Source: Planosporangium flavigriseum
GTDB lineage: Bacteria > Actinomycetota > Actinomycetes > Mycobacteriales > Micromonosporaceae
Assembly: GCF_011947225.1 (NCBI RefSeq)
Contig: NZ_JAATVW010000013.1
Location: forward strand, 1 to 64,000
Reading direction: 5' to 3'
Length of the DNA stretch: 64,000 bases
Under the pieces are notes generated by a model that ran no database searches, was not told the origin of the DNA, and was given only the letters and a program-made list of their open reading frames with translations. The translations under genes and the position numbers were made by a program. Below, piece by piece: positions 1 through 64,000 of the stretch (position 1 is the first letter of the stretch; every line of letters begins with the position of its first letter).

Positions 1-84
1 TCGCAGATCCTGACCCAGGCCGGTACCGCGATGCTGGCCCAGGCCAACCAGGCCAGCCAGGGCGTGCTCAAGCTGCTCGGCTGA
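1..84 (+). CDS. fliC: Flagellin, C-terminal end (partial)
   Basis: The window opens in frame inside a gene that ends with a TGA at 82-84. The 27 residues seen have the alanine/glutamine-rich amphipathic pattern of the flagellin C-terminal D0 helix (ILTQAGTAMLAQANQ, ending in VLKLLG). This helix packs inside the filament core and is the part bound by the chaperone FliS, whose gene lies just downstream. The position directly before a terminator and fliD fits flagellin, the filament subunit. Only the tail is visible, so gene length and start cannot be given. Confidence 0.88.
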   Translation, partial: SQILTQAGTAMLAQANQASQGVLKLLG

Positions 85-127
85 GCCGGTTAGGCGCTAA
101 CTGAATAACAACTTCACAGCTATCCGG

Positions 128-162
128 AAGGGGTGGCCCGCGCAGACCGCTGGCCACCCCTT
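128..162 (+). terminator. Rho-independent-type terminator after flagellin
   Basis: A perfect 11-bp stem (AAGGGGTGGCC at 128-138, GGCCACCCCTT at 152-162) with a 13-nt loop follows the flagellin stop by 43 bases. The trailing T run is short (TTT). It probably ends or attenuates the abundant flagellin transcript before fliD. Confidence 0.75.
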
Positions 163-211
163 TCGGCGGTGTACGCAGTAACCCCGCGTTCGGTCGGGAC
201 GGAGGAGCACA

Positions 212-1552
212 GTGGTCAGTATTGGCGCAGTCGATGGCCTTATCAGCGGCATGAACACGTCGCAGGTCATCGACCAGTTGATGCAGCTCGAGGCCAGGCC
301 GCAGACCATGTTGAAGGCGAAGGTCTCGAAGGAGAACCTGATCGTCGCCGCGTACCAGGCGGTGAACAGCAAGATGGCCGCGCTGAAGACCGCGGCCGAG
401 GCATTCACCGCACCGAACGCGCTGACTCCGACGAACCCGACCTGGCAGGCGGTCAAGGCGACCTCGTCCGCCACGTCGGTGACCGCGACAGCGACGACCG
501 GCGCGTCCCCCGTCAGCCTCACCTTCGACGTGACGGCGCTGGCGAAGGCTCAGGTGACGACCGCGAGCTACGCCTCGGCCACCGCAACCGCCACGACCGG
601 CAGCTCCGTCGACCTCACGGTCGCCGGCACGACCACTACGATCAACCTCACGGACACCTCCGTACAGGGCGTGGCCAGCGCGATCAACGCGGCCAAGACC
701 GGCGTGACCGCCGCCGTCGTCACCACGACTACAGGCACCGTCCTGCAGCTCACCGGCGACAAGACCGGCGCGGCGAACTCTTTCAGCATCACCGGGCTCT
801 CCGCGGCCACCACCAACATCGTCACGGCTTCCGACGCCCAGATCACCGTAGGCGACCCGGCCTCCGGCGGCTACGTCGTCACCAGCGCCACCAACTCGTT
901 CACGAACCTGATGAACAACGTGACCGTGAACGTGTCGAAGCTGGAGACCGGCGTTACCATGACCGTCGCCGCCGACCCGGAGTCGATCGCGGACAAGATG
1001 CAGGCGCTGGTCGATGCCGCCAATTCCGCCCTGGCCCAGGTCGGCACCTACACCACGTACAACTCGACCGCCAAGTCCGGTGGGGTCCTGACCGGCGACT
1101 ACACCGTGCGCCTGCTACGGGACAACATCCTGTCGGCGGTCAGCAACGGACTTGCCGGGTACGGCAGCTACAAGCAGGTCGGTGTCGACCTGGACAAGAC
1201 CGGCAAGCTGACCTTCGATCGCAGCGCCTTTATCGTCGCCTACAACGCGAATCCAGCCAGCGTGCAGAACGGCGTGAGCAACGGCGTCGCCACGAGCCTG
1301 AGCAAGATCGCCAAGGACGCGACCGACTTCGTCAGCGGCACCCTGACGACAGCGATTCAGAGCGGCCAGGACCAGGTCAAGGACCTGAACAACCGGATCG
1401 CCGACTGGGACAGCCGCCTGCAGATGCGACAGACCGCGCTCAAGCGGCAGTTCGCCGCTATGGAGGCCGCGCTCGGACAGCTGAAGAACCAGTCCAGCTG
1501 GCTGGCAGGTCAGATCGGTGGCCTGCCCAGCGGTAATTCGAGCGGTAATTGA
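212..1552 (+). CDS. fliD: Flagellar filament cap protein FliD
   Basis: FliD (HAP2) forms the cap at the filament tip, where it folds arriving flagellin subunits. The 446-residue product has the usual size. Its N-terminus (residues 1-100; motif GAVDGLISGMNTSQVIDQL) matches the FliD_N coiled-coil segment, the middle is a Thr/Ala/Val-rich beta region exposed at the tip, and the C-terminal part (about 200-435) is the FliD_C region ending in a glutamine-rich helix. The GTG start at 212 is chosen because GGAGGAG lies at 201-207. fliS follows with its ribosome site overlapping this stop. No sigma-28-type promoter was found in the gap upstream, so it may depend on read-through from flagellin or on a promoter I do not recognise. 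Confidence 0.93.
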   Translation: MVSIGAVDGLISGMNTSQVIDQLMQLEARPQTMLKAKVSKENLIVAAYQAVNSKMAALKTAAEAFTAPNALTPTNPTWQAVKATSSATSVTATATTGASPVSLTFDVTALAKAQVTTASYASATATATTGSSVDLTVAGTTTTINLTDTSVQGVASAINAAKTGVTAAVVTTTTGTVLQLTGDKTGAANSFSITGLSAATTNIVTASDAQITVGDPASGGYVVTSATNSFTNLMNNVTVNVSKLETGVTMTVAADPESIADKMQALVDAANSALAQVGTYTTYNSTAKSGGVLTGDYTVRLLRDNILSAVSNGLAGYGSYKQVGVDLDKTGKLTFDRSAFIVAYNANPASVQNGVSNGVATSLSKIAKDATDFVSGTLTTAIQSGQDQVKDLNNRIADWDSRLQMRQTALKRQFAAMEAALGQLKNQSSWLAGQIGGLPSGNSSGN

Positions 1553-1560
1553 GGACCCCG

Positions 1561-1980
1561 ATGAGCAATCCCGCACTTCGCGCCCGGTACCTGGCCCAGT
1601 CGATCGCCACCGCGTCCCCCGGACAGCTGCTGGTGATGCTGTACGACCGGCTGGTCGTCGACCTGACGCAGGCCGAGGAGGCGCTGCGAGCCGGCGACCG
1701 CGAAACCGGTTCGGCCCGGCTGATGCACGCCCAGGAAATCGTGGCGGAACTTCACTCCACCTTGGACCTCTCCGTCTGGGAGGGCGCCGCGGACCTGGCC
1801 CGGATCTACCGGTTCCTGCTGACTGAACTGATCAAGGCCAACGTCCGCGGCGACGCGGACCTGGCTGGTGCCTGCCGCCGCATGGTGGAGCCGCTGCGCG
1901 ACGCGTGGCGGGAGGCGCTCCAGACGACGCAGGCGGCCGCCGCCTCGGCGGCGGGAGCCGTCCCGGCGCGGGTCGCGTGA
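1561..1980 (+). CDS. fliS: Flagellin export chaperone FliS
   Basis: FliS binds the flagellin C-terminus in the cytoplasm, stops it polymerising early and delivers it to the export gate. The 139-residue product carries the family signature near its N-terminus (ARYLAQSIATASPGQLLVMLYD), all-helical, at the normal family length. ATG 1561 is preferred over an in-frame TTG at 1549 because GAGGA at 1551-1555, overlapping the fliD stop, is correctly spaced. The stop overlaps the next gene's GTG by four bases, so the three cap and chaperone genes are translationally coupled. Confidence 0.93.
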   Translation: MSNPALRARYLAQSIATASPGQLLVMLYDRLVVDLTQAEEALRAGDRETGSARLMHAQEIVAELHSTLDLSVWEGAADLARIYRFLLTELIKANVRGDADLAGACRRMVEPLRDAWREALQTTQAAAASAAGAVPARVA

Positions 1981-2306
1981 CGGCCGTGACCAGCGGCTGG
2001 CGGCGCGCCTGGACGGATGCGCTGGACGCGCTCGAGGTCGACGTGGAGCGGGTGGAGGCGCTGCTCGCCGAGGACCACCGAGCTCGGGACCTGCCCTTGG
2101 CCACCCCGTGGTCACCGCCGGAGGGGCTCGGCGAGCTGCCGTTGGACCTGCGCCCACGCGCGGACGCCATCCTCAACCGGCAGCTCGCCGCAGCCCAGGC
2201 GCTCGCGCTCGCGATGGTGGCGAACCGCCGCCAGAGCGAGATGGCCGCGCGCATCGAGGCGGGCGACGAGCCCCGTCGGCCGGCCTACCTCGACTGCGCC
2301 ATCTGA
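1977..2306 (+). CDS. FliT-like small flagellar protein (putative)
   Basis: This 109-residue, mostly helical and Arg/Glu/Ala-rich protein starts at a GTG overlapping the fliS stop (GTGA). FliT, the FliD chaperone, usually sits at this position after fliDS and has a similar size, so a FliT-like role is inferred from position and helical make-up. I do not see a diagnostic FliT motif. The product has N-terminal (about 1-30) and C-terminal (about 65-95) helices separated by a Pro/Leu-rich loop. Confidence 0.6.
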   Translation: MTAVTSGWRRAWTDALDALEVDVERVEALLAEDHRARDLPLATPWSPPEGLGELPLDLRPRADAILNRQLAAAQALALAMVANRRQSEMAARIEAGDEPRRPAYLDCAI

Positions 2307-2371
2307 CCACGCGTCCGGCGCGCCCCCGCATCAGCGGTCACCCTTTCGAGTGATGCCCGATTTACGTAGGT

Positions 2372-2398
2372 CTCAGGACCGGCCCGCCGGTGCCGATA
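2372..2398 (+). promoter_or_regulatory. Flagellar sigma-28-type promoter for the glycosyltransferase gene
   Basis: CTCA at 2372-2375, a 16-base spacer and GCCGATA at 2392-2398. The -10 element equals the sigma-28 (FliA/WhiG) consensus GCCGATAA. The same CTCA-N16-GCCGAT arrangement recurs in front of six other flagellar or chemotaxis units here. The predicted transcript start coincides with the GTG at 2407. Confidence 0.8.
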
Positions 2399-2406
2399 CA
2401 TATCGT

Positions 2407-4584
2407 GTGAGCCGACTTCCTGTCTCGATCGTCGTTACCGCCAGCGGCAGCCTTGATGACTTCCACGCGAGTCTGGAGTGTCTGCGCCCGACCCTCGGTA
2501 TACGAGACGAGGTCGTCTGCGTCGTGCCGACCGACCGGGCAGACCTGCGCGACGAGCTCAACGGCAGAACGTGGCTCACGGTGCTCGATGTGGAGTCCGC
2601 GGACCCGGCCACCCGCTGGGCGGCCGGGTGTGCCGCCACCCGGCACTCCCTCATCGTCTTTCTCGACGGCGACGTCCTCGTCTCTCCACACTGGCTGGAC
2701 CCGGTCGTCGAGGCGTTGACCGAACCGGGCGTCGTCGCCGCCGGTCCGCGGTGCCACCTCACCATCGGCCCGCAGGGCGTCGATCTGCCCGACGAGGCGT
2801 TGGTCAACGTTCCTGCCTTCAAGTCGTACGCCCGGCAGTGGCGACAGGAGCACACCGGCAGTTTCAGCGAGGTCGACCGGCTGGGGCCGGTCTGCGCCGC
2901 CTTCCGGCGCGACGCGCTCAGCCGGGTCGGCGGGCCGACCCTCGACATGCCGTACGAGCAGTTGCGCAGGAAAGGCCGGATCGTCGTCGCGCACAGCGCG
3001 CTCGTCGCACACGTGGGTTCGGAGCAGTGCTCCCTGCGCGTGCCCGACATCTCCACCGACGCTCCCCTGCTGTCCGCGAGCCTGATCGTGAAGGACGAGG
3101 AGGAGATCCTCGCCGAGTGCCTGACCGCGCTGCGGGACTTCGTCGACGAGATCGTCGTATACGACACCGGCTCCACCGACCGATCCCGGGAGATCGCCCG
3201 CGAGCACGGCGCCCGGGTCATCGAAGGCTATTGGAACGATCATTTCGGTGACGCGCGAAACCGGTCGATCGAGAACTGTACGGGGCAGTGGGTCGTCGTC
3301 GTGGACGCGGACGAGATCATGACCGGTGATCCCGCCCAGGTGCGTGCGGCGCTGGCCACCGCCGACAGGCCGGCCCTGCTCGCCGAGGTGGAGAGCCTGA
3401 CCGGCCATGGCACCGCGACGTACGGGCGGATGCTGTCCGTCCGGTTCTTCCGGCCCAACCGCGGCCGGTACATCCGCCGCCTCCACGAGCAGGTGAGCGA
3501 CCGGATCGTCGGTCGTCCGGTACGCTCCGTGCCGCTACCCGGCGTGAGTCTTCGCCACTCCGGCTACACGACCGTCCGCGCCACCGTCAAGAACAAGGGT
3601 GAGCGCAACCTTCGACTGGCCGAGTTGTCGGTCGAGGACTCGACGGCCGGCGGCCATCATCTGATCGACCTCGCGCGCTCCCAGCTCATGGCGGGCAAGG
3701 TCGAAGAGGCGTTCGAGACGTGCCAGGAGGGGCTGGCCACCAGCACCGAGGCGGTCGTCCGGCTGGGATTCCTCCGGCCCTTGATCCACGCTTGCGAGGC
3801 CCTGGGAAAGCTCGATGTAGCCCGTGCGGCGATCGCGGAAATTCGTCAGCTGTCCAGCGCCGCCGTGGCAGATGAGTTCGAGGCGCGCATCCGTTACAAG
3901 GACGGGGACCTCGAGGGCGCCCTGGCGGCCGTCCGGGCGTTTCCGGAGTCCGTGATGGACGACCAGTTCACCTTTATCAGCCGGGATCGCCTCGCCGAAA
4001 TCGAGATTCTCAGCCTGTTCCGGCTCCAGCGCCACCGCGAGGCGGCGGAGCGGCTGCGCGAGTGCGTTCGGGCACAGACGTTGCCCCTGAACCTTCCCCA
4101 GATGGCGGCGGTGCTCAAGGCCGCCGGTTCGGGGATTGACGAGCTCGCGGACCTGGTCCCGGCGCCCGCCCTCCGCGCCCTGCTGTTCCTGACGACCGAA
4201 GCCCCGGTCGACCAGGTCGACGAGGTGCTGGAGGCGCTCTGGCAGCGGCACGCCGGCTCGGCGGCCCTGCTGGCGGCCGCGGCCCGGCTCGGTGGCGGAC
4301 TGCCGGTCATGCGTGCGATGGAGTGGGCCGCCCGCCTGCGCCAGCACGGATTCTCGGAGCACTGCACGCTGCTGGCGCTGGCCGCGAATGAGACGCGGAG
4401 GTCTCGCGACCGCGTACTGGCCACCGCGATCGCGCTGGAACTGTTCTCCGACGAGCGCGCGATGCCGCTGCTGGAGAAGACACTCGAAGCCGTACCGGAC
4501 GACGAGACCGACGCCGTGCTCGACGAACTGCGGCTGCTCGCGCCCGGAATCGCCGCGGCCATCGCGCCCGCCGCCGCCGGCTGA
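2407..4584 (+). CDS. Family 2 glycosyltransferase with TPR-like tail, probable flagellin glycosyltransferase
   Basis: The 725-residue product contains two GT-A-like family 2 glycosyltransferase segments. The first (about 1-190) begins LPVSIVVTASGS and has a DGD metal/nucleotide motif (VFLDGDVLVS). The second (about 225-420) begins SLIVKDEEEILAECL and carries VVYDTGSTDRS and the DADEIM motif. The rest (about 420-725) is alpha-helical and looks like TPR-type repeats. GT2 enzymes with TPR tails beside flagellin genes commonly O-glycosylate flagellin, which is the inferred role. An ATG at 2353 would extend the frame, but a flagellar promoter occupies 2372-2398, so the GTG at 2407, eight bases after the -10 element, is the likely leaderless start. 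Confidence 0.83.
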   Translation: MSRLPVSIVVTASGSLDDFHASLECLRPTLGIRDEVVCVVPTDRADLRDELNGRTWLTVLDVESADPATRWAAGCAATRHSLIVFLDGDVLVSPHWLDPVVEALTEPGVVAAGPRCHLTIGPQGVDLPDEALVNVPAFKSYARQWRQEHTGSFSEVDRLGPVCAAFRRDALSRVGGPTLDMPYEQLRRKGRIVVAHSALVAHVGSEQCSLRVPDISTDAPLLSASLIVKDEEEILAECLTALRDFVDEIVVYDTGSTDRSREIAREHGARVIEGYWNDHFGDARNRSIENCTGQWVVVVDADEIMTGDPAQVRAALATADRPALLAEVESLTGHGTATYGRMLSVRFFRPNRGRYIRRLHEQVSDRIVGRPVRSVPLPGVSLRHSGYTTVRATVKNKGERNLRLAELSVEDSTAGGHHLIDLARSQLMAGKVEEAFETCQEGLATSTEAVVRLGFLRPLIHACEALGKLDVARAAIAEIRQLSSAAVADEFEARIRYKDGDLEGALAAVRAFPESVMDDQFTFISRDRLAEIEILSLFRLQRHREAAERLRECVRAQTLPLNLPQMAAVLKAAGSGIDELADLVPAPALRALLFLTTEAPVDQVDEVLEALWQRHAGSAALLAAAARLGGGLPVMRAMEWAARLRQHGFSEHCTLLALAANETRRSRDRVLATAIALELFSDERAMPLLEKTLEAVPDDETDAVLDELRLLAPGIAAAIAPAAAG

Positions 4585-4611
4585 GACGGCCGCGCTGCAC
4601 GACGCCGGCCA

Positions 4612-4953
4612 TGAGCGGGGGTACACCGGTACGTCCTGGACGTACCGGTGGGCACGGACAGCGGCTTCTTCGGCTGTACGGCCGCCGAACAGCTCGTCGC
4701 CCAGTTGCTTGTCGACCGGCAGATCGACGGCTGTTGCGTGACTGCTGGAGCTCGCGGAGCTGGTATGCGCGCCGAACGCTCCGGCCTCCGACGCGGTCTT
4801 GGCCGCCGGCTGGATGGCGCAGGCTCCCCGCGTCATCGAGGACGCGGAGCTCTGGTACCGACTGGCGCGGCCGCCGACGGCACGCCCATCCCGATCGACG
4901 TGGCCACCGTGCTCACCGTGGGCTGGTTCGACAACATCCTGCTCATTCGCTGA
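4612..4953 (+). pseudogene. Frameshifted gene of unknown function between the glycosyltransferase and flgB
   Basis: Coding-like sequence runs through this stretch but switches frame. From about 4630 the frame reads YVLDVPVGTDSGFFGC, from about 4742 a +1 frame reads LLELAELVCAPNAPASDAVL through EDAELWYRLA, and from about 4866 the first frame resumes with DGTPIPIDVATVLTVG and ends at the TGA at 4951-4953. Joined, the pieces give one coherent protein of about 110 residues with typical GC-rich codons. A nearby ATG (4612) is out of frame with the first piece, so a further shift in a run of five Gs may exist. I do not recognise the family. Either the gene has decayed or the read contains indels. 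Confidence 0.55.
4624..4650. repeat. 27-bp near-perfect palindrome
   Basis: CACCGGTACGTCC and GGACGTACCGGTG form two perfect 13-bp arms around one central T. It lies at the start of the frameshifted gene, about 40 bases after the glycosyltransferase stop. The tiny centre makes it look more like a dimeric-regulator operator than a terminator; no protein partner can be named. Confidence 0.5.
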
Positions 4954-5029
4954 GCGAGCAGCACCGGGGGCGCCGAGACGGTACCCGTTTGGCAACCGCC
5001 AAGCCGGTGATTGGCAACCGACAAAGCCG

Positions 5030-5055
5030 TTCAAGCCCCCAGCTCCCTGCCGATG
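5030..5055 (+). promoter_or_regulatory. Sigma-28-like promoter of the flgB operon (variant)
   Basis: TTCA at 5030-5033, a 15-base spacer and GCCGATG at 5049-5055. This is one base off the CTCA-N16 form seen at the other flagellar promoters. It leaves an untranslated leader of about 75 bases before flgB. Confidence 0.6.
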
Positions 5056-5136
5056 AGAACCATGAGCACGGAGCGCTCAACTGGGTCGCCATGGATCGGC
5101 GATACGTACCACCGTCGCCGAAGGGAGCGTCCTCCG

Positions 5137-5487
5137 ATGCTGGACGACGTCACGTCCGTCGCGCTGCACACTGCGCTGTCCGGTCTTCATCTGAGACAGC
5201 GAGTGATCGCCGACAACATCGCGAACATTGAGACCCCCAACTTCCACGCCCGCAAGGTCTCCTTCGAGAAGGCCCTGGGCGCCGCGATCGCGAGCGGCGG
5301 CAACCCGGCGGACGTGTCACCGACCATCGCCCGGTCGCTGGAGCCCACCCGACTGGATGGCAACAACGTCAACCTCGACGAGGAGACGATCTCCAGCATC
5401 GACGCGGGTCTGCGGTACCAGCTGGCGTTGACGGCACTGAACAACAAGATCAACGGCCTGAGCAGCGTCATCAAGGGAGTTGCGTAA
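5137..5487 (+). CDS. flgB: Flagellar proximal rod protein FlgB
   Basis: FlgB builds the proximal rod joining the MS ring to the distal rod. The 116-residue product has the N-terminal helix typical of rod and hook proteins (LHTALSGLHLRQRVIADNIANIETPNFHA positions about 9-37) with the conserved NIAN core, and a C-terminal amphipathic helix (YQLALTALNNKINGL). ATG 5137 follows GAAGGGAG at 5119-5126. It heads a long operon that reads without large gaps to flgE. Confidence 0.94.
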   Translation: MLDDVTSVALHTALSGLHLRQRVIADNIANIETPNFHARKVSFEKALGAAIASGGNPADVSPTIARSLEPTRLDGNNVNLDEETISSIDAGLRYQLALTALNNKINGLSSVIKGVA

Positions 5488-5488
5488 C

Positions 5489-5911
5489 ATGGCCCTCCCC
5501 ACCTTCGGCACGATCGGCATCGCGGGCACCGGCCTCACCGTGTACCGCAAGTGGCTCGACGCGGTCTCCGACAACATCACGAACATGAACAACGCCAGCC
5601 CCACCAGCGGGCAGGCGTTCCAGGCGCGCTACGTGCTGGCCCAGGCCCAGACCGACGGTATGACCGGCCAGGGCGCCGGCGTCGCGGTCGGTGGCATCGC
5701 GCTGAGCGGGAACCCCGAGGGGCGGCTGGTGTACGAGCCGAACAACCCGCTCGCCGACAAGGACGGAATGGTCCGCTACCCGGACATCGACCTCGGTAGC
5801 CAGATGGCGCAGATGATCATGGCGCAGCGCGGTTACCAGGCGAACCTCGCTGTGGTCGAGCGGGCCAAGACCTCGTACGAGGCGGCTCTGCAGCTCGGGA
5901 GGAGCGCATGA
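5489..5911 (+). CDS. flgC: Flagellar proximal rod protein FlgC
   Basis: FlgC is the partner rod subunit of FlgB. The 140-residue product has the conserved N-terminal segment with SDNITNMNNASPTSG (the usual NxANxxT-type motif) and the C-terminal helix ending MIMAQRGYQANLAVVERAKTSYEA region (split here: MIMAQRGYQANL at about 112-123). ATG 5489 lies one base after the flgB stop, with AAGGGAG at 5473-5479 inside flgB. The stop overlaps fliE by four bases. Confidence 0.94.
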   Translation: MALPTFGTIGIAGTGLTVYRKWLDAVSDNITNMNNASPTSGQAFQARYVLAQAQTDGMTGQGAGVAVGGIALSGNPEGRLVYEPNNPLADKDGMVRYPDIDLGSQMAQMIMAQRGYQANLAVVERAKTSYEAALQLGRSA

Positions 5912-6225
5912 GCATCGACGCGATCGGCGCGATCGGCGGCGCGCTGCCGATACTGCCGACTCCCCCTGCGCTCGACGCGGGCACTGCCCAGCCGGCCGAC
6001 ACCGGCGCCAGCTTCGCCGCCACGCTCGGCCGTGGCCTGGAGCAGCTGCAGTCCGTGCAGAGCAAGGCGGACGACCTCGCCGTGCAGGCGGCCGCAGGGA
6101 CCCTCGCGGACCCGGCCGAGTACATGATCGCCAGCTCTCAGGCGTCGCTGGCCACCCAGTTGACGGTGGCTGTGCGCAACAAGGCGATCGAGGCGTTTAA
6201 CGAGATCATGAGGTTGCAGGCCTGA
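5908..6225 (+). CDS. fliE: Flagellar hook-basal body protein FliE
   Basis: FliE (105 residues) sits between the MS ring and the proximal rod and is needed early for rod export. The C-terminal third is the family signature (YMIASSQASLATQLTVAV, then NKAIEAFNEIMRLQ). The N-terminus is Gly/Ile/Pro-rich and flexible. ATGA overlap with flgC and TGATG overlap with fliF show strict translational coupling. Confidence 0.93.
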   Translation: MSIDAIGAIGGALPILPTPPALDAGTAQPADTGASFAATLGRGLEQLQSVQSKADDLAVQAAAGTLADPAEYMIASSQASLATQLTVAVRNKAIEAFNEIMRLQA

Positions 6226-7838
6226 TGCGCGACCGCGTTACCGCCGTTCTGCGCCGGATCACCGAGACCTTCCAGTCGTTCACGCCTGGCCAGAAGGCCA
6301 TGAGCGTATTCGCGGTGATCGCGCTCGCCATCGGTGGATACTTCTTCTCCACGTGGGTGGCCCAACCCACGTACAGTCCCCTGTTCTCCAACCTCGCCCC
6401 CGCCGACGCGAGCGCGATCGTCGACAAGCTGACCGCGGACGGTGTCCCCTACCAGCTCACCAACGGCGGCCAGACCATCATGGTGCCGCAGGACCAGGTG
6501 TACGCCGAGCGCATCAAGCTCAGCGGCCAGGGACTGCCGGCCCAGGCGGACACCGGCTACGCGCTGCTGGACAAGCAGGGCGTGATGACCAGCGACTTCA
6601 TGCAGCAGGTCGGCTACCAGCGGGCGCTCGAGGGCGAGCTGAACAAGACGATCAAGTCGATCAGCGGCGTGCAGAACGCGGCCGTGCATCTGGCGATCCC
6701 GACCAAGGACGTGTTCGCCGACAACCAGCAGAAGCCGACCGCGTCGGTGCTCGTGCAGACCGCGCCGAGCGCGAAGCTGAGCTCCGCCCAGGCGCAGTCG
6801 ATCGTCCACCTCGTCGCGTCGAGCGTGCCCGGCCTGGAGGCCAGCAAGGTGACCCTCGTCGGCGCCGACGGCAAGGTGCTGTCCACCGAGGACAGCGCCG
6901 GCGCGAGCGGCGCCGCGGACTCCCGCAGCCAGCAGACGCTGGCGTTCGAGCAGCGCATGACCGGCTCGCTGCAGCAGATGCTCGACCAGGTCGTGGGCAC
7001 CGGACACGCGGCCGTCAAGATCACCGCCGACCTCGACTACGACCAGACCGAGACCAAGACCCAGAAGTACATCGCGGACCCGAGCACCCCGCCGCTGGCG
7101 GAGAGCAAGAAGACCGAGCTGTACAGCGGAAGCGGGGCGCTCGGCGCCGGCGTGCTCGGCCCGGACAACATCCAGGTGCCCACCGGGGTCAACCCCTCGA
7201 GCGGGTACTCGTCGGAGTCCCTGACCCGCAACAACGCGGTCGGGATGGTGACCGAGACCCGCAAGTCCGCACCCGGCTCGGTCCGCCGGCTCTCGGTCGC
7301 GGTCATGCTCGACAGCGCCACCGCCGGCGGCGTCGACCAGGGCCAGCTGCAGCAGTTGGTGTCCTCGGCGGTCGGGCTGGACCCCAACCGCGGTGACTCC
7401 ATCGCGGTGAGCACGATCCCGTTCGACAAGTCCGCCGCGAAGGCGAACGCCACCGCGCTCGCCGACGCCAAGAAGGCCGAACAGCAGGCCCAGCTGTACT
7501 CGATGCTCAAGACCGGCGCTGTCGTCGGTGCGATCCTCCTGCTCGGGCTCATCGCCTGGCTGCGCACCCGGCGGCGGAACAAGGGCCTGCGCTCCCTGCA
7601 GGCCGAGATCGCCCGGGCCAACGAGGAGCGGCTGCAGCTCGAACTGGCCGAGGCCCGCGCGGCGCTCGAGGCCGAGGCCAACGCGGAGGCACGGCTCGCG
7701 ATCGCGGGCGGCGGCCCCGACGACGACGCAGCCGCAGAGCGCGAGGAGCGGCAGCGGGAGATCACCAGCCTGGTCGAGCAGCAGCCTGAAGAGGTCGCGA
7801 TGGTCCTGCGCGGCTGGCTCGCGGATCGGAGGGGCTGA
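6225..7838 (+). CDS. fliF: Flagellar MS-ring protein FliF
   Basis: FliF (537 residues) forms the membrane-supramembrane ring and housing of the export gate. One membrane segment lies near residues 25-45 (MSVFAVIALAIGGYFFS) and a second near 426-446 (TGAVVGAILLLGLIAWL), enclosing the periplasmic ring-building motifs (LTADGVPYQLTNGGQTIMVP at about 68-87; a PEDV-like YscJ/FliF domain follows). The C-terminal tail after the second membrane helix is charged and should bind FliG, the next gene. The length is normal. Confidence 0.95.
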   Translation: MRDRVTAVLRRITETFQSFTPGQKAMSVFAVIALAIGGYFFSTWVAQPTYSPLFSNLAPADASAIVDKLTADGVPYQLTNGGQTIMVPQDQVYAERIKLSGQGLPAQADTGYALLDKQGVMTSDFMQQVGYQRALEGELNKTIKSISGVQNAAVHLAIPTKDVFADNQQKPTASVLVQTAPSAKLSSAQAQSIVHLVASSVPGLEASKVTLVGADGKVLSTEDSAGASGAADSRSQQTLAFEQRMTGSLQQMLDQVVGTGHAAVKITADLDYDQTETKTQKYIADPSTPPLAESKKTELYSGSGALGAGVLGPDNIQVPTGVNPSSGYSSESLTRNNAVGMVTETRKSAPGSVRRLSVAVMLDSATAGGVDQGQLQQLVSSAVGLDPNRGDSIAVSTIPFDKSAAKANATALADAKKAEQQAQLYSMLKTGAVVGAILLLGLIAWLRTRRRNKGLRSLQAEIARANEERLQLELAEARAALEAEANAEARLAIAGGGPDDDAAAEREERQREITSLVEQQPEEVAMVLRGWLADRRG

Positions 7839-7840
7839 CG

Positions 7841-8857
7841 ATGGCCGAGACCGCCACGCAGCTGTCCGGCCTGCGCAAGGCTGCGATCATGCTCGTCCAG
7901 ATGGGCAAGGAACAGTCGGCGAAGGTCCTCGGGCAGATGCGCGAGTCCGAGGTCGAGGAGCTCACCGCCGAGATCATGCGGCTGGGCACCATCGACGGGA
8001 ACATCGCCGAGGAAGTTCTCGACGAGTTCCACAACATGGCCGTGGCCAACAGGTACGCCCACCAGGGCGGCCTGGACTACGCCAAGGAACTGCTGGAGGC
8101 GTCGCTCGGCCGGGAGGCCGCCGAGGCCGTGGTCAACCGGCTGTCCGCGGCCTTCGTGGAGATGCCGTTCGCCTTCCTGCAGAAGGCCGACCCGCGACAG
8201 GTGCTCTCGTTCGTACAGGAGGAGCACCCGCAGACGATCGCGCTGGTCCTGGCGCACATGCCGGCCGCGATGGCCTCGCAGATCCTCTCCGGCCTCGCCG
8301 GTGAGCTGCAGGCCGACGTCGCCCACCGCATCGCCATCATGGACCGCACCTCCCCCGACATCATCCGGCAGGTCGAGTCCACCCTGGAGCGCAAGCTCTC
8401 GTCGGTGCTCCAGCCCAGCGACCTGTCCGCTGTCGGCGGCCTGCAGCCGCTGGTCGACATCATCAACCGCGCCGACCGCGCCACCGAGCGGCTCATCATG
8501 GAGGGCCTCGCGGCCCGCGATCCCGAGCTCGCCGAGGAAGTCCGGTCGAAGATGTTCATGTTCGAAGACATCACCGGCCTCGACGACCGCGCGGTCCAGC
8601 TCGTGCTGCGGCAGGTGGAGACGAACGACCTGGCGACCGCCCTCAAGGGCGTCCGCGAGGACGTGCGCGAGAAGGTCACCCGCAACCTGTCCGCCCGCGC
8701 CGCCGAGAACCTCGTCGAGGAGATCGACATGCTCGGTGCGGTCCGGCTGCGCCAGGTCGAGGAGTCCCAGGCCAAGATCGTCCAGGTCATCCGCGCGCTC
8801 GAGGAGTCGGGCCAGATCATGATCAGGCGGGGTGACGACGATGAGTTTGTTGCCTGA
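7841..8857 (+). CDS. fliG: Flagellar motor switch protein FliG
   Basis: FliG (338 residues) joins the MS ring to FliM and carries the torque helix that meets MotA. Visible markers are the N-terminal LRKAAIMLVQMGKEQSAKVL segment, the EHPQT motif near residue 127, and the C-terminal charged region around residues 290-325 with alternating Arg/Asp/Glu that forms the torque ridge. ATG 7841 is two bases after fliF. The C-terminus overlaps fliH by 17 bases. Confidence 0.95.
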   Translation: MAETATQLSGLRKAAIMLVQMGKEQSAKVLGQMRESEVEELTAEIMRLGTIDGNIAEEVLDEFHNMAVANRYAHQGGLDYAKELLEASLGREAAEAVVNRLSAAFVEMPFAFLQKADPRQVLSFVQEEHPQTIALVLAHMPAAMASQILSGLAGELQADVAHRIAIMDRTSPDIIRQVESTLERKLSSVLQPSDLSAVGGLQPLVDIINRADRATERLIMEGLAARDPELAEEVRSKMFMFEDITGLDDRAVQLVLRQVETNDLATALKGVREDVREKVTRNLSARAAENLVEEIDMLGAVRLRQVEESQAKIVQVIRALEESGQIMIRRGDDDEFVA

Positions 8858-9500
8858 GACGGTCGTGCGCGGGGAGCGCGCGACGACCGCCGTCCGCTTC
8901 GACGTCGACCTGCGCGAACAGCCCACGCTGCCCAACGACATCACCAACCGGCTGCGCGCCGAGGCGCAGGCCACCGGCTACGCCGCCGGCTGGGCGCAGG
9001 GCCGCCGGGAGGCCGAGGTGGCCGCCGAGGCCGCCCGGGAAGAGGCTGCGGCGCGGGCCCGCGAGGCGGAGGAGCTCGAAGCTCTCCGCGTCGAGCAGGC
9101 CCTGCTCACCATCAGCCGGGCCGTGGCCGACCTGGAGCAGTGGATGGTGCCAATCGCCGAGGAGTTCGAGGACCTCATCCTGAGCACGGCGTATGCGATC
9201 GCGGAGGCGGTCGTCGGGCGGGAGGTGGAGAGCTCGCCGATCTCCGGCCGTGACGCGGTGGCCCGCGTGTTCAAGCTGGCCCCCACCGGCCGGCCGGTCA
9301 CGGTACGGCTGCACCCGGCTGATCACGCGACGGTGACGGCCGGGCAACCCGGGCCTGTCGAAATAGAAGGGCGCACGATCACCCTCCTCGCCGATCCGAG
9401 CCTCCAACCGGGGGACGCGGTCGCCGAGTGTGACGCCACCACCATCGACGCCCGGATCGGGCCGGCGTTGGCCCGGGTACGGGAGGTACTGGGAGTATGA
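8841..9500 (+). CDS. fliH: Flagellar assembly protein FliH
   Basis: FliH binds and restrains the export ATPase FliI and carries it to the export gate. The 219-residue product has a long central Ala/Glu/Arg coiled coil (about residues 35-85, GWAQGRREAEVAAEAAREEA-like) and a C-terminal domain with the FliH/V-ATPase E-like pattern (ILSTAYAIAEAVVGREVE). ATG 8841 inside the end of fliG is preferred for its AGGCGGGGTG ribosome site; an in-frame GTG at 8832 would add three residues. The stop overlaps fliI by four bases. Confidence 0.88.
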   Translation: MSLLPETVVRGERATTAVRFDVDLREQPTLPNDITNRLRAEAQATGYAAGWAQGRREAEVAAEAAREEAAARAREAEELEALRVEQALLTISRAVADLEQWMVPIAEEFEDLILSTAYAIAEAVVGREVESSPISGRDAVARVFKLAPTGRPVTVRLHPADHATVTAGQPGPVEIEGRTITLLADPSLQPGDAVAECDATTIDARIGPALARVREVLGV

Positions 9501-10831
9501 CGGCGACGTTCACGCCGAACAGCGCCCTGCAGCGACGCCTCGACACCGCCGCCAGCGCCGCCAAGCCACTCCTGGCCGGACAGGTCAGCAGCGTGCTCGG
9601 CCTGTCGGTCGCGGTCCGCGGCATCCCCGGCCGGGTCGGCGACCTCCTGTCGATCGATTCCGACCATGGCCCTGTGCTCGCCGAGGTCGTCGCGCTGAGC
9701 GGCGACCAGCTCACCTGCCTGCCGCTGGGCTCCCTGGACGGCATCGGCGCCGGCACCCCGGTCGTCACGACCGGCGGTCCAATGCGGATCACCGTCGGCG
9801 ACCACCTGCGCGGGCGGGTCCTCGACGGGCTCGGCCGGCCGATGGACGGCGGCCCGGGACTGCTCGGCGGCGAACTGGTCGGCGTGGACAACGCCGCCCC
9901 GAACGCGCTGGCCCGCGGGCGCGTGACCGAGCAGCTGTCGCTGGGCGTACGCGCGCTCGACACCCTGACCCCGGCCGGACGTGGCCAGCGGATGGGCATC
10001 TTCGCCGGCTCCGGCGTCGGCAAGTCCAGCCTGCTTTCGATGATCACCCGCGGTACCGACGCCGAGATCAGCGTGATCGCGCTGGTCGGCGAGCGCGGCC
10101 GTGAGGTGCGCGAGTTCATCGAGAACGACCTGGGCCCCGAGGGCCTCGCCCGCTCGGTGGTCGTGGTCGCCACCTCCGACCAGCCCCCACTGGTACGTCT
10201 GCGCGCCTGCTTCGTGGCCACCCGCATCGCCGAGTGGTTCCGGGACCAGGGCAAGGACGTGCTGCTGCTGATGGACAGCCTCACCCGCGCCGCGATGGCG
10301 CAGCGCGAGGTCGGCCTGTCCGTCGGCGAGCCGCCGGCCACCCGCGGGTACCCGCCGTCGGTCTTCGCCCTTCTCCCCCGGCTGCTGGAGCGGGCCGGGC
10401 CCGGCGAGGTCGGCAGCATCACCGGCCTGTACACCGTCCTGGTCGAGGGTGACGACCACAACGAGCCGATCGCCGACTCCGCACGCTCCATTCTGGACGG
10501 TCACATCGTGCTCGACCGCAAGTTGGCCACTGCCGGCCACTTCCCCAGCATCGACGTGCTGGAGTCGATCTCCCGGGTCGCCGGCGCGGTCACCAGCCGG
10601 GACGAGCGCGCCGCAGCCACCGAGCTGCGCCGCATGCTCGCGGCCTACCGCGACATCCGCGAGCTGGTCGAGATCGGCGCCTACGTGCCGGGTACCAACC
10701 CCGACGCCGACCGGGCCCGCGAACTCATGCCGGCGATCAACGCGTTCCTGCGCCAGGACCTGGAAGACCAGACCACGGCCGAAACCGCCTGGAACGCCCT
10801 TGCCGCCGTCCTGAACGGCAGCGAAGCATGA
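9497..10831 (+). CDS. fliI: Flagellum-specific export ATPase FliI
   Basis: FliI (444 residues) is the F1-beta-like hexameric ATPase that energises and primes flagellar type III export. Walker A is GSGVGKSS near residue 171, the catalytic-glutamate region GERGREVREF follows near 197, and Walker B is LLLMDSLTR near 256. The motif VLVEGDDHNEPI is the DDHN signature of the FliI/YscN family. ATG 9497 overlaps the fliH stop. Confidence 0.96.
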   Translation: MTATFTPNSALQRRLDTAASAAKPLLAGQVSSVLGLSVAVRGIPGRVGDLLSIDSDHGPVLAEVVALSGDQLTCLPLGSLDGIGAGTPVVTTGGPMRITVGDHLRGRVLDGLGRPMDGGPGLLGGELVGVDNAAPNALARGRVTEQLSLGVRALDTLTPAGRGQRMGIFAGSGVGKSSLLSMITRGTDAEISVIALVGERGREVREFIENDLGPEGLARSVVVVATSDQPPLVRLRACFVATRIAEWFRDQGKDVLLLMDSLTRAAMAQREVGLSVGEPPATRGYPPSVFALLPRLLERAGPGEVGSITGLYTVLVEGDDHNEPIADSARSILDGHIVLDRKLATAGHFPSIDVLESISRVAGAVTSRDERAAATELRRMLAAYRDIRELVEIGAYVPGTNPDADRARELMPAINAFLRQDLEDQTTAETAWNALAAVLNGSEA

Positions 10832-11256
10832 GGGGCTTCCGGTTGGCTACCGTGCTGCGCGCCCGGTACGCACAGGAGAACTCGGCGCGCGGCAAGCTGC
10901 TGCGCGCCCGCCAGGAAGCGGAGGAGGCCGCGGAGCGGGTACGCCGGATGAACGCCGCGATCGACGCGCGCCCCAAGCCCGACTCGCCCAGTGGTCTCGC
11001 ATTCGCCGCCACCATGTGGGCCCGGCAGGCCATGGCCGGCGAGCTGTCCATGGCCGTCACCGCCGCGGCCGAAGCGGAAGCCGTGGTGGACGAACGCGTC
11101 ACGGACCTGACAGCGGCAGCAACCCGCCACCGGATCGTCGAGAAGCTCCGTGACCGCCACGCCGAGGCCGAGCGGGCCGCCGAGGACGCGGCCGCCCAAC
11201 TGGAGCTCGACGACCTCGCGGCGAGCCGGCACCGAGGGGGTGACGACGCCTCATGA
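10828..11256 (+). CDS. fliJ: FliJ-like export chaperone
   Basis: The 142-residue product is almost entirely alpha-helical and coiled-coil with many Ala, Arg and Glu, beginning LATVLRARYAQENSARGKLL. FliJ is a weakly conserved coiled coil that plugs into the FliI hexamer and contacts FlhA. Position between fliI and the next export-related gene and the ATGA overlaps at both ends support the call, though sequence alone would not be decisive. Confidence 0.78.
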   Translation: MRGFRLATVLRARYAQENSARGKLLRARQEAEEAAERVRRMNAAIDARPKPDSPSGLAFAATMWARQAMAGELSMAVTAAAEAEAVVDERVTDLTAAATRHRIVEKLRDRHAEAERAAEDAAAQLELDDLAASRHRGGDDAS

Positions 11257-12209
11257 CGTTCGTCGACATCACCGACCGGATCCAGCAGATCCGTTCCCAG
11301 CTCGGCCTCGACAAGCCCGTCGTGGCCACCAACGGCGCCGCGTTCGCCCGCGCCCTCGGCTCGGCCCAGTCCTCCCTGGGCCTCGACGGAAGCACCGACG
11401 CGTCCGGGGAGGCCGTCGTCGCCTCGGCCCGCAAGTATCTCGGGGTCCCGTACGTCTTCGGCGGGAACGACCCGGCCAAGGGCCTGGACTGCTCGTCGCT
11501 GGTCCAGCGGGCCTATGGCGACCTCGGCATCACGCTGCCACGCATCGCCGCCGACCAGGCGCGCGAAGGCCAGCCGGTGGCCAGCCTCGCCCAGGCCAAG
11601 CCCGGCGACCTGCTCGCCTTCAACTCCCCCGTCGACCACATCGCCATCTACATCGGCGACGGCAAGATGATCGCCGCGCCGCAGACCGGTGACGTGGTCA
11701 AGATCCAGGACGTGTACAAGACGCCGTCCGCGATCCGGCGCATCCTGCCCGACACCTCCCCGTCGATCCTGCCGGCGCTCCGACCGTCGGCGTTGTCAAG
11801 TGCCGGCGCCGCGCAGGGCGTCCCGTACGCCGACGCCTTCGCGGGCGCAACCGTGAAGTACGGCCTGCCGCAGAATCTGCTCGCCGCCGTGGCGAAGGTC
11901 GAGTCCAGCTACAACCCGCAGGCGGTGAGCCCGGCCGGGGCGCAGGGCCTGATGCAGATCATGCCGGAGACCGCCCGCGGGCTCGGGGTGAACCCGTTCG
12001 ACCCGGCCCAGGCCATCGACGGTGCCGCCCGGCTGCTGTCGAACAACCTGCACGAGTTCGGTTCGGTACCGCTCGCCCTGGCCGCTTACAACGCCGGCGG
12101 CGGAGCGGTCCGCAAGTACGGCGGCATCCCGCCGTACGCCGAGACCCAGGCGTACGTACCCAAGGTTCAAGCGGCGATGGCCGCCCTGCAAGGAAAGAGA
12201 TCGTGGTGA
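11253..12209 (+). CDS. Bifunctional cell-wall hydrolase: NlpC/P60 peptidase plus lytic transglycosylase (FlgJ-like role)
   Basis: The 318-residue product fuses two peptidoglycan hydrolases. Residues about 50-160 form an NlpC/P60 domain with Cys80 in LDCSSLVQRAY and His129 in PVDHIAIYIGDG. Residues about 195-318 form an SLT lytic transglycosylase domain with catalytic Glu217 in AKVESSYNP, then AQGLMQIMP and the LALAAYNAG motif. No N-terminal signal peptide is visible, so export through the flagellar gate is inferred. In proteobacteria FlgJ supplies the rod-clearing hydrolase; here this enzyme, nested between fliJ and fliK, likely opens the wall for the rod. It overlaps fliJ by four bases. Confidence 0.87.
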   Translation: MTFVDITDRIQQIRSQLGLDKPVVATNGAAFARALGSAQSSLGLDGSTDASGEAVVASARKYLGVPYVFGGNDPAKGLDCSSLVQRAYGDLGITLPRIAADQAREGQPVASLAQAKPGDLLAFNSPVDHIAIYIGDGKMIAAPQTGDVVKIQDVYKTPSAIRRILPDTSPSILPALRPSALSSAGAAQGVPYADAFAGATVKYGLPQNLLAAVAKVESSYNPQAVSPAGAQGLMQIMPETARGLGVNPFDPAQAIDGAARLLSNNLHEFGSVPLALAAYNAGGGAVRKYGGIPPYAETQAYVPKVQAAMAALQGKRSW

Positions 12210-13777
12210 CGACGGTTCTCCCCGTGAGCCCCCCGGCCACGCGGACACCCGCGCGGAGCGGAAACGACGCTCCGACCGGGCACGACGCGTTCGGCGCGGT
12301 CCTCTCGGCGCTGGTTGGCGGCGACGACCCGGCCTCGCGTCAGGTCGCTGCCGACAACGGCACGGACGGCGGCAGGGCTAAGGACGGCGCCAGGGCTAAG
12401 GACGGTGCCAGGGCTAAGGACGGCGCCAGGGCTAAGGACGGCGCCAGGGCTTCCGACGCCCGGACGCCGGAGCGCGACGCGCCCGAAGCCAGCGCCGACA
12501 ACGCCACCAGCAACCGCCTGCAGGGCAAGGCGGCCACCGGCAAGGACGACGACGCCACCGCCGGAGACGCCGCGGCCAAGGCCACCGCTGCGGCGGAGGC
12601 CGCGAGCGCCGCGGCTGCGGAGGCCGCGAGCGCTGCCGCCGTGTCGACCGCCGGGTGGCTCACCGCAGCCGTACCGGTTACGGACAGTGCTCCGGGCGTG
12701 CCCGGTGCGAGCGGCGTTCCTGGGCTGACCGGCGTGGCCGGCACCGGCCCGGGCATCACGGCGGCGGCTGCGGGCGCGACCGCGGCGGGCGTGGCACCGG
12801 CCACCGGCGAGCCGGCGACGGCCGCCGGTCAGACCGGAGCGGTACCCGGCCAGGCCGGCGTGCCAGCAGGTACGCCCAACGGTCCAGCGCAGGCCGTTGC
12901 CACCCCCCTGCCAGCCGCGCCCCGCACTCCTGAGTCGTCAGCGGGCACGGCCGCGACCACCCAGCCGACGGCCGTCCCGGCCAGCGCCGCCGGCGCGTCC
13001 ACGCAGCCGGCCGGCGCCACGGCGCAGCCGGCGGCGCCCGCCGGCAACCCGCCGGCCGTCCAGCCGATCGCCGACGGCGCGACCGCGGGCCAGCCCGCGG
13101 CCAACAAGGCAGCCGACGCGCCGGCGCCGCAGGCTCCGGTGACCACGCCAGCTGCCTCGGCGGACGCCAAGGCGACCGACCGTACGCGCCGGGGGGACGA
13201 CACCGGCACCAGCGCGACGGCGACCGTCTCGGCCGATCCGGCCACGGCGACCGCGGCGACCGCGGCGACCGCGGCCACTCTGGCCCCGGCCCCGACGGCG
13301 GCCCAGCCGGTTCAGGCGCCCGTCACGGGTGCGCCCGCGACCCCCGCAACACACGCCGCGCAGCTCGCCGAGCGCCTGGCACCGCTACGAAAGGGGCCGG
13401 ACGGCGTACATCGTTTGACAATCCACCTCAACCCGGTGGATCTCGGGCCGATCAGTGTAACGGCGGAAGTCCGCGGCGGGGACATCCATGTCCACCTCGC
13501 CGGCGCGACGGACGCTGCCCGGGAAGCGCTGCGTGCGGCACTTCCCGAGCTGCGAAAGGAACTGCAGGGATCCGGGTTCGGATCGAGCTCGCTGGACGTG
13601 TCACGCGACGCGCCCGGCAACGGCGGCGCGCCGGGCCGGCAGGCCCGCGAGCACCAGCCGCAGGCTCGTACCGACGCTCGCCGCGAGGAGCGCGAGGAGC
13701 GCGCGGAGCGATACCGGGGCTCGACGGGCGAACGTGCCCCGCGCCTCGGCCGCGCCGGCCTCGACCTGCACGTTTAA
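12203..13777 (+). CDS. fliK: Flagellar hook-length control protein FliK
   Basis: FliK is exported during hook growth as a molecular ruler and switches export specificity through its C-terminus. The 524-residue product is almost wholly low-complexity Ala/Pro/Thr/Gly up to about residue 390. It then has the compact C-terminal Flg_hook domain (about 395-470: LTIHLNPVDLGPISVTAEV and an alpha/beta fold). The tail is Arg/Glu-rich. A block of 18-nt repeats lies near residue 58. GTG 12203 overlaps the preceding stop and follows AGGAAAGAG; GTG 12206 is an equally possible start. Confidence 0.88.
   Translation: MVTTVLPVSPPATRTPARSGNDAPTGHDAFGAVLSALVGGDDPASRQVAADNGTDGGRAKDGARAKDGARAKDGARAKDGARASDARTPERDAPEASADNATSNRLQGKAATGKDDDATAGDAAAKATAAAEAASAAAAEAASAAAVSTAGWLTAAVPVTDSAPGVPGASGVPGLTGVAGTGPGITAAAAGATAAGVAPATGEPATAAGQTGAVPGQAGVPAGTPNGPAQAVATPLPAAPRTPESSAGTAATTQPTAVPASAAGASTQPAGATAQPAAPAGNPPAVQPIADGATAGQPAANKAADAPAPQAPVTTPAASADAKATDRTRRGDDTGTSATATVSADPATATAATAATAATLAPAPTAAQPVQAPVTGAPATPATHAAQLAERLAPLRKGPDGVHRLTIHLNPVDLGPISVTAEVRGGDIHVHLAGATDAAREALRAALPELRKELQGSGFGSSSLDVSRDAPGNGGAPGRQAREHQPQARTDARREEREERAERYRGSTGERAPRLGRAGLDLHV
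12373..12444 (+). repeat. Four tandem 18-nt repeats inside fliK
   Basis: The unit CAGGGCTAAGGACGGCGC is repeated four times head to tail with one variant base, followed by a 6-base start of a fifth. It encodes a six-residue R-A-K-D-G-A repeat in the disordered ruler region. Gain or loss of units would keep the frame and change ruler length by six residues each. Confidence 0.9.
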
Positions 13778-13792
13778 GACCTAAGGAGCCCC

Positions 13793-14221
13793 GTGACCAG
13801 CCCAATCAGCGACGTTCTCAAGAACAGTGGCGCCATGCCGGTGTCCACGCCGGCTCGTAAGACCGGCGGGGAGCTGGGCAAGGACGACTTCATGAAGCTG
13901 CTCGTCGCCCAACTGCGCTTCCAGGACCCGAGCAGCCCGAGCGACCCGAGCGCGTTCATGGCGCAGACGGCCCAGTTCACCATGCTCGAGAAGCTGACCA
14001 ACCTGGCCGACGCGCAGCAGCAGTTGGTCGCGGCCCAGCTCCAGTTCGGCGCGAGCAACCTCATCGGCAAGACCGTCAGCTATGTCGACGCCGACGGCGC
14101 GGAGAAGACCGGAGTCGTCTCCGCGGCCACGTTCACGGGCAGCAACCCGACCGTCAAGGTCGGGAACACGGACGTACCGCTGTCCTCCGTCAAGGAAGTC
14201 CGCAGCAGCACCGCCGGCTGA
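13793..14221 (+). CDS. flgD: Hook assembly scaffold FlgD
   Basis: FlgD caps the growing hook and is needed for FlgE polymerisation. The 142-residue product shows the conserved N-terminal core (LGKDDFMKLLVAQLRFQDPS near 24-43 and FMAQTAQFTMLEKLTNL near 51-67), plus a short C-terminal beta region (SNLIGKTVSYVDADG). It lacks the longer FlgD Ig/tudor part of enterobacteria and resembles the short Gram-positive form. GTG 13793 follows AAGGAG at 13782-13787. Confidence 0.92.
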   Translation: MTSPISDVLKNSGAMPVSTPARKTGGELGKDDFMKLLVAQLRFQDPSSPSDPSAFMAQTAQFTMLEKLTNLADAQQQLVAAQLQFGASNLIGKTVSYVDADGAEKTGVVSAATFTGSNPTVKVGNTDVPLSSVKEVRSSTAG

Positions 14222-14248
14222 CCGGCATACCTTACCGAGGAAGGCACC

Positions 14249-15460
14249 ATGCTCCGTTCCCTGTTCAGCGGTATCAGCGGCCTGCGCGTCCACCAGACGA
14301 TGATGGACGTGACCGGCAACAACATCTCCAACGTCAACACCGCGGGCTTCAAGACCTCGCAGAGCGTGTTCGAGGACACCCTGAGTCAGATGCTCAAGGC
14401 CGCGGGCGCGCCCCAGAATGGCGCCGGCGGCACCAACCCCGCCCAGGTCGGCCTCGGTGTCCGCCTCGCGGGCATCAACACCAACTTCACCCAGGGCGGT
14501 ACCCAGAACACCGGCCGCACCACCGACCTGATGATCAACGGTGACGGCTTCTTCGTGGTCCGCAACGGCGGCGAGGCCATGTACACCCGGTCCGGCGCGT
14601 TCAACTTCGACGCGACCGGCATCCTGGCCGGTCCGGGCGGCGCGGTCGTCCAGGGCTGGATGGCTGACCCCACCGGAGCCATCAACACCAACGCTGCGGT
14701 GGGCGACGTCAAGCTCGCCGTGGGCACGCTGCTGGCGCCGACCAACACCGACAACATGACCCTGGGCGGCAACCTGCCCGCCGACTCCACGACTGCGGGC
14801 ACGACGCCGATCACGATGTCGGAGACGGTCTACGACGCACAGGGCAACAAGGTCCAGCTGAGCGTGTCGTTCACCAAGCTGAGCGCCACGAGCTGGAGCG
14901 TGACCGCCACCGACGGAACGACGCCGACCGCGGCCACGACCATCAACTTTGCCGCCGACGGCAGTGGGCCACCCGCGCCGACCAGCATCTCGTACACGAA
15001 CGCCGCGTTCACCGCGCCCGGCATCGCCATCGACCTGACGAAGCTCACCAGCTACGCCGGCGCGTCGTCGGTGGGCATCCAGAGCCAGAACGGCTCCGGC
15101 ATCGGCTCGCTGCAGTCGTTCACGATCTCCCCGGACGGCACCCTCGTCGGCGTGTTCTCCAACGGGAAGAAGCAGGCGCTGGCGCAGATCGCCATGGCGA
15201 CGTTCAACAACCCGCCCGGCCTGGAGAAGACCGGCGGCTCGATGTACCGCTCGACGGTCAACTCCGGTCTCGCGCAGCTCGGCACCGCCGGCACCGGTGG
15301 GCGGGGCGGGCTGCAGGGCAGCTCCCTGGAAATGTCCAACGTGGACCTGGCTCAGGAGTTCACCAACCTGATCATCGCCCAGCGCGGTTTCCAGGCGAAC
15401 ACCAAGGTCATCAGCACCTCCGACGAGCTACTGAACGACCTGGTGAACCTCAAGCGCTAA
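14249..15460 (+). CDS. flgE: Flagellar hook protein FlgE
   Basis: FlgE polymerises into the hook, the universal joint between rod and filament. The 403-residue product begins LRSLFSGISGLRVHQ with NNISNVNTAGFKTSQ (residues about 27-41), the invariant rod/hook signature. It has the FlgE-type motif DLMINGDGFFVVR near residue 92 and ends with the conserved helix (NVDLAQEFTNLIIAQRGFQA). ATG 14249 follows GAGGAAGG. It ends the operon that begins at flgB; hairpins follow. Confidence 0.95.
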   Translation: MLRSLFSGISGLRVHQTMMDVTGNNISNVNTAGFKTSQSVFEDTLSQMLKAAGAPQNGAGGTNPAQVGLGVRLAGINTNFTQGGTQNTGRTTDLMINGDGFFVVRNGGEAMYTRSGAFNFDATGILAGPGGAVVQGWMADPTGAINTNAAVGDVKLAVGTLLAPTNTDNMTLGGNLPADSTTAGTTPITMSETVYDAQGNKVQLSVSFTKLSATSWSVTATDGTTPTAATTINFAADGSGPPAPTSISYTNAAFTAPGIAIDLTKLTSYAGASSVGIQSQNGSGIGSLQSFTISPDGTLVGVFSNGKKQALAQIAMATFNNPPGLEKTGGSMYRSTVNSGLAQLGTAGTGGRGGLQGSSLEMSNVDLAQEFTNLIIAQRGFQANTKVISTSDELLNDLVNLKR

Positions 15461-15467
15461 GCCTGAG

Positions 15468-15517
15468 ACCACCCGAGGCGACCACGGGTGGTGAACCGGC
15501 TGCCGCGTCAGCCGGTT
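15468..15517 (+). terminator. Two hairpins after flgE
   Basis: ACCACCCG at 15468-15475 pairs with CGGGTGGT at 15485-15492, and AACCGGCT at 15494-15501 pairs with AGCCGGTT at 15510-15517. The second is followed by TT only. Together they probably end the flgB-flgE transcript before the next promoter. Confidence 0.6.
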
Positions 15518-15549
15518 TGCCACCCGTGCGCCGTATCACCCGACAAAAC

Positions 15550-15576
15550 CTCAACACTCGCTGATCCCCGCCGATG
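15550..15576 (+). promoter_or_regulatory. Sigma-28-type promoter of flbD-motA-motB-fliL
   Basis: CTCA at 15550-15553, a 16-base spacer and GCCGATG at 15570-15576. The predicted start leaves an untranslated leader of about 95 bases before flbD. Confidence 0.78.
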
Positions 15577-15676
15577 TAAAGGCGGGCCCAAGGACGGGTC
15601 TGCCAGCACCGTCCCCGCCGCGGCCACGAGCCCCGGCTCGACGATCGCCCCACCACCTGCACCAAGGACGGCCACC

Positions 15677-15985
15677 GTGATACTCCTGACGCGCCTCAAC
15701 GGCCCGGTCTTCGCGCTCAACCCTGACCTGGTCGAGCGCGCCGACTCCACTCCCGACACCGTCATCACCCTGGTGGACGGCACGAAGTACGTCGTGGGCG
15801 AGTCGCTGGCCGAGCTCGTCGCGCTGATCAGGCGGTATCGGGCGTCCGTGGTCGCGGAGGCCCAGCAGATGGTCGCCCAGCCCCACGAGCCGCGCCGCGA
15901 GCCCGTACCGCACGACGGCGACGGCGACGGCGAGAACTCCGCCGACAGCGCCAACGTCGTCCAGTTTCACCGCAGGGAGCGCTGA
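15677..15985 (+). CDS. flbD: FlbD/SwrD-family flagellar protein
   Basis: The 102-residue product begins VILLTRLNGPVFALNPDLVE and contains DTVITLVDGTKYVVGESL, the whole signature of the short FlbD (YlzI/SwrD) family found after flgE and before fliL or motA in many Gram-positives. In Bacillus subtilis SwrD raises motor power. The C-terminal third is a charged, probably disordered extension (many Asp, Glu, His). GTG 15677 follows AAGGA at 15664-15668; the stop overlaps motA by one base. Confidence 0.88.
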   Translation: MILLTRLNGPVFALNPDLVERADSTPDTVITLVDGTKYVVGESLAELVALIRRYRASVVAEAQQMVAQPHEPRREPVPHDGDGDGENSADSANVVQFHRRER

Positions 15986-16755
15986 TGGATCCGGCAACCC
16001 TAATCGGCGTCGCGGTCGCTTTCGGCGCCATCTTCATGGCGATGACCCTCGAGGGCACGCCGATCATGCACATCCTGCTGCCGGCGCCGCTGATCCTGGT
16101 GTTCGTCGGCACGTTCGGCGTCGGCATGGCCAGCGGCATCATGCGGGACACCACCGGCTTCGTCACCCAGCTCAAGAAGGCGTTCCTGGCCAAGCCCGGC
16201 AAGCCCGACGAGCTGGTCGAGGCGATGGTCAAGCTGGCCGAGAAGGCCCGCCGCGAGGGCCTGCTGGCCCTCGAGGACGCCATGAAGGACGTCGAGAACG
16301 AGTTCCTCAAGCGCGGCCTGCAGCTGGCCATCGACGGCACCGACTCCGAGGAGCTCCGCGAGATCCTCGAGGGCGAGGTCGACGCGAAGCGCAAGGCCGA
16401 CAAGGCCGGCGCGAAGATCTTCACCGACATGGGCGGCTTCGCACCCACCATCGGCATCATCGGTACCGTCGTCGGCCTGGTCCACGTGCTGTCCAACCTG
16501 AGCCAGCCGGAACAGCTCGGCCACATGATCGCCGCGGCGTTCGTCGCGACGCTGTGGGGCATCCTGGCCGCCAACGTGATGTGGCTGCCGATCGGCAACC
16601 GGCTCAAGCGGGTGTCCGAGGTCGAGTGCGGCCAGATGGACCTGGTGATCGCCGGCATCATCAACATCCAGGCCGGCGCCAACCCGCGTCTGGTGGCGCA
16701 GAAGCTGCGCAGCATGATGCCGCCGGGCTCCGAGTCCAAGAAGAAGGCGGCCTGA
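15985..16755 (+). CDS. motA: Flagellar motor stator protein MotA
   Basis: MotA (256 residues) and MotB form the stator ion channel that drives FliG. Four membrane segments are visible: about 3-22, 28-48, 150-172 and 180-202. The motif FAPTIGIIGTVVGLVHVL (residues about 152-169) is the conserved MotA/TolQ/ExbB signature with the channel proline. The cytoplasmic loop between helices 2 and 3 carries the charged residues that meet FliG. Its TGA overlaps the ATG of a 12-codon ORF rather than motB. Confidence 0.95.
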   Translation: MDPATLIGVAVAFGAIFMAMTLEGTPIMHILLPAPLILVFVGTFGVGMASGIMRDTTGFVTQLKKAFLAKPGKPDELVEAMVKLAEKARREGLLALEDAMKDVENEFLKRGLQLAIDGTDSEELREILEGEVDAKRKADKAGAKIFTDMGGFAPTIGIIGTVVGLVHVLSNLSQPEQLGHMIAAAFVATLWGILAANVMWLPIGNRLKRVSEVECGQMDLVIAGIINIQAGANPRLVAQKLRSMMPPGSESKKKAA

Positions 16756-16793
16756 TGAGCGCCGCCCGCGCCCGACACAGGGCGCCGTCATGA
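16755..16793 (+). CDS. 12-codon ORF linking motA and motB
   Basis: ATG 16755 overlaps the motA stop (TGATG) and this ORF's TGA (16791-16793) overlaps the motB ATG (ATGA at 16790). It encodes MSAARARHRAPS. No ribosome site precedes motB itself, so ribosomes reading this short frame would be delivered to the motB start. The peptide is Arg-rich and has no recognised family; it may matter only as a coupling device. Confidence 0.45.
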   Translation: MSAARARHRAPS

Positions 16794-17692
16794 GCAACCA
16801 CAAGGCGGGTCGCGGCAAGAAGCACGGCGGCGCGCACGAGGAGGAGCACGAGAACCACGAGCGGTGGCTCGTCACGTACGCGGACATGCTGACGCTGCTC
16901 ATGGTTCTGTTCGTCGTGCTGTTCGCGATGAGCTCGGTCGACGCCAAGAAGTTCACCGCACTGCGCGACGGCCTGGCCAAGGGCTTCGGCGCGCCGGCGA
17001 TCATGTCGGGCACCAACAACTCGGTCCAGACCGCGGGCGGCTCGCAGAGCGCGATCGACGTCGCCGCCGGGGTCGGCGAGATGCCGGACAAGCCGCAGAC
17101 CCAGGCCCAGGACCCGGCGCTGCAGAAGGCCGTGCAGGATGCCGACCGGGCGCGCCAGCAGCGCATGCAGGCCAACGCCCAGCAGGAGGCCCAGAACCTC
17201 GACGAGATCAGAAAACAGATCCTCGAGGCGGCCAAGCAACAGGGCGTAGAGGGCCAGCTCCGCTTCACCATCGACGAGCGCGGTCTGGTCGTCACGGTCG
17301 TCACCAGCGAGGTGGTCTTCGCCGGTGACCGCGCCGAACTGCTCCCACCCGGCCAGAAGATCCTGGACGCGGTGGCGCCCGCGCTGACGCCGCTGCCCAA
17401 CCACATCGAGGTGGACGGGCACACCAACCAGCTTCCGGTACCGACGAGGTACTACCCCAGCGCGTGGGAGCTGTCCACGGCCCGCGCCTCGACGGTCGTG
17501 CGGTACCTGATCGACAAGGGGCATGTGCCGGCCGAGCGGATGTTCGCGGCCGGCTTCGCCGGCCAGAAGCCGCTGTACCCGCCGAACGACCCGAAGGCGC
17601 CGGAGCTGAACCGGCGCGTCGAGATCATCGTCCTGTCCACGCTGCCCCCCGCGGAGCGCGCCCTGCTGCCGTCGGCGGCGGGCCCTGTCTGA
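16790..17692 (+). CDS. motB: Flagellar motor stator protein MotB
   Basis: MotB (300 residues) anchors the stator to the cell wall and supplies the ion-binding aspartate. After a basic, His-rich N-terminus, one membrane helix (about 28-48) begins WLVTYADMLTLLMVLF with the channel Asp in YAD. A linker containing the plug and a coiled coil (about 100-150) leads to the OmpA-like peptidoglycan-binding domain (about 180-285, motif IEVDGHTNQLP and ELSTARASTVVRYL). Length is normal. The start is coupled to the 12-codon ORF upstream. Confidence 0.95.
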   Translation: MSNHKAGRGKKHGGAHEEEHENHERWLVTYADMLTLLMVLFVVLFAMSSVDAKKFTALRDGLAKGFGAPAIMSGTNNSVQTAGGSQSAIDVAAGVGEMPDKPQTQAQDPALQKAVQDADRARQQRMQANAQQEAQNLDEIRKQILEAAKQQGVEGQLRFTIDERGLVVTVVTSEVVFAGDRAELLPPGQKILDAVAPALTPLPNHIEVDGHTNQLPVPTRYYPSAWELSTARASTVVRYLIDKGHVPAERMFAAGFAGQKPLYPPNDPKAPELNRRVEIIVLSTLPPAERALLPSAAGPV

Positions 17693-17724
17693 CCCGCCCC
17701 TGCGGCGCGAGAAAAGGAAAGATC

Positions 17725-18159
17725 ATGGCTAAGGAAGAGAAGGCCGCCGAAGAGGCGCCAAAGAAGTCGAAGAAGAAGCTCCTCATCATCGTGGCTGCCG
17801 TGGTGGTGCTGCTCGGCGGCGGCGCCGGCGGGTACTTCGCGTTCTTCAGCGGGCCGAGTACCCCCAAGCCGCCGACGCCGGGCAAGGTCGTCGCGCTGGA
17901 GGCGATCACCCTCAACCTGGCCGACGGGCACTTCCTCAAGCTGAAGCTCTCCCTGCAGGCGACCGCGGACGCCGCCGAGGAGCCGGACGGCAGCAAGGCG
18001 CTGGACATCGCCATCTCCGAGTTCAGCAACCGGCCGGTCGCCGAGCTGTCCTCCAACGCGGCCCGGGACAAGGCCAAGGCCGAGCTGCGCAAGAAGATCA
18101 ACGAGGCGTACGAAGGCCACGTCATGGACGTGTACTTCACCGAGTTCGTGATGCAGTAG
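17725..18159 (+). CDS. fliL: Flagellar basal body-associated protein FliL
   Basis: FliL surrounds the stator and supports its recruitment. The 144-residue product has a Lys/Glu-rich cytoplasmic start, one membrane helix (about 17-38, KKLLIIVAAVVVLLGGGAGG) and a stomatin-like periplasmic domain with LEAITLNLADGHFLKLKLSL and the C-terminal VYFTEFVMQ typical of FliL. ATG 17725 follows AAAGGAAAG. Two stop codons in a row (TAGTAG) end it. Confidence 0.93.
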   Translation: MAKEEKAAEEAPKKSKKKLLIIVAAVVVLLGGGAGGYFAFFSGPSTPKPPTPGKVVALEAITLNLADGHFLKLKLSLQATADAAEEPDGSKALDIAISEFSNRPVAELSSNAARDKAKAELRKKINEAYEGHVMDVYFTEFVMQ

Positions 18160-18166
18160 TAGGACC

Positions 18167-18196
18167 GTCGGGTCGCCCGCCTACCGGGCACCCGAC
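18167..18196 (+). terminator. Hairpin after fliL
   Basis: GTCGGGTCGCCCG pairs with CGGGCACCCGAC around a 5-base loop, a stem of about 12 pairs with one bulge, seven bases after the fliL stop and before the fliM promoter. There is no T run. Confidence 0.55.
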
Positions 18197-18222
18197 ATCA
18201 CCCAATCACCCGACAAGGATTC

Positions 18223-18249
18223 CTCAAGCCAGGCTCGGGCCGGCCGATG
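18223..18249 (+). promoter_or_regulatory. Sigma-28-type promoter of the fliM-flhB operon
   Basis: CTCA at 18223-18226, a 16-base spacer and GCCGATG at 18243-18249. The fliM GTG begins eight bases later, at the expected transcript start, so fliM should be leaderless. Confidence 0.82.
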
Positions 18250-18257
18250 GTTTCGAC

Positions 18258-19211
18258 GTGACTCAAGCGTCGTCCATGGCCGGCTCGAACCGCCCCGCAG
18301 GCCGTATCAACCGCCGCTCGAAGGGCGCCGGGCCGTTACCGTACGACTTCCGACGCCCAACGAAGCTGTCCCGTGAACACATCCGCACGCTGCAGATCGC
18401 GTACGAGACGTTCGCGCGCCAGTTCACCACGGTCCTGACGACGAGCCTGCGCGCGGTTTCGCAGGTCACGCTGCTGTCTATCGAGCAGTTCACCTACGAC
18501 GAGTACATCGCCTCGCTGGAGAGCCCGACCGTCGTGGCCAAGGTCAGCATGGAGCCGCTCCCCGGCACCGCGATCGTCGAGTTCTCCCTGGACATCGCGA
18601 TGACCTCGATCGACCACATGCTCGGCGGCTCCGGTGGCCCTCAGCCCCAGCGGCCGCTGACCGACATCGAGACGCCGCTGCTGCAGGGCCTCTTCGGCCG
18701 CGTACTCGGTGAGCTGCGCTACGCCCTCGAAGGCATTGCCTCGGTGCGGCCCGAGCTCATCGGCATCGAGTACAACCCGCAGTTCGTGCAGGCCGGTGGC
18801 GCCTCCGACCCGGTGATCGTCGCCTCCTTCGAGATGAAGGTCGGCGCCTCGGAGGGCGTCGCCACCGTCTGCATGCCGCTCGGCATGATCTTTCCGAAGC
18901 TGCAGGGCGATCGGACCGACGTCCAGCTCAGCGCCGCTCAGCGCGCTGCCCGCGAGGCGGCGCACCGCAACCTGGTCGCCGGCATGGAGAGCGTCCCGCT
19001 CGACGTCAGCGTCCGGTTCCAGCCGGTGCGGATGCGACCCGAAGAACTGATCAACCTGCGCCTCGGTGACGTCGTCACCCTCAATCACCCGTCGACGCAA
19101 CCACTCGCGGTCACCACCGCGGGCATGACATTCGCTCACGCCGTACCCGGCAGCCATGGCACTCGCCTGGCCTGCCTGATCGTGGCACCCGCCAAGGAGG
19201 AAGACCGCTGA
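18258..19211 (+). CDS. fliM: Flagellar motor switch protein FliM
   Basis: FliM (317 residues) forms the C-ring wall between FliG and FliN. Residues about 40-230 are the CheC-like middle domain with the FliG-binding MLGGSGG motif near 115. The last 75 residues are a SpoA domain ([20 protein letters not shown]) that pairs with FliN. The N-terminus is a basic peptide leading straight into [13 protein letters not shown]; the LSQxEIDALL peptide that binds CheY-P in other FliM proteins is not present. GTG 18258 lies eight bases after the -10 element and no upstream in-frame start is compatible with the promoter. Confidence 0.94.
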
Positions 19212-19963
19212 TGACCGCTCCCACCGCAACATCGCAAGACCTGGGCCGAGCGCTCGCGGCGGCCCAGGCCGCGGTCGCCCTGCTGCCGGCGAGCAGCCCG
19301 CTCTCGCCCGGTGAGCCGACGCAGGACCCGACCGAGATCACGCTCGCGGGCCAGGTCATCCGGGCCCGCTTCGCCGGTGCCGCCCAGGGCGAGATCCTCG
19401 TCATGGTCGCCCAGGACCTCGTCGACGCGCTCAGTGAGACCCCGCTCGGCTCGCTCGACGTGACCCAGGCCGTGCGCCCGGCCATCGAGGCCGCCGCCGG
19501 CACCCTCGGCCCGGTCGTCGTCGACCCGGGCAACGTAACCGACCCCGCCGACGCGCTCGCTTCCCTCGTCGCCGAGGGTGGGGTGCTCGTACCGCTGACG
19601 GACGGCACCGACGTCCGCGGCGTGGTCGGCCTGCAGGTGAAGGTCGACGCCACGGGCGCCGCGACGCCGCCCGCACCGTCGGTGACGTCCGCGCCGGACA
19701 AGCCCGCTCCGCGTACCGGCCTGGACCTGCTCCACGACGTGGAGATGGAGGTCACCGCCGAGCTCGGGCGTACCCGCATGAGCGTGCGCGAACTGCTCGC
19801 GCTGACCCCCGGCAACGTGGTCGAACTGGACCGCGCCGCCGGCGCTCCGGCCGACCTGCTGGTCAACGGCCGGCTGATCGCCCGCGGCGAGGTCGTCGTG
19901 ATCGACGAGAACTTCGGTATCCGGGTCACGGAGATCATCTCGCCGTCCGAGCAGCGGTCCTGA
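19211..19963 (+). CDS. fliN: Flagellar motor switch protein FliN/FliY-type
   Basis: FliN forms the base of the C-ring with the FliM C-terminus and binds FliH. At 250 residues this protein is longer than enterobacterial FliN (about 137). Residues about 165-245 are the SpoA domain ([20 protein letters not shown] then [20 protein letters not shown]). The first 150 residues form an additional alpha/beta domain with the size and position of the CheC-like part of FliY, but I see no clear CheC phosphatase E-x2-N motif in it. The ATG overlaps the fliM stop. Confidence 0.9.
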
Positions 19964-19972
19964 GAGGTAGCC

Positions 19973-20401
19973 GTGATCGAGCTGACCATCCGGATCGTCT
20001 TCTCGCTGCTCGTGGTCGTCGCCCTCATGTGGGGAATGGCCAAGCTGGCGCGCAAGCCGCTCGGGATACGCCGCGGTGGTGGCCTCATCGAAGTCCTGGG
20101 TCGCCAGCAGCTCAGTCGCAGCGCCTCGGTCGCCGTGGTACGGGTCGCCGACAAGGCGATGGTGCTCGGCGTCACCGACGGCCAGGTGAGCCTGATCAGC
20201 GAGGCCGACCTGGCCACGATCGAGGAGTACCAGCCGGAGGCGCCGGTCAAGCGCGAACCGCTCTCCCTGGAATCGCTCGACTCCGCGACCACCCCCGCCG
20301 GCGCCCGCGCGATCGGACCGCTGAACGGTTCGGTGCTGTCGCCTGACATGTGGAAGCAGACCATGCAGTTCCTGCGCGAACGGACGGTGCGCAAGCCGTG
20401 A
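19973..20401 (+). CDS. fliO: Flagellar export protein FliO/FliZ family
   Basis: FliO helps assemble the FliP ring of the export gate. The 142-residue product has one N-terminal membrane helix (about 6-26, IVFSLLVVVALMWGMAKL) and a cytoplasmic beta domain (IEVLGRQQLSRSASVAVVRV, VLGVTDGQVSLI) typical of FliO. GTG 19973 follows GAGAGGTAG; the stop overlaps the fliP GTG. Confidence 0.88.
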   Translation: MIELTIRIVFSLLVVVALMWGMAKLARKPLGIRRGGGLIEVLGRQQLSRSASVAVVRVADKAMVLGVTDGQVSLISEADLATIEEYQPEAPVKREPLSLESLDSATTPAGARAIGPLNGSVLSPDMWKQTMQFLRERTVRKP

Positions 20402-21273
20402 AGCACCGGATCCGCTCGATCCTCGCCACCGCCGGCATCGGTGTGGCGCTGCTGCTCGGTACGCCCGCGGCGCCCGCGGCAGCAGCGCCGGCGACCGCGT
20501 CCGCCGCGCTCGCCGTGCCGGTCGCGCACTCGCCGCTCGCCGTGTCGCCGCTGGCGTTCTCTCCGGTCACCGCGCCGGTGCCGCCTCAGCCGCCCGCCCC
20601 GCCGACGGAGCCACAGGGAACGGTCAGCGTCAACGTAGGCAACGGCAAGCCGAGCCAGTCGATCGTCATCCTGATCGCGCTCACCGTACTGTCGGTGGCA
20701 CCGGCTCTAATGCTGCTGTGCACCAGCTTCACGAAGATTTTCGTGGTTCTGAGCATCACCCGCAACGCGCTCGGCCTGACGACCGTCCCACCCAACCAGG
20801 TCCTCGCCGGTCTGGCCCTGTTCCTCAGCCTGTTCATCATGGGCCCCGTCATGTCGGACATGAACCGCGACGGCGTGCAGCCTTACCTCAAGGGCGAGAA
20901 GACCCAGAGCGTGGCGTTCACCGACGGCGTGAAGCCGCTGCGGGAGTTCATGCTCAACCACACCCGCAAGGACGAGTTGGCGCTCTTCACCAAGGTCGCC
21001 AACCGTCCCATGCCGAAGAACCGGGATGACGTTCCACTGTCGACGATCGTGCCGGCGTTCGCGCTGTCCGAACTGCGGGCCGCGTTCATCATCGGCTTCG
21101 TCATCTACATTCCGTTCCTGGTCATCGACATGATCGTCGCGGCGTCACTGATGAGCCTCGGCATGATGATGCTGCCGCCGGTCACCGTGTCCCTGCCGTT
21201 CAAGATGCTGCTTTTCGTACTCGTCAACGGCTGGGGGCTGGTCATCACCGCCCTGGTCGCCAGCTACCACTGA
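20398..21273 (+). CDS. fliP: Flagellar biosynthesis protein FliP
   Basis: FliP (291 residues) is the main subunit of the FliPQR export gate. It has a cleavable-type signal sequence (about 1-30) and an unusual Ala/Pro/Val-rich stretch of about 50 residues, then the conserved core. Core motifs are LCTSFTKIFVVLSITRNALG, VPPNQVLAGLALFLSLFIMG and FVIYIPFLVIDMIVAASLMS (positions about 103-255). GTG 20398 overlaps the fliO stop (GTGA). Confidence 0.94.
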   Translation: MKHRIRSILATAGIGVALLLGTPAAPAAAAPATASAALAVPVAHSPLAVSPLAFSPVTAPVPPQPPAPPTEPQGTVSVNVGNGKPSQSIVILIALTVLSVAPALMLLCTSFTKIFVVLSITRNALGLTTVPPNQVLAGLALFLSLFIMGPVMSDMNRDGVQPYLKGEKTQSVAFTDGVKPLREFMLNHTRKDELALFTKVANRPMPKNRDDVPLSTIVPAFALSELRAAFIIGFVIYIPFLVIDMIVAASLMSLGMMMLPPVTVSLPFKMLLFVLVNGWGLVITALVASYH

Positions 21274-21285
21274 GGGCCTGCGCTC

Positions 21286-21561
21286 ATGACCGACACCCAG
21301 ATCGTCCACATCGGCCTGCAGACCATGACGGTCTCGGCGAAGCTCGCTGCTCCCGTACTGCTCACCGCACTGCTCATCGGCTTCGCCGTCTCGCTCTTCC
21401 AGTCGGTGACCCAGATCCAGGAGGCCACCCTGTCCTTCGTACCGAAGGCGATCGGCTGCGGGATAGCGCTGCTGGTGACGGGCAACTGGATGCTGCACGA
21501 GATGATCACGTTCACCAAGATGCTGTTCGCCCAGATTCCGACCCTGCTGGGGAGCGCATGA
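21286..21561 (+). CDS. fliQ: Flagellar biosynthesis protein FliQ
   Basis: FliQ (91 residues) is the two-helix subunit wrapped around the FliP-FliR gate. Both membrane helices are visible (about 18-40 and 52-75), with the conserved segment LFQSVTQIQEATLSFVPK between them. It overlaps fliR by four bases. Confidence 0.94.
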   Translation: MTDTQIVHIGLQTMTVSAKLAAPVLLTALLIGFAVSLFQSVTQIQEATLSFVPKAIGCGIALLVTGNWMLHEMITFTKMLFAQIPTLLGSA

Positions 21562-22331
21562 ATCTGTCTCTGCCGGTGGCGGAGCTGACCGCGCTGCTGC
21601 TGGCGTCGGTACGGGCCGCCGCGTGGCTGATGATCTCGCCGCCGTTCAACACGAACGTGATCCCGGCCCAGATCAAGGCGCTGCTGTCGGTGGCGATCGC
21701 GCTGCCGGTCGTGCCGTCCATCGTCGGCAAGGTACCCGCCCTCGACACCGCCGCGATGGTGGTCAGCCTCGCGGAACAGGTCGTCCTGGGCACCGCGCTG
21801 GGCTTCCTGACGGCCTTGCTGTTCGCCGCGGTGCAGGCCGCCGGCAGCCTGATCGACCTGTTCGGCGGCTTCTCGCTGGCGTTCGCGTTCGACCCGATGG
21901 GCGCCACCGGCAACGGCGGTAGCGGTGTCTTCGGCCGGTTCTACAACCTCGTGGCGATCACGCTACTGTTCGCCACCGACGGCCACCAGCTTGTCCTACG
22001 CGGCTTCACCACCTCGTACAACGTGCTGCCGCTGAACGGCACGCTGTCCCTTTCCAACCTTCAGCACCTGCTCACCGACGGCATCGTCGAGATGTTCGCC
22101 GCCTCGCTCCAGATCGCCGGCCCGCTGATCGCCGTGCTCTTCTGCGCCGACATCGGGCTCGGCCTGCTGTCCCGGGTGGCGCCCGCGCTCAACGCGTTCT
22201 CGCTCGGCTTTCCGGTGAAGATCCTGCTGACCCTGACCGGGGTCGGCCTGGCGATGACGATGCTTCCGCTCGCCGTCGAGAACCTCGTCGACAAGGCCGT
22301 CAAGGCCGTGATGCAGGCGATCGGATCATGA
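21558..22331 (+). CDS. fliR: Flagellar biosynthesis protein FliR
   Basis: FliR (257 residues) completes the export gate. It is strongly hydrophobic with about six membrane segments and the family motif LFGGFSLAFAFDPMGATG near residues 95-112, plus the C-terminal SLGFPVKILLTLTGVGLAM. ATG 21558 overlaps the fliQ stop. A long palindrome of 74 bases separates it from flhB. Confidence 0.93.
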   Translation: MNLSLPVAELTALLLASVRAAAWLMISPPFNTNVIPAQIKALLSVAIALPVVPSIVGKVPALDTAAMVVSLAEQVVLGTALGFLTALLFAAVQAAGSLIDLFGGFSLAFAFDPMGATGNGGSGVFGRFYNLVAITLLFATDGHQLVLRGFTTSYNVLPLNGTLSLSNLQHLLTDGIVEMFAASLQIAGPLIAVLFCADIGLGLLSRVAPALNAFSLGFPVKILLTLTGVGLAMTMLPLAVENLVDKAVKAVMQAIGS

Positions 22332-22369
22332 GCGGTCACCTGTGGTCGTCGCACCCGTCGCACCTCCAT

Positions 22370-22443
22370 GATCCGCGCAATGTGTCACTCTTTGCTGCTA
22401 TCTCGCGCCCTGAAGCAGCAATGTGTGCGACATTGCGCGGATC
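22370..22443. repeat. GATC-bounded 74-nt imperfect palindrome between fliR and flhB
   Basis: Outer arms of 14 bp (GATCCGCGCAATGT at 22370-22383, ACATTGCGCGGATC at 22430-22443) and inner arms of 8 bp (TTGCTGCT at 22392-22399, AGCAGCAA at 22414-22421) are separated by 8-by-8 base internal loops that still share several pairs. The apical loop is 14 bases. It lies inside an operon, so it is either a mild attenuator, an RNA processing or stability site, or a mobile palindromic element. Confidence 0.8.
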
Positions 22444-22473
22444 TTGCGGCGCACCTGGCTCGGAGGGGGTGTC

Positions 22474-23556
22474 GTGAGCGGCGAGAAGACAGAGAAGCCT
22501 ACCGAGAAGAAGAAGCGGGAAGCGCGCAAAGAGGGACAGATCGCGCGTACCCCCGACCTGGGGTCGTGGGGTGGCCTGCTCGTCGCGAGCATGCTGTTGC
22601 CGATGCTGGTGCGCAACATCATGGACACCACGGAGAAGCTGTTCGTCCAGTGCACCGCCGTGATCAGCGATCCCGATCCGGGCAAGGCGATGAAGCTCCT
22701 GGTCACAGGGCTGACGGACGGCGCGATGACCGTGGCGCCGCTCGCGTTCGCCATGATGGCCACCGCGATCATCGCCGCCGCGGCGCAGGGTGCCCTCCGC
22801 CCCTCTTCCAAGCTGCTCAAGCCGGACGTCAAGCGACTCAACCCGTTCACCGGCATCAAGAAGACGTTCGGCCCGCAGGCGCTCTGGGAAGCGGTCAAGG
22901 TGACCGCCAAGACGGCGGTCCTCGGTACCGTGCTGTATCTGCAGCTTCGAACGATGCTGCCCGGCCTGGTCACAGCCGCCTCAATGCCGCTGCCAGCGCT
23001 GCTCAAGCTGATCGCCGACGCGATCCTCGCCCTGTTCCGGACCGCCGCCGCGGCGGGCCTCGTGATCGCGGTAGCTGACTACGCGATGTCCCGCCGGCGT
23101 ACCAACAAGCAGCTCAAGATGAGCAAGCACGAAGTCAAGCAGGAGCACAAACAGCAGGAGGGCGACCCGCTGCTCAAGGGCGCGATCCGGTCACGGCAGA
23201 TGGCGATGAGCCGCCAGCGGATGATGAGCGACCTCGCGAAGGCCGACGTCGTGCTGGTGAACCCGACCCACGTCGCGGTCGCGCTGCGCTACGACCCGAG
23301 CAAGGGCGCACCCCGGGTGGTGGCCAAGGGCGCGGGCGCGATCGCGGCCCGCATCCGTGAGGTGGCGGCCGAGAAGCGCATCCCGATGGTGCAGGACGTA
23401 CCGCTGGCCCGCGCCCTGTACAAGGCCTGCGATCTGGGCAGCGAGATCCCGCCGGAGTTGTACAGCGCGGTCGCGCGGGTGCTTGCCTTCGTGATGACGC
23501 TCAAGACGCGTGGCTCGGCGGCGGGTCTGCACCGCGCGCCGGCGCTCACGAACTGA
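22474..23556 (+). CDS. flhB: Flagellar export switch protein FlhB
   Basis: FlhB (360 residues) guides export and switches substrate class when cut at its NPTH loop. The N-terminus has the typical GEKTEKPTEKKKREARKEGQ pattern, followed by four membrane segments (about 33-53, 85-108, 145-165, 180-205). The autocleavage motif NPTH is present near residue 262, followed by VAVALRYDPSKGAPRVVAKG. GTG 22474 follows GGAGGGGG at 22462-22469. Confidence 0.95.
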   Translation: MSGEKTEKPTEKKKREARKEGQIARTPDLGSWGGLLVASMLLPMLVRNIMDTTEKLFVQCTAVISDPDPGKAMKLLVTGLTDGAMTVAPLAFAMMATAIIAAAAQGALRPSSKLLKPDVKRLNPFTGIKKTFGPQALWEAVKVTAKTAVLGTVLYLQLRTMLPGLVTAASMPLPALLKLIADAILALFRTAAAAGLVIAVADYAMSRRRTNKQLKMSKHEVKQEHKQQEGDPLLKGAIRSRQMAMSRQRMMSDLAKADVVLVNPTHVAVALRYDPSKGAPRVVAKGAGAIAARIREVAAEKRIPMVQDVPLARALYKACDLGSEIPPELYSAVARVLAFVMTLKTRGSAAGLHRAPALTN

Positions 23557-23632
23557 TGGTGTACGGGATCAGACGCGGCGGGCTACGGCGCCGATGACCG
23601 CGGCCGGATGATCTCTGCCAGGACGCCTACGA

Positions 23633-24877
23633 TCATGAAGAGTGGGTCGGGCCGAGAACGCCCCGCACGGTCCGCACGGACCAGCCCACCGCGCTCAGGT
23701 ACGCCTTGGCCAGTTCGGCCGGCGACACCTTGGAGTGGCTGAGAATCGACGCGTCAGCGCCCTCGTAGCCGCGAGCCGTCTCCAGCACCTCGCCCAGCGG
23801 GCCGGCGCCGTGGACCAGAGCGGCGGTCACATCGTCCGCGAGCGGCAGCGACGCGACGAGGTCCGACACCGGAACGCCGAGCACGTCCGCGACGCCCCAC
23901 AGCAGACCGACGACGAACGCCGAATCGGCGGAGGCGTCCAGTCTGGGAGCGATCGTCTGGCACAGCTTCGCCCGTGCCATGGCCGTCGACAGGTGGTCCT
24001 CCGCCACCTCGGCGATGTCGGACACCAGCATCAGCGTGACCCACTCGCGGATCCGGCGACCGCCGAGCATGACGACCGCCTCGTGGACGGACGAGACCCG
24101 ACGGGCCAGACCGCCGGCAGCGGCGTTCGTCGCCCGCAGTACGCGGAACGACAGGCCCGGGTCGCTGATCACGATCGACACGACATGGTCGAGATCGGTC
24201 TCCGCGCCGGTCAGCGCGGCCAGCAACTCCAGTCGGCGCAGGCGCGACGGCGCGAGCGTGGCGATCGACACCACCTGGGTGCGACTCAGCGCGTACCCCT
24301 GGTAGAGCTCGAACCCGAGTTCCTGGGCGAGCATGAGGTGCTGGGGCGCCTCCACCTTCTCGGCGACCAGCTTGATGTGGGGGTACCGCCGGCACTCCTC
24401 CGCAACGGACGTGATCCGTGTGACGTCCCCGTCAAGGACGTCGATCTTCACGTACGAGGCGATGTCCAGCAGTCGCTCGTGGCCCAGGCCGAAGACGAAG
24501 TCGTCGAGGGCGATCGGATACCCCTGCTCCACCAGCCGGGCCGCGCCGGCGATCGCCTCGTCGTCCATCTCGACGGTCTCGAGCACCTCCAGGACGACCT
24601 GGCCGGGTTCGAACGGCAGCGCCAACTCCCCCACGATGAACTCGCGCGTGAGGTTGATGAAGCAGGTGTGGTTGCCGACCAGCTCGCGCAGCCCGAACTC
24701 GGTGAACGCGTTCACGATCACCTGGCTGGTGGCGTAGGCGTTGCGGCGGGACGCCGCTACCTCGGCACCGCCGCCACGAAAGAGCAGCTCGTACCCGACG
24801 ACGTCACCCGCTGGGTTGTACAGCGGCTGGCGTCCGACGTGGACGATCTGCCCAGCGGAGGCTTCTGAGGCGGACAT
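23633..24877 (-). CDS. EAL-HDOD signalling protein (YuxH type)
   Basis: The 414-residue product has an EAL-type domain (about 10-190) followed by an HDOD domain (about 200-400). In the EAL part the signature reads YELLFR, with INLTREF, LDDFVFG, KIDVLDGD and VAEKVEAP following in order, so several metal-binding positions remain. Proteins of this EAL-HDOD form are often divergent in c-di-GMP hydrolysis, so activity is uncertain. It is the only leftward gene within the flagellar locus and is divergent from flhA. Its own sigma-28-type promoter places ATG 24877 eight bases after the -10 element, which implies leaderless translation and co-expression with the flagellum. Confidence 0.86.
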   Translation of the reverse strand: MSASEASAGQIVHVGRQPLYNPAGDVVGYELLFRGGGAEVAASRRNAYATSQVIVNAFTEFGLRELVGNHTCFINLTREFIVGELALPFEPGQVVLEVLETVEMDDEAIAGAARLVEQGYPIALDDFVFGLGHERLLDIASYVKIDVLDGDVTRITSVAEECRRYPHIKLVAEKVEAPQHLMLAQELGFELYQGYALSRTQVVSIATLAPSRLRRLELLAALTGAETDLDHVVSIVISDPGLSFRVLRATNAAAGGLARRVSSVHEAVVMLGGRRIREWVTLMLVSDIAEVAEDHLSTAMARAKLCQTIAPRLDASADSAFVVGLLWGVADVLGVPVSDLVASLPLADDVTAALVHGAGPLGEVLETARGYEGADASILSHSKVSPAELAKAYLSAVGWSVRTVRGVLGPTHSS

Positions 24878-24885
24878 GTCGCACC

Positions 24886-24912
24886 GATCGGCAACCGGAA
24901 ACCTTTACTGAG
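24886..24912 (-). promoter_or_regulatory. Sigma-28-type promoter of the EAL-HDOD gene
   Basis: Read on the minus strand: CTCA (24912-24909), a 16-base spacer and GCCGATC (24892-24886), then eight bases and the ATG at 24877. It is back to back with the flhA promoter. Confidence 0.8.
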
Positions 24913-24921
24913 GGAAAAAAC

Positions 24922-24948
24922 CTCACCCGACGGAAAAGTCGGCCGATG
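24922..24948 (+). promoter_or_regulatory. Sigma-28-type promoter of flhA-flhF
   Basis: CTCA at 24922-24925, a 16-base spacer and GCCGATG at 24942-24948. The leader before flhA is about 65-70 bases. The -35 element lies only nine bases from the -35 of the divergent EAL-HDOD promoter, so two polymerases could hardly bind at once. Confidence 0.8.
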
Positions 24949-25022
24949 AGTTCGGTGCCAGGAAGGCATCGGTACGGCCACGGAACGGGCTCAGTTGCTT
25001 TAGACGCACAGTAGAAGGTGTC

Positions 25023-27039
25023 GTGTCCGGTCGCCGGTTGAGCCAGTTCGCCGTTCCTGTTGGCGTGGTTCTGATCATCATCATGATGGTCGTCCCACTG
25101 CCCACCATGCTCATCGACCTGCTCATCGCGCTGAACATCACCGGCGCCCTGCTGATCGTCCTGGTCAGCATGTACGTCAGGCGCCCGCTGGACTTCTCAG
25201 CCTTCCCGTCACTGCTGCTGATCATGACGCTGTTCCGGTTGGCGCTCAACATCAGCGCCACCCGCCTGGTCCTCCTGGACGGCTTCGCCGGCAAGGTCAT
25301 CGACGCGTTCGGCCACTTCGTGGTCGGCGGCCAGCTCGTGATCGGCCTCGTCATCTTCATCATCCTGGTAGTGATCCAGTTCCTGGTGATCACCAAGGGT
25401 GCCGAGCGGGTGGCCGAGGTCGGGGCGCGCTTCACCCTCGACGCCATGCCCGGCAAGCAGATGGCGATCGACGCCGACCTCAACGCCGGCCTGATCGACG
25501 AGATCGAGGCCCGCAAGCGCCGCTCCGAGGTCGCCGCCGAGGCGGACTTCTACGGCGCGATGGACGGTGCCTCCAAGTTCGTCAAGGGCGACGCGATCGC
25601 CGCCATCGTCATCACGCTGATCAACCTGATCGGCGGTTTCATCATCGGCATGGTCCAGAAGGGCCTGACGCCGATGGAGGCCGTCCAGAAGTACAGCCTC
25701 CTGAGCGTCGGTGACGGCCTGGTCTCGCAGATCCCGGCGTTGCTGCTGTCGGTCGCGACCGGTTTGATCGTGACCCGCTCGGCCACCGACGGCGACATGG
25801 GCACCAACGTCGCCCAGCAGCTCGGCCAGCACCGCAACGCCCTGCGGATCGCCGGCGGCGCCGCCCTCGTACTGTGCCTGATCCCGGGCCTGCCGAAGCT
25901 CCCGTTCCTCCTGGTCGGCGGCGCCGCGCTGTTCGCCGCACAGAAGATGCCCACCACCACGGCGGACAAGGCCGAGCAGGAGCAGGCCGACGCGCCCGCC
26001 CCTCTCGACGCGACCGAGTCCCTGCTCAGCGAGATGCGGGTCGACCCGCTCGAGCTGGCGCTCGCCCCCGACCTCGTCGACCTCGTCGACGGCGCCGGTG
26101 GGGACCTGCTCGACCGGGTACGGTCGCTGCGCCGCAAGGTCGCCCTCGACCTGGGCATCGTGATGCCGCCGGTACGCACCCGCGACGACCTGGACCTGCC
26201 GCTCTCCACGTACGCGATCCGGATCAGCGGCGTCGACGTCGCCCAGGGCCAGGCACCTCCCGGCACGGTCCTCGCGATCGGCGAGAACCTGGAGTTCCTG
26301 CCCGGCCGCGCCGGTGTCGAGCCGGTCTTCGGCCTGCCCGGCAAGTGGGTGCCGGCCGAGCTGCGCCACCAGGCCGACCTGTCCGGCGCGACCGTCGTCG
26401 ACCGTGCTTCGGTGGTCATCACGCACCTCGCCGAGGTCGTCCGCGCCAACTCCAGCCGCCTGCTCGGCCGTGAGGACGTACGGGCGCTCACCGACATCGT
26501 CAAGCAGACCAACCCGGTCGTCGTCGAGGAGCTCACCCCGGCCCTGCTCAGCCTCGGCCAGGTGCAGAAGGTGCTGCAGGGTCTGCTCGACGAGGACGTA
26601 CCGATCCGGGACCTCGTCCGCATCTTCGAAGCGCTCTCGCTCACCGCGAAGGCCTCCACCGACCACGACACCCTGCTGGAAGCCGCCCGGGCCGCGCTCG
26701 GGCCGGCCATCGCCGCCCGGTACGCCACCGACGGCGCGCTCACGGCCATCACGCTCGACCCCCGCCTGGAGCAGTCGCTGCTGGAGTCGCTGCGCCCGAC
26801 CGACAGCGGCCTGCAGTTGCTCATCGACACCGGCCGCGCGGAGGCCATGGCCGAAGAGCTGAACCACCTTGCTGAAACCGCGGAGCAACGCGGAGCCAAC
26901 CCCGTAGTGGTTTGCTCTCCTCAGCTCCGATTGGCACTGCGTCGCCTGCTCCAGATGGCCATACCGCGGATGCCCGTCCTGTCGTACGCCGAGATTGCCC
27001 GGTGCGCCCTGCGCATCGAGACCATAGGAGTGGTGAACG

Positions 27040-27062
<23 letters not shown>
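25023..27062 (+). CDS. flhA: Flagellar biosynthesis protein FlhA
   Basis: FlhA (679 residues) forms the nonameric export ring that docks chaperone-substrate complexes. The N-terminal half has about eight membrane segments with the FHIPEP-family motifs LFRLALNISATRLVLLDG (about 71-88) and GARFTLDAMPGKQMAIDADL (about 137-156). The C-terminal half (about 330-679) is the cytoplasmic docking domain. GTG 25023 is the chosen start. The last 23 bases overlap flhF. Confidence 0.95.
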
Positions 27063-28661
<1,599 letters not shown>

Positions 28662-28665
<4 letters not shown>

Positions 28666-29324
28666 CCGAGCCGATGCCGGAGATCCGTTCGGCGGTCAGC
28701 ATCACGGTCGATGGGTCCGAGCACGAGTCCCGGATCGAAATGATCGAGGGAAACAAACTGGTCGTGACGGCGCCGATGCACCAGACGGTGGAGGTCCCGG
28801 AGATCGGATCCGCCGTGTCGCTGAGCTGGAGCGCCGGGCCGCGCGGACGGTACGCCGTGGACACCAAGCTAGTGTCGACCTCGCGGGTCGAGGGCGTACC
28901 GACGCGGTGCTGGACCCTGACCGTCTTGTCCGAGCCGGTCCTGCAGCAGAGGCGCCGGTACGTGCGCGCGGGCGGCGGCGAGTCGGTCGGCGTACGCTCG
29001 ACCGAGCGTGACGTGATGCTCTCCGGTTCAGCCAACGACATCAGTGAGGGCGGCGTGCGGTTCCATGTCTCGGGCGTCAAGCCGGGCGATGAGACGTGGG
29101 TCCGGCTCAACGACGATGAGGCCGTGACCGTTGTCGTCCATCTCGATGAGGAAATGCTCGACGCCGACGGCTGGGTTCTGCGCACCATCGAGGACCACAT
29201 CACGAGCACGGTCGACATGATCGTGACGCTGAACCTGGTCGAGCGCCAGGCGGAGATGGTCCGCCGGTACGTGATGCGCCAGCAGATCCTCGCTCGGCGA
29301 ACCGCCGCCGACGCGGATTACTGA
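28662..29324 (+). CDS. YcgR-like PilZ protein (c-di-GMP receptor, flagellar brake type)
   Basis: The 220-residue product has a YcgR N-terminal beta domain (about 5-95) and a C-terminal PilZ domain (about 98-220). The c-di-GMP contacts are present: the RxxxR motif in QRRRYVR and the D/NxSxxG motif in NDISEGGVRF. YcgR binds the motor and slows it when c-di-GMP is high. ATG 28662 overlaps the flhF stop. With the EAL-HDOD gene upstream it indicates c-di-GMP control of motility. Confidence 0.88.
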
Positions 29325-29344
29325 TCGAGAGGCTTGCGCAGAGC

Positions 29345-29707
29345 ATGGCCAAGTTATCGACCCTCCTGCTCGCCGCGCTGCTGGACAGCCCGGCGCTGTA
29401 CCACGCGTTCGTGGTAGGCGACATGGACCACACGACCGCCCTGGTCCGGTACCTGATCGCGGTCGTCGTGGCAGCGATCATGCTGGCGCTGCTGCGGGGA
29501 CTGATGAACGGGTACCGTCGCGCCAACGAGGCCGAGGCCCGGGAGGCCGCCCGGGAGGCCGAGATGGAGGCCCTGGCGGCCAGCCGCGAGGCGGCCCAGG
29601 ACAGGGCCATGGAGGCCCTGGAAGCCGCGCGCGCCAACCCCGCCCTGATCGCGCAGGCGCGCCGCGGCACCGACGGCCAGCAGTCGGCCGACGAGGTCGC
29701 CGAGTAG
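29345..29707 (+). CDS. Small membrane protein with coiled-coil tail, last gene of the flagellar operon
   Basis: The 120-residue product has one clear membrane helix (about 34-54, RYLIAVVVAAIMLALLRGL) preceded by a weaker hydrophobic segment (about 4-14). A long Ala/Glu/Arg coiled coil follows (about 57-105) and should lie in the cytoplasm. I do not recognise the family. It follows the PilZ gene by 20 bases and is followed by a strong terminator, so it belongs to the flhA operon and may have a motility role. Confidence 0.72.
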   Translation: MAKLSTLLLAALLDSPALYHAFVVGDMDHTTALVRYLIAVVVAAIMLALLRGLMNGYRRANEAEAREAAREAEMEALAASREAAQDRAMEALEAARANPALIAQARRGTDGQQSADEVAE

Positions 29708-29780
29708 CACACCAGGCACCCGGTCCCCGGCTCCTTACCGATCTGCTCAATCCCGTACAGCAAAACCCGTACAGCAAAAA

Positions 29781-29822
29781 GAGAACTCCCCGCGCGACAC
29801 CGTTGTCGCGCGGGGAGTTCTC
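29781..29822. terminator. Bidirectional terminator between flagellar and chemotaxis operons
   Basis: A perfect 19-bp stem (GAGAACTCCCCGCGCGACA with TGTCGCGCGGGGAGTTCTC) with a 4-base loop lies between the convergent ends at 29707 and 29837. An AAAAA run precedes it on the plus strand, giving a T run for leftward transcripts. A 14-base direct repeat (CCCGTACAGCAAAA) stands just before it. Confidence 0.88.
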
Positions 29823-29836
29823 GTTCGTGCGACGAC

Positions 29837-30319
29837 CTACTCGGCCAGCGCGACGGATACCCTGCCCGAGCCGTAACCACCGACCTGGACCGTCAGGTCG
29901 ATGCGGCGACCGAGCGCCAGCAGGATCGCACCGGCGTCGCTGGGTACCTGCTCACCGGGCAGGAACACCTGGTAAAGCTTCAGGTGCGGCCCATCTTCAC
30001 GGTTCAGCAGGCCGGTCATGATGTTGCAGACCTCGCGGACGTTCTCGGCGACCGTCTCGGTGACGACGCCGTCGGCGACGCAGTCCTGGGCGCCTCCGGG
30101 CGGAAGCAGGCCGATCGCCGCACCGGAGTACACCGTCAGCGGCAGGTCCATGCCAACGACGGCCCAGAGCTTGCTCTTGTCGTCGGCGTACAGGCTCACA
30201 AGCGTCGTCTTCAGGTCCTCCGCGAGGACCGGCTTGGCGTCGCCAACGGTGATAGGACGTCCGAGAAGGTCCTCGAAGAGGTCACGAACCTCTTTAGGTA
30301 CGGGCAGCAGGCTCGACAT
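29837..30319 (-). CDS. CheX-like chemotaxis protein (putative)
   Basis: The 160-residue protein ends the che operon. Its middle reads VAENVREVCNIMTGLLN, which resembles the E-x2-N phosphatase helix of CheC/CheX/FliY proteins, and its beta-strand pattern (WAVVGMDLPLTVYSGAAIGLLP) fits the same fold. CheX dephosphorylates CheY-P. The motif is looser than in the neighbouring CheX, so activity is uncertain. It lies eight bases downstream of cheY. Confidence 0.6.
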   Translation of the reverse strand: MSSLLPVPKEVRDLFEDLLGRPITVGDAKPVLAEDLKTTLVSLYADDKSKLWAVVGMDLPLTVYSGAAIGLLPPGGAQDCVADGVVTETVAENVREVCNIMTGLLNREDGPHLKLYQVFLPGEQVPSDAGAILLALGRRIDLTVQVGGYGSGRVSVALAE

Positions 30320-30327
30320 AGCTCACT

Positions 30328-30690
30328 TTATCCTAGGATTGGATCCAAAACATCACGAAACGCATCGGCCGTGAACGGCTTTGTAACCAGGAAGAGCGCG
30401 CCCGCCGACTCCGCGGTATTACGCATCTCTTCAGTGCCTTCCGAGGTAACAAACCCGAACGGCACCTCTACGCCGTTGGCGCGCAGCATGCGCAGCACCT
30501 CGATGCCCGTCATCTCGGGCATGTTCCAGTCCGACAGCACCAGATCGGGGCCCTCGTTCATCACCTTGTCGAAGGCCTCCTGGCCGTCCGCGGCTTCGAC
30601 GAGCTCATGGCCGTCGTACCCCGCCTGACGCAGGGTACGGGTGACGATCTGACGCATCACTCGGCTGTCATCCGCGATCAGAATCTTCAT
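30328..30690 (-). CDS. cheY: CheY-type response regulator
   Basis: This 120-residue single-domain receiver has the acidic pair in ILIADDS (residues 6-7), phospho-acceptor Asp in LSDWNMPEM, the switch residue in VTSEG and the invariant Lys in VTKPF. When phosphorylated by CheA it should signal to the motor or to adaptation. ATG 30690 (MKILIADDS) is preferred over an upstream in-frame start at 30702. Nine bases separate it from the cheX stop. Confidence 0.93.
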   Translation of the reverse strand: MKILIADDSRVMRQIVTRTLRQAGYDGHELVEAADGQEAFDKVMNEGPDLVLSDWNMPEMTGIEVLRMLRANGVEVPFGFVTSEGTEEMRNTAESAGALFLVTKPFTADAFRDVLDPILG

Positions 30691-30698
30691 TGCTACGG

Positions 30699-31169
30699 TC
30701 ACGCTTCCTTCTCGACACTGCTCTCTAGAACCTGTACGGAGATCGGCTCACCCAGCCACTCGCCGCTGAGCCGGGAAACCTCGCTGGCCGACGGCCAGCC
30801 GGTGTTGCCGTCGATCAGAACGATCGGCAGCGACAGCGCGGACGGCTCCGGCATGAGGCTCTTGACGTTGCCCCCGATGATGTTGGCCAGCTCGCCGAGC
30901 GCGTCCGTGACGTCCTCACGCGCGACGCCGTCGAGGTCGATGCCCAGCAGCGCAGCCGCCACGTTCCGGGCCGCCGGCATGGAGCAGCTCACGACGATGT
31001 GACCGACCCAGGCACCGGTCACGGAGACCGACGCGCAGACATCGGACGACGGCGCGGTACGTGGCGCCTCGAGAAGCGGGCTCGTGCCCTCGACGTCGAG
31101 GTACGAGGCCCAGATCTGCTCCGCGATCGCGAAGAGATCCGTGTCCGTGAGCGTGGCACTAGTGGTCAT
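30699..31169 (-). CDS. cheX: CheX-family CheY-P phosphatase
   Basis: The 156-residue product carries the CheX/CheC helix DALGELANIIGGNVKSLMP with the E-x2-N catalytic pair in ELANIIGGN, plus a central beta-sheet pattern (GAWVGHIVVSCSMPAARNVA). CheX removes the phosphate from CheY-P to reset the signal. It is placed between two cheY genes; its start overlaps the stop of the upstream cheY by four bases. Confidence 0.83.
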   Translation of the reverse strand: MTTSATLTDTDLFAIAEQIWASYLDVEGTSPLLEAPRTAPSSDVCASVSVTGAWVGHIVVSCSMPAARNVAAALLGIDLDGVAREDVTDALGELANIIGGNVKSLMPEPSALSLPIVLIDGNTGWPSASEVSRLSGEWLGEPISVQVLESSVEKEA

Positions 31170-31552
31170 TCCGGGGCTCCATTCGTTAGCACTCCCAGCA
31201 GCGCCAGCTTTTCTTGGATGGCGTCAGGGGTAAAAGGCTTGATCACGTACTCGTGCGCACCAGCCGCCAAAGCTCGTACGATCTGGCTCTGTTCGCCCTC
31301 GGTGGTGACCATCATCAATGACATGGCACGGTATTTCGGATCAGCGCGGACTGCGGTAATGAACTCCAGTCCGTTCATCTCCGGCATGTTCCAGTCCACA
31401 AGCGCCACCTTGGGGACCGTTTCTGCGGCGGCGAGCAGATCCATCGCCTCCCGACCATTGCCCGCCTCCCAGACTTCAAATCCGAGTTGGGCGGTGATCC
31501 GACTGAGGATCATCCGCATCGCTCGCGAGTCATCGATCACCAATGCAACCAT
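31166..31552 (-). CDS. cheY: Second CheY-type response regulator
   Basis: A 128-residue receiver with acidic pair in LVIDDSRAM, phospho-acceptor Asp in LVDWNMPEM, TTEG and the Lys in VIKPF. It differs clearly from the other CheY in this operon but shares the WNMPEM surface, so both probably dock to the same CheA. One may act as motor signal and the other as phosphate sink. The next gene begins within its last codon. Confidence 0.93.
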   Translation of the reverse strand: MVALVIDDSRAMRMILSRITAQLGFEVWEAGNGREAMDLLAAAETVPKVALVDWNMPEMNGLEFITAVRADPKYRAMSLMMVTTEGEQSQIVRALAAGAHEYVIKPFTPDAIQEKLALLGVLTNGAPE

Positions 31553-31558
31553 CGGTGA

Positions 31559-32413
31559 TCACCCCTTTCCGGAGAAGCCGACGGGCTGCGTGGTTTTACC
31601 GCCACGGAGGCGGTAGGCGGAGCTGCGACCAGCGGCTATCCTTTCGAACCGCTCGTCGATGCCGATGGTCGTCTCCGCGGAGCCAAGGAACAGCCACGCG
31701 TCGGGGCGCATCGTGGCGCTCACTCGGCCCAGCACCTGTCGCTTGGTCTCGACGTCGAAGTAGATCAGCACGTTGCGCAGGAAGACGACGTCGAACTGCG
31801 GCAGCGGCGGCAGCGGAGCAGCCAGGTTGAGGCGCCGGAACGTGATGTTCTTGCGCAGGCCGGGCGTCACCTTCCAGTTGGTGCCGTCCCGCTCGAAGTG
31901 CCGCACCAACATGTTCGCCGGCAACCCGCGGTTGACCTCAAGCTGCGTGAAGCGCCCGGCCTGGGCCCGGGCAAGCATCTCCTGGGAGAGGTCGGTGGCC
32001 AGGATCTCGTAGCTCCACCCGGCCGGCAGGGACTCCTGCAGGACCATGGCGAGGCTGTACGGCTCCTGCCCGCTCGAGCACGCAGCCGACCAGATACGAA
32101 GGGTTCGGTTGGCCGACCGGGTCGGCAGCAGGTCGGGCAGCACCTTGGTGGTCAGCGCCTGGAACGGCTCGTTGTCCCGGAACCACGACGTCTCGTTCGT
32201 CGTCAGCGCGTCCACGATCTTCTCGTGCGTGTCCGGCCCCGGCAGCTGCTGCGCCCGGCTGACGAACTCGGAGACGGAGGACAGACCAGCCTCGCGCGCG
32301 AGCGGGAGCAGCCTGGCCTCCACCAGGTACTCCTTACCGGTCTCGAGCACGATGGCGGAGTGTCGGCGCACCAGGTCACTGACGTACGTGAATTCTTGAG
32401 CGGTCAGGCTCAT
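31559..32413 (-). CDS. cheR: Chemoreceptor methyltransferase CheR
   Basis: CheR (284 residues) methylates glutamates on chemoreceptors using S-adenosylmethionine. It has the helical N-domain (about 5-75) and the SAM fold with WSAACSSGQEPYSLAM (about 109-124) and FLRNVLIYF near 210. Its ATG overlaps the cheB stop region by one base. No receptor gene is present in the window. Confidence 0.94.
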   Translation of the reverse strand: MSLTAQEFTYVSDLVRRHSAIVLETGKEYLVEARLLPLAREAGLSSVSEFVSRAQQLPGPDTHEKIVDALTTNETSWFRDNEPFQALTTKVLPDLLPTRSANRTLRIWSAACSSGQEPYSLAMVLQESLPAGWSYEILATDLSQEMLARAQAGRFTQLEVNRGLPANMLVRHFERDGTNWKVTPGLRKNITFRRLNLAAPLPPLPQFDVVFLRNVLIYFDVETKRQVLGRVSATMRPDAWLFLGSAETTIGIDERFERIAAGRSSAYRLRGGKTTQPVGFSGKG

Positions 32414-33576
32414 CAGGCCACCTCCTGCGTCCGCACTCGGCGCCCGGCGGAGATACGCGAGACGAGATAGTTTGCGATGTCGGGCAGCGGGAGTACCGCG
32501 TCGGTGAGACCGGCCTGCGTGATGGCGCCCGGCATGCCCCAGACCACGGATGTCGCTTCGTCCTGGGCAACGATCTCGGCGCCCTCGGCGTACAGCACCT
32601 CGGCACCGCGCTTACCGTCCTGGCCCATGCCGGTCAGCACGGTAGCCAGGACCTTCCCGCCGTAGACCTGCGCGACGGAACGGAACAGCACGTCCACAGC
32701 GGGACGGCAGAAGTTCTCCGGCGGACCGCTCTGCAACTTGGTCATCACGGCCGTACCGGAGCGGACGACCTCCAAGTGGAAGTCGCCCGGTGCGATGTAG
32801 ACCGTTCCGGGGCGTAGCTGCTCCTCCCCTGCCGCCTCGACCACTTCGAGGGCGCAGGACCGATTGAGGCGCTCGGCGAACATCTTCGTGAAGACCGGAG
32901 GCATGTGCTGGACGACCACGATCGGGACCGGCAGGCTGGCGGGCATCGCCTGGAGCACCTTGGAGAGGGCGTCCGGGCCACCGGTCGAGCAGCCGACCGC
33001 GAGCACGTCCACCAGGTCGGTACGCGAGCGCCGCACTGCGGGGGTCGAGGTCGCCGGCTGCTTCCCGGTACGCGGCACGCCGGCCAGACCGGGCACTGCC
33101 GGCGGGAACGTGAATCCGCTGGATGCGCCACCCGGCCGATCCGTCGAGGTACGACGCGGCCGGCGGCCCGAGCCACCCTCGCACAGCGCGTGGATCCGCG
33201 GAATGATCTGCTCGCGGACGCTGCGCTTAGACTCCTCGAAGCTGCCCACGTTGGAGGGCTTGGTGACGTAGTCGCTGGCGCCGGCCGAGAGCGCGTCGAG
33301 CGTCGCGCTCGCCCCGGCGGCGGTCAGCGTGCTGAACATGATCACCGGCAGCCGCGGGTAGCGGGGACGTAGTTCGCGAAGGGTGCTGAGGCCGTCGAGG
33401 ACGGGCATCTCGATGTCGAGGGTGACCAGGTCGGGGTTGAGCTGCTCGATCTTCGCCAGCGCGACCCGCCCATTGGGGGCGGTGCCCACCACCCTGATCT
33501 CCGGATCCTCGGCCAAGGCGTCCGTGACCAGACGTCGGATGACGACTGAGTCGTCCACGACTAATACATTGATCAC
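32413..33576 (-). CDS. cheB: Chemoreceptor methylesterase/response regulator CheB
   Basis: CheB (387 residues) removes methyl groups from receptors when phosphorylated. Residues 1-125 are a receiver (VLVVDDSVVIRRLV; LDIEMPVLDG; TKPSN). After a Pro/Arg-rich linker, the esterase domain (about 195-380) shows the triad: Ser in VGCSTGGPDALS, His in VVVQHMPPVFT and Asp in TGMGQDGKRGA. GTG 33576 is chosen since GGGGAGG lies seven bases upstream, at the head of the cheB-cheR-cheY-cheX-cheY operon. Confidence 0.94.
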   Translation of the reverse strand: MINVLVVDDSVVIRRLVTDALAEDPEIRVVGTAPNGRVALAKIEQLNPDLVTLDIEMPVLDGLSTLRELRPRYPRLPVIMFSTLTAAGASATLDALSAGASDYVTKPSNVGSFEESKRSVREQIIPRIHALCEGGSGRRPRRTSTDRPGGASSGFTFPPAVPGLAGVPRTGKQPATSTPAVRRSRTDLVDVLAVGCSTGGPDALSKVLQAMPASLPVPIVVVQHMPPVFTKMFAERLNRSCALEVVEAAGEEQLRPGTVYIAPGDFHLEVVRSGTAVMTKLQSGPPENFCRPAVDVLFRSVAQVYGGKVLATVLTGMGQDGKRGAEVLYAEGAEIVAQDEATSVVWGMPGAITQAGLTDAVLPLPDIANYLVSRISAGRRVRTQEVA

Positions 33577-33633
33577 GCAGCGGCCTCCCCGGCGCAGAGG
33601 ATGACCACCGCCCGGCCATCCGTTCAACGGCCA

Positions 33634-33660
33634 TATCGGCGCGAACGGGTACCGGATGAG
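33634..33660 (-). promoter_or_regulatory. Sigma-28-type promoter of the cheB operon
   Basis: On the minus strand: CTCA (33660-33657), 16-base spacer, GCCGATA (33640-33634). The leader before the cheB GTG is about 50 bases. A TTTT run sits directly before the -35. Confidence 0.8.
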
Positions 33661-33762
33661 AAAAGTGCGTACGGATGAACCAGCCCTATTTAGGGCTTTT
33701 CAGGGAACTATCCGGAATAGACATTGCTTGGTGGCGTGAACCACAGTGGCCAGCGCTGCGCC

Positions 33763-34671
33763 TCAGGCGCCTGCTCCCCCGGGCGTCTCCGGCGGGTCGA
33801 GCGCGGCCAGGAGCGGGTCGACGAGCCGCCCATGCGTCTCGACTGCCAGCAGGTCCCGGGCCGCCATCGCCTGCACGGCACCGCTGAGCAGGTTCCAGGT
33901 ACCACCCGCACGGTCGGCCAGCGGGATGCCCGCGTCGTCGACGGCCCGCACGAGCATCAGCTGGGCCGCGGCCGCGGCCCGTACCCGCCCGGATACGTAG
34001 ACCGCCCACGAGGCGGCGTGCACGGCCGGTGCCCACCCGCTGGCGCCGCGGCGGGTCGCGTCAGCGGCGGCGGCCAGTCGCGCAAGCTGGGCCGGACTCA
34101 GCACGCGCACCCGGCTCAGCAGGGCGGAAATGTCATCATGCTGCGGTCCGAGGTGGACCGGGCGTACCGGCAGCCACCGCGTGGCGGAGAGCCACCCGGC
34201 GGCGAGGGTGCGGCGCGACGGCACGGACAACAGGTCGCGCAGGTACGCGGCGACCACCGCGTCGCAGATCACCGAGGTGGCCTGGGCGGCCACCACGCTC
34301 TGCGCGGCCGGGGAACCGCCGGTGGACGTCCAGGTCCAGTCCAGGACGTCCTGGCGTAGGCACTGCAGCAGCCCGTCGACGGTGCCGATCGGGGCCTGTT
34401 CCAGCAGGGCGAGCGTCTGGTGCGCGTCGCTCGGCTCCACCGACAGGTCTCGGATGGTCTGTCGCTGGCGGGCCGCCTCATCCACGTCCTGCCAGAGCGT
34501 CAGCCGGTCCCAGTCCTCCATCCGGAAGTTCGCGATGACCTCAAGGTCACTCTCAGTAAGCGAGAGGCTACGGAGGAGCACATCAGCGGTTGCCGATCCA
34601 CCGGGGAGGCGGGACAGGTCAAATCCGAGAACGGGAGCGCTGACGAGGCTGTACATGCACCCAGTCTGCAA
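33763..34671 (-). CDS. Unknown protein in the chemotaxis cluster
   Basis: The 302-residue product is predicted to be largely helical, with many Ala, Leu, Arg and conserved-looking Trp (MEDWDRLTLWQDV; VLDWTWTSTGG). It has no membrane helix or signal peptide and no motif I recognise. The frame begins at a TTG (34671) with GGGGAG eight bases upstream; an ATG at 34656 would shorten it by five residues. It lies between cheW and cheB on the same strand, flanked by a 56-base terminator hairpin and the cheB promoter, so it is its own transcript; position suggests a chemotaxis accessory role. Confidence 0.7.
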   Translation of the reverse strand: MQTGCMYSLVSAPVLGFDLSRLPGGSATADVLLRSLSLTESDLEVIANFRMEDWDRLTLWQDVDEAARQRQTIRDLSVEPSDAHQTLALLEQAPIGTVDGLLQCLRQDVLDWTWTSTGGSPAAQSVVAAQATSVICDAVVAAYLRDLLSVPSRRTLAAGWLSATRWLPVRPVHLGPQHDDISALLSRVRVLSPAQLARLAAAADATRRGASGWAPAVHAASWAVYVSGRVRAAAAAQLMLVRAVDDAGIPLADRAGGTWNLLSGAVQAMAARDLLAVETHGRLVDPLLAALDPPETPGGAGA

Positions 34672-34728
34672 CCAACGCGCTCCCCGCGCTGTCCCCCGAT
34701 TGGCTAACTATGTAACTCTCTGTACATA

Positions 34729-34784
34729 CGAAAACAGGGTGCCCCTACAGCACCATATCGCGCTGTAGGGGCACCCTGTTTTCG
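34729..34784. terminator. Very long terminator hairpin after cheW
   Basis: A perfect 23-bp stem (34729-34751 with 34762-34784, core CAGGGTGCCCCTACAGC) and a 10-base loop; the arms end in AAAA/TTTT, giving T runs on both strands. It ends the leftward cheA-cheW transcript 14 bases after the cheW stop. Confidence 0.88.
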
Positions 34785-34798
34785 GGTTCTTCCAGTTT

Positions 34799-35245
34799 CT
34801 ACTCGTCGATTCCGTTACCGGTGGTGGTCTGCACCGCGCGGTTGGTGTCGAGGGCGAGCATGAGCCGGCCGTCGAGCTTGAACGCGCCGGTGATCAGCTC
34901 CCGGCTGGGCCCGGTCAGCGTGTCCGGCGGGGGTTCGACGGTGTCGTCGTCGAGCTCGACGACCTCACCGATGCGGTCGACCAGCAGGCTGACCGACTCC
35001 TCCTCGGTACGCACGATCACGTTCATCGCCGGGCCGTCGAAGTCACGGGCGGCCAGGCCCAACTGCACGCGCAGATCGACCGCGGCGATGACCTGGCCGC
35101 GCAGGTTGAACAGCCCGCCGATCGAGCGCGGCCCCAGTGGCACCGGGGTGTACTCGTGAAACGACAGCACCTCCTGGACCTTGGCCACGTCCAGCCCGAA
35201 CAGCTGGTCGGCCACCTCGAAGGTGGCGTACTGACGACTTGCCAT
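34799..35245 (-). CDS. cheW: Chemotaxis coupling protein CheW
   Basis: CheW (148 residues) links chemoreceptors to CheA. It has the family fold with YATFEVADQLFGLDVAKVQEVL at the N-terminus (shown to about residue 25), PRSIGGLFNLRGQVIAAVDL in the middle and VSLLVDRIGEVVEL. It lies four bases from cheA and ends before the long terminator. The only CheW gene seen in the window. Confidence 0.94.
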   Translation of the reverse strand: MASRQYATFEVADQLFGLDVAKVQEVLSFHEYTPVPLGPRSIGGLFNLRGQVIAAVDLRVQLGLAARDFDGPAMNVIVRTEEESVSLLVDRIGEVVELDDDTVEPPPDTLTGPSRELITGAFKLDGRLMLALDTNRAVQTTTGNGIDE

Positions 35246-35249
35246 CTTG

Positions 35250-37598
35250 TTATGCCCCCACCATCAACGAGTCGCTGTCGTAACCGGCGCCGGCTTCGGT
35301 GTCGAGATCGGCGTCGAAGCGCGGGTCGGCGGCCATGATCGCCCGACGGACGTCGAGCAGTTCGGTGACCCGCTGCTGGATGACCGCCGAACCCTTCAGC
35401 CCGTCGTCACCGAAGTCCCGCTCGGCCCCCACCACGTCCTCGACGATGTCGACGATCCGGTCGACGGCCAGCGCGACGCTGCGGCCGCGCTCGGTGTAGA
35501 CGACCACCGGCACCGACGACGCCTGCTCGCCCTCGGAGTACACCCCGAGCATCTGGGCCAGGCGCAGCACCGGCAGGATCTGGTCGCGGTACTGCACGAC
35601 CTCCCGGGCGCCGACCCGCTCGAAGCGCTCCAGCGGGAACTCCTCCAGCCGGGTGACCATGTCCAGCGGGATCGCCACCCGCCGCTCGCCGACGCCGGCG
35701 ATCAGCAGCCGGTCGACGTTGTCGTGGGTGCCTGTGACCGCATCCAGCTCCTGCTGGGCGCGTTCGACCGCCCCCATGTTCAGGTGCGCCCGCCGGGCCA
35801 GCGACGGCACGTCGAGGATCAGCGCGACCCGGCCGTCGCCGAGCAGGGTGGCCCCGGCGTACATGCCGATCTCCTTGAACCGCGACGACAGCGCCTTGAC
35901 CACGACCTCCTCGGTGTTGAGCACCCGGTCGACCACCAGGCCGAACTTGCGGCCCTCGGCCTGCAGCACGGCGACGTAGACGTCCCGGTCGCCCGAGGAC
36001 ATGGGCAGACCGAGCGTCTCGTCCAGGCGCACCAGCGGCAGCAGCTTGCCGCGCAGCCGGTAGACCTGCGCACCCATCGCGTGCTCGATGACCCGACCGT
36101 TCTGCCCGTCCAGGTACACCAGCTCATGCACCGCGACCTGCGGGATCGCGTACCGCTCAGGGCCGCACTCCACCGTCAACGCCTGGATGATCGCCAACGT
36201 CAACGGGATCGTCAACCGCCACGTCGTGCCCTCCCCGAGGGTCGAGTCGACATCGACCGCGCCACCGATCCGCTCGATGTTGGTCTTGACCACGTCCATG
36301 CCCACGCCACGCCCGGAGACGTTGGTGACCTTCTCCGCGGTCGAGAAACCGGCCCGGAACACCAGGTTCAGAATCTCCCGGCGCTCCATGTGCGCCACCT
36401 GATCCCGCGTCAGCAGACCACGCTGGACCGCCACGTCGGCGATCTTGTTGGGGTCCATGCCCTTACCGTCGTCGGCGACCTCGACGATCACGTGCCCACC
36501 CTCGTGGTACGCGCGCAGGGTCAGCACCCCCTCGGCCGGCTTACCCGCAGCCCGACGGTCAGCCGGCGCCTCGATGCCGTGGTCGACGGCGTTACGCACC
36601 AGGTGCGTCAACGGGTCCTTGACCGCCTCCAACAGGCTGCGGTCCAGCTCGGTCTCGCGACCCTCCATCGCCAGGCGGACCTGCTTGCCCACCGAACCGG
36701 ACAGGTCCCGCACCACCCGGGGCAGCTTCGACCACAGGTGGTCGATCGCCTGCATCCGCGTCTTCATGACGCTTTCCTGCAGCTCACTGGTGATCAGGTT
36801 GAGCCGCTGACCGGTACGGGCAAGGTTGGCGTCCGACGTCGCGGTGACCGCGCGCAGCATCTGGTTGCGGGTGAGCACCAGCTCACCGACGAGGTTCATC
36901 AGCTTGTCGAGCAGGTCGACGTCGACGCGGATCGAGCTGTCGGCGATGCTGCGCCGAGCCTGCGCGGCGGCGGTTTCGCCACTGGCGTGCTCCTCGTCGG
37001 CCGACGAAGCCGACGCGGCAGCCGCGACCGCGGCGGTGAGTACGGTGTCGACATCGGCCTCCACGGCCGGCGCCGCGGCGGGTACCGGCTCGGGGGTCGC
37101 GTCAGTAGCTTCGGCAGCGGCCGGAGCCTCGGTCTCGACAGGGGTCGGGGCGGCCTTAACCTCGGCGGGCGCAGACGCACTCGCGGCGGGGGCTGGCTCG
37201 GCGGGCGCGTTGGCGCTCTCGATGCAGCGGGTCACGGCCTCGATGACGCCTTCGACGTCCACGTCACCCTCGGCGCCGCTCTCCTCGATCGCGGTCAGCA
37301 GGGTCCGGACGACGTCGACCATCCGCAGCAGCGTGTTGGTCGTCTCCGGGGTCATCACCTGGGTGCCGTCGCGCAGCCGGGCGAGAAGGTTCTCGCCGAC
37401 GTGCGTCACGCGCTCCAGCCTGTTGAAGGCCAGGAAGCCGCTCGTGCCCTTGATGGTGTGAATGGTACGGAAAATGCTTGACAGCAGTTCCCGTGAACCT
37501 GGCTCCTGTTCGAGAGCCACCAGGTCCCGGTCCAGCTGGTCCAGGTTCTCGTGGCTTTCCACGAGGAATTCCTGCACGATGTCGCCGAGCTCGTCCAA
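35250..37598 (-). CDS. cheA: Chemotaxis histidine kinase CheA with two C-terminal CheW-like domains
   Basis: CheA (782 residues) autophosphorylates and passes phosphate to CheY and CheB. The Hpt domain has His47 in RTIHTIKGTSG. An Ala/Pro/Glu linker (about 125-200) replaces a clear CheY-binding P2 domain. The dimerisation helices (LMNLVGELVLTRNQML, about 220-235) and kinase boxes follow: HLVRNAVDHGIE, DDGKGMD and GRGVGMDVVK. Two CheW-like domains then stand in tandem (about 440-575 and 590-750), one more than usual. The start is a TTG at 37598 with AAGGAGG five bases upstream; the open frame above it runs into the promoter. Confidence 0.95.
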   Translation of the reverse strand: MDELGDIVQEFLVESHENLDQLDRDLVALEQEPGSRELLSSIFRTIHTIKGTSGFLAFNRLERVTHVGENLLARLRDGTQVMTPETTNTLLRMVDVVRTLLTAIEESGAEGDVDVEGVIEAVTRCIESANAPAEPAPAASASAPAEVKAAPTPVETEAPAAAEATDATPEPVPAAAPAVEADVDTVLTAAVAAAASASSADEEHASGETAAAQARRSIADSSIRVDVDLLDKLMNLVGELVLTRNQMLRAVTATSDANLARTGQRLNLITSELQESVMKTRMQAIDHLWSKLPRVVRDLSGSVGKQVRLAMEGRETELDRSLLEAVKDPLTHLVRNAVDHGIEAPADRRAAGKPAEGVLTLRAYHEGGHVIVEVADDGKGMDPNKIADVAVQRGLLTRDQVAHMERREILNLVFRAGFSTAEKVTNVSGRGVGMDVVKTNIERIGGAVDVDSTLGEGTTWRLTIPLTLAIIQALTVECGPERYAIPQVAVHELVYLDGQNGRVIEHAMGAQVYRLRGKLLPLVRLDETLGLPMSSGDRDVYVAVLQAEGRKFGLVVDRVLNTEEVVVKALSSRFKEIGMYAGATLLGDGRVALILDVPSLARRAHLNMGAVERAQQELDAVTGTHDNVDRLLIAGVGERRVAIPLDMVTRLEEFPLERFERVGAREVVQYRDQILPVLRLAQMLGVYSEGEQASSVPVVVYTERGRSVALAVDRIVDIVEDVVGAERDFGDDGLKGSAVIQQRVTELLDVRRAIMAADPRFDADLDTEAGAGYDSDSLMVGA

Positions 37599-37625
37599 CG
37601 CCGCCTCCTTCTCTACGAGGCACAC

Positions 37626-37652
37626 AATCGGCAAGGCCCGGGCGCAACTGAG
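37626..37652 (-). promoter_or_regulatory. Sigma-28-type promoter of cheA-cheW
   Basis: On the minus strand: CTCA (37652-37649), 16-base spacer, GCCGATT (37632-37626). The transcript start would lie about 20 bases before the cheA ribosome site, which supports the TTG start. Confidence 0.8.
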
Positions 37653-37681
37653 AATTTGGTCAAAACACAGCAGCCATCACC

Positions 37682-38515
37682 TCAGTTCCCCGTCAACTCC
37701 GGTGGCGCGCCAGCTGACCGGGGGGTCGCCCGCACCAGAACCGCCTGCCGGACCAGCCGGCGCAGGGTGGTGAAGACCGGGTCGCAGGTGACCAGGGTAA
37801 GAAAGTCGCGCGCACCGGCGGGCGCACCGGCGGGGCGCGGGGCCAGCACCTGGACGTCGGACGGGCCGACGATCATCTCCCGGCTGACCCGGTAGATGTA
37901 CCACGTCGAATCAGTCTCCACGACCACCGGGTCACCCTCGTGGAGCCGGTCCAGGTCCCAGAAGACGCCCGGGTACCGGTGACCGCCGATCCCCACATTG
38001 CCCGGCTGCCCGAACGACGGCGTGTCGGGGATGTGGCCGGGCCCGCGCAGCAGGTCCTCGTCTCTGGCGCCCTCGACGACGACGAGGTCCAGCCGCAGCC
38101 GCGGGATGTGGAGCCGGGCGATGGCGCCGGACGGCGACGGGCTCGCGCCCGGCACGGGACCGCCCTGCGGTTCCTGGGCACCGGCTCCCTGCGCCGCCTG
38201 AGCCGCCGTGCCCTGCCCGGCTTGACCCGCTGCGCCCCGTACCGCCGGAGCTGGCGCCGCACCATCTGCCCGCGCCGCCTGCTGGCGCTCGACCGGCCGG
38301 GCCCATGCGGCGTCGACCGCCCGTTCCAGGCCGGCCTGGTTGGTCTGGATCTGGTTGATCCGCGACCACCAGTTCCAACCGGTCCCGCCGACGAGGGCCA
38401 GGCCGCCGGCCAGTAGGACCGCGGCGGCCACGCTGAGCAGGCGCTGCGTCCGGTCGGGTCGCCCGGTCGTTACGGAGCCGGACCGGTCGGCATCGCCCCG
38501 ACGACTGATACCCAT
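37682..38515 (-). CDS. Class E sortase
   Basis: Sortases cut cell-wall sorting signals and attach proteins to peptidoglycan. The 277-residue product has an N-terminal membrane helix (about 30-50), an Ala/Gln/Gly-rich stalk and a sortase fold (about 130-270). Catalytic residues are seen: His in GIGGHRYPGVFWDL, Cys in LVTCDPVF and Arg in TLRRLVRQ. The TCDP form is typical of actinobacterial class E enzymes. It lies between the chemotaxis block and DUF3140, with a possible substrate (LPVTG protein) at 55404-56462. Confidence 0.88.
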   Translation of the reverse strand: MGISRRGDADRSGSVTTGRPDRTQRLLSVAAAVLLAGGLALVGGTGWNWWSRINQIQTNQAGLERAVDAAWARPVERQQAARADGAAPAPAVRGAAGQAGQGTAAQAAQGAGAQEPQGGPVPGASPSPSGAIARLHIPRLRLDLVVVEGARDEDLLRGPGHIPDTPSFGQPGNVGIGGHRYPGVFWDLDRLHEGDPVVVETDSTWYIYRVSREMIVGPSDVQVLAPRPAGAPAGARDFLTLVTCDPVFTTLRRLVRQAVLVRATPRSAGAPPELTGN

Positions 38516-38652
38516 GAAGTGCACTATATCGGCAAATTCCGGCATAACAGGGTGAGCAGGACATATCAGGGCCTGCCGCCATCGGGCTCGCCTTCCCGAC
38601 GATTCACCCGCCATGGCCCGGGGTAAGTAGGACAGCCTAGGAGGTGATCGAA

Positions 38653-39045
38653 ATGACTCGTAGCAACCCCGCGATCGAGCAGAGGTGGGACGTCTTCCAC
38701 CGGGTGGTGAACATGCCATCCCCGGAGCTGCGCGACTGGCTGCTGTCCACCCCGGACGGCGCGGCCGCATACGCACCGGAGCCCGACATCGACATCCACG
38801 AGCTCGGCGGGCGAGTCTTGCGGATCCTGGAGAAGCGACGCGTCGACCTCACCGACGACGACGTCGCCACAATGGAACTCGTGACGGAACTGGTGGTGGG
38901 CCGGCTGATGAACGCACCACCGGAGGAAGCGGTCAACGAACCCTGGCGCGACACCCTGCTGACGCTCGGCCATGACCCGCTGCGGCCCGACTCACCGCGC
39001 GGCGAAGAGGCCGCAACGCTCCTCCGGGAAATGACGACCACCTGA
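38653..39045 (+). CDS. DUF3140 family protein
   Basis: The 130-residue, acidic protein matches the actinobacterial DUF3140 pattern (QRWDVFHRVVNMPSPELRDW). Function unknown. ATG 38653 is chosen because AGGAGGTGATC at 38639-38649 is a full-length Shine-Dalgarno match, stronger than any other in the window and suggesting high translation. It is divergent from the sortase gene. Confidence 0.82.
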   Translation: MTRSNPAIEQRWDVFHRVVNMPSPELRDWLLSTPDGAAAYAPEPDIDIHELGGRVLRILEKRRVDLTDDDVATMELVTELVVGRLMNAPPEEAVNEPWRDTLLTLGHDPLRPDSPRGEEAATLLREMTTT

Positions 39046-39057
39046 ACCTGTCGGGGG

Positions 39058-39107
39058 CGATCTTGGACAATTGGCGGCGCTACGGACCCGCCAATTGTCC
39101 AAGATCG
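39058..39107. repeat. GATC-bounded palindrome, perfect 20-bp arms
   Basis: CGATCTTGGACAATTGGCGG at 39058-39077 and its exact inverse at 39088-39107 enclose a 10-base loop. It sits between two convergent genes and touches the HAD gene stop at 39108. It probably works as a bidirectional terminator and belongs to a dispersed family (see findings). Confidence 0.9.
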
Positions 39108-39629
39108 TTAAGTTCTACCCTCGCGCTCCTGCGCCTCTTTCAACGACTCCGCGTACGGCACCCAGTCGGCGAGCCGTACCGGCCAGCCCGCTTCCGACAG
39201 CTTCGCCACCACCGCCGGGTCGTCGTCGACCACGATCGCGACCTCACCGTTCTTGCCCAGGCGGCGCAGCTGCTCCGCCTTGAACTCCCGCGCCGGCCGA
39301 TGGTCCGACGTCGGCCGCATCAGCAGCTCGTCGACCGGCAGGCCGTGCCGGGCCAACCACCGCTCGGTGACCTCGCGCAGGTACTCCGGGCGCCCGGTCA
39401 ACCAGACCAGGCGATGGTCCCGGGCGTACTCGCGGGCAAGCTCCACGCCCGGAGCCAGCGGGTCGTCGGCGTCGGCGCCCGCGAAGAACCGCCGCCAGTT
39501 CTTGGGCCGGCGGGCCACGTGGTGCAGCCGGTGACGGACATCGGCGACCGTGCCGTCCACGTCGAATACGGCTACGGGCCTGTTGGCTGCTGGTCGCTCG
39601 GCTACCGGTCTCTCGGATGGCTCCTGCAC
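39108..39629 (-). CDS. HAD-superfamily phosphatase resembling the 3'-phosphatase domain of polynucleotide kinase
   Basis: The 173-residue product carries HAD motif I in VFDVDGTVAD with the nucleophile Asp, motif II in WLTGRP, and a DDDP motif IV. Together with the basic RHRLHHV segment this matches T4 Pnkp-like phosphatase domains and HAD acid phosphatases. Exact substrate unknown. Start GTG 39629 (VQEPSERP) is a best guess; a longer open frame exists upstream but overlaps the divergent gene. Confidence 0.78.
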   Translation of the reverse strand: MQEPSERPVAERPAANRPVAVFDVDGTVADVRHRLHHVARRPKNWRRFFAGADADDPLAPGVELAREYARDHRLVWLTGRPEYLREVTERWLARHGLPVDELLMRPTSDHRPAREFKAEQLRRLGKNGEVAIVVDDDPAVVAKLSEAGWPVRLADWVPYAESLKEAQEREGRT

Positions 39630-39737
39630 GGATACATCGTCCCCGTTTGGATCACGTAAGTCGCCTGTAGTACCCGGATTGCGTGACAACAAGCCTAATG
39701 AGGGTAAGAGCGAAGGACCCGATCCGGGGGGTACGTG

Positions 39738-40862
39738 ATGCATCTTTCCGTGCTTCGTCCGCTGTCCGAGCACCCCGGCCCGTGGGCTTCGATCGTGCTC
39801 GACGCCTCGCACGAGACCGAGGACGCCACCAAGGCCATCGAACTACGCTGGCGGGCCGCCCGCGAGGAGCTGGCGGCGCAGGGGGCTGACGAGCCCACGC
39901 TGGCAGCCCTCGAAAATACCGTTCTGAATCATCAGCCCGTACCCGGGCGTTACTGGTTGGCCGCCTTCGCCACGCAGGGCGAGGTGGTGCTGGCCATGCC
40001 GATCGTCGCCACTCCCCGGGACCACGTCGCGGCCTGGGGACCGCTGCCGCACGCCATGCCGATGATCGCCGGCTACGGCGAGCAGGTCGCCTGGCTGCGG
40101 ATCGTCGTCAACCGCATCGGTGCCGACTTCGAAGGCGCCACCCTGGGTGGCAGCCCCCGCCGCGGTCAGATAAACGGGCACAACGACTTCCCCATCCACC
40201 GCGTCAAGGCGGGCGGCTGGTCCTACTCCCATTACTGGCGCGCAGCGCAGATGACCTGGCAGCGCAACGCGCAGGAGATCGCCGACGCCGTCGGCCGAAT
40301 GGCCACCGAGATGGGCGCCGAGATCCTCATCGTCGCGGGCGACCCGCAGACCCGCCGCCTGCTCATCGACCACCTGCCGGAGTGGTGGCAGAAGCGGTAC
40401 GTCGAAAGCGACGTCGGCTCGCGCGCTCCCGGCGCCGACCCCGAGCCGCTGGACGACTTCACGCTCCGGTCCATCGCCCGCCTGGCGGACGAGCACATCG
40501 CCGACGTCCTGGAGCGATTCAAGATCCAGCAGGCTCACAACGCGGCCGCCGAGGTCGGGCTGCCGGCGCTGGTGACGGCGCTGCAGCGCTGCCAGGTCAA
40601 GACCGCCCTGCTGGTCAACGACCTGTCCTCCCCACTTCAGCTGTGGGTCGGCGATCGGCCGAACGAGGTCGCGCTCACCAAGGACGGGGCCCTCGCTCTC
40701 GGCGCCGAAAATCCCCAGCGCGTACGCGCGGACGCGGCCCTGCTGCGCGCGCTCGCCGCGACCGACGCGGACCTGGTCCTCGTCACACCCGACGAGTTCG
40801 ACCAGGGCGGCGGAGTGGGCGCGCTGCTGCGCTACGCCGACGTATCGACTCGTCACCTCTGA
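39738..40862 (+). CDS. eRF1-like protein of the Rv2629/Balon (baeRF family 2) type
   Basis: The 374-residue product matches actinobacterial Rv2629-like proteins, bacterial relatives of archaeal/eukaryotic release factor 1. Landmarks are SIVLDASHETED near the N-terminus, the central RRGQINGHNDFPIHRVKAGG (about 138-157), a domain with EILIVAGDPQTRRLLIDHLP, and a C-terminal L7Ae-like domain (KTALLVNDLSS...). The related protein Balon binds idle ribosomes in the A site during hibernation; a similar stress role is inferred. ATG 39738 follows a G-rich ribosome site. Confidence 0.85.
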   Translation: MHLSVLRPLSEHPGPWASIVLDASHETEDATKAIELRWRAAREELAAQGADEPTLAALENTVLNHQPVPGRYWLAAFATQGEVVLAMPIVATPRDHVAAWGPLPHAMPMIAGYGEQVAWLRIVVNRIGADFEGATLGGSPRRGQINGHNDFPIHRVKAGGWSYSHYWRAAQMTWQRNAQEIADAVGRMATEMGAEILIVAGDPQTRRLLIDHLPEWWQKRYVESDVGSRAPGADPEPLDDFTLRSIARLADEHIADVLERFKIQQAHNAAAEVGLPALVTALQRCQVKTALLVNDLSSPLQLWVGDRPNEVALTKDGALALGAENPQRVRADAALLRALAATDADLVLVTPDEFDQGGGVGALLRYADVSTRHL

Positions 40863-40867
40863 GCCGG

Positions 40868-41734
40868 TCAACCGACCGGATCGCCCGCCACCCCGACCAC
40901 ATCGAAGCACTGGACTTCGCGGTCCGGGACCGTGGTCGGCGACTCCAGGTGGTAGGCGCCACTGGGCACGACGCCAGCTCCCCCGTACGCCGCCTGCACC
41001 CGAAGTTGGACCACCACGTCCTCGCCGGCGTGCACCGCAGGCACCTCGGTCCAGAAGCCGTACCCGCCGACGGCCACCAGTTTCGCCCGGTCGTACAGGA
41101 CGCACGCGCCGATCCAGGCGACCTTGTACGCCCGCCACTCCCCCGGTGCCAACCCCAGCCGGTCGGTGATGTGCAGCAGGTTCGCGGCGCTGTGGACGGT
41201 ATGCCGGCTCCACTGCGAACCCCGCACGTCCAGGCGCTCCGGTCGCACCGGGCCGTCCCACTCCTCGAAGGACGACTCCTCGGCCGGCCGGTGGTCATCG
41301 ACGTATGAGACACCGTGCGGCGCGTTGCCGACGAAGCCACAGCCCAGTTGCCTGATGGCGGTGAGCATCCGAGCGACGCTGCCGGGTTCGAGCCAGATGT
41401 CGTCGTCGAGGAAGAGGACGTACCGGGCGCGGGAGCACGACAGCAGGTAGCCGCGGTGCTCGGCGAGCCCGCGCCGCGGCAGGTGCTGGCCGAGCAGAAC
41501 AGGATGGCCGAAGTGGCGTAACGCGCGCACCACGCCGGCGACGGCGGGATGGCACCAGGCCGGTTCGGCGTCGGACTGATCACTGACCACGACGCCGAAC
41601 CCGACGTCCTGGGCGGCCAACCCGGCGAGGGCGACGGCCAGTTCGACCGGCCGGTTGCGCGTGGGTACCAGCACGTCCAGGTCGCGCTCGTGCGCGAACG
41701 CGTACGGGTCACCCGTCTCGAGCGGCCGGCTCAC
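40868..41734 (-). CDS. Family 2 glycosyltransferase
   Basis: The 288-residue product has a GT-A fold with LDVLVPTRNRPVELAVALAG at the N-terminus and the metal-binding LFLDDDIWLEPGS near residue 113; a later segment (KVAWIGACVLYDR and a GEDVV catalytic-base-like motif near 245) is typical of GT2 enzymes. The acceptor is unknown. GTG 41734 overlaps the stop of a small gene upstream, and HldE (a heptose enzyme) lies just beyond, so a heptose-containing glycan is a reasonable guess. Confidence 0.85.
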   Translation of the reverse strand: MSRPLETGDPYAFAHERDLDVLVPTRNRPVELAVALAGLAAQDVGFGVVVSDQSDAEPAWCHPAVAGVVRALRHFGHPVLLGQHLPRRGLAEHRGYLLSCSRARYVLFLDDDIWLEPGSVARMLTAIRQLGCGFVGNAPHGVSYVDDHRPAEESSFEEWDGPVRPERLDVRGSQWSRHTVHSAANLLHITDRLGLAPGEWRAYKVAWIGACVLYDRAKLVAVGGYGFWTEVPAVHAGEDVVVQLRVQAAYGGAGVVPSGAYHLESPTTVPDREVQCFDVVGVAGDPVG

Positions 41735-41901
41735 TCCTTCGGCGGCGGTTCGTACGGCGTCCGCTGGTCCTCCGGCACCTTGTGCAGCGCCCGGTCGTCC
41801 TTGCCCGGCGGCAGGGCGTTCTGCGCGGTCTCCTCCGCATGGTCGGTCACCAGCGGGTCATGCTCGCTGCGGCGCATCTCCGGCTGCTGGATGTTGGTCA
41901 T
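41731..41901 (-). CDS. Small hydrophilic protein of 56 residues
   Basis: ATG 41901 follows GGGGAG at a good distance and the frame ends at TGA 41731-41733, overlapping the glycosyltransferase GTG by four bases. The product is charged and Pro/Glu-rich (starts MTNIQQPEMRRSEHDPLV, ends PYEPPPKE) and has strong third-position GC. No family recognised. The coupling suggests it is co-translated with the glycosyltransferase. Confidence 0.7.
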   Translation of the reverse strand: MTNIQQPEMRRSEHDPLVTDHAEETAQNALPPGKDDRALHKVPEDQRTPYEPPPKE

Positions 41902-41964
41902 GACGCTCCCCTAATCGGTCATCCGTGAACGGTGCTACCCCGCACCGGCGCGGAAAACCAACAT

Positions 41965-43527
41965 TCAGGACCGGGTACGCCGACCCCGAGCCGGGTCGAG
42001 CGGATGCCCCTGCTGTGGGTGTCCCTGCTGTGGGTGTGCCTGCTTCGCGGAGTGAGCGGCGGACCGGGCGGTGCCGGCGCGGATACGGCCGATCAACTTC
42101 GTCGTGGAGCGGTCCGGCAGGTAGTCCAGCGTCAGCACCTCACCGCCGAGTTCGCGTACGAGCGACGCCTCCGGGATCATCTCCGGGCGGTAGTCGCCGC
42201 CCTTGACGTACAGGTCCGGCCGGACCAGCGCGATGAGGTTGGCCGGGGTGTCCTCCTCGAAGACCACGACGTGGTCGACGCTGGATAACGCCGCGAGCAC
42301 GGCAACGCGGTCCTCGACAGAGTTGACCGGGCGTTCGGGGCCCTTCAGGCGGCGTACCGAGTCGTCGGAGTTGACCGCGACGATGAGGACGTCACCGAGG
42401 CGCCGGGCCTGGTTGAGGTACCCGACGTGGCCCCGGTGCAGCACGTCGAAGCAGCCGTTGGTGAACACGATCCGCTTTCCCCGCTTGCGGTACGCCGCGA
42501 CCGCGGCGACGAGGTCGGCGGCGCCGATCTCCACCTGGTCGCCCTCTCCGCCGATCTCCAGCAGCCCGTGCGTGTCGCAGACCGCGGTACCCGGCACGTG
42601 GCCCCGGGTGGCCGCCGTCGCGGCCAGCTGCGCCACGTGCGCCGCGTCGGCGAGCGGCACCTTCGCGGCGAGCGCCAGCGTGAACGCCGCGACGTACGCG
42701 TCACCGGCGCCGACGGTAAGGCTGGTGGGCGCCGGCAGCGCATGCGTGCGCACCGGTTCGACCTCCGCGGTCAGCACGACGGATCCGTCGATGTCGAGCG
42801 TCACCGCCACCGTGGGCGCCCCGGCGAGCGCCAGCAGGCGGTCGGTCGCCTCGATCACCCACTCGGCGCGGCGCGTGCCGACCGCGACTGGATCGCACTC
42901 CAGCAGCCGGCATGCTTCGGCGAAGCTCGGCGTGACGAGATCCGGGCGGACGCCGGCCCACGGTCGCGGATCGTGCGCGTCGACAACCAGCAGCGGGATG
43001 TCGTCCCGCCGCTGGGCCAGTAACGCCCGTACGGATTCGGCGGCCCCGCCCCCTCCGTAGTCGCCGACGACCACCGCATCGACGCCGGAGTCCAGCGCGG
43101 TGGCGGCCACGTCGACCAGGGCCGCCTCGGACTTGGCCGGGAGCGCCCCGGTGTCGCCCTCGTCGAAGCGCAGCACGATCTGCTCGTCGGCCACCAGCCG
43201 TCGCTTCGCGAGCGTGCGCCTACCCCGTACCGGTACGAGCCGGTGGTCGACTCCGGCGGCGTCCAGCCGGCGGCGCAGCCGGCCGCCGTCCGGGTCCTCC
43301 CCGATCGGGGACACCAGCATGGCCCGCCCACCCAGTGCCGCGATGTTGGCCGCGGTGTTGGCGGCCCCGCCGCCCGCGTACGTGATGCGCTCCACCTCGA
43401 GTACCGGCGCGGGCGCCTCCCGGCAGAGGCGTCGAGGCGAACCCGCGAGCCAACCGTCGAGCATGGCGTCCCCCACGACGAGCACGGTGGCGCCTCGCCA
43501 CCGTGCGGGTAGGTCGGTCAGCGTCAT
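41965..43527 (-). CDS. hldE: Bifunctional heptose-7-phosphate kinase / heptose-1-phosphate adenylyltransferase HldE
   Basis: HldE phosphorylates D-glycero-D-manno-heptose-7-phosphate at C1 and later adenylylates it, giving nucleotide-activated heptose. The 520-residue product has a PfkB-type kinase part (about 1-320; AGGGAANTAANIAALGG near 50 and the catalytic TVGAGDAYVAAF near 270) and a cytidylyltransferase-like part (about 345-480; FTNGCFDVLHRGHVGYL). Both halves look intact. In actinobacteria the product feeds cell-surface or antibiotic glycans rather than LPS. Confidence 0.92.
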   Translation of the reverse strand: MTLTDLPARWRGATVLVVGDAMLDGWLAGSPRRLCREAPAPVLEVERITYAGGGAANTAANIAALGGRAMLVSPIGEDPDGGRLRRRLDAAGVDHRLVPVRGRRTLAKRRLVADEQIVLRFDEGDTGALPAKSEAALVDVAATALDSGVDAVVVGDYGGGGAAESVRALLAQRRDDIPLLVVDAHDPRPWAGVRPDLVTPSFAEACRLLECDPVAVGTRRAEWVIEATDRLLALAGAPTVAVTLDIDGSVVLTAEVEPVRTHALPAPTSLTVGAGDAYVAAFTLALAAKVPLADAAHVAQLAATAATRGHVPGTAVCDTHGLLEIGGEGDQVEIGAADLVAAVAAYRKRGKRIVFTNGCFDVLHRGHVGYLNQARRLGDVLIVAVNSDDSVRRLKGPERPVNSVEDRVAVLAALSSVDHVVVFEEDTPANLIALVRPDLYVKGGDYRPEMIPEASLVRELGGEVLTLDYLPDRSTTKLIGRIRAGTARSAAHSAKQAHPQQGHPQQGHPLDPARGRRTRS

Positions 43528-43696
43528 CGACGCCCTCCTGTCGTCGGCGCATGTCCCGCCGGGGATACCCCGTCCCGCGCCGGCGAACCATCCCGCTCAT
43601 CGCGTGCGCGGTGAGCCGCTCAGCGGTACTTTCGTCCGCGGCGGCCTCGCGCCGTGGCTGCTGCCGAAGCTCCAGGAGCTCGCGACTCGGTGCGGC

Positions 43697-44062
43697 TCAG
43701 CCCGGGCCGGACTGGCCCTCGGGCCTCGGGCGCAGCTTGCGCCCCTCCTCGGTGTCGGCGTCCGGGTCCGGCCCGGTGTACCACTTCGCGAACCGCAGTT
43801 CGTCGCCGAACGCCTGCTCCGACCCGGCGTCTCCGCCGGTCGGGTCGTCGATCTGACCGTCGTAGGAGTACTGCGCCATCGCCTTGGTGAGCTCACCGAT
43901 CGGCAGTTCGTTCGGGTCCCGCCAGACACCCTCACCGCGAGGTGCGCTCACGTGCCCCTCGCGCGGCGCGCTGATCTTGTCTTTGTGAGTGTCGTCGCGC
44001 GGTGCGTCGCCCTGCGCTGCGCTCGCATTCTTGTCCTGGGGTCCGGGTGCGGGTGCGCTCAT
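43697..44062 (-). CDS. Hypothetical hydrophilic protein
   Basis: A 121-residue, charged and probably disordered protein without membrane segments. The N-terminal 45 residues are Ala/Pro/Asp/Lys-rich; the rest (GELTKAMAQYSYDGQID, then RFAKWYTGPDPD) may be a small folded segment. ATG 44062 follows GGAAGGTGATC, a good ribosome site, and codon bias is typical. No family recognised. About 170 bases with nothing clear separate it from hldE. Confidence 0.68.
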   Translation of the reverse strand: MSAPAPGPQDKNASAAQGDAPRDDTHKDKISAPREGHVSAPRGEGVWRDPNELPIGELTKAMAQYSYDGQIDDPTGGDAGSEQAFGDELRFAKWYTGPDPDADTEEGRKLRPRPEGQSGPG

Positions 44063-44191
44063 CGGAGATCACCTTCCATTACGGTCCGTAGTTGCCTACC
44101 CAGCCGGCCTGTGACCGAAACGGCCGTGCCACTACGGTGTGGCGATTCAGACGCGACGATTGGATCTCGTGGCACCGGGTAGCACTGGGGC

Positions 44192-44956
44192 ATGGATCGA
44201 CGGACCGACGTGGGAAGCGCGCCCGGCGACGCGGCCCTGAGCTGCACCGTCGAGTCGGAGTACCCGGTGGCGGTGATCCACATCGTCGGGCGGCTGGACC
44301 CGACCGGATTACCCGAACTGCAGACCTGCCTCCACTGCTGCCTGGCGGCGGAGCCGGAGGCCGTCGTCCTGGAGGTGGCCGACCTGACCGTCACCGCCGA
44401 CGAGTGCGCAACTGCCTTCGTGTCCCTCTCCTGCGAGGCGATGACCTGGCCCGGCAGCCCCGTCGTCTTCGCCTGCGCGCCACCGGCCCTCGTCGCCGCG
44501 GTCCGCCGCAGGGGCAAGGAAATCGCGTCGTACCCCTCCGTGGACGCCGCGCGGGACAGGGTCGCCAGCGGCGGGTCCCGGTACCGGCTGCGCGAGGCGC
44601 TGCCCGCCTCGCCGGTCGCCGCGCCGGCGGCCCGACGGCTGCTCGGCCGGGCGTGCCGGTCCTGGTCGGTGCAGGAACTCCTCGAACCCGCGGAACTGGT
44701 CGCCACCGAACTGGTAGCCAACGCGGTCCGGCACGCCGGCAGCCGGGTGGTACTCACCGTTTCGCTGCGCCAGGGCGACCTCCAGATCTCGGTTGGCGAC
44801 GACAGCCCTGCGCTGCCACGCCAGCGGACGGCCTCCCCCGCAGACGAGCACGGGCGGGGGCTGTTCATGGTGGACGCCCTGTGTAAGGACTGGGGAATGA
44901 CATGTGTAGGAAACGGAAAAGTGGTGTGGGCTAGGGTCTCGGCGGGATTCACGTGA
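44192..44956 (+). CDS. STAS-HATPase fusion (anti-anti-sigma domain joined to an RsbW-like kinase)
   Basis: The 254-residue product fuses a STAS domain (about 15-115; VAVIHIVGRLDPTGLPELQ) to a C-terminal HATPase_c domain (about 140-254) with N-box ELVATELVANAVRHAG and G-box GRGLFMVDALC. In the STAS part the usual phosphorylatable Ser position reads TADECATAF, so it may not be a classical substrate. Such proteins act in partner-switching control of alternative sigma factors or as signalling kinases. Start ATG 44192. Confidence 0.8.
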   Translation: MDRRTDVGSAPGDAALSCTVESEYPVAVIHIVGRLDPTGLPELQTCLHCCLAAEPEAVVLEVADLTVTADECATAFVSLSCEAMTWPGSPVVFACAPPALVAAVRRRGKEIASYPSVDAARDRVASGGSRYRLREALPASPVAAPAARRLLGRACRSWSVQELLEPAELVATELVANAVRHAGSRVVLTVSLRQGDLQISVGDDSPALPRQRTASPADEHGRGLFMVDALCKDWGMTCVGNGKVVWARVSAGFT

Positions 44957-44991
44957 GGACCCGCTCGAACCGATCCGGCTGTCACGTAGGT

Positions 44992-45014
44992 GTTTCCGAC
45001 AGCCCCGTGGGGTA
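44992..45014 (+). promoter_or_regulatory. Possible SigB/SigF-type promoter before the GAF-ANTAR gene
   Basis: GTTT at 44992-44995, a 14-base spacer and GGGTA at 45010-45014 match the general stress sigma pattern of actinobacteria (GTTT, GGGTA). It lies about 45 bases before the start codon at 45060. Confidence 0.5.
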
Positions 45015-45059
45015 GGCAGGTGCCGGCGTGCTGGCGCGCCCTGAGGGGAGAAAACAGGT

Positions 45060-45785
45060 ATGGGTGAGCGAACGGGTCAGCTTCACGTGGTCGAGATCGC
45101 CTCGTTGCTGCGGGAACTGACCGCCGGCCTCATCGCGAGCGATGACCTCGACGAGGCAATGGAGGTGCTGGTTGCGACGACCGCGCAGGCAGTGCCGGGC
45201 GAATCGTGGTGCGGAATCACCCTGATCAGGGCCGGCGCACCCACCACGCAGGCCGCATCGAGCCCGTTGACGGCCAGGGTCGACGACATCCAGTACAAGA
45301 TCGGCGATGGCCCGGCGCTCACCGCCATCCGCACCCGGGAGATGGTCGTCGTCGGCGACCTTGCAGGCGAGGCCCGGTGGCCGCAGTGGCGTGAGGCCGC
45401 GGCCGACGACGGGATCTCGGGCGTACTGTCGATGCCGCTCGACATCGACGACCATGTGATCGGGGCACTGAACCTGTACACGAGCGAGTCGAACGCGTTC
45501 TCCCCAGACGTCCAACTGGCTGCGATGCTGGTGGCCGAGCACGCCGGATTGCTGCTCGCGGCCGTGCTCGACCGCGGTCGACTGGCCGGGCTCGCGGCCG
45601 ACCTCTCCGAGGCGCTCGCGAGCGGGGATACCGTCAACCGGGCGATCGGCATCGTGATGGCGCAGCGGGGTTGCCGCGCCGAAGAGGCCCTCCAGGTGCT
45701 GCGACAGGCGTCGATGAACCTGCACGTACCGCTGCACGACGTGGCCGACCGGCTGGTCAACGCGATCGGCAGTCGATCCGCTTGA
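45060..45785 (+). CDS. GAF-ANTAR regulator
   Basis: The 241-residue protein has a GAF sensor domain (about 10-165; WCGITLIRAG, QYKIGDGPALTAIRT, GVLSMPLDIDDHVIGALNLY) and a C-terminal ANTAR domain (about 180-238; AIGIVMAQRGCRAEEALQVL). ANTAR proteins bind paired hexaloop RNA hairpins and prevent transcription termination in target leaders. ATG 45060 follows GAGGGGAG. The ligand is unknown; it neighbours sigma-regulating genes. Confidence 0.9.
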   Translation: MGERTGQLHVVEIASLLRELTAGLIASDDLDEAMEVLVATTAQAVPGESWCGITLIRAGAPTTQAASSPLTARVDDIQYKIGDGPALTAIRTREMVVVGDLAGEARWPQWREAAADDGISGVLSMPLDIDDHVIGALNLYTSESNAFSPDVQLAAMLVAEHAGLLLAAVLDRGRLAGLAADLSEALASGDTVNRAIGIVMAQRGCRAEEALQVLRQASMNLHVPLHDVADRLVNAIGSRSA

Positions 45786-45878
45786 GCCGCCCGCAACTGC
45801 GCCTCTACCAGCGCGGTGCTTGAACGTGCCCGCATCGCGGGCACGTATGCTCACGCGAACGCGTCGGGAGGGCGAGCA

Positions 45879-46244
45879 ATGGACCTGGGCATCACAACCG
45901 TGGCCGACACGGATCCGGTGGTCGTCTCGCTGACCGGTGAGTTGGACATAGCCTCCGCCCCTCCGCTGGCGGAGCGCATCCGCAGCCTGATCGACGCCGG
46001 GCGTACCCGTCTCGTCGTCGACCTCGCCGGCCTGGCCTTCTGCGATTCGACGGGCATCGGCACGCTGGTACGCGCCAACAACGACTGCCTCCTGCAGGGC
46101 GGCTACCTGCGGCTGGCCGCACCCAGCCGCCACGTCGCCCGGGTCCTCGCCGTCGTCGGCCTGCTCGACACGTTCCCGACCTACCAAAGCGTCGAGGCCG
46201 CCAGGCGCGCCGACGCGGACGCCCTCGTGGTCGCCGGCCCCTGA
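45879..46244 (+). CDS. STAS-domain anti-sigma factor antagonist
   Basis: The 121-residue product is a single STAS domain: VVVSLTGELDIASAPPLAER at the N-terminus and FCDSTGIGTLVRA with the phosphorylatable Ser. In its unphosphorylated form this type of protein binds an RsbW-like kinase and frees a sigma factor. ATG 45879 follows GGGAGGGCG. The kinase genes at 44192 and 48322 are possible partners. Confidence 0.9.
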   Translation: MDLGITTVADTDPVVVSLTGELDIASAPPLAERIRSLIDAGRTRLVVDLAGLAFCDSTGIGTLVRANNDCLLQGGYLRLAAPSRHVARVLAVVGLLDTFPTYQSVEAARRADADALVVAGP

Positions 46245-46299
46245 CGTCACTTGAGTGAGGGGTCGCTCGATACCGGTAGGTCACCTAGGCTGGTGAACC

Positions 46300-46836
46300 G
46301 TGGGTGACGAATGCGTCACAGTCGTGGAGATGTCGACCGGAGCGCTGGAGGCCGCCGATCGGGCCGACGCCGTCATCCAGTGGCTCCTCGACACCGGAGT
46401 GATCGTGCCCAACCCCCAGCGCGGCAACACCTGGCAGCCCAGCGGGTACCTGCCGGGCCCGCAGGCGCCGGCCGCGGCGCCCGGATTCGGGGACACCGAC
46501 TACACCCTCGCCAACAACGGCGTGGAGATCCTCGTCGAGCGCGAGCTGTACCGCGACACCTCTCCGCACAAGGCCCCGAGCTGCCCCGAGTGCGGGTACG
46601 AACTGGCCGAGGCGACCCTTGAGGCGATGATCCGGCCGTGGCTGGACGGCCCCGAGCCGAGGGTGGACTGCGCCGGCTGCGGCACCGCCCGACTGCTCGG
46701 CGAATGGCCGGACGGTTACGTGGTCGGCGAGCTCGCCGTACGGTTCAACAACTGGCCACCGCTGTCGCAGGCGTTCCTGGCCGACCTCGGCGCCCGGATG
46801 GGACCGCGTTGGCGGGCCATCCGTGAACAGTACTGA
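46300..46836 (+). CDS. Hypothetical protein with a zinc-ribbon-like CxxC pair
   Basis: The 178-residue product has an alpha-helical N-terminus and a four-Cys element: SCPECGYEL near residue 91 and CAGCGTARLL near 126, spaced as in zinc ribbons. The C-terminus is Trp/Pro-rich (FNNWPPLSQAFLADLG). I know this type as an uncharacterised actinobacterial family. GTG 46300 is taken as start; an internal ATG exists at about 46330. Confidence 0.72.
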   Translation: MGDECVTVVEMSTGALEAADRADAVIQWLLDTGVIVPNPQRGNTWQPSGYLPGPQAPAAAPGFGDTDYTLANNGVEILVERELYRDTSPHKAPSCPECGYELAEATLEAMIRPWLDGPEPRVDCAGCGTARLLGEWPDGYVVGELAVRFNNWPPLSQAFLADLGARMGPRWRAIREQY

Positions 46837-46840
46837 GGCC

Positions 46841-47341
46841 ATGAAGCTCGTCCTGACCGCCGACACGCACGTACCGAAGCGGGCCCGCGACCTTCCCGAG
46901 CCGCTCTGGCGCGCCATCGACGCGGCCGATGTCGTGGTGCACGCCGGCGACTGGGTCGACGTCGCGCTGCTCGACCGGATGGAGTCCCGGGCCGCCCGGC
47001 TCGTCGGGGTGTACGGAAACAACGACGGCCCGGCCTTGCGCGCCCGGCTGCCCGAGGTGGCCCGGGCGGAGTTGGGCGGGCTCCGGCTCGCCGTGATCCA
47101 CGAGACCGGCCCGGCCACCGGCCGCGAACGCCGCTGCGCCGAGCGCTTCGGAGACGTCGACGTGCTCGTCTTCGGCCACAGCCACATCCCGTGGGACACC
47201 GTCGCGCCCGGCGGCCTCCGGCTGCTCAACCCCGGGTCGCCGACCGACCGACGGCGCCAGCCGGTCGCGACGTACCTGACCGCGGAGATCCACGACGGCG
47301 CGCTGACGGACGTGACTCTCCACCCGCTGCCGCGTCGGTGA
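46841..47341 (+). CDS. Metallophosphoesterase, YfcE/MJ0936 type
   Basis: The 166-residue product has the calcineurin-like metal motifs in order: LTADTHVPKR (usual DxH), HAGDWVD (GDxxD), GNNDGP (GNHD variant) and FGHSHIPWD (GHTH/GHSH). It resembles small bacterial phosphodiesterases of the YfcE/VPS29-like family, which act on model phosphodiesters; natural substrate unknown. ATG 46841 is preferred; an in-frame GTG at 46823 overlaps the previous gene. Confidence 0.88.
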   Translation: MKLVLTADTHVPKRARDLPEPLWRAIDAADVVVHAGDWVDVALLDRMESRAARLVGVYGNNDGPALRARLPEVARAELGGLRLAVIHETGPATGRERRCAERFGDVDVLVFGHSHIPWDTVAPGGLRLLNPGSPTDRRRQPVATYLTAEIHDGALTDVTLHPLPRR

Positions 47342-47342
47342 T

Positions 47343-47420
47343 CCGCCCCTGTTTCCGAGGAGGGCGCCCCGCCTACGGTCTGTCCCGTGAGCCGGGCGCC
47401 CTCCGCACGAACAGGGGCGG
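47343..47420. repeat. 78-nt two-stem palindrome after the phosphoesterase gene
   Basis: Outer arms CCGCCCCTGTT (47343-47353) and AACAGGGGCGG (47410-47420) and inner arms GGAGGGCGCCC (47359-47369) and GGGCGCCCTCC (47394-47404) pair perfectly, separated by a 5-by-5 base internal loop; apical loop 24 bases. It begins right after the stop codon and probably acts as a terminator. Confidence 0.8.
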
Positions 47421-47519
47421 GTTTCGTGCGGGTGCACAACCCCTTAACAGTCCTCGGTAGACGGTGTTAACGTACGGCCGCGAGTGTCGGTGGGGCGCGC
47501 CAAAGAAGGAGCGATCCGG

Positions 47520-47996
47520 TTGGCCAATGCGGATGTGCTCACTCAGATCAATCGGGACATATGGATCCCGTTCTCCACCGCGTACGCGGCCGGCGACCCG
47601 GAAGCCTTCATCGCACTGCACTCCCCCGAGGTGATCCGGGTGGAGGGCAACGGCGGCTGGATCGGCGGCTTCGAAGAGTACTCGGGGCGCCTCCGTGAGT
47701 GGTTCCAATGGGTCGCGGTGCAGGAGGGCCAGCTCGAGATCCAATTCCGCTTCCTGGAGCGGCACACCGGCGATGACGCCTCGTCCGAACGCGGCGTCTA
47801 CCGGCTCACTCTGACCTATCCCGATACCGACGAAAACGTGTGGTACGGGATGTTCCACACGATCTGCCGCAAACGCAATGGCGTCTGGCGGATTGCCCTG
47901 GACTACGACTCCGACGAGGGTGGCACAGTCGGCGAGGAGACGTTCACGAGTGGCCGCGAGATGGAACAGTTCGAGACGTCCGGCTCCCTGTTGTGA
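47520..47996 (+). CDS. NTF2-like (SnoaL/DUF4440-type) protein
   Basis: The 158-residue product has the cone-shaped NTF2-like pattern: an N-terminal helix pair (INRDIWIPFSTAYAAGDPEA), a strand with FIALHSPEVIRVEGNGGWIG, and later beta strands (LEIQFRFLERH, GVYRLTLTYPD, WYGMFHTICRK). Such proteins bind small ligands or act as enzymes; nothing more specific can be said. TTG 47520 is chosen for AAGGAG eight bases upstream; a GTG at 47484 would add 12 residues. Confidence 0.75.
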   Translation: MANADVLTQINRDIWIPFSTAYAAGDPEAFIALHSPEVIRVEGNGGWIGGFEEYSGRLREWFQWVAVQEGQLEIQFRFLERHTGDDASSERGVYRLTLTYPDTDENVWYGMFHTICRKRNGVWRIALDYDSDEGGTVGEETFTSGREMEQFETSGSLL

Positions 47997-48321
47997 GCAT
48001 CACGCGGAGCGGCGTCGGACGAAGCGACGGAGATATGGAAGCCGGACCCCAGTCCTTACGGCGAGCGGTCCGGCAGACGGTGGGGTCCGGCAAGACAAGC
48101 ATCGGCGGCCGCCGACCGGAGTTGAGAAGTTCCAAACGGCGACGGCCTTGCGCGACGCCACCCGAGTCAGGGGAATCCACCCCTTCCGCCACCCACGCGC
48201 GGTTTGTTGTGGACCGCGCGGGGGCACTACTAGATAGAGCCGTGTAACGTGAAGCGACTAACCTCTTCTGTCGCACCATCGGTCGATGTCTGGCCGGTAG
48301 CGGCCGATCGCGAGGGGCCAC
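47997..48321. other. Gene-free stretch with an 11-bp inverted repeat
   Basis: No convincing gene is seen in these 325 bases. GCCGGACCCCA at 48041-48051 and TGGGGTCCGGC at 48081-48091 form perfect arms around 29 bases that contain another CGGTCCGG element. The structure lies 45 bases after a stop codon and may be a terminator. The last 80 bases should hold the promoter of the HATPase gene, but no clear -10/-35 pair was found. Confidence 0.55.
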
Positions 48322-48756
48322 ATGGTACAGGTGACCGTCAAACTTTGTTTACCCAGAGACACGTCCAGCGTCTCGATCAGCCGCCGGGTGGTGCGGTCGG
48401 CGCTCAATGCCCTGGGCGTCGTCGAGGACATCCGCTACGACGTCGAGCTGGCCCTGACCGAGGCCTGCGCGAACGTCGTGCAGCACGCGGCCTACTCCGA
48501 CGAGTACGAGGTGACCATCGCGATCCAGGGCGCCACCTGCAGCATTGACGTGATCGACAGCGGCCACGGCTACGACGAGGAGGCGCTCCAGGCATCGATG
48601 CCGCACCCCAACGCCGAAGAGGGCCGCGGGCTACACCTGATCCGCATGCTGACGGAGAACGTCATGCTGGCCCACCACCCGAAGCGCGGAACGATCATGC
48701 ACTTCGAGAAGAAGCTCGAGTGGGAGCCGCAGTCCCTCCTCACACAGCTGAAGTGA
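48322..48756 (+). CDS. RsbW-like ATP-binding regulator (HATPase_c)
   Basis: The 144-residue product is a single GHKL ATPase domain: N-box ALTEACANVVQHA, G1-box VIDSGHGYD and G2-box GRGLHLIRML. This is the form of serine kinases/anti-sigma factors of partner-switching systems, which bind a sigma factor or phosphorylate a STAS protein. STAS proteins are encoded at 44192 and 45879. Its end overlaps the convergent DUF3817 gene by 17 bases. Confidence 0.85.
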   Translation: MVQVTVKLCLPRDTSSVSISRRVVRSALNALGVVEDIRYDVELALTEACANVVQHAAYSDEYEVTIAIQGATCSIDVIDSGHGYDEEALQASMPHPNAEEGRGLHLIRMLTENVMLAHHPKRGTIMHFEKKLEWEPQSLLTQLK

Positions 48757-49084
48757 TCGGCTCCGCTTCGGCGGCGGCCTGAGCCGCCCGCACGCGGTGG
48801 GTCACCTTGCGCTCAGCGACGAACGACAGGAACGGGATCGTACCCGCGAGCAGGATGCCCAGCGTGTAGAGAAACCGCCAGCGGGCGCGCACCGCCAGCT
48901 GGAAAGTGATCACCAGGTAGACCATGTAGAGGAAGCCGTGCATCGGCCCGACAATGGCGATCACCGTCTCGTCGTGGGCCAGGTACTTCAGCGGCATCGC
49001 CACCAGCGTGAGAAGCAACAGGAAGACCCCGACGACGTAAGCAGCCACGCGGAAACGCTTGAGTGCGGACTCCACTCCGGTCAT
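48740..49084 (-). CDS. DUF3817 membrane protein
   Basis: The 114-residue product has three membrane segments (about 12-32, 45-65 and 70-92) and the DUF3817 motif VGPMHGFLYMVYLVITFQLA. Function unknown; common in actinobacteria. Its ATG overlaps the stop of the gene upstream on the same strand, so the two are coupled. Confidence 0.86.
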   Translation of the reverse strand: MTGVESALKRFRVAAYVVGVFLLLLTLVAMPLKYLAHDETVIAIVGPMHGFLYMVYLVITFQLAVRARWRFLYTLGILLAGTIPFLSFVAERKVTHRVRAAQAAAEAEPITSAV

Positions 49085-49545
49085 CCTTCCGATCTCGGGT
49101 ATTCACTGGGCCGGTATTCACCAGGCCGGTATTCACTGGGCCGGTATTCACTGGGCCGGCGACCGGGGTTGGCGGTCAGCCACTCAAGGTACCGGTTGTA
49201 CGCCACCAGGTCCGGGTCGCCATCGTCGGACACCCGCTCCCGCCGCACCGGCGCGGCCTGGAACGGCACGTACCCGGGCTGCCGGGCCAGTTCCGCCGGG
49301 ACCGCCACGCTGGGCACGCTCTCCGGAACCGGCTGCCCTTTGCGCAGCTCAGCGCGGATCTCTTTGATCCACACGAACACGACGAAGGCCGCGAAGAGCG
49401 GCCATTCAAGCGCGTACCCGAAGCTGAGCATGTTGCCGCCGCGGGCCCTGCCGACCTGCCACCAGCCAAGCAGAAGAAACGTGGTGACCAGCACCACCAT
49501 CAGCAGGTGACGCACCAACCACCAGGGCGTCAGAAACCGGGCCAC
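49081..49545 (-). CDS. Two-helix membrane protein with a pentapeptide-repeat tail
   Basis: The 154-residue product has two membrane helices (about 12-32 and 45-65; HLLMVVLVTTFLLLGWWQVG and PLFAAFVVFVWI). A conserved actinobacterial cytoplasmic segment follows with DPDLVAYNRYLEWL, typical of an uncharacterised family found beside DUF3817. The C-terminus is four R-P-S-E-Y-type repeats. GTG 49545 is the likely start; an upstream ATG at 49596 would add 17 Arg-rich residues. It overlaps DUF3817 by four bases. Confidence 0.8.
   Translation of the reverse strand: MARFLTPWWLVRHLLMVVLVTTFLLLGWWQVGRARGGNMLSFGYALEWPLFAAFVVFVWIKEIRAELRKGQPVPESVPSVAVPAELARQPGYVPFQAAPVRRERVSDDGDPDLVAYNRYLEWLTANPGRRPSEYRPSEYRPGEYRPSEYPRSEG
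49098..49157. repeat. Four tandem 15-nt repeats
   Basis: GGTATTCACTGGGCC is repeated four times (second copy with two changes) in the 3' end of the membrane-protein gene, read as a five-residue repeat ending in EY on the minus strand. The unit length keeps the frame, so copy number can vary freely. Confidence 0.9.
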
Positions 49546-49754
49546 GCATGCGAGCGTACCCGCCCGACTCCTCCGGGCACCGCTCCCGCCGAGCACGCCC
49601 GGTCTCGGCGGGATCCATATGCCGATGGCGATATGCCAGTTTTAGGGCAAATACCAGGTGACGTGGTGAACTGACCACGACCATGGGGGTGTGAAGTCCA
49701 TCGACGGTTGAGTAGGGTGATGCCCGCCTGCCACCGGTTCGTCCGAGGGAGCAT

Positions 49755-51815
49755 ATGACCAAGAAACGACCATCGTCGGAGACGGTGGCAACGGCCGCAC
49801 TGACCATGATGAGCCTGGTTGGCGGATTGGCGGTGGCCTGCACCGCCGGTGTTGGCGTCCGGCCGGCGAAGGACGTCGCCGCCGCGAATCCTCAGGCGCC
49901 CGTGGTCAGCACGGCCCCTGCCCCCGCGCCGGCCGTACCTACTCCCGAAACGACGACGGCCGACGACCCCGCGGCGGACAACCCTCGGCTGCTGTTCCCG
50001 ACCGACGCCGTGGTGGACGTGAAGTCGTCCTACCGGGCCAAGGGCGACGGCAGCGCCGACGACACCGCCGCCCTGCAGAAGGCGATCACCGAGAACCCGG
50101 GCCGCACGCTGTACCTGCCGGCAGGCACGTACCTGGTCAGCAAGGCCCTGGAGGCACGGGACCAGCAAGGGCGCTGGCAGTCCGGCCTCCGGCTGGTCGG
50201 CGAGGAACGCAACAACACGATCATCAAGCTGAAGGACCACACCGCCGGCTTCGGTAACCACTGGAGCCCGCGACCGTTCCTGCGGGCGGGCGCCTCGACC
50301 ACCGACGGCATCGGCCGGCCCGGCGAAGCCATCGGGTACGGGAACCATCTGGAGAACCTCACCGTCGACACCGGCGACAACCCCGGCGCCACCGGCATCG
50401 ACTACACCGGCAGTACCGTCGCATCGATCCGCCGGCTCACGGTCACCGGCAAGGGACCGGTCGGCCTGTCCATCACCCAGGGCCTGCCCGGCCCGGCGCT
50501 GATCTCCCGGGTGACGGTAAAGGGCTTCGACTACGGCATCAGGATCGCGCAGGGGCAGTACGGGCTGACGCTGGAGCACCTGCACCTGTCCGAGCAGAAG
50601 ATCGCCGGACTCGACAACGCCGGCAACATCCTCGCCATCCGCGATCTGACGAGCGTCAACGCCGTGCCGGCGATCCGCAACGGCGACCGCGGTGGCTTCA
50701 TCTCCCTCGTCGACGCGAAGCTCACCGGCGGCACCGTCGACTTCAGCGCGATCCAGAGCAACGGCGAGCTCATGACCCGCCGGGTCAGCACCGCCGGATA
50801 CCGGTCGGCGATCACCCAGAGCGGGCGGATCATCGCGGGCACCGAGCTGGCGCAGTACGTGTCGAAGTCCGCGTTCACGCCGTTCCCCGAGACCCAGAGC
50901 CCCGCCGTCGACCTCCCGGTACGCGAGACCCCCGACTACTTCCCGACCCAGGCGGCGGACTGGGCCAGCGTCGCGGCGTACGGGGCGAAACCCGACGACG
51001 GCGAAGACGACACCGCCGCCTTCCAGAAGGCCCTGGACGCCGGCAAGCCCGTGGTCTACCTCCCCACCGGCCGGTACGTCATCTCCAAGCCGGTGCGCAT
51101 CACCGGTGCGGTGCGGCAGATCGTCGGCTTCGCGTCGACGCTGACCCCGACCGGGGCGGCGTGGGGCAACGCCGCGGCGCCGGCCGCCCTCATCGAGGTC
51201 GGCGACGGCACCGCCCGGGACGTCACGATCACCGGGCTGCGCATCGCCCGCGCCGAGAAGTCCTCCCCACCCGTCACCGGCCTGGTCGCATTCGCCCAGC
51301 GCACCACCCGCCCGCTGATCCTCAAGGACATCGACTGCGCGGACGCTACGACGAGTTACCAGGCCGCGCCCGGTGTGGGGCCCCTGTACCTGGAGAACGT
51401 CTCCGCCTCCGGTTGGCAGTTCGACCAGCCGCAACAGGTGTGGGCGCGCCAGTTCAACCACGTCGACCGCGACACCGCCACCGAGAATCGCTCGCCGCTA
51501 CTGGTCAACGCCGGGGCGACGGTATGGGTGCTCGGCCTGGAGACGGAGCGGAGCGGGCCGCTGCTGCGTACCGAGCGCGGCGCCCGTACCGAGGTGCTCG
51601 GCGGTGCCGTGTACGAGGCGCCGAGCGGGAACGCCGTGGCCTTCGAGTGCCTCGACGACGCGTCGATGGCGCTGTCGTTCGCGACGATGGGCCCCGGGTA
51701 CGGCGTCTACGACGTGCTGATCCGGCAGCGCCGGGGCGGCACGAGCAAGGATCTGGCCCGGCAGGACACCTACTGGCGCGGTGAGGGCCGGACGGTGCCG
51801 CTGTACACGGGCTGA
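49755..51815 (+). CDS. Secreted right-handed beta-helix protein (pectate lyase/GH55-like)
   Basis: The 686-residue product has a hydrophobic signal region (about 13-33) ending AVACTAG, which could be a weak lipobox, and an Ala/Pro/Thr linker. Two pectate-lyase-3-type modules follow. The first starts YRAKGDGSADDTAALQKAI (about 95) and the second VAAYGAKPDDGEDDTAAFQK (about 410). Between and after them are short strand repeats typical of parallel beta-helices. Such folds cleave polysaccharides or serve as adhesins; no catalytic residues can be assigned. ATG 49755 follows GAGGGAGC. Confidence 0.85.
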   Translation: MTKKRPSSETVATAALTMMSLVGGLAVACTAGVGVRPAKDVAAANPQAPVVSTAPAPAPAVPTPETTTADDPAADNPRLLFPTDAVVDVKSSYRAKGDGSADDTAALQKAITENPGRTLYLPAGTYLVSKALEARDQQGRWQSGLRLVGEERNNTIIKLKDHTAGFGNHWSPRPFLRAGASTTDGIGRPGEAIGYGNHLENLTVDTGDNPGATGIDYTGSTVASIRRLTVTGKGPVGLSITQGLPGPALISRVTVKGFDYGIRIAQGQYGLTLEHLHLSEQKIAGLDNAGNILAIRDLTSVNAVPAIRNGDRGGFISLVDAKLTGGTVDFSAIQSNGELMTRRVSTAGYRSAITQSGRIIAGTELAQYVSKSAFTPFPETQSPAVDLPVRETPDYFPTQAADWASVAAYGAKPDDGEDDTAAFQKALDAGKPVVYLPTGRYVISKPVRITGAVRQIVGFASTLTPTGAAWGNAAAPAALIEVGDGTARDVTITGLRIARAEKSSPPVTGLVAFAQRTTRPLILKDIDCADATTSYQAAPGVGPLYLENVSASGWQFDQPQQVWARQFNHVDRDTATENRSPLLVNAGATVWVLGLETERSGPLLRTERGARTEVLGGAVYEAPSGNAVAFECLDDASMALSFATMGPGYGVYDVLIRQRRGGTSKDLARQDTYWRGEGRTVPLYTG

Positions 51816-51847
51816 GCCCATCCGCGCCGCCTGACGCGCGTCGCGTG

Positions 51848-52411
51848 TCAGGCCCGCCGCAGCGCGTCGCGGATGCGGTCGACGAGGCCGAGCGCCGGAT
51901 AGAGCAGCCGGCTCACCGGCTGGTTGGCGGGCACCGCCGGGTGCGGACGGGTCGGCGCGAACTTCTTGGCCTGCTGCGCCCGGTCGGCCAGCTCCCGCAG
52001 TTCGTCCGGGTCGGTCGCCATCCGCAGCCGCGGGAAGACCTCGACCTCCTCCTCGAGGAAGTGCTGGCGCATCGCGGCCATCAGCCGGCTCAGCACGAAC
52101 TCGAAGTCCGGGTCGGTCGCCTCCAGGCGCTCCAGCCGCTTCATGTCGACCTCGGCCTCGGAGTGATCCTGGATCTCGTGGTCGGCGATCCGGTCCCCCT
52201 CGGGGAGCACCCTGCGCAGCGTCGGGTAGAGGTACTGCTCCTCCACGACCGAGTGGCGCACCAACTCGGCCACGACCTCGTCGGCGATCCGGCGGCGCTC
52301 CTCCGCGCCCGGGTCACCGGTCTGCAACTCCCCGAACAGCTCTTCGATCTCGCGGTGATCGTGAATGAGCACATCCACGAGGTCCTCGCCGCGGTCCTGC
52401 GGCGCGCTCAC
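51848..52411 (-). CDS. Hemerythrin HHE-domain protein
   Basis: The 187-residue product has the His/Glu pattern of HHE cation-binding domains: DVLIHDHREIEELFGEL near residue 10, HSVVEEQYLYP near 54, DHEIQDHSEAE near 77 and MRQHFLEEEVEVFPRL near 115. These ligands bind a di-iron centre that senses or carries oxygen or nitric oxide. The C-terminus is Pro-rich. It is convergent with the beta-helix gene. Confidence 0.9.
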   Translation of the reverse strand: MSAPQDRGEDLVDVLIHDHREIEELFGELQTGDPGAEERRRIADEVVAELVRHSVVEEQYLYPTLRRVLPEGDRIADHEIQDHSEAEVDMKRLERLEATDPDFEFVLSRLMAAMRQHFLEEEVEVFPRLRMATDPDELRELADRAQQAKKFAPTRPHPAVPANQPVSRLLYPALGLVDRIRDALRRA

Positions 52412-52464
52412 AGCAGCCTCCCGACAAGTAGGGTCGCCGCTCGGCTACCCCGGCAACCGGGGGG

Positions 52465-53505
52465 CTAACCCGCGGACTCGGCCAGGCTCACCCGCGCGAC
52501 GGCGCTCTCCATCAGGCTGCCCAGCCACAGGTCCGACCCGTGCTGGCGGACTCCCGTGATGAACAGGTAACGGCCGGCTGGTCCGTGGAGGCTGCGCAGC
52601 ACCCGCCCGTCACCGTCGACGAGCGCCGCTAGGCCGTACCGCTTGGGCTGTGGCTGCAGCCGCTCCGGCACCCTGGCCACAAGCTGGCGGATCCGCGGGT
52701 ACGGCAGCAGCCGTTCCAGGGACGCCACCCGGGGGCTGGGCAGCGCGATCCAGTACGTGCCGTCCCCCACCGGCGCCATGTTGTCCGGGTACGCGGGAAG
52801 GTCGGCGAGCTGGACCGGCGACCCGCCGTCGAGCGACATCCGCATCAGCCGGTGGGTGGTCGTCTCGACGAACAGCAGCGCCGACTCATCGGGGGTGAGC
52901 GCGACGCCGTTCGGGAAGTACAGCCCGGCGGCGACCACGTCCGTCTGCCCGGTGCCCGGGTCGTAGCGCAGCAGCCGGCCGTTGGGGCGGTGCTCCAGCA
53001 TGTCGAGGCGCCAGTCCTCGATGCCGTAGCGGTCGGAGCTGTCCGAAAAGTACACCGTGCCGTCCCGCGCGACCGCGGCGTTGTCGCAGAGCCGGATCGG
53101 TTTGCCGGCCGCGTGGTCGGTCAGCAGCGTGACGGCCCCGTCGCCAGTGACCCGCAGCAGCCCCCGGTGGGCGTCGCACACCACGAGGCTGCCGTCGCGC
53201 GGGTCGAACTCGATGCCCAACGGCCGCCCACCCGTGTCCGCGACCAGCTCTGGTGGAGCAGCGCCATCCGCATCTGCGTCGTCCTTGGCGCTCACCGCGC
53301 CGGATGGCCAGCGCCAGATCCGACCGTCCTCGGCTCCGGTGATCAGCCGGCCTTCGAGGTCGACAACGATGTCCTCGGGCCCATGCCCACCGGGCAGCGC
53401 AAAGCGTTGAAGCCGGTCAAGCCTGGTGTCGACGGCCGCCCACTCCCCCACCAGCGGGGGCGGTGTGCTCGCAGGTGCCTTGGCGGCACGAATCAAAGAG
53501 GCCAC
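52465..53505 (-). CDS. SMP-30/gluconolactonase/strictosidine synthase-like beta-propeller
   Basis: The 346-residue product shows propeller repeats typical of the family: GPEDIVVDLEGRLITGAEDG, GIEFDPRDGSLVVCDAHRGL, DNAAVARDGTVYFSDSSDRYG, LYFPNGVALTPDESALLFVE and YPDNMAPVGDGTYWIALPSP. The D-N and N-G-V-A-L positions are the usual metal ligands of lactonases. Substrate unknown. GTG 53505 is the likely start; upstream in-frame codons look less coding-like. Confidence 0.86.
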   Translation of the reverse strand: MASLIRAAKAPASTPPPLVGEWAAVDTRLDRLQRFALPGGHGPEDIVVDLEGRLITGAEDGRIWRWPSGAVSAKDDADADGAAPPELVADTGGRPLGIEFDPRDGSLVVCDAHRGLLRVTGDGAVTLLTDHAAGKPIRLCDNAAVARDGTVYFSDSSDRYGIEDWRLDMLEHRPNGRLLRYDPGTGQTDVVAAGLYFPNGVALTPDESALLFVETTTHRLMRMSLDGGSPVQLADLPAYPDNMAPVGDGTYWIALPSPRVASLERLLPYPRIRQLVARVPERLQPQPKRYGLAALVDGDGRVLRSLHGPAGRYLFITGVRQHGSDLWLGSLMESAVARVSLAESAG

Positions 53506-53674
53506 GGCGCCATTCTGCCGTCGCGCGCACCGACAAGAAAGATCCATTCCGGACGATAAAAAGATCAGTCCAGCCCGTTCTGGCACCACTCGTCAAGGTA
53601 CGCGTACCGGGGACGCGCGTCGCATACCGGACCAATCGCGGCTGCAGCACCCCGGCCACCCCTACAGTGATCAC

Positions 53675-54118
53675 ATGTCATCTGCCGCCTTGCGCCTGGC
53701 CAGCGTCCTACTGGTCAACCAGGACGGCGCGATCCTGCTGCAGTTGCGCGAGCCCGACGCCCGGATGGACCCCGACCGGTGGGGCCTGCCCGGCGGGCAC
53801 GTGGAGCCGGGCGAGGACCCGGCCGTCGCGGCGCAGCGCGAACTGCGCGAGGAGACCGGACTACGGGCACGCGGCGATCTCTCGCTCTTCCTGCACGAGA
53901 ACTTCCCTTCCCGCCTCACCCCTGGGATGCGCATCGACTGGCATGTGTACTGCGGCGCAACGCTCGCCCGGCAGGAGGACGTGGTCCTCGGCGAGGGGGC
54001 GGCGCTGCGGTTCTTCGCGCCGGCCGAGGCCCTCGAACTGCCCCTGGCCAGCGGCGTCGACCGGGTGGTGCCGACGTTCCTGATCTCCGAGGAGTACCGC
54101 GCGCTCACCGCAGCTTAG
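53675..54118 (+). CDS. NUDIX hydrolase
   Basis: The 147-residue product has the NUDIX box (GGHVEPGEDPAVAAQRELRE-ETG, with the REELxEE-type metal site) at about residues 35-57 and the fold around it (LASVLLVNQDGAILLQLRE). These enzymes hydrolyse nucleoside diphosphates linked to another group; substrate unknown. It ends four bases into the convergent winged-helix gene. Confidence 0.92.
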   Translation: MSSAALRLASVLLVNQDGAILLQLREPDARMDPDRWGLPGGHVEPGEDPAVAAQRELREETGLRARGDLSLFLHENFPSRLTPGMRIDWHVYCGATLARQEDVVLGEGAALRFFAPAEALELPLASGVDRVVPTFLISEEYRALTAA

Positions 54119-55284
54119 GCGGCCAGCTCCCGCTCCAGCGGCGTACGGAAACGCGGGATCACGCGGATCGCCCCGATCGATTTGGTGAGCCGGCCCGCGG
54201 TCGCCTCCACCGCCGCGGCGGTATCGCTGCCGACGTCTTCGAGCAACCGGTACACGACCTCACCGTCCGCCCGCTGCGCCCAGCCGCCGACGATCCGGCC
54301 GTCGCTCCACACCGTCGGCCCGATGTTGCCGGACCGGTCGAACAGCGCCGGGCCGTGCGCGCCGAGGTACCACGAACGTTCCGACCAGCCCATCGCCGTC
54401 GGATCGAGCGCGGGAAGCAGCGCGACCCAGGGCTCCGGCTCGACCTCGGGCTCCATGTCGTCAGCCAGCACCAGCCCCGTGGAACCGTCGAGGTCGACCT
54501 CCACCGGCCCGATCGCGCTCAGCGCCTGCTTGACGTGGCCAGCCGACCACCCGGTCCACCATTTCAGATCGGCGACGGTGCCCGGACCGAGCGCCCGTAA
54601 CCACCGGCGGACCAACTCCACCCGGGCCGCCTCGACCGGCACCTCGGCCATGCCGCCCGGCAGCCATCTCTCGACCGGCGACCATCGCCACTGGGTGCTC
54701 GTCCAGGAGCCGCTCGGCCGGCCGCGGACGATCCGACCATCCGCGGCGAGCAGGAACAGGACCCAGGTGGTGATGCTCTGCCTGCCCCCGTACGACTTGC
54801 CTTCGGCCATCATCACCTGGCTGCGGAGGCGCGGCTCGGCGCTGGACAACTGGGCCCCGGTCGCCTCGCCCCGGACGGCGAGCGCCCTGGCGGTCGAATC
54901 CTCCACCTCGGCCAGCCAGTCGGCGTCGCCGAGGCCGCCTTCGCTGATGAGCTGCGTGTACTTCCGTCGCTGCACCACAGCGATCGCCTCGGTGCAGGCG
55001 GCCTGTATCACCGGAGCGAACTCGACCGGCACCACGAACATCGTTCGGCGCATGCCGAGCATCCGGATGAGCGTCCGTTCGTCGTACAGCGCACGCTCGA
55101 TCGCCTCGACGTCCACGCCCACCGTCCGGGCCTGAATGGAAAGGAACACCGACGCCGGGTCGGTGGCGTGCAACGCGAGCACCCCGTCAGCCGCCTCCGC
55201 CGGAGTCGACGCCATCGCCGCGGCGGCCAACCGGTGCCGGACGCCGAGCCGTACGCGCCGCTCATCGATCCCGATGCGCCTCAT
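54115..55284 (-). CDS. Winged-helix DNA-binding domain protein (HTH_42/YcaQ-like)
   Basis: The 389-residue product begins RRVRLGVRHRLAAAA and contains LALHATDPASVFLSIQART and RTMFVVPVEFAP, the hallmarks of the winged-helix family PF06224, which includes AlkX/YcaQ glycosylases and many uncharacterised actinobacterial proteins. The DNA-repair role of relatives is only a guess here. Start ATG 55284. Confidence 0.86.
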   Translation of the reverse strand: MRRIGIDERRVRLGVRHRLAAAAMASTPAEAADGVLALHATDPASVFLSIQARTVGVDVEAIERALYDERTLIRMLGMRRTMFVVPVEFAPVIQAACTEAIAVVQRRKYTQLISEGGLGDADWLAEVEDSTARALAVRGEATGAQLSSAEPRLRSQVMMAEGKSYGGRQSITTWVLFLLAADGRIVRGRPSGSWTSTQWRWSPVERWLPGGMAEVPVEAARVELVRRWLRALGPGTVADLKWWTGWSAGHVKQALSAIGPVEVDLDGSTGLVLADDMEPEVEPEPWVALLPALDPTAMGWSERSWYLGAHGPALFDRSGNIGPTVWSDGRIVGGWAQRADGEVVYRLLEDVGSDTAAAVEATAGRLTKSIGAIRVIPRFRTPLERELAA

Positions 55285-55403
55285 ACGGGACTTCCTACCA
55301 TCGGGAGCCGACAGAATCCCATCGGGAACCGACAGAGTCGGACGGCAATGAAACGGTGGCGGTGCCCGGCCGATCCGGACACCGCTACCGTGCTGCGGTC
55401 AGG

Positions 55404-56462
55404 TCAGGCCGTGAACGTGACGCGGCGGCGCCGGAGCATCGCCACGAGTACGCCTCCGCCACCGAGCAGCACGACACCGCCGACGGCGGCACCGACGGCC
55501 GAAGCGCCGGTGACCGGCAGCGTCGGCGCGGCCTTCGGCGTGAAGGTACCGATGGCGTGCGCGACCGACTCGGCCTTCGCCTCGCCGGCCAGAATGATCT
55601 TCTGGTGCTGGTCGGGGCCCGTCTTGGAGGTGAACACCCGGCCGGTGGGCACCCTGCCCTCGGCCGTCGCGTCGACGGTGACCTTTCCGGCCGCGTCGCT
55701 GGTCAGCCAGAACTTTCCACCGGCCGGGACGGCGGGCACCGGAGCACCGTTGGCGTCGACGATCTTGCCGCCGCTGGCGGTCAACTTGGCCTCGCTCGAG
55801 GAGTTGACCGCGTACGGACCCAGCTTCGAGCCGACCTCGCCCGTCGCACTGTCCGGGGTGATGGTCAGGTTCGGCCCCGGCTCCTTCACGTTCTTCGCCT
55901 TGTCGGCGCCCGCGACGAGGTAGTCGTACACGGCCTTGATCACGCCGTATTTCTTGTCGCCCGCCTTGGCCGCGGGGGTGGTGACGTTGATGTCGTCACT
56001 GAAGTGCCAGATCGCGCCCTGGGTGCCGACGTACACCAGCGTCCGCAGTTCCTCGGCGTCGATCCCCTCGGTGGTGACGTGCGCGGCGGCCAGCACCTTC
56101 GTGACGTCGTCGACCTTGGGCCAGCTGTGGGTCAGGATCCACTGCACGTTGTCCAGGTTGTTGACCCGCGACGGCTCCCACGCGGTCTCCTGGTAGCTGC
56201 CGCCCTCCTCGAGACCGTGCTTCAGGTCGATGCAGTAGGCCGCGACGGTCTGGTCGCCGATCTTGAGAGTCTTGAGGCCGACGCCGAAGTCATCATCGTT
56301 CGTGTACACCTTGTGGCCGCTGCCTGCATCGCCGGCCACGCCGGTGACCGGCGCCGGTGCGTCAGCTGCCGCGGCGACACCGGCGGCCGTGAACGACAGG
56401 AGGCCGCCGAGCACCACGGCAGCCCCGAGCCGGCCCCACTTGCGTGCGCTTGTCCGTCCCAC
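55404..56462 (-). CDS. LPXTG-anchored surface protein with a thioester (TQXA) domain
   Basis: The 352-residue product has a signal peptide (about 10-35, LGAAVVLGGLLSFTAAGVAA). A thioester domain follows, with Cys in AAYCIDLKHG and Gln in TQGAIWHFSD, the pair that forms the internal thioester. Ig-like middle sequence leads to the sorting signal LPVTG, a membrane helix and an RRRR tail. Thioester domains bind host or surface targets covalently in other Gram-positives. GTG 56462 follows GGAAGGGAA seven bases upstream. Confidence 0.9.
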   Translation of the reverse strand: MGRTSARKWGRLGAAVVLGGLLSFTAAGVAAAADAPAPVTGVAGDAGSGHKVYTNDDDFGVGLKTLKIGDQTVAAYCIDLKHGLEEGGSYQETAWEPSRVNNLDNVQWILTHSWPKVDDVTKVLAAAHVTTEGIDAEELRTLVYVGTQGAIWHFSDDINVTTPAAKAGDKKYGVIKAVYDYLVAGADKAKNVKEPGPNLTITPDSATGEVGSKLGPYAVNSSSEAKLTASGGKIVDANGAPVPAVPAGGKFWLTSDAAGKVTVDATAEGRVPTGRVFTSKTGPDQHQKIILAGEAKAESVAHAIGTFTPKAAPTLPVTGASAVGAAVGGVVLLGGGGVLVAMLRRRRVTFTA

Positions 56463-56741
56463 GCGCGGATTCCCTTCCTTCGCCTCAGACCGGGGAAGCC
56501 CAGTCCCACGTCGCGACGGTCCAATCGCGAGCTGGCGGAGCCTTCGGTGCATCGCTGCCGTCACTGGGCCGTGTGCACCATGCCCGCTCCCGAGGGATAG
56601 TGCAATATCGATATGAGACTGCTTCGGAAAGGGTTGTCCAAGTGCGCAAAACCAGGTGCACTCACACCGATCGACTGCAACTAGGCGCTATCACGCCCTC
56701 GCAGTGTGCTTCGGTCACACCTGTTTTTTTTGTTGCCACAA

Positions 56742-56992
56742 CTACGGACCGATCGGCTGTCCCTGCCGGCTCCGAGCGCGGCCGACCCGATCCTCGGCTC
56801 CTCGCCGACCGTTCAGTTCCGTTCCCCCGGCCTGTCCTACAACGCCGACGTGCAGAACCCGAAGTCGCTCAACGCGGTGCTGCCCGCCGACGTGGACACG
56901 TCGACCGGCGTGGACGGCTCGAACGTGTACACCCGCGCCCCGCAGGTAGCCCACCGGCACGATCGTCAACGACGACTGACCCCGGCTCCCCT
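56742..56992 (+). pseudogene. Possible remnant of a secreted beta-rich protein
   Basis: In one frame the text reads DPILGSSPTVQFRSPGLSYN and SLNAVLPADVDTSTGVDGSN with coding-like codons. After a frame change it ends PTGTIVNDD and a stop, an ending common in Calx-beta/Ig-type repeats. No start or signal region is seen, and a run of eight Ts (about 56724-56731) stands before it. This is most of the 580-base gap between the thioester protein and the MFS gene. Confidence 0.3.
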
Positions 56993-56995
56993 GCA

Positions 56996-57045
56996 TGATC
57001 GTGGAGACTTTTCCGTGCCCTGACGCGGAAGAGTCTCCACGATCA
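56996..57045. repeat. GATC-bounded palindrome touching the MFS stop codon
   Basis: TGATCGTGGAGACTTTTCCG at 56996 onward pairs with CGGAAGAGTCTCCACGATCA ending at 57045, two 22-base arms with two mismatches around a 6-base loop. The MFS stop codon (57043-57045) is the last three bases of the right arm. Confidence 0.88.
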
Positions 57046-58293
57046 CTGGGCGACGGCTGGGGCGGCTGCCGGGGCGGCGACAGCGATCGCGGCCGGTGCC
57101 GGGTCGGCCGGTCCGCCGGGCGGCGTGGCGCCACCCGAGCGGTGTCGAACCACGACGATGGCGAGCAGCGACACCACCACTCCCACGATCCCGGCCAGCG
57201 CAAACCCCCAGCTGGCCCCGTACCGGTCGAGGACGAACCCCACCGCCGGCGCCCCCAGGGAGGTACCCGTGGTGAGCGCCGACCCGTGCCACCCCATGGC
57301 CTCTCCCCGCACCGAGGCCGGCACCATCCGGCTGATCGTGTCGGAGCTCGACGCGATCACCGGGGCGCACAGGAACCCGGCCGGCGCGATCAGCAGGCAC
57401 AGCCAGTGCCACTCACCGGCGAGCCCCACCGGCATCGTGCAGAGCCCGAGCAGCGTCATGAGCACCAGGGGCGACCACGGCCGGGGCAGGGCGCCGTAGA
57501 CGAAGCCACCCACCAGCGAGTACGCACCCCAGGCGATGAACACGACCCCGCTCCAGCTCAGCTGGTTGGCCTCGCGCAGCACGGCGACGATGCCGACATC
57601 GGTGCCGGCGAGCACGAAAGTCGCCCCGGCGACCGCCACCAGCACGAGCACCAACCGCGGGGTGAGCACGCGATGGCGCCCGGCCGGGGCCCCGGCAGCC
57701 GCATGCTCCTCCGCGCTGTGGACGGGTGGGTTGAACGCGTAGAGCCCGATCCCGGCGAGCGTCAGGGCGACGCCCACTCCCCACATCGTGGCGGGCGCGG
57801 AGGTGTTCGTCAGAATCACCACGGCCAGCGCCGGCCCGGCCATGAAGGAGAGCTCCACCGACATCGAGTCGATGGAGTACGCGGCGCGGCGGTGCTGCTG
57901 GGGGACCAGCGCGGCCAGCGACTGCCGGATCACCGAGAACACCGGCAGGGTAAGCGCCCCGCCGAGGAACGCCACGGGCAGCAGCACCGGATAGGGCAAC
58001 ACCGGTGCGACCGCCCAGAAGACCGCTGAACCCGCGGTCGTGAGAAGCAGCATCGGCCGCAGCCCGCGCCGGTCGACGAGCCTTCCCAACACCGGTCCGC
58101 CGAGCGCCATCCCGATCGTCGACACGGCGCCTACCAGGCCGGCCGCCCCGTACCCCCGGTGCAGATTGCCCACGACGTGCAGGGTGAGCGTGATGCCGAC
58201 CGCCGTCGCCGGCACCCGAGCCAGCAGCGCGACCGCCAGCAGGCGCAGCACTCCGGGAAGGGCGAAGACGTGACGGTACGGCTCGAGACGCAT
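57043..58293 (-). CDS. MFS transporter
   Basis: The 416-residue product has about 12 membrane helices and the MFS loop motif between helices 2 and 3 (GRLVDRRGLRPMLLL). Membrane spans occur at regular distances to about residue 390; the tail is Ala/Pro-rich. It resembles efflux-type members of the family; substrate unknown. ATG 58293 (MRLEPYRHVF) is preferred; ATG 58302 would add three residues. Confidence 0.88.
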   Translation of the reverse strand: MRLEPYRHVFALPGVLRLLAVALLARVPATAVGITLTLHVVGNLHRGYGAAGLVGAVSTIGMALGGPVLGRLVDRRGLRPMLLLTTAGSAVFWAVAPVLPYPVLLPVAFLGGALTLPVFSVIRQSLAALVPQQHRRAAYSIDSMSVELSFMAGPALAVVILTNTSAPATMWGVGVALTLAGIGLYAFNPPVHSAEEHAAAGAPAGRHRVLTPRLVLVLVAVAGATFVLAGTDVGIVAVLREANQLSWSGVVFIAWGAYSLVGGFVYGALPRPWSPLVLMTLLGLCTMPVGLAGEWHWLCLLIAPAGFLCAPVIASSSDTISRMVPASVRGEAMGWHGSALTTGTSLGAPAVGFVLDRYGASWGFALAGIVGVVVSLLAIVVVRHRSGGATPPGGPADPAPAAIAVAAPAAAPAVAQ

Positions 58294-58383
58294 GCCGCCC
58301 ATCCTGCGCCATCCACATGACGTTTCCGACCGAGTTACCCCGTGTTTAGGCCGGATCACAGCACTGGATCACATCTGCGTGAC

Positions 58384-58414
58384 TTGACTTCGAGCGCGCT
58401 CGAACGGCGAGGGT
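58384..58414 (+). promoter_or_regulatory. MerR-type promoter/operator
   Basis: TTGACT (-35) at 58384-58389 and GAGGGT (-10) at 58409-58414 have a long 19-base spacer. Inside it, overlapping the -35, is the perfect 16-bp palindrome TTCGAGCGCGCTCGAA (58389-58404). This is the layout of promoters untwisted by MerR-family activators. It lies 40 bases before the remnant of an aldo/keto reductase gene. Confidence 0.7.
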
Positions 58415-58453
58415 GGGTGCGACGCGAATCCCCACAGCGGACGGAAAGCACCT

Positions 58454-58560
58454 ATGAAGCACCGCGTTCTCGGTACCAACGGACCGGCGGTCTCACCCCT
58501 CGGCGTGAACTTCCTCGACACCGCCGACATCATCGTGCGCGAAGGCGAGCCGAACAGAGC
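58454..58560 (+). pseudogene. Aldo/keto reductase remnant
   Basis: ATG 58454 starts MKHRVLGTNGPAVSPLG, the typical beginning of bacterial aldo/keto reductases, and jumps at once to VNFLDTADII, which in intact enzymes comes about 30 residues later (the catalytic Asp in FxDTAxxYG). After that the frame loses similarity. An internal deletion and loss of everything downstream are the simplest explanation. It is still preceded by the MerR-type promoter. Confidence 0.65.
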
Positions 58561-58689
58561 GACCTCGCGCCGGATCGACCCCAGCGGCGAGCAGCGCCGA
58601 GGCACGGCGCGACGTGCGGCGCCTATGGGCGCAAGGCACCCTCGCGGCGGGAGCGCGCCCGGCCCGCCACGCTCACTCCCCGACCCGAC

Positions 58690-58860
58690 CTACAGCGGCT
58701 CGCGGAACCGTGGCGTCAGGTCGTCCGGACCGGCCTCTGGCACCGGGAACCCCGGTGCCGTCGTGTCATCCTCGACCGCCTCGAGGACGTCCGGGCGCTC
58801 CTCGATCGGGTGTACGTCGGTTCGCTGCTCGTACTCGGGCAGCGGCTCAGGCTGCGTCAC
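58690..58860 (-). CDS. Small acidic protein or gene fragment (56 residues)
   Basis: A GTG at 58860 opens a frame ending at TAG 58690-58692, with strong GC at third positions throughout, so it reads as real coding sequence. The product is acidic and Pro-rich (starts VTQPEPLPEYEQRTDVHPIE, ends TPRFREPL). No ribosome site is obvious, and the frame stays open about 40 bases upstream without a start, so it may be the 3' end of a broken gene. It is in the 660-base gap after the MFS gene. Confidence 0.4.
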   Translation of the reverse strand: MTQPEPLPEYEQRTDVHPIEERPDVLEAVEDDTTAPGFPVPEAGPDDLTPRFREPL

Positions 58861-58955
58861 ACGGGCCGGATACCCCGCCCCGCTGACCGCATACCTTTAA
58901 AACTGCGCAACTTCCGACAATTTGCCCAGCCGATCAACATCGATCGTCATGCCGA

Positions 58956-59198
58956 TCAACTCGTACTCGGCACCACGTGCACCAACCGCTCGTCACCCCG
59001 GGGATCCGCGCAAGACGGGCAGAAGTGCCGACCCGCCGGGCCTAGCCCTTTCGTGGACCACCCGCGCGCCTTCGCCGCCGCCCAGACCGCGGAAAGAATC
59101 TGCGGAGTGCTGGCCCCCGGTGAAAACAACACGTCGCAGGAGTCGCACCACAGGTCGACACGAACACCCGCATCACAGCTTGTCGTCTTGATCAGCAC
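58956..59198 (-). CDS. Small zinc-ribbon-like protein (80 residues)
   Basis: The product contains LWCDSCDVLFSPG near residue 16 and HFCPSCADP near 58, two CxxC pairs spaced as in zinc ribbons, with a helix (ILSAVWAAAKARGW) between. GTG 59198 is preceded at five bases by GGAGG (GAGGAGGACGTC), a strong ribosome site. Family not recognised; similar short proteins are common beside regulators in actinobacteria. Confidence 0.7.
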   Translation of the reverse strand: MLIKTTSCDAGVRVDLWCDSCDVLFSPGASTPQILSAVWAAAKARGWSTKGLGPAGRHFCPSCADPRGDERLVHVVPSTS

Positions 59199-59558
59199 GA
59201 CGTCCTCCTCGGTCGCCGGGACCTCTCCAACCTCGCATGTGCAGTGTTTCGTGCGAAAGCGACGGCACGCCGTTGTTTTTGCACGAGTTGACGGGGTCTT
59301 AACAAAGACGTTCCAGAAGCAACGACGAGTCTAGACGAATTGGACTAACGGTCGTTAAGCTCGAAAGTCCCGTCCAATGCGCCACTGCGGTGAGCTGCGC
59401 CACTAACGCGCGGGCGTCCCGTCGGATGTGGACATCCGACAGCGGGAATTCCGCAACGCGTCAACCGAAGCGCCAACCAGAGGCGAGCGAAGCGCCACCA
59501 GAGGCGAGCGAAGCGCCGACCGATGGCGGCGGGGGCCAAAGGGGGAAGGCCCGAAGAA
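59199..59558. other. Gene-free stretch with a hairpin and a 21-nt direct repeat
   Basis: No convincing gene is seen. GTCGGATGT/ACATCCGAC (59421-59440) forms a 9-bp hairpin with a 2-base loop, extended by CCC/GGG, and may terminate the leftward gene at 59559-59849. ACCAGAGGCGAGCGAAGCGCC is repeated twice in tandem at 59476-59517. The first 150 bases are less GC-rich than the surroundings (TTGTTTTTG, TTAACAAAG) and should hold the promoter of the zinc-ribbon gene. Confidence 0.5.
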
Positions 59559-59849
59559 TCAGCCCGCGAGCGCGAGCGGCTGCGGCTGCGAGGGGCGCAG
59601 CGCCGCCGGCTTCGCCGGCGTCGGGTACGCGGTACGGATCATCTCGAGCGCCCACTCCATCCGGCCGACCGCGGTCTCCGGGTGCTCGCCGAACTCACCG
59701 GCGACGCGGACCGCGCAGCCGCGCATGCCGAACCGGCGCAGCGTGGTGGCGACTGCTCGCAGGACCTCATCGGGAGCAGGCCGGTCGGACAACTGAAGCG
59801 ACGAGACGAAGAGCGCCTCGGCGCGGACCGCCTCCACGTTTACTGTCAT
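59559..59849 (-). CDS. Hypothetical protein (96 residues)
   Basis: The product starts MTVNVEAVRAEALFVSSLQL and contains VLRAVATTLRRFGMRGCAVRVAGEFGEHP-like sequence (positions about 30-58). This resembles an uncharacterised actinobacterial family with two amphipathic helices and a strand. ATG 59849 follows a GGGGG ribosome site at good distance. The last 20 residues are Pro/Ala-rich. Function unknown. Confidence 0.68.
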   Translation of the reverse strand: MTVNVEAVRAEALFVSSLQLSDRPAPDEVLRAVATTLRRFGMRGCAVRVAGEFGEHPETAVGRMEWALEMIRTAYPTPAKPAALRPSQPQPLALAG

Positions 59850-59985
59850 GGCATCCCCCTGTGGGCCACTTCGTGCCATGACTCAGGTAACGGGATGGCC
59901 GGTGCGGCGCGGGTATCCCCACGGGTGCCGATCGGTTGCCATGCACAGCTCGCCCGGCATACGGACCGCCGCGTACAGTGCTCGC

Positions 59986-60660
59986 GTGCAACCACCCGCT
60001 GAACCGGGCGTGACCTCGGATGTCAAGACCTCCGACTTCATCCGCTCACACACTCGCCTGAACACCCCGTCAGCGGTCCCCGAGCTTCTCCTCCACCTCG
60101 CCGACGAGCCGATCGAGCTCTGGGAACGCACCGAGCAGGAGCGCGGCGACCAGCTTCCGCCACCCTTCTGGGCGTTCGCGTGGGCCGGCGGGCAGGCGCT
60201 GGCCCGGTACGTGCTCGACCACCCCGAACTGGTTCGCGGCCGCGTGGTGTGCGATCTCGCCGCCGGCTCCGGCCTGGTGGCGATCGCGGCAGCCAGGGCC
60301 GGTGCCGCGCGGGTGACCGCAGTCGAGATCGACCCGCTGGCCACGGCCGCGATCGCGGTCAACACGGCGGCCAACGGCGTCGACGTGACGGTGACGCTCG
60401 GCGACATCCTCGACGGCGACGCCGCGGGCGCCGAGGTCGTGCTCGCCGGCGACGTCTTCTACAGCCGGCCCATGACCGAGCGGGTGCTGCCCTTCCTGCA
60501 GCGCGCCCGGGCTGGCGGCGCCCGCGTCCTGGTCGGCGACCCCGGCCGGGCCTATCTGCCCCGGGCGCTGTTCACCACGGTCGCCAAGTACGACATCCCG
60601 GTGACACAGGCGCTCGAAAGCGCCGACACCAAACCCACCACAGTCTGGGAACTGCCGTAA
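59986..60660 (+). CDS. Class I SAM methyltransferase (ETFB-lysine/PrmA-like)
   Basis: The 224-residue product has the SAM motif I VCDLAAGSGLVAIAAARAGA (about 88-107), the acidic motif VTAVEIDPLA and a motif IV-like VVLAGDVFYSRP. The upstream PPPFWAFAWAGGQALARYV is typical of the METTL20/nicotinamide-N-methyltransferase-like group that methylates lysines. The substrate is not certain. GTG 59986 is taken as start; GTG 60010 is also possible. Confidence 0.82.
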   Translation: MQPPAEPGVTSDVKTSDFIRSHTRLNTPSAVPELLLHLADEPIELWERTEQERGDQLPPPFWAFAWAGGQALARYVLDHPELVRGRVVCDLAAGSGLVAIAAARAGAARVTAVEIDPLATAAIAVNTAANGVDVTVTLGDILDGDAAGAEVVLAGDVFYSRPMTERVLPFLQRARAGGARVLVGDPGRAYLPRALFTTVAKYDIPVTQALESADTKPTTVWELP

Positions 60661-60708
60661 CGCCATCGGTGTCGGTGTAGCCAGCGCCGCCCCGGGTAGC
60701 CGCCCCTG

Positions 60709-61170
60709 GTGCGCACCCTGTACCGGGGTTTGATCGCGGGCGCGGCCGGCACGGTAGCGCTCGACATGGTCACCTACCTGGACATGGCGATCCGCGGTCG
60801 TCCCGCCAGTACGACCCCGCAGCGGACAGTGCGGCGCCTGGCCGAGATCGTCGGCGTCGACCTGGGCGAGGGCGAGCGGGCCGAGAACCGCAGTGCCGGC
60901 ATCGGGGCGCTGCTCGGGTACGCGACCGGGCTGGTCGTGGCCCTCGCCTACGTGGGTGCGGCACGCGGGCCACGGCCGTGGCCGCGAGCGGCCGGCACCC
61001 TGATGGCCATGGCCATGGTCGCGTCGAACGCCCCGATGACCGTGCTCAGAGTGACCGATCCGCGCCGGTGGAGCGCCGTGGACTGGGTCGCCGACGTGGT
61101 ACCGCACCTGGCGTACGGCACGGTCACGGCGGCCGTCGACAACACGCTGCGAAGTGGGGAACCGCGATGA
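60709..61170 (+). CDS. Small membrane protein of unknown function
   Basis: The 153-residue product has about four hydrophobic segments (about 5-25, 62-85, 95-112, 125-142), with Gly/Ala-rich helices and ALDMVTYLDMAIRGRPAS near the N-terminus. No specific family can be named, although its position overlapping the NAD(P)H dehydrogenase-like gene by four bases suggests shared membrane function. GTG 60709. Confidence 0.72.
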   Translation: MRTLYRGLIAGAAGTVALDMVTYLDMAIRGRPASTTPQRTVRRLAEIVGVDLGEGERAENRSAGIGALLGYATGLVVALAYVGAARGPRPWPRAAGTLMAMAMVASNAPMTVLRVTDPRRWSAVDWVADVVPHLAYGTVTAAVDNTLRSGEPR

Positions 61171-62525
61171 CCAGAGATGCCACTCCTCGCGTACTCATCG
61201 TCGGCGGCGGTCACCTCGGCCTGTACGCCGCCCGGCACCTGCAGAAACACCTGCGGCCGGGCGAGGCGGAGCTGATCCTCGCCGACCCCCGGTCGCACAT
61301 GACCTACCAACCGCTGCTGCCGGAGGTCGCCGGCGGCAACATCGAGCCGCGCAACATCGTCATCCCGCTGCGCCGGGTCCTGCCCCGGTTCCGCGTGTTG
61401 AACGCGGAGGTCGTCGAACTGCGGCACGCCGAACGCAGGGCGCGGCTCCGGCTGGTGGACGGCGAAGAGCACGACCTCCAGTACGACCATGTAGTGGTCG
61501 GCCCCGGCTCGGTCGTGCGAACGCTGCCGGTGCCCGGACTCCCCGAGCTGGCGGTCGGTTTCAAGACCCTCGCGGAGGCCGTTTACCTGCGAAATCAGGT
61601 ACTCACCCAGCTCGGGCTGGCGGCCTCCACGTTCGACCCCCGAGTGAAGCGCCGGGCGCTGACGTTCGTGCTCGCCGGCGGTGGCTACGCCGGTGTCGAG
61701 GCGCTCGGTGAGCTGTCGGACATGTCGTACGCCGTGGTCGACGCGTTCGGCCTGCGCCGCGAGGAGCTGCGCTGGATCCTCGTCGAAGCGGCCGGCCGGA
61801 TCATGCCGGAGGTCAGCCCGGAGCTCAGCGAGTACACGGCGAACGTGCTGCGCCGGCGCGGCGTGGAGATTCGCCTCCACACCACGATATCGTCGTGCGT
61901 CGGCGGCCGGATCAGGTTCGGTGCCGGCCTGTACGCCGACGAGATCATCGAATCCAACACGCTGATCTGGACAGCCGGTGTCCGTCCCAACCCGATGCTC
62001 GACAAGACCGACCTACCCCGCGACGACAAGGGGCGGGTCGTCGCCGACGCGTACCTGCGGGTACGCGGGATGCCGGGCGCGTGGGCCGGCGGCGACTGCG
62101 CCGCGGTGCCCGACCTGACCGGCCGTGATCCCAACGCGCTGTGCCCGCCGACCGCTCAGCACGCGGTCCGGCAGGCCCGCCGGCTCGCCGACAACCTCAT
62201 CTCCGACCTGCGTGGCCCGCACGGCCACCCACCTCAGCCGTTCCGGCACCGGCACGCCGGCTCCGTCGCGGGGCTCGGGCGGTTCCAGGGCGTGGCCGAG
62301 GTTTACCACGTACGAATGCGCGGGCTACCGGCCTGGCTGCTGCACCGCGGGTACCACTGGGCATTGCTGCCGAGCCCGGTCCGGAAGGCGCGGGTACTCG
62401 CCGGCTGGACCCTGGACTCGGTGTTCCCCCGCGACATCGTCGCCAGCGGCGAGCTGGAACAGCCACGCCGGCCGCTGCAGGTGGCGGCGCGGGTGCAGCA
62501 GCCGCTGGCTGCCGGACGGGCGTGA
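61167..62525 (+). CDS. FAD-dependent NADH dehydrogenase-like oxidoreductase (type II NDH family)
   Basis: The 452-residue product has two dinucleotide-binding folds: RVLIVGGGHLGLYAARHL at residues 8-25 for FAD and FVLAGGGYAGVEALGEL near 170 for NAD(P)H. It also has TLIWTAGVRPNP and the FAD motif WAGGDCAAVPDL. The C-terminus (about 395-430) has an amphipathic helix region as in membrane-attached NDH-2 enzymes that pass electrons to quinone. ATG 61167 overlaps the upstream stop. Confidence 0.88.
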   Translation: MTRDATPRVLIVGGGHLGLYAARHLQKHLRPGEAELILADPRSHMTYQPLLPEVAGGNIEPRNIVIPLRRVLPRFRVLNAEVVELRHAERRARLRLVDGEEHDLQYDHVVVGPGSVVRTLPVPGLPELAVGFKTLAEAVYLRNQVLTQLGLAASTFDPRVKRRALTFVLAGGGYAGVEALGELSDMSYAVVDAFGLRREELRWILVEAAGRIMPEVSPELSEYTANVLRRRGVEIRLHTTISSCVGGRIRFGAGLYADEIIESNTLIWTAGVRPNPMLDKTDLPRDDKGRVVADAYLRVRGMPGAWAGGDCAAVPDLTGRDPNALCPPTAQHAVRQARRLADNLISDLRGPHGHPPQPFRHRHAGSVAGLGRFQGVAEVYHVRMRGLPAWLLHRGYHWALLPSPVRKARVLAGWTLDSVFPRDIVASGELEQPRRPLQVAARVQQPLAAGRA

Positions 62526-63011
62526 CTACTCGGGCTCGATCAACGGGAACAGGCGGGCCACGACGGCTACCGGGGCAGCCCCCGGTGGTCTGGTCGCCGG
62601 GCGCTCCTCGCGCTGCCGGTACCGGGCGATGAGCTCCCGGATCGCGCTGCCCATCTCGGTCAGTTCGCGCGGCGTGAGGTAGAGGATCTGGCTGAACGCC
62701 TCGTCCCGCTGCCAGCGGGCGGGTGCGGTGTCGCGCTGAACGAGCCAGCGCTGGTAGCTCTCGTCCTCCAGTCCCCTGGCCAGACCGTCCAGATCGGTCG
62801 TGGGCTGGGATGCCGGGTCCGCGCTCGGCGCCGGCGCGGAGGTGGCCAGCCGCCAGGGCCGTACCCGGCCGCGGCCGGCCGGAGCCTCCTCGATCAGACC
62901 GTACCGAGCCAGTTGTCGCAGGTGGAACGAGTACAGCCCGGAGTTACCACCGAGCTCACGGGCTGCCTGGGTGGAGGTCAGGGTGCCCCGCTCCCCGATC
63001 AGCGCCAGCAA
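62526..63011 (-). pseudogene. 5'-truncated winged-helix (ArsR-like) regulator
   Basis: From the first visible residues the product reads LLALIGERGTLTSTQAAREL, helix 2 onward of an HTH_20/ArsR-type DNA-binding domain, then the recognition helix GNSGLYSFHLRQLARYGLIE and a dimerisation helix. Intact members have 20-30 more residues before this point (usually a ...HPLRLR... segment). The first possible start is a TTG at 63011, and the adjacent bases belong to another gene's fragment on the other strand, so a deletion or rearrangement has removed the true start. A short TTG-started product is still possible. Confidence 0.65.
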
Positions 63012-63013
63012 GG

Positions 63014-63178
63014 CGGCAGCACGAGACCGACCACCTCGACGGCATCCTCTTCATCGACCGGATGGACACCGAGCGCCGCAAGGCCGCGATGAAGGCGATC
63101 CGCGAGGCGCCGTGGAATGGCAAGCCCGCTCCGCGTGTCAGGCTGAGCCCGCACCCGATCTTCGGCCGTCTCGGCTGA
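63014..63178 (+). pseudogene. def: C-terminal fragment of peptide deformylase
   Basis: The frame reads RQHETDHLDGILFIDRMD, the metal-binding HExxH motif 3 of peptide deformylase with its following helix, then RRKAAMKAIREAPWN and a short C-terminus ending FGRLG at TGA. The first two thirds of the enzyme (GxGxAAxQ and EGCLS motifs) are missing. The cut lies within a few bases of the cut in the regulator gene on the other strand. Confidence 0.82.
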
Positions 63179-63190
63179 CCCACCCACTTT

Positions 63191-63246
63191 CCATGATCAT
63201 GAAAGATTCGGGGCGCTGGGGCACCCCGAATCTTCCATGATCATGG
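63191..63246. repeat. GATC-bounded palindrome touching the GGT stop codon
   Basis: CCATGATCATGAAAGATTCGG from 63191 pairs with the inverse arm ending at 63246: 23-base arms with one mismatch and a 10-base loop. The stop codon of the gamma-glutamyltransferase gene (63241-63243) is inside the right arm. It is likely a bidirectional terminator and belongs to the dispersed GATC family. Confidence 0.9.
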
Positions 63247-64000
63247 GGAAACGACCGCGGCGGCGCCACCGCCTCGGCGGGTCGGCTCGGCCGCTGCCAG
63301 CATGCGACCGTCGCGCCGGAACTCGATTCCGGTCGCCGCCCCGATCTCCGGATTCGCGGCGAAGGCGTGGCCCATCCGCTCCAATTCCTTGGCTTCCGGT
63401 GAATTCAAGAACGCCGGCTCAGCCTGCACGCTCGCGGTGTTGCGCTGCGTGGCCCGCGGCGCGGCGATCGCGTCCGGCAACGTCAGGCCGAGGTCCAACC
63501 GGCCGATCAGGATCTGCAGGACGGTCGTGATGATCGTCGAACCACCGGGCGAGCCCACCGCGAGGTACGGCTTGCCGTGCGCCAACACGATCGTCGGCGA
63601 CATCGAGCTGCGCGGCCGCTTGCCCGGCCCGGGCAGGTTCGGGTCCGCTGCGGGCGCCTGCGTGTTGGTGAAGTTGAAGTCCGTCAACTCGTTGTTGAGC
63701 AGGAAGCCCCGCCCGGGCACGACCATCGCGTTGCCGCCGGTCTGCTCGATGGTCAGGGTGTACTCCACAACATTGCCCCACCGGTCGGCGACCGTGAGGT
63801 TGGTGGTGTGCGTGCCCTGTGTGTTGGCCTCCCCCGCCGCCGCCCGACTGCAGCCACCGTACGAGCCGTCCGGCACTCCGGGTGCGACCGGCTTGGGCAG
63901 CGCGTGCGCCGGATCGACAAGGCAGGCCCGCTCCGCCGCGAACCCGTCGCTGAGCAACTGCTCCAACGTGCCGCGCGAGGTGTAGTCGCCGACGTACCGG
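63241..64000 (-). CDS. ggt: Gamma-glutamyltransferase, C-terminal part (partial)
   Basis: The gene runs off the right edge. The visible 250 residues hold the small subunit: GTHTTNLTVADRWGN, where the self-cleaving and catalytic Thr is expected, VVPGRGFLLNNELTDFNF for glutamate binding, GKRPRSSMSPTIV and the GSPGGSTI oxyanion motif. The enzyme splits glutathione and other gamma-glutamyl compounds outside the cytoplasm. In place of the usual TTH the motif reads TTN. Confidence 0.92.
   Translation of the reverse strand, partial: RYVGDYTSRGTLEQLLSDGFAAERACLVDPAHALPKPVAPGVPDGSYGGCSRAAAGEANTQGTHTTNLTVADRWGNVVEYTLTIEQTGGNAMVVPGRGFLLNNELTDFNFTNTQAPAADPNLPGPGKRPRSSMSPTIVLAHGKPYLAVGSPGGSTIITTVLQILIGRLDLGLTLPDAIAAPRATQRNTASVQAEPAFLNSPEAKELERMGHAFAANPEIGAATGIEFRRDGRMLAAAEPTRRGGGAAAVVSP

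Follow-up and report, generated by a model that had tools for sequence, protein, structure and literature searches.

The sigma-28 (FliA/WhiG-type) regulon of Planosporangium flavigriseum is probably split at the 5' ends of its mRNAs into leaderless genes and leadered genes whose translation would be gated by CsrA. The leaderless class would comprise fliM above all, a glycosyltransferase gene of the flagellar cluster and, in close relatives, a gene encoding an EAL-HDOD protein. In this class, transcription is predicted to begin at the G or A of an RTG codon, or one or two bases before it, and translation to begin on that 5'-terminal codon, with no ribosome site. Promoters of the same type would give flbD-motAB-fliL and flhA, the leadered class, a leader of about 50-100 nt with GGA-loop hairpins. 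A division of flagellar genes into leaderless and leadered classes had been put forward in a preliminary description of the DNA, and it is supported by the distance from promoter to start codon in fliM, as against the hairpin-bearing leaders of flbD and flhA. The DNA analysed, hereafter called the window, is a stretch of 64,000 nucleotides (features in Table 1).

Table 1. Promoters, genes and candidate leader sites in the window
Feature	Position	Strand	Basis
Sigma-28 (FliA/WhiG-type) promoter of glycosyltransferase gene, CTCA-N16-GCCGAT	2372..2397	+	motif; kept in orthologues
Gene for a 725-aa glycosyltransferase with two GT2-like regions; leaderless start proposed at GTG, distance 8	2407..4584	+	
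Sigma-28 promoter of flbD-motA-motB-fliL	15550..15575	+	motif
Upstream CsrA-like site GGGCCC[AAGGAC]GGGTCT, at predicted transcript 5' end	15584..15601	+	
Second CsrA-like site CCAAGGACGG, includes flbD ribosome site AAGGA	15662..15671	+	
flbD (PF06289), leadered, GTG at distance 100	15677..15985	+	
Sigma-28 promoter of fliM	18223..18248	+	motif
fliM (PF02154), proposed leaderless GTG, distance 8	18258..19211	+	
EAL-HDOD gene, proposed leaderless ATG, distance 8	23633..24877	-	
Sigma-28 promoter of EAL-HDOD gene, divergent from flhA promoter	24887..24912	-	
Sigma-28 promoter of flhA	24922..24947	+	motif
flhA-leader hairpin TCGGTGCC[AGGAA]GGCATCGG, about predicted 5' end	24952..24972	+	
flhA (PF00771), leadered, GTG at distance 74	25023..27062	+	
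cheA promoter (sigma-28) with short leader; strong ribosome site, TTG at distance 27	37598..37652	-	

Start codons eight bases from a sigma-28 promoter

Three promoters had been described as followed by a start codon after exactly eight bases, and both coordinates and sequence hold. The -10 element ends at 2398 (GCCGATA) with GTG at 2407 for the glycosyltransferase gene, at 18249 (GCCGATG) with GTG at 18258 for fliM, both on the + strand, and at 24886 (GCCGATC) with ATG at 24877 for the EAL-HDOD gene on the - strand. At all three, CTCA lies exactly 16 bases 5' of GCCGAT. In the window and the 80 named fliM loci, CTCA-N16-GCCGAT gives 134 matches and every other spacing from 8 to 25 at most 18; -35 and -10 elements at a fixed spacing, as in a sigma-28 promoter, are therefore present, and the genome encodes a cognate FliA/WhiG sigma factor (TIGR02479, 196.9 bits against a cut-off of 189.6). 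The window itself holds nine exact N16 matches, where the preliminary description had counted eight promoters of the motif; the match at 13427 was discarded as a promoter, as it sits inside fliK on the ORF map.

Among the 134 matches, RTG occurs at distance 8 from the -10 element in 44, and the runners-up over distances 0-59 are 16 at distance 38 and 15 at distance 1; these counts are not independent since the matches come mostly from fliM orthologues. Within the P. flavigriseum genome, seven of 52 N16 matches have RTG at distance 8 (Poisson P ~7e-4), whereas the other distances from 0 to 99 average 1.44 such matches and never exceed 6. Four of the seven start ORFs of at least 317 aa, and the remaining three start ORFs of 7, 26 and 45 aa. 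A mere preference of the promoter for RTG at the transcription start was rejected: RTG is found at distance 7-9 in only 4/68 flbD promoters and 0/39 flhA promoters, and therefore does not belong to the promoter as such.

Conservation of the fliM start

Using a motif picked without start-codon information, an in-frame fliM start was found 7-9 nt after the -10 element in 76 of the 81 loci compared, those of the window and of 80 named relatives. All 76 are GTG codons, 61 at distance 8, 14 at distance 9 and one at distance 7, so that the invariance claimed for the distance of 8 stands at the three sites of the window and gives way to a range of 7-9 in relatives. The five misses are L048, L079, L090, L091 and L094, two of which, L079 and L091, apparently reappear at spacing 17, as L017 and L018, in an order-level set. 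In that set, which overlaps the first and contains 70 genomes retrieved out of the 71 with fliM, the start lies 7-9 nt after the -10 element in 67 genomes from nine families (65 GTG, 2 ATG; misses L028, L036 (contig edge) and L222). In more distant families the arrangement is seen in only 6/29 loci. The loci compared for fliM, like those for flbD and flhA below, are related, and the conservation counts are thus not independent.

The distance between the promoter and the conserved YDF of FliM, by contrast with that to the start codon, varies from 59 to 135 nt. A strong ribosome site, defined as a duplex at or below -6 kcal/mol, precedes fliM in 1/76 loci, compared with 67/75 for flbD and 7% of 1620 random windows. 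Lack of a ribosome site had been predicted for all three genes, and the duplexes in the window are indeed weak (-1.2, -1.6 and -1.4 kcal/mol for the glycosyltransferase, fliM and EAL-HDOD genes, respectively). The base at -1 of the fliM start is C in 62/76 loci. Taken together, a distance kept over nine families while the length of the FliM N-terminus varies, the missing ribosome site and the prevalence of C at -1 suggest that fliM is probably read, in many motile actinobacteria, from an mRNA beginning at its own start codon.

Orthologues of the glycosyltransferase gene start at distance 8 in 7/8 cases, five of them with a strong motif. The leaderless arrangement of the EAL-HDOD gene is found in 3/12 orthologues, those of the closest relatives only, and I propose that it is limited to them.

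Leadered genes and their candidate CsrA sites

The five other promoters of the window had all been described as giving leaders with ribosome sites. Leaders are credible for flbD (100 nt), flhA (74 nt) and cheA (27 nt); cheB, however, has several possible starts, at distances 6, 57 and 75, and no coding-like start lies within 120 nt of the promoter at 48126(-). Across 75 loci, 68 flbD promoters were identified, with leaders of 54-100 nt. For flhA, 21/60 loci showed no sigma-28 motif ahead of the gene. These data support the view that one promoter type gives rise to leaderless or leadered 5' ends, gene by gene.

GGA-loop hairpins precede flbD in 63/75 loci (shuffle mean 9.2, maximum 15), with at least two hairpins in 27/75 (shuffle mean 0.62, maximum 3). 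In the upstream flbD site, covariation is seen at stem pairs 3 and 4, kept in 52 and 50, respectively, of the 56 different sites, where shuffles reach at most 41 and 43; the stem of the second site does not covary beyond shuffles. The second site, CANGGANG, is found at -24..-6 of flbD in 59/75 loci, and both flbD sites are found in 52/75. The flhA leaders contain a GGA-loop hairpin in 31/39 cases (mean 2.96, maximum 8 in mononucleotide shuffles) and none in the other 8; the flhA gene of the window shows no site on its ribosome site. At fliM 5' ends, such a hairpin is present in 8/76 loci (shuffle mean 3.7, maximum 9). Minimum-energy folding ranks neither the flbD nor the flhA leader of the window above shuffles, and the upstream flbD hairpin of the window is absent from the minimum-energy fold. 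Across the window CCANGGANGG is not enriched (4 found, 3.44 expected), and a search of positions 15400-25100 for known riboswitches or RNA families in the leaders matched nothing in Rfam at E values up to 1.

The genome encodes CsrA, FliW and FliA/WhiG, and csrA is present in 70/71 fliM genomes of the order as compared with 8/178 others. A fliC gene was sought in the assembly and not found; the sole Flagellin_N match, located between flgK and fliW, is probably flgL. At the sequence level, then, what is expected of a CsrA target is found: a GGA loop on a stem, an flbD site on the ribosome site and csrA in the genome. The flbD and flhA leader hairpins thus constitute a concrete candidate for the basis of the different translation control of the two classes.

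Alternative explanations

One reading is that fliM is an ordinary actinobacterial leaderless gene, conserved through common ancestry and having neither regulatory meaning nor a tie to the leadered class. Cappable-seq data exist for Actinoplanes missouriensis (PMC11064477), and a non-flagellar gene mapped in that work, with a single base between the mapped end and the start codon, is in keeping with such a reading. I nevertheless regard it as unlikely: flbD and flhA share the promoter type, yet remain leadered and carry conserved hairpins, which indicates that the form of the 5' end is gene-specific and stable.

A second reading accepts the hairpins but takes them for 5' stabilising stems, or for sites of an RNA-binding protein other than CsrA. 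The first hairpin does lie close to where the transcript is predicted to begin, with CCAGGA at index 9-13 after the -10 element in 29/39 flhA leaders, and the flhA loop, AGGAN, is a pentaloop, one base short of the ANGGAN hexaloop. Against this, the loop keeps ANGGAN while the stems vary, ANGGAN being the hexaloop bound by RsmE (PMC7652899); like one of the hag sites, the second flbD site sits on the ribosome site; and csrA co-occurs with fliM. Sites for something other than CsrA are accordingly rather improbable.

Finally, the notion that fliM truly starts, behind a short leader, at an in-frame ATG further downstream (position 18276 of the window) deserves hardly any credence, for although many loci have such an ATG (at distance 38 in 17 of them, elsewhere at 26, 41 or 56), it is missing or misplaced in many relatives, as against the GTG kept in 76/81 loci, no ribosome site is visible before the ATG of the window, and all 23 pairwise differences in fliM codons 2-10 of a six-locus Nocardioides/Pimelobacter group fall at third positions (0, 0, 23). 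In the other three of the four codon groups, second positions differ least, and differences are about as frequent at first as at third positions, with no third-position excess.

Discussion

Leaderless translation is widespread in actinobacteria. The flagellar promoters that Jang et al. reportedly described in 2016 in Actinoplanes missouriensis, CTCA(N15-17)GCCGAA with 11 RACE starts, are of the same type and from the same gene cluster as those studied here. The predicted transcript ends resemble the mycobacterial leaderless mRNAs of PMC4633059 in having ATG or GTG as first codon, no ribosome site and C at -1, a base that mycobacterial transcription starts prefer. Unlike those mRNAs, they would stem from a sigma-28 type promoter, the fliM start is nearly always GTG, and one gene would stay leaderless throughout the sampled families of the order.

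The leadered class recalls the Bacillus subtilis hag leader, with its two GGA sites, one of them over the ribosome site, and its csrA and fliW in the genome (PMC7652899, PMC2587704); hag, however, encodes flagellin, whereas the candidate leaders here are those of flbD-motAB-fliL and flhA. For the flagellin gene of Kineococcus radiotolerans, likewise an actinobacterium that forms motile spores and has csrA next to flagellar genes, a CsrA site like hag BS2, with GGA at a ribosome site, has been proposed (9/12 match, one gene; PMC2587704). The present case differs from it in the paired sites in flbD and flhA over 75 and 39 loci, and in the contrast with leaderless genes. As in E. coli flhDC, where CsrA near the 5' end protects the mRNA, the flhA leaders have two sites near the 5' end, though target gene and organism are different (PMC7652899). 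The literature matches listed include no previous description of a leaderless fliM, nor of CsrA sites in the leaders of flbD or flhA.

In the split regulon favoured here, CsrA, restrained by FliW, would bind the flbD and flhA leaders. At flbD, where the second hairpin site would cover the ribosome site, the effect would probably be repression, as in hag; at flhA, whose sites lie near the predicted 5' end, it may be repression or else mRNA protection as in flhDC. Leaderless genes would offer CsrA no leader to act in. Because fliM has no ribosome site and starts 99 nt after the end of fliL, it would be poorly translated from read-through transcripts, and hence need its own promoter.

A single promoter type, recognisable by eye, would thus feed leaderless and leadered genes over many genera, and exchanging 5' ends makes the role of a leaderless start testable inside one regulon. 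If the reading is true, CsrA-FliW has targets beyond flagellin in actinobacteria, which may explain the order of assembly where one sigma factor serves all flagellar operons. A more tentative possibility, and one I hold doubtful, is that leaderless transcription amounts to an exemption from CsrA/FliW while one sigma factor switches on all flagellar operons at once. The stator/flbD and flhA operons would then wait until FliW removes CsrA, the C-ring/export-gate operon headed by leaderless fliM would be translated without delay and from no promoter but its own, and the timing of zoospore assembly in actinobacteria would be set by mRNA 5' ends rather than by a transcriptional cascade.

Predicted sigma-28 promoters of the window

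The window lies on contig C5 of a 5.72-Mb genome encoding a FliA/WhiG sigma factor that scores over the family cut-off. Two sigma-factor fragments of equal score (profile positions 1-46; C11:100065-100202 and C43:3350-3487), one of them at a contig end, are possibly a second FliA-type gene split by the assembly. Nine exact matches to the sigma-28 motif with a 16-base spacer between CTCA and GCCGAT (N16) were found in the window. A spacer of 16 was also the preferred one in the 80 fliM loci of relatives taken together with the window, giving 134 matches, with no other spacing between 8 and 25 giving more than 18. Jang et al. in 2016 reportedly derived CTCA(N15-17)GCCGAA for the flagellar promoters of A. 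missouriensis from 11 RACE starts. The match at 13427 was rejected as a promoter because it falls within fliK, and no clear coding start was found within 120 nt downstream of 48101-48126(-), where the exact motif is followed by a 10-bp G+C-rich stem. At 24887-24947 two sigma-28 promoters diverge with nine bases between them, the EAL-HDOD side being of leaderless type and the flhA side leadered.

Coding starts downstream of N16 matches in the window (R, A or G)
Gene	Start codon	Position	Strand	Upstream sequence
Glycosyltransferase gene	GTG	2407	+	CTCA-N16-GCCGATN-N8-RTG
flbD	GTG	15677		N16 match
fliM	GTG	18258 (gene to 19211)	+	CTCA-N16-GCCGATN-N8-RTG
EAL-HDOD gene	ATG	24877	-	CTCA-N16-GCCGATN-N8-RTG
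flhA	GTG	25023		N16 match
cheA	TTG	37598		N16 match
cheB	uncertain			N16 match

The fliM start is predicted to be leaderless

The preliminary description held that exactly eight bases separate GCCGATN from the start codon of the fliM, glycosyltransferase and EAL-HDOD genes, and that this distance is invariant. Re-reading of the sequence confirmed the arrangement and its coordinates at all three sites; invariance does not extend to fliM of relatives, where the distance is 7-9. When, for each of the 81 fliM loci (window included), the best match to the motif in the neighbourhood of the start was chosen without start-codon information, an in-frame start followed 8 bases after the -10 in 61, 9 in 14 and 7 in 1, that is in 76 of 81, and was GTG in all 76. 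No in-frame start at 7-9 was found in five loci (L048, L079, L090, L091 and L094), two of which, L079 and L091, appear identical to the contigs of L017 and L018, in which the distance is 8 with spacing 17. Window FliM is 88% identical to that of Planosporangium thailandense and 85% to that of P. mesophilum, which places the genome in Micromonosporaceae. FliM is present in 71 of 249 sampled genomes of the order; among 70 of these (one partial match left out), a set sharing several genomes with the 80 named loci, the start lies at 7-9 in 67, from nine of nine families, with 65 GTG and 2 ATG. Farther afield, the arrangement occurs in 6 of the 29 genomes of more distant families that were examined among 61 other matching genomes. 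In family f16 (L035-L038, L209-L227 and others), the fliM -35 is GTCA with spacing 17, the -10 and the 8-9 bases to GTG being unchanged.

The absence of a ribosome site, also predicted previously, is borne out: a strong duplex with the anti-Shine-Dalgarno sequence is formed at 1 of 76 fliM starts, as against 67 of 75 for flbD and 7% of windows taken at random (n = 1620). C precedes the fliM GTG in 62 of 76 loci, and C is also the preferred base at position -1 of mycobacterial transcription starts (PMC4633059). In six Nocardioides/Pimelobacter loci, all 23 pairwise differences within codons 2-10 fall at third positions, the differences in the 60 bases upstream numbering 52, 54 and 27; three other groups are less clean, with fewest differences at second positions and first positions about equal to third. 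A leaderless fliM is well supported as a prediction from comparative sequence. Window FliM (N-terminus VTQASS..PYDFRRP) does not carry the N-terminal EIDALL segment, which we take to be the CheY-binding site; distant FliM proteins of family f35 (L255, L256 and L271) retain it shortly after a leaderless-type GTG.

For the glycosyltransferase, distance 8 is kept in seven of the eight orthologues whose start is intact (four GTG, three ATG). In two of the seven the promoter elements are weak, scoring 7 and 8 out of 10. The case for a leaderless start is good. Distance 8 is found in only 3 of 12 EAL-HDOD orthologues, the closest ones, and the leaderless state predicted for this gene is taken as recent. 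Genome-wide, ATG or GTG stands at distance 8 in 7 of 52 N16 matches, other distances giving a mean of 1.44 and a maximum of 6. A long gene on C11 (L133:62-1084(-)), which lies outside the cluster and encodes a second GT2 protein, starts with GTG eight bases after a sigma-28 motif, and an EAL protein gene on C13 (L136:1053) starts with ATG seven bases after one.

Candidate CsrA sites in the flbD and flhA leaders

Of 75 flbD loci, 68 yielded a promoter, with the start 54-100 nt downstream in each of them. One or more hairpins carrying A-GGA in a 5-7 base loop lie within 120 nt before flbD in 63 of the 75, against a mean of 9.2 and a maximum of 15 in dinucleotide shuffles; 27 loci have at least two, against a shuffle mean of 0.62 and a maximum of 3. 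Picking sites by sequence only, as CANGGANG, gave 59 of 75 loci with an upstream site, likewise 59 with one between -24 and -6, and 52 with both. Among 56 distinct upstream sites, the stem covaries at pair 3 (52 paired, shuffle maximum 41) and pair 4 (50 paired, shuffle maximum 43), pair 5 lying within the shuffle range. No covariation was seen at the downstream site; the AAGGA within it is the flbD ribosome site. Results for the window speak against the hairpins: that of flbD is absent from the minimum-energy fold, the flbD and flhA leaders are no more stable than shuffles, and CCANGGANGG is not enriched (4 found, 3.44 expected), although two of the four are inside the flbD leader.

Before flhA, the promoter was found in 39 of 60 loci and no sigma-28 motif in the other 21, many of them Actinoplanes. 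A GGA-loop hairpin, often GCC[AGGAN]GGC close to the predicted 5' end, occurs in 31 of the 39 leaders (mononucleotide shuffles: mean 2.96, maximum 8), Dactylosporangium leaders being short and mostly devoid of it. Of 76 fliM 5' ends, 8 have such a hairpin, compared with 3.7 on average and at most 9 in shuffles.

On C11, csrA adjoins fliW after flgN, flgK and a flagellin-domain gene. The latter (L183:14973-15866(-), between flgK and fliW), the single Flagellin_N match in the genome, is probably flgL, and the assembly seems to lack the filament gene. The encoded CsrA has the VHREEV segment, which presumably holds the RNA-binding arginine. Across the order, csrA is present in 70 of 71 FliM genomes versus 8 of 178 others. 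All eight (G009, G053, G061, G103, G137, G143, G161 and G173) belong to family f10 and gave no FliM match at the sensitivity used; flagella may have been lost there, FliM may have diverged, or CsrA may serve another use.

Discussion

Leaderless mRNAs, sigma-28 promoters and the CsrA-FliW system are each known separately. According to PMC7652899, a CsrA/RsmA site is a hairpin whose hexaloop reads ANGGAN, B. subtilis hag has two sites, one over the ribosome site, and E. coli flhDC mRNA is protected by two sites near its 5' end. In 2008, it was proposed that a flagellin gene of an actinobacterium has a CsrA site and that csrA neighbours flagellar genes in four actinobacteria with flagella (PMC2587704). 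In the open-licence literature searched, no earlier report was found of a conserved leaderless fliM start or of paired GGA sites in flbD or flhA leaders.

The flbD leader is likely a CsrA target, and the flhA leader plausibly one, where CsrA may either activate or repress. Since fliM starts 99 nt past the end of fliL and has no ribosome site, it would be expected to be poorly translated from read-through mRNA of flbD-motAB-fliL. Combining the leaderless and CsrA predictions gives the most far-reaching interpretation compatible with the evidence, put forward tentatively, namely that the leaderless genes would be exempt from CsrA.
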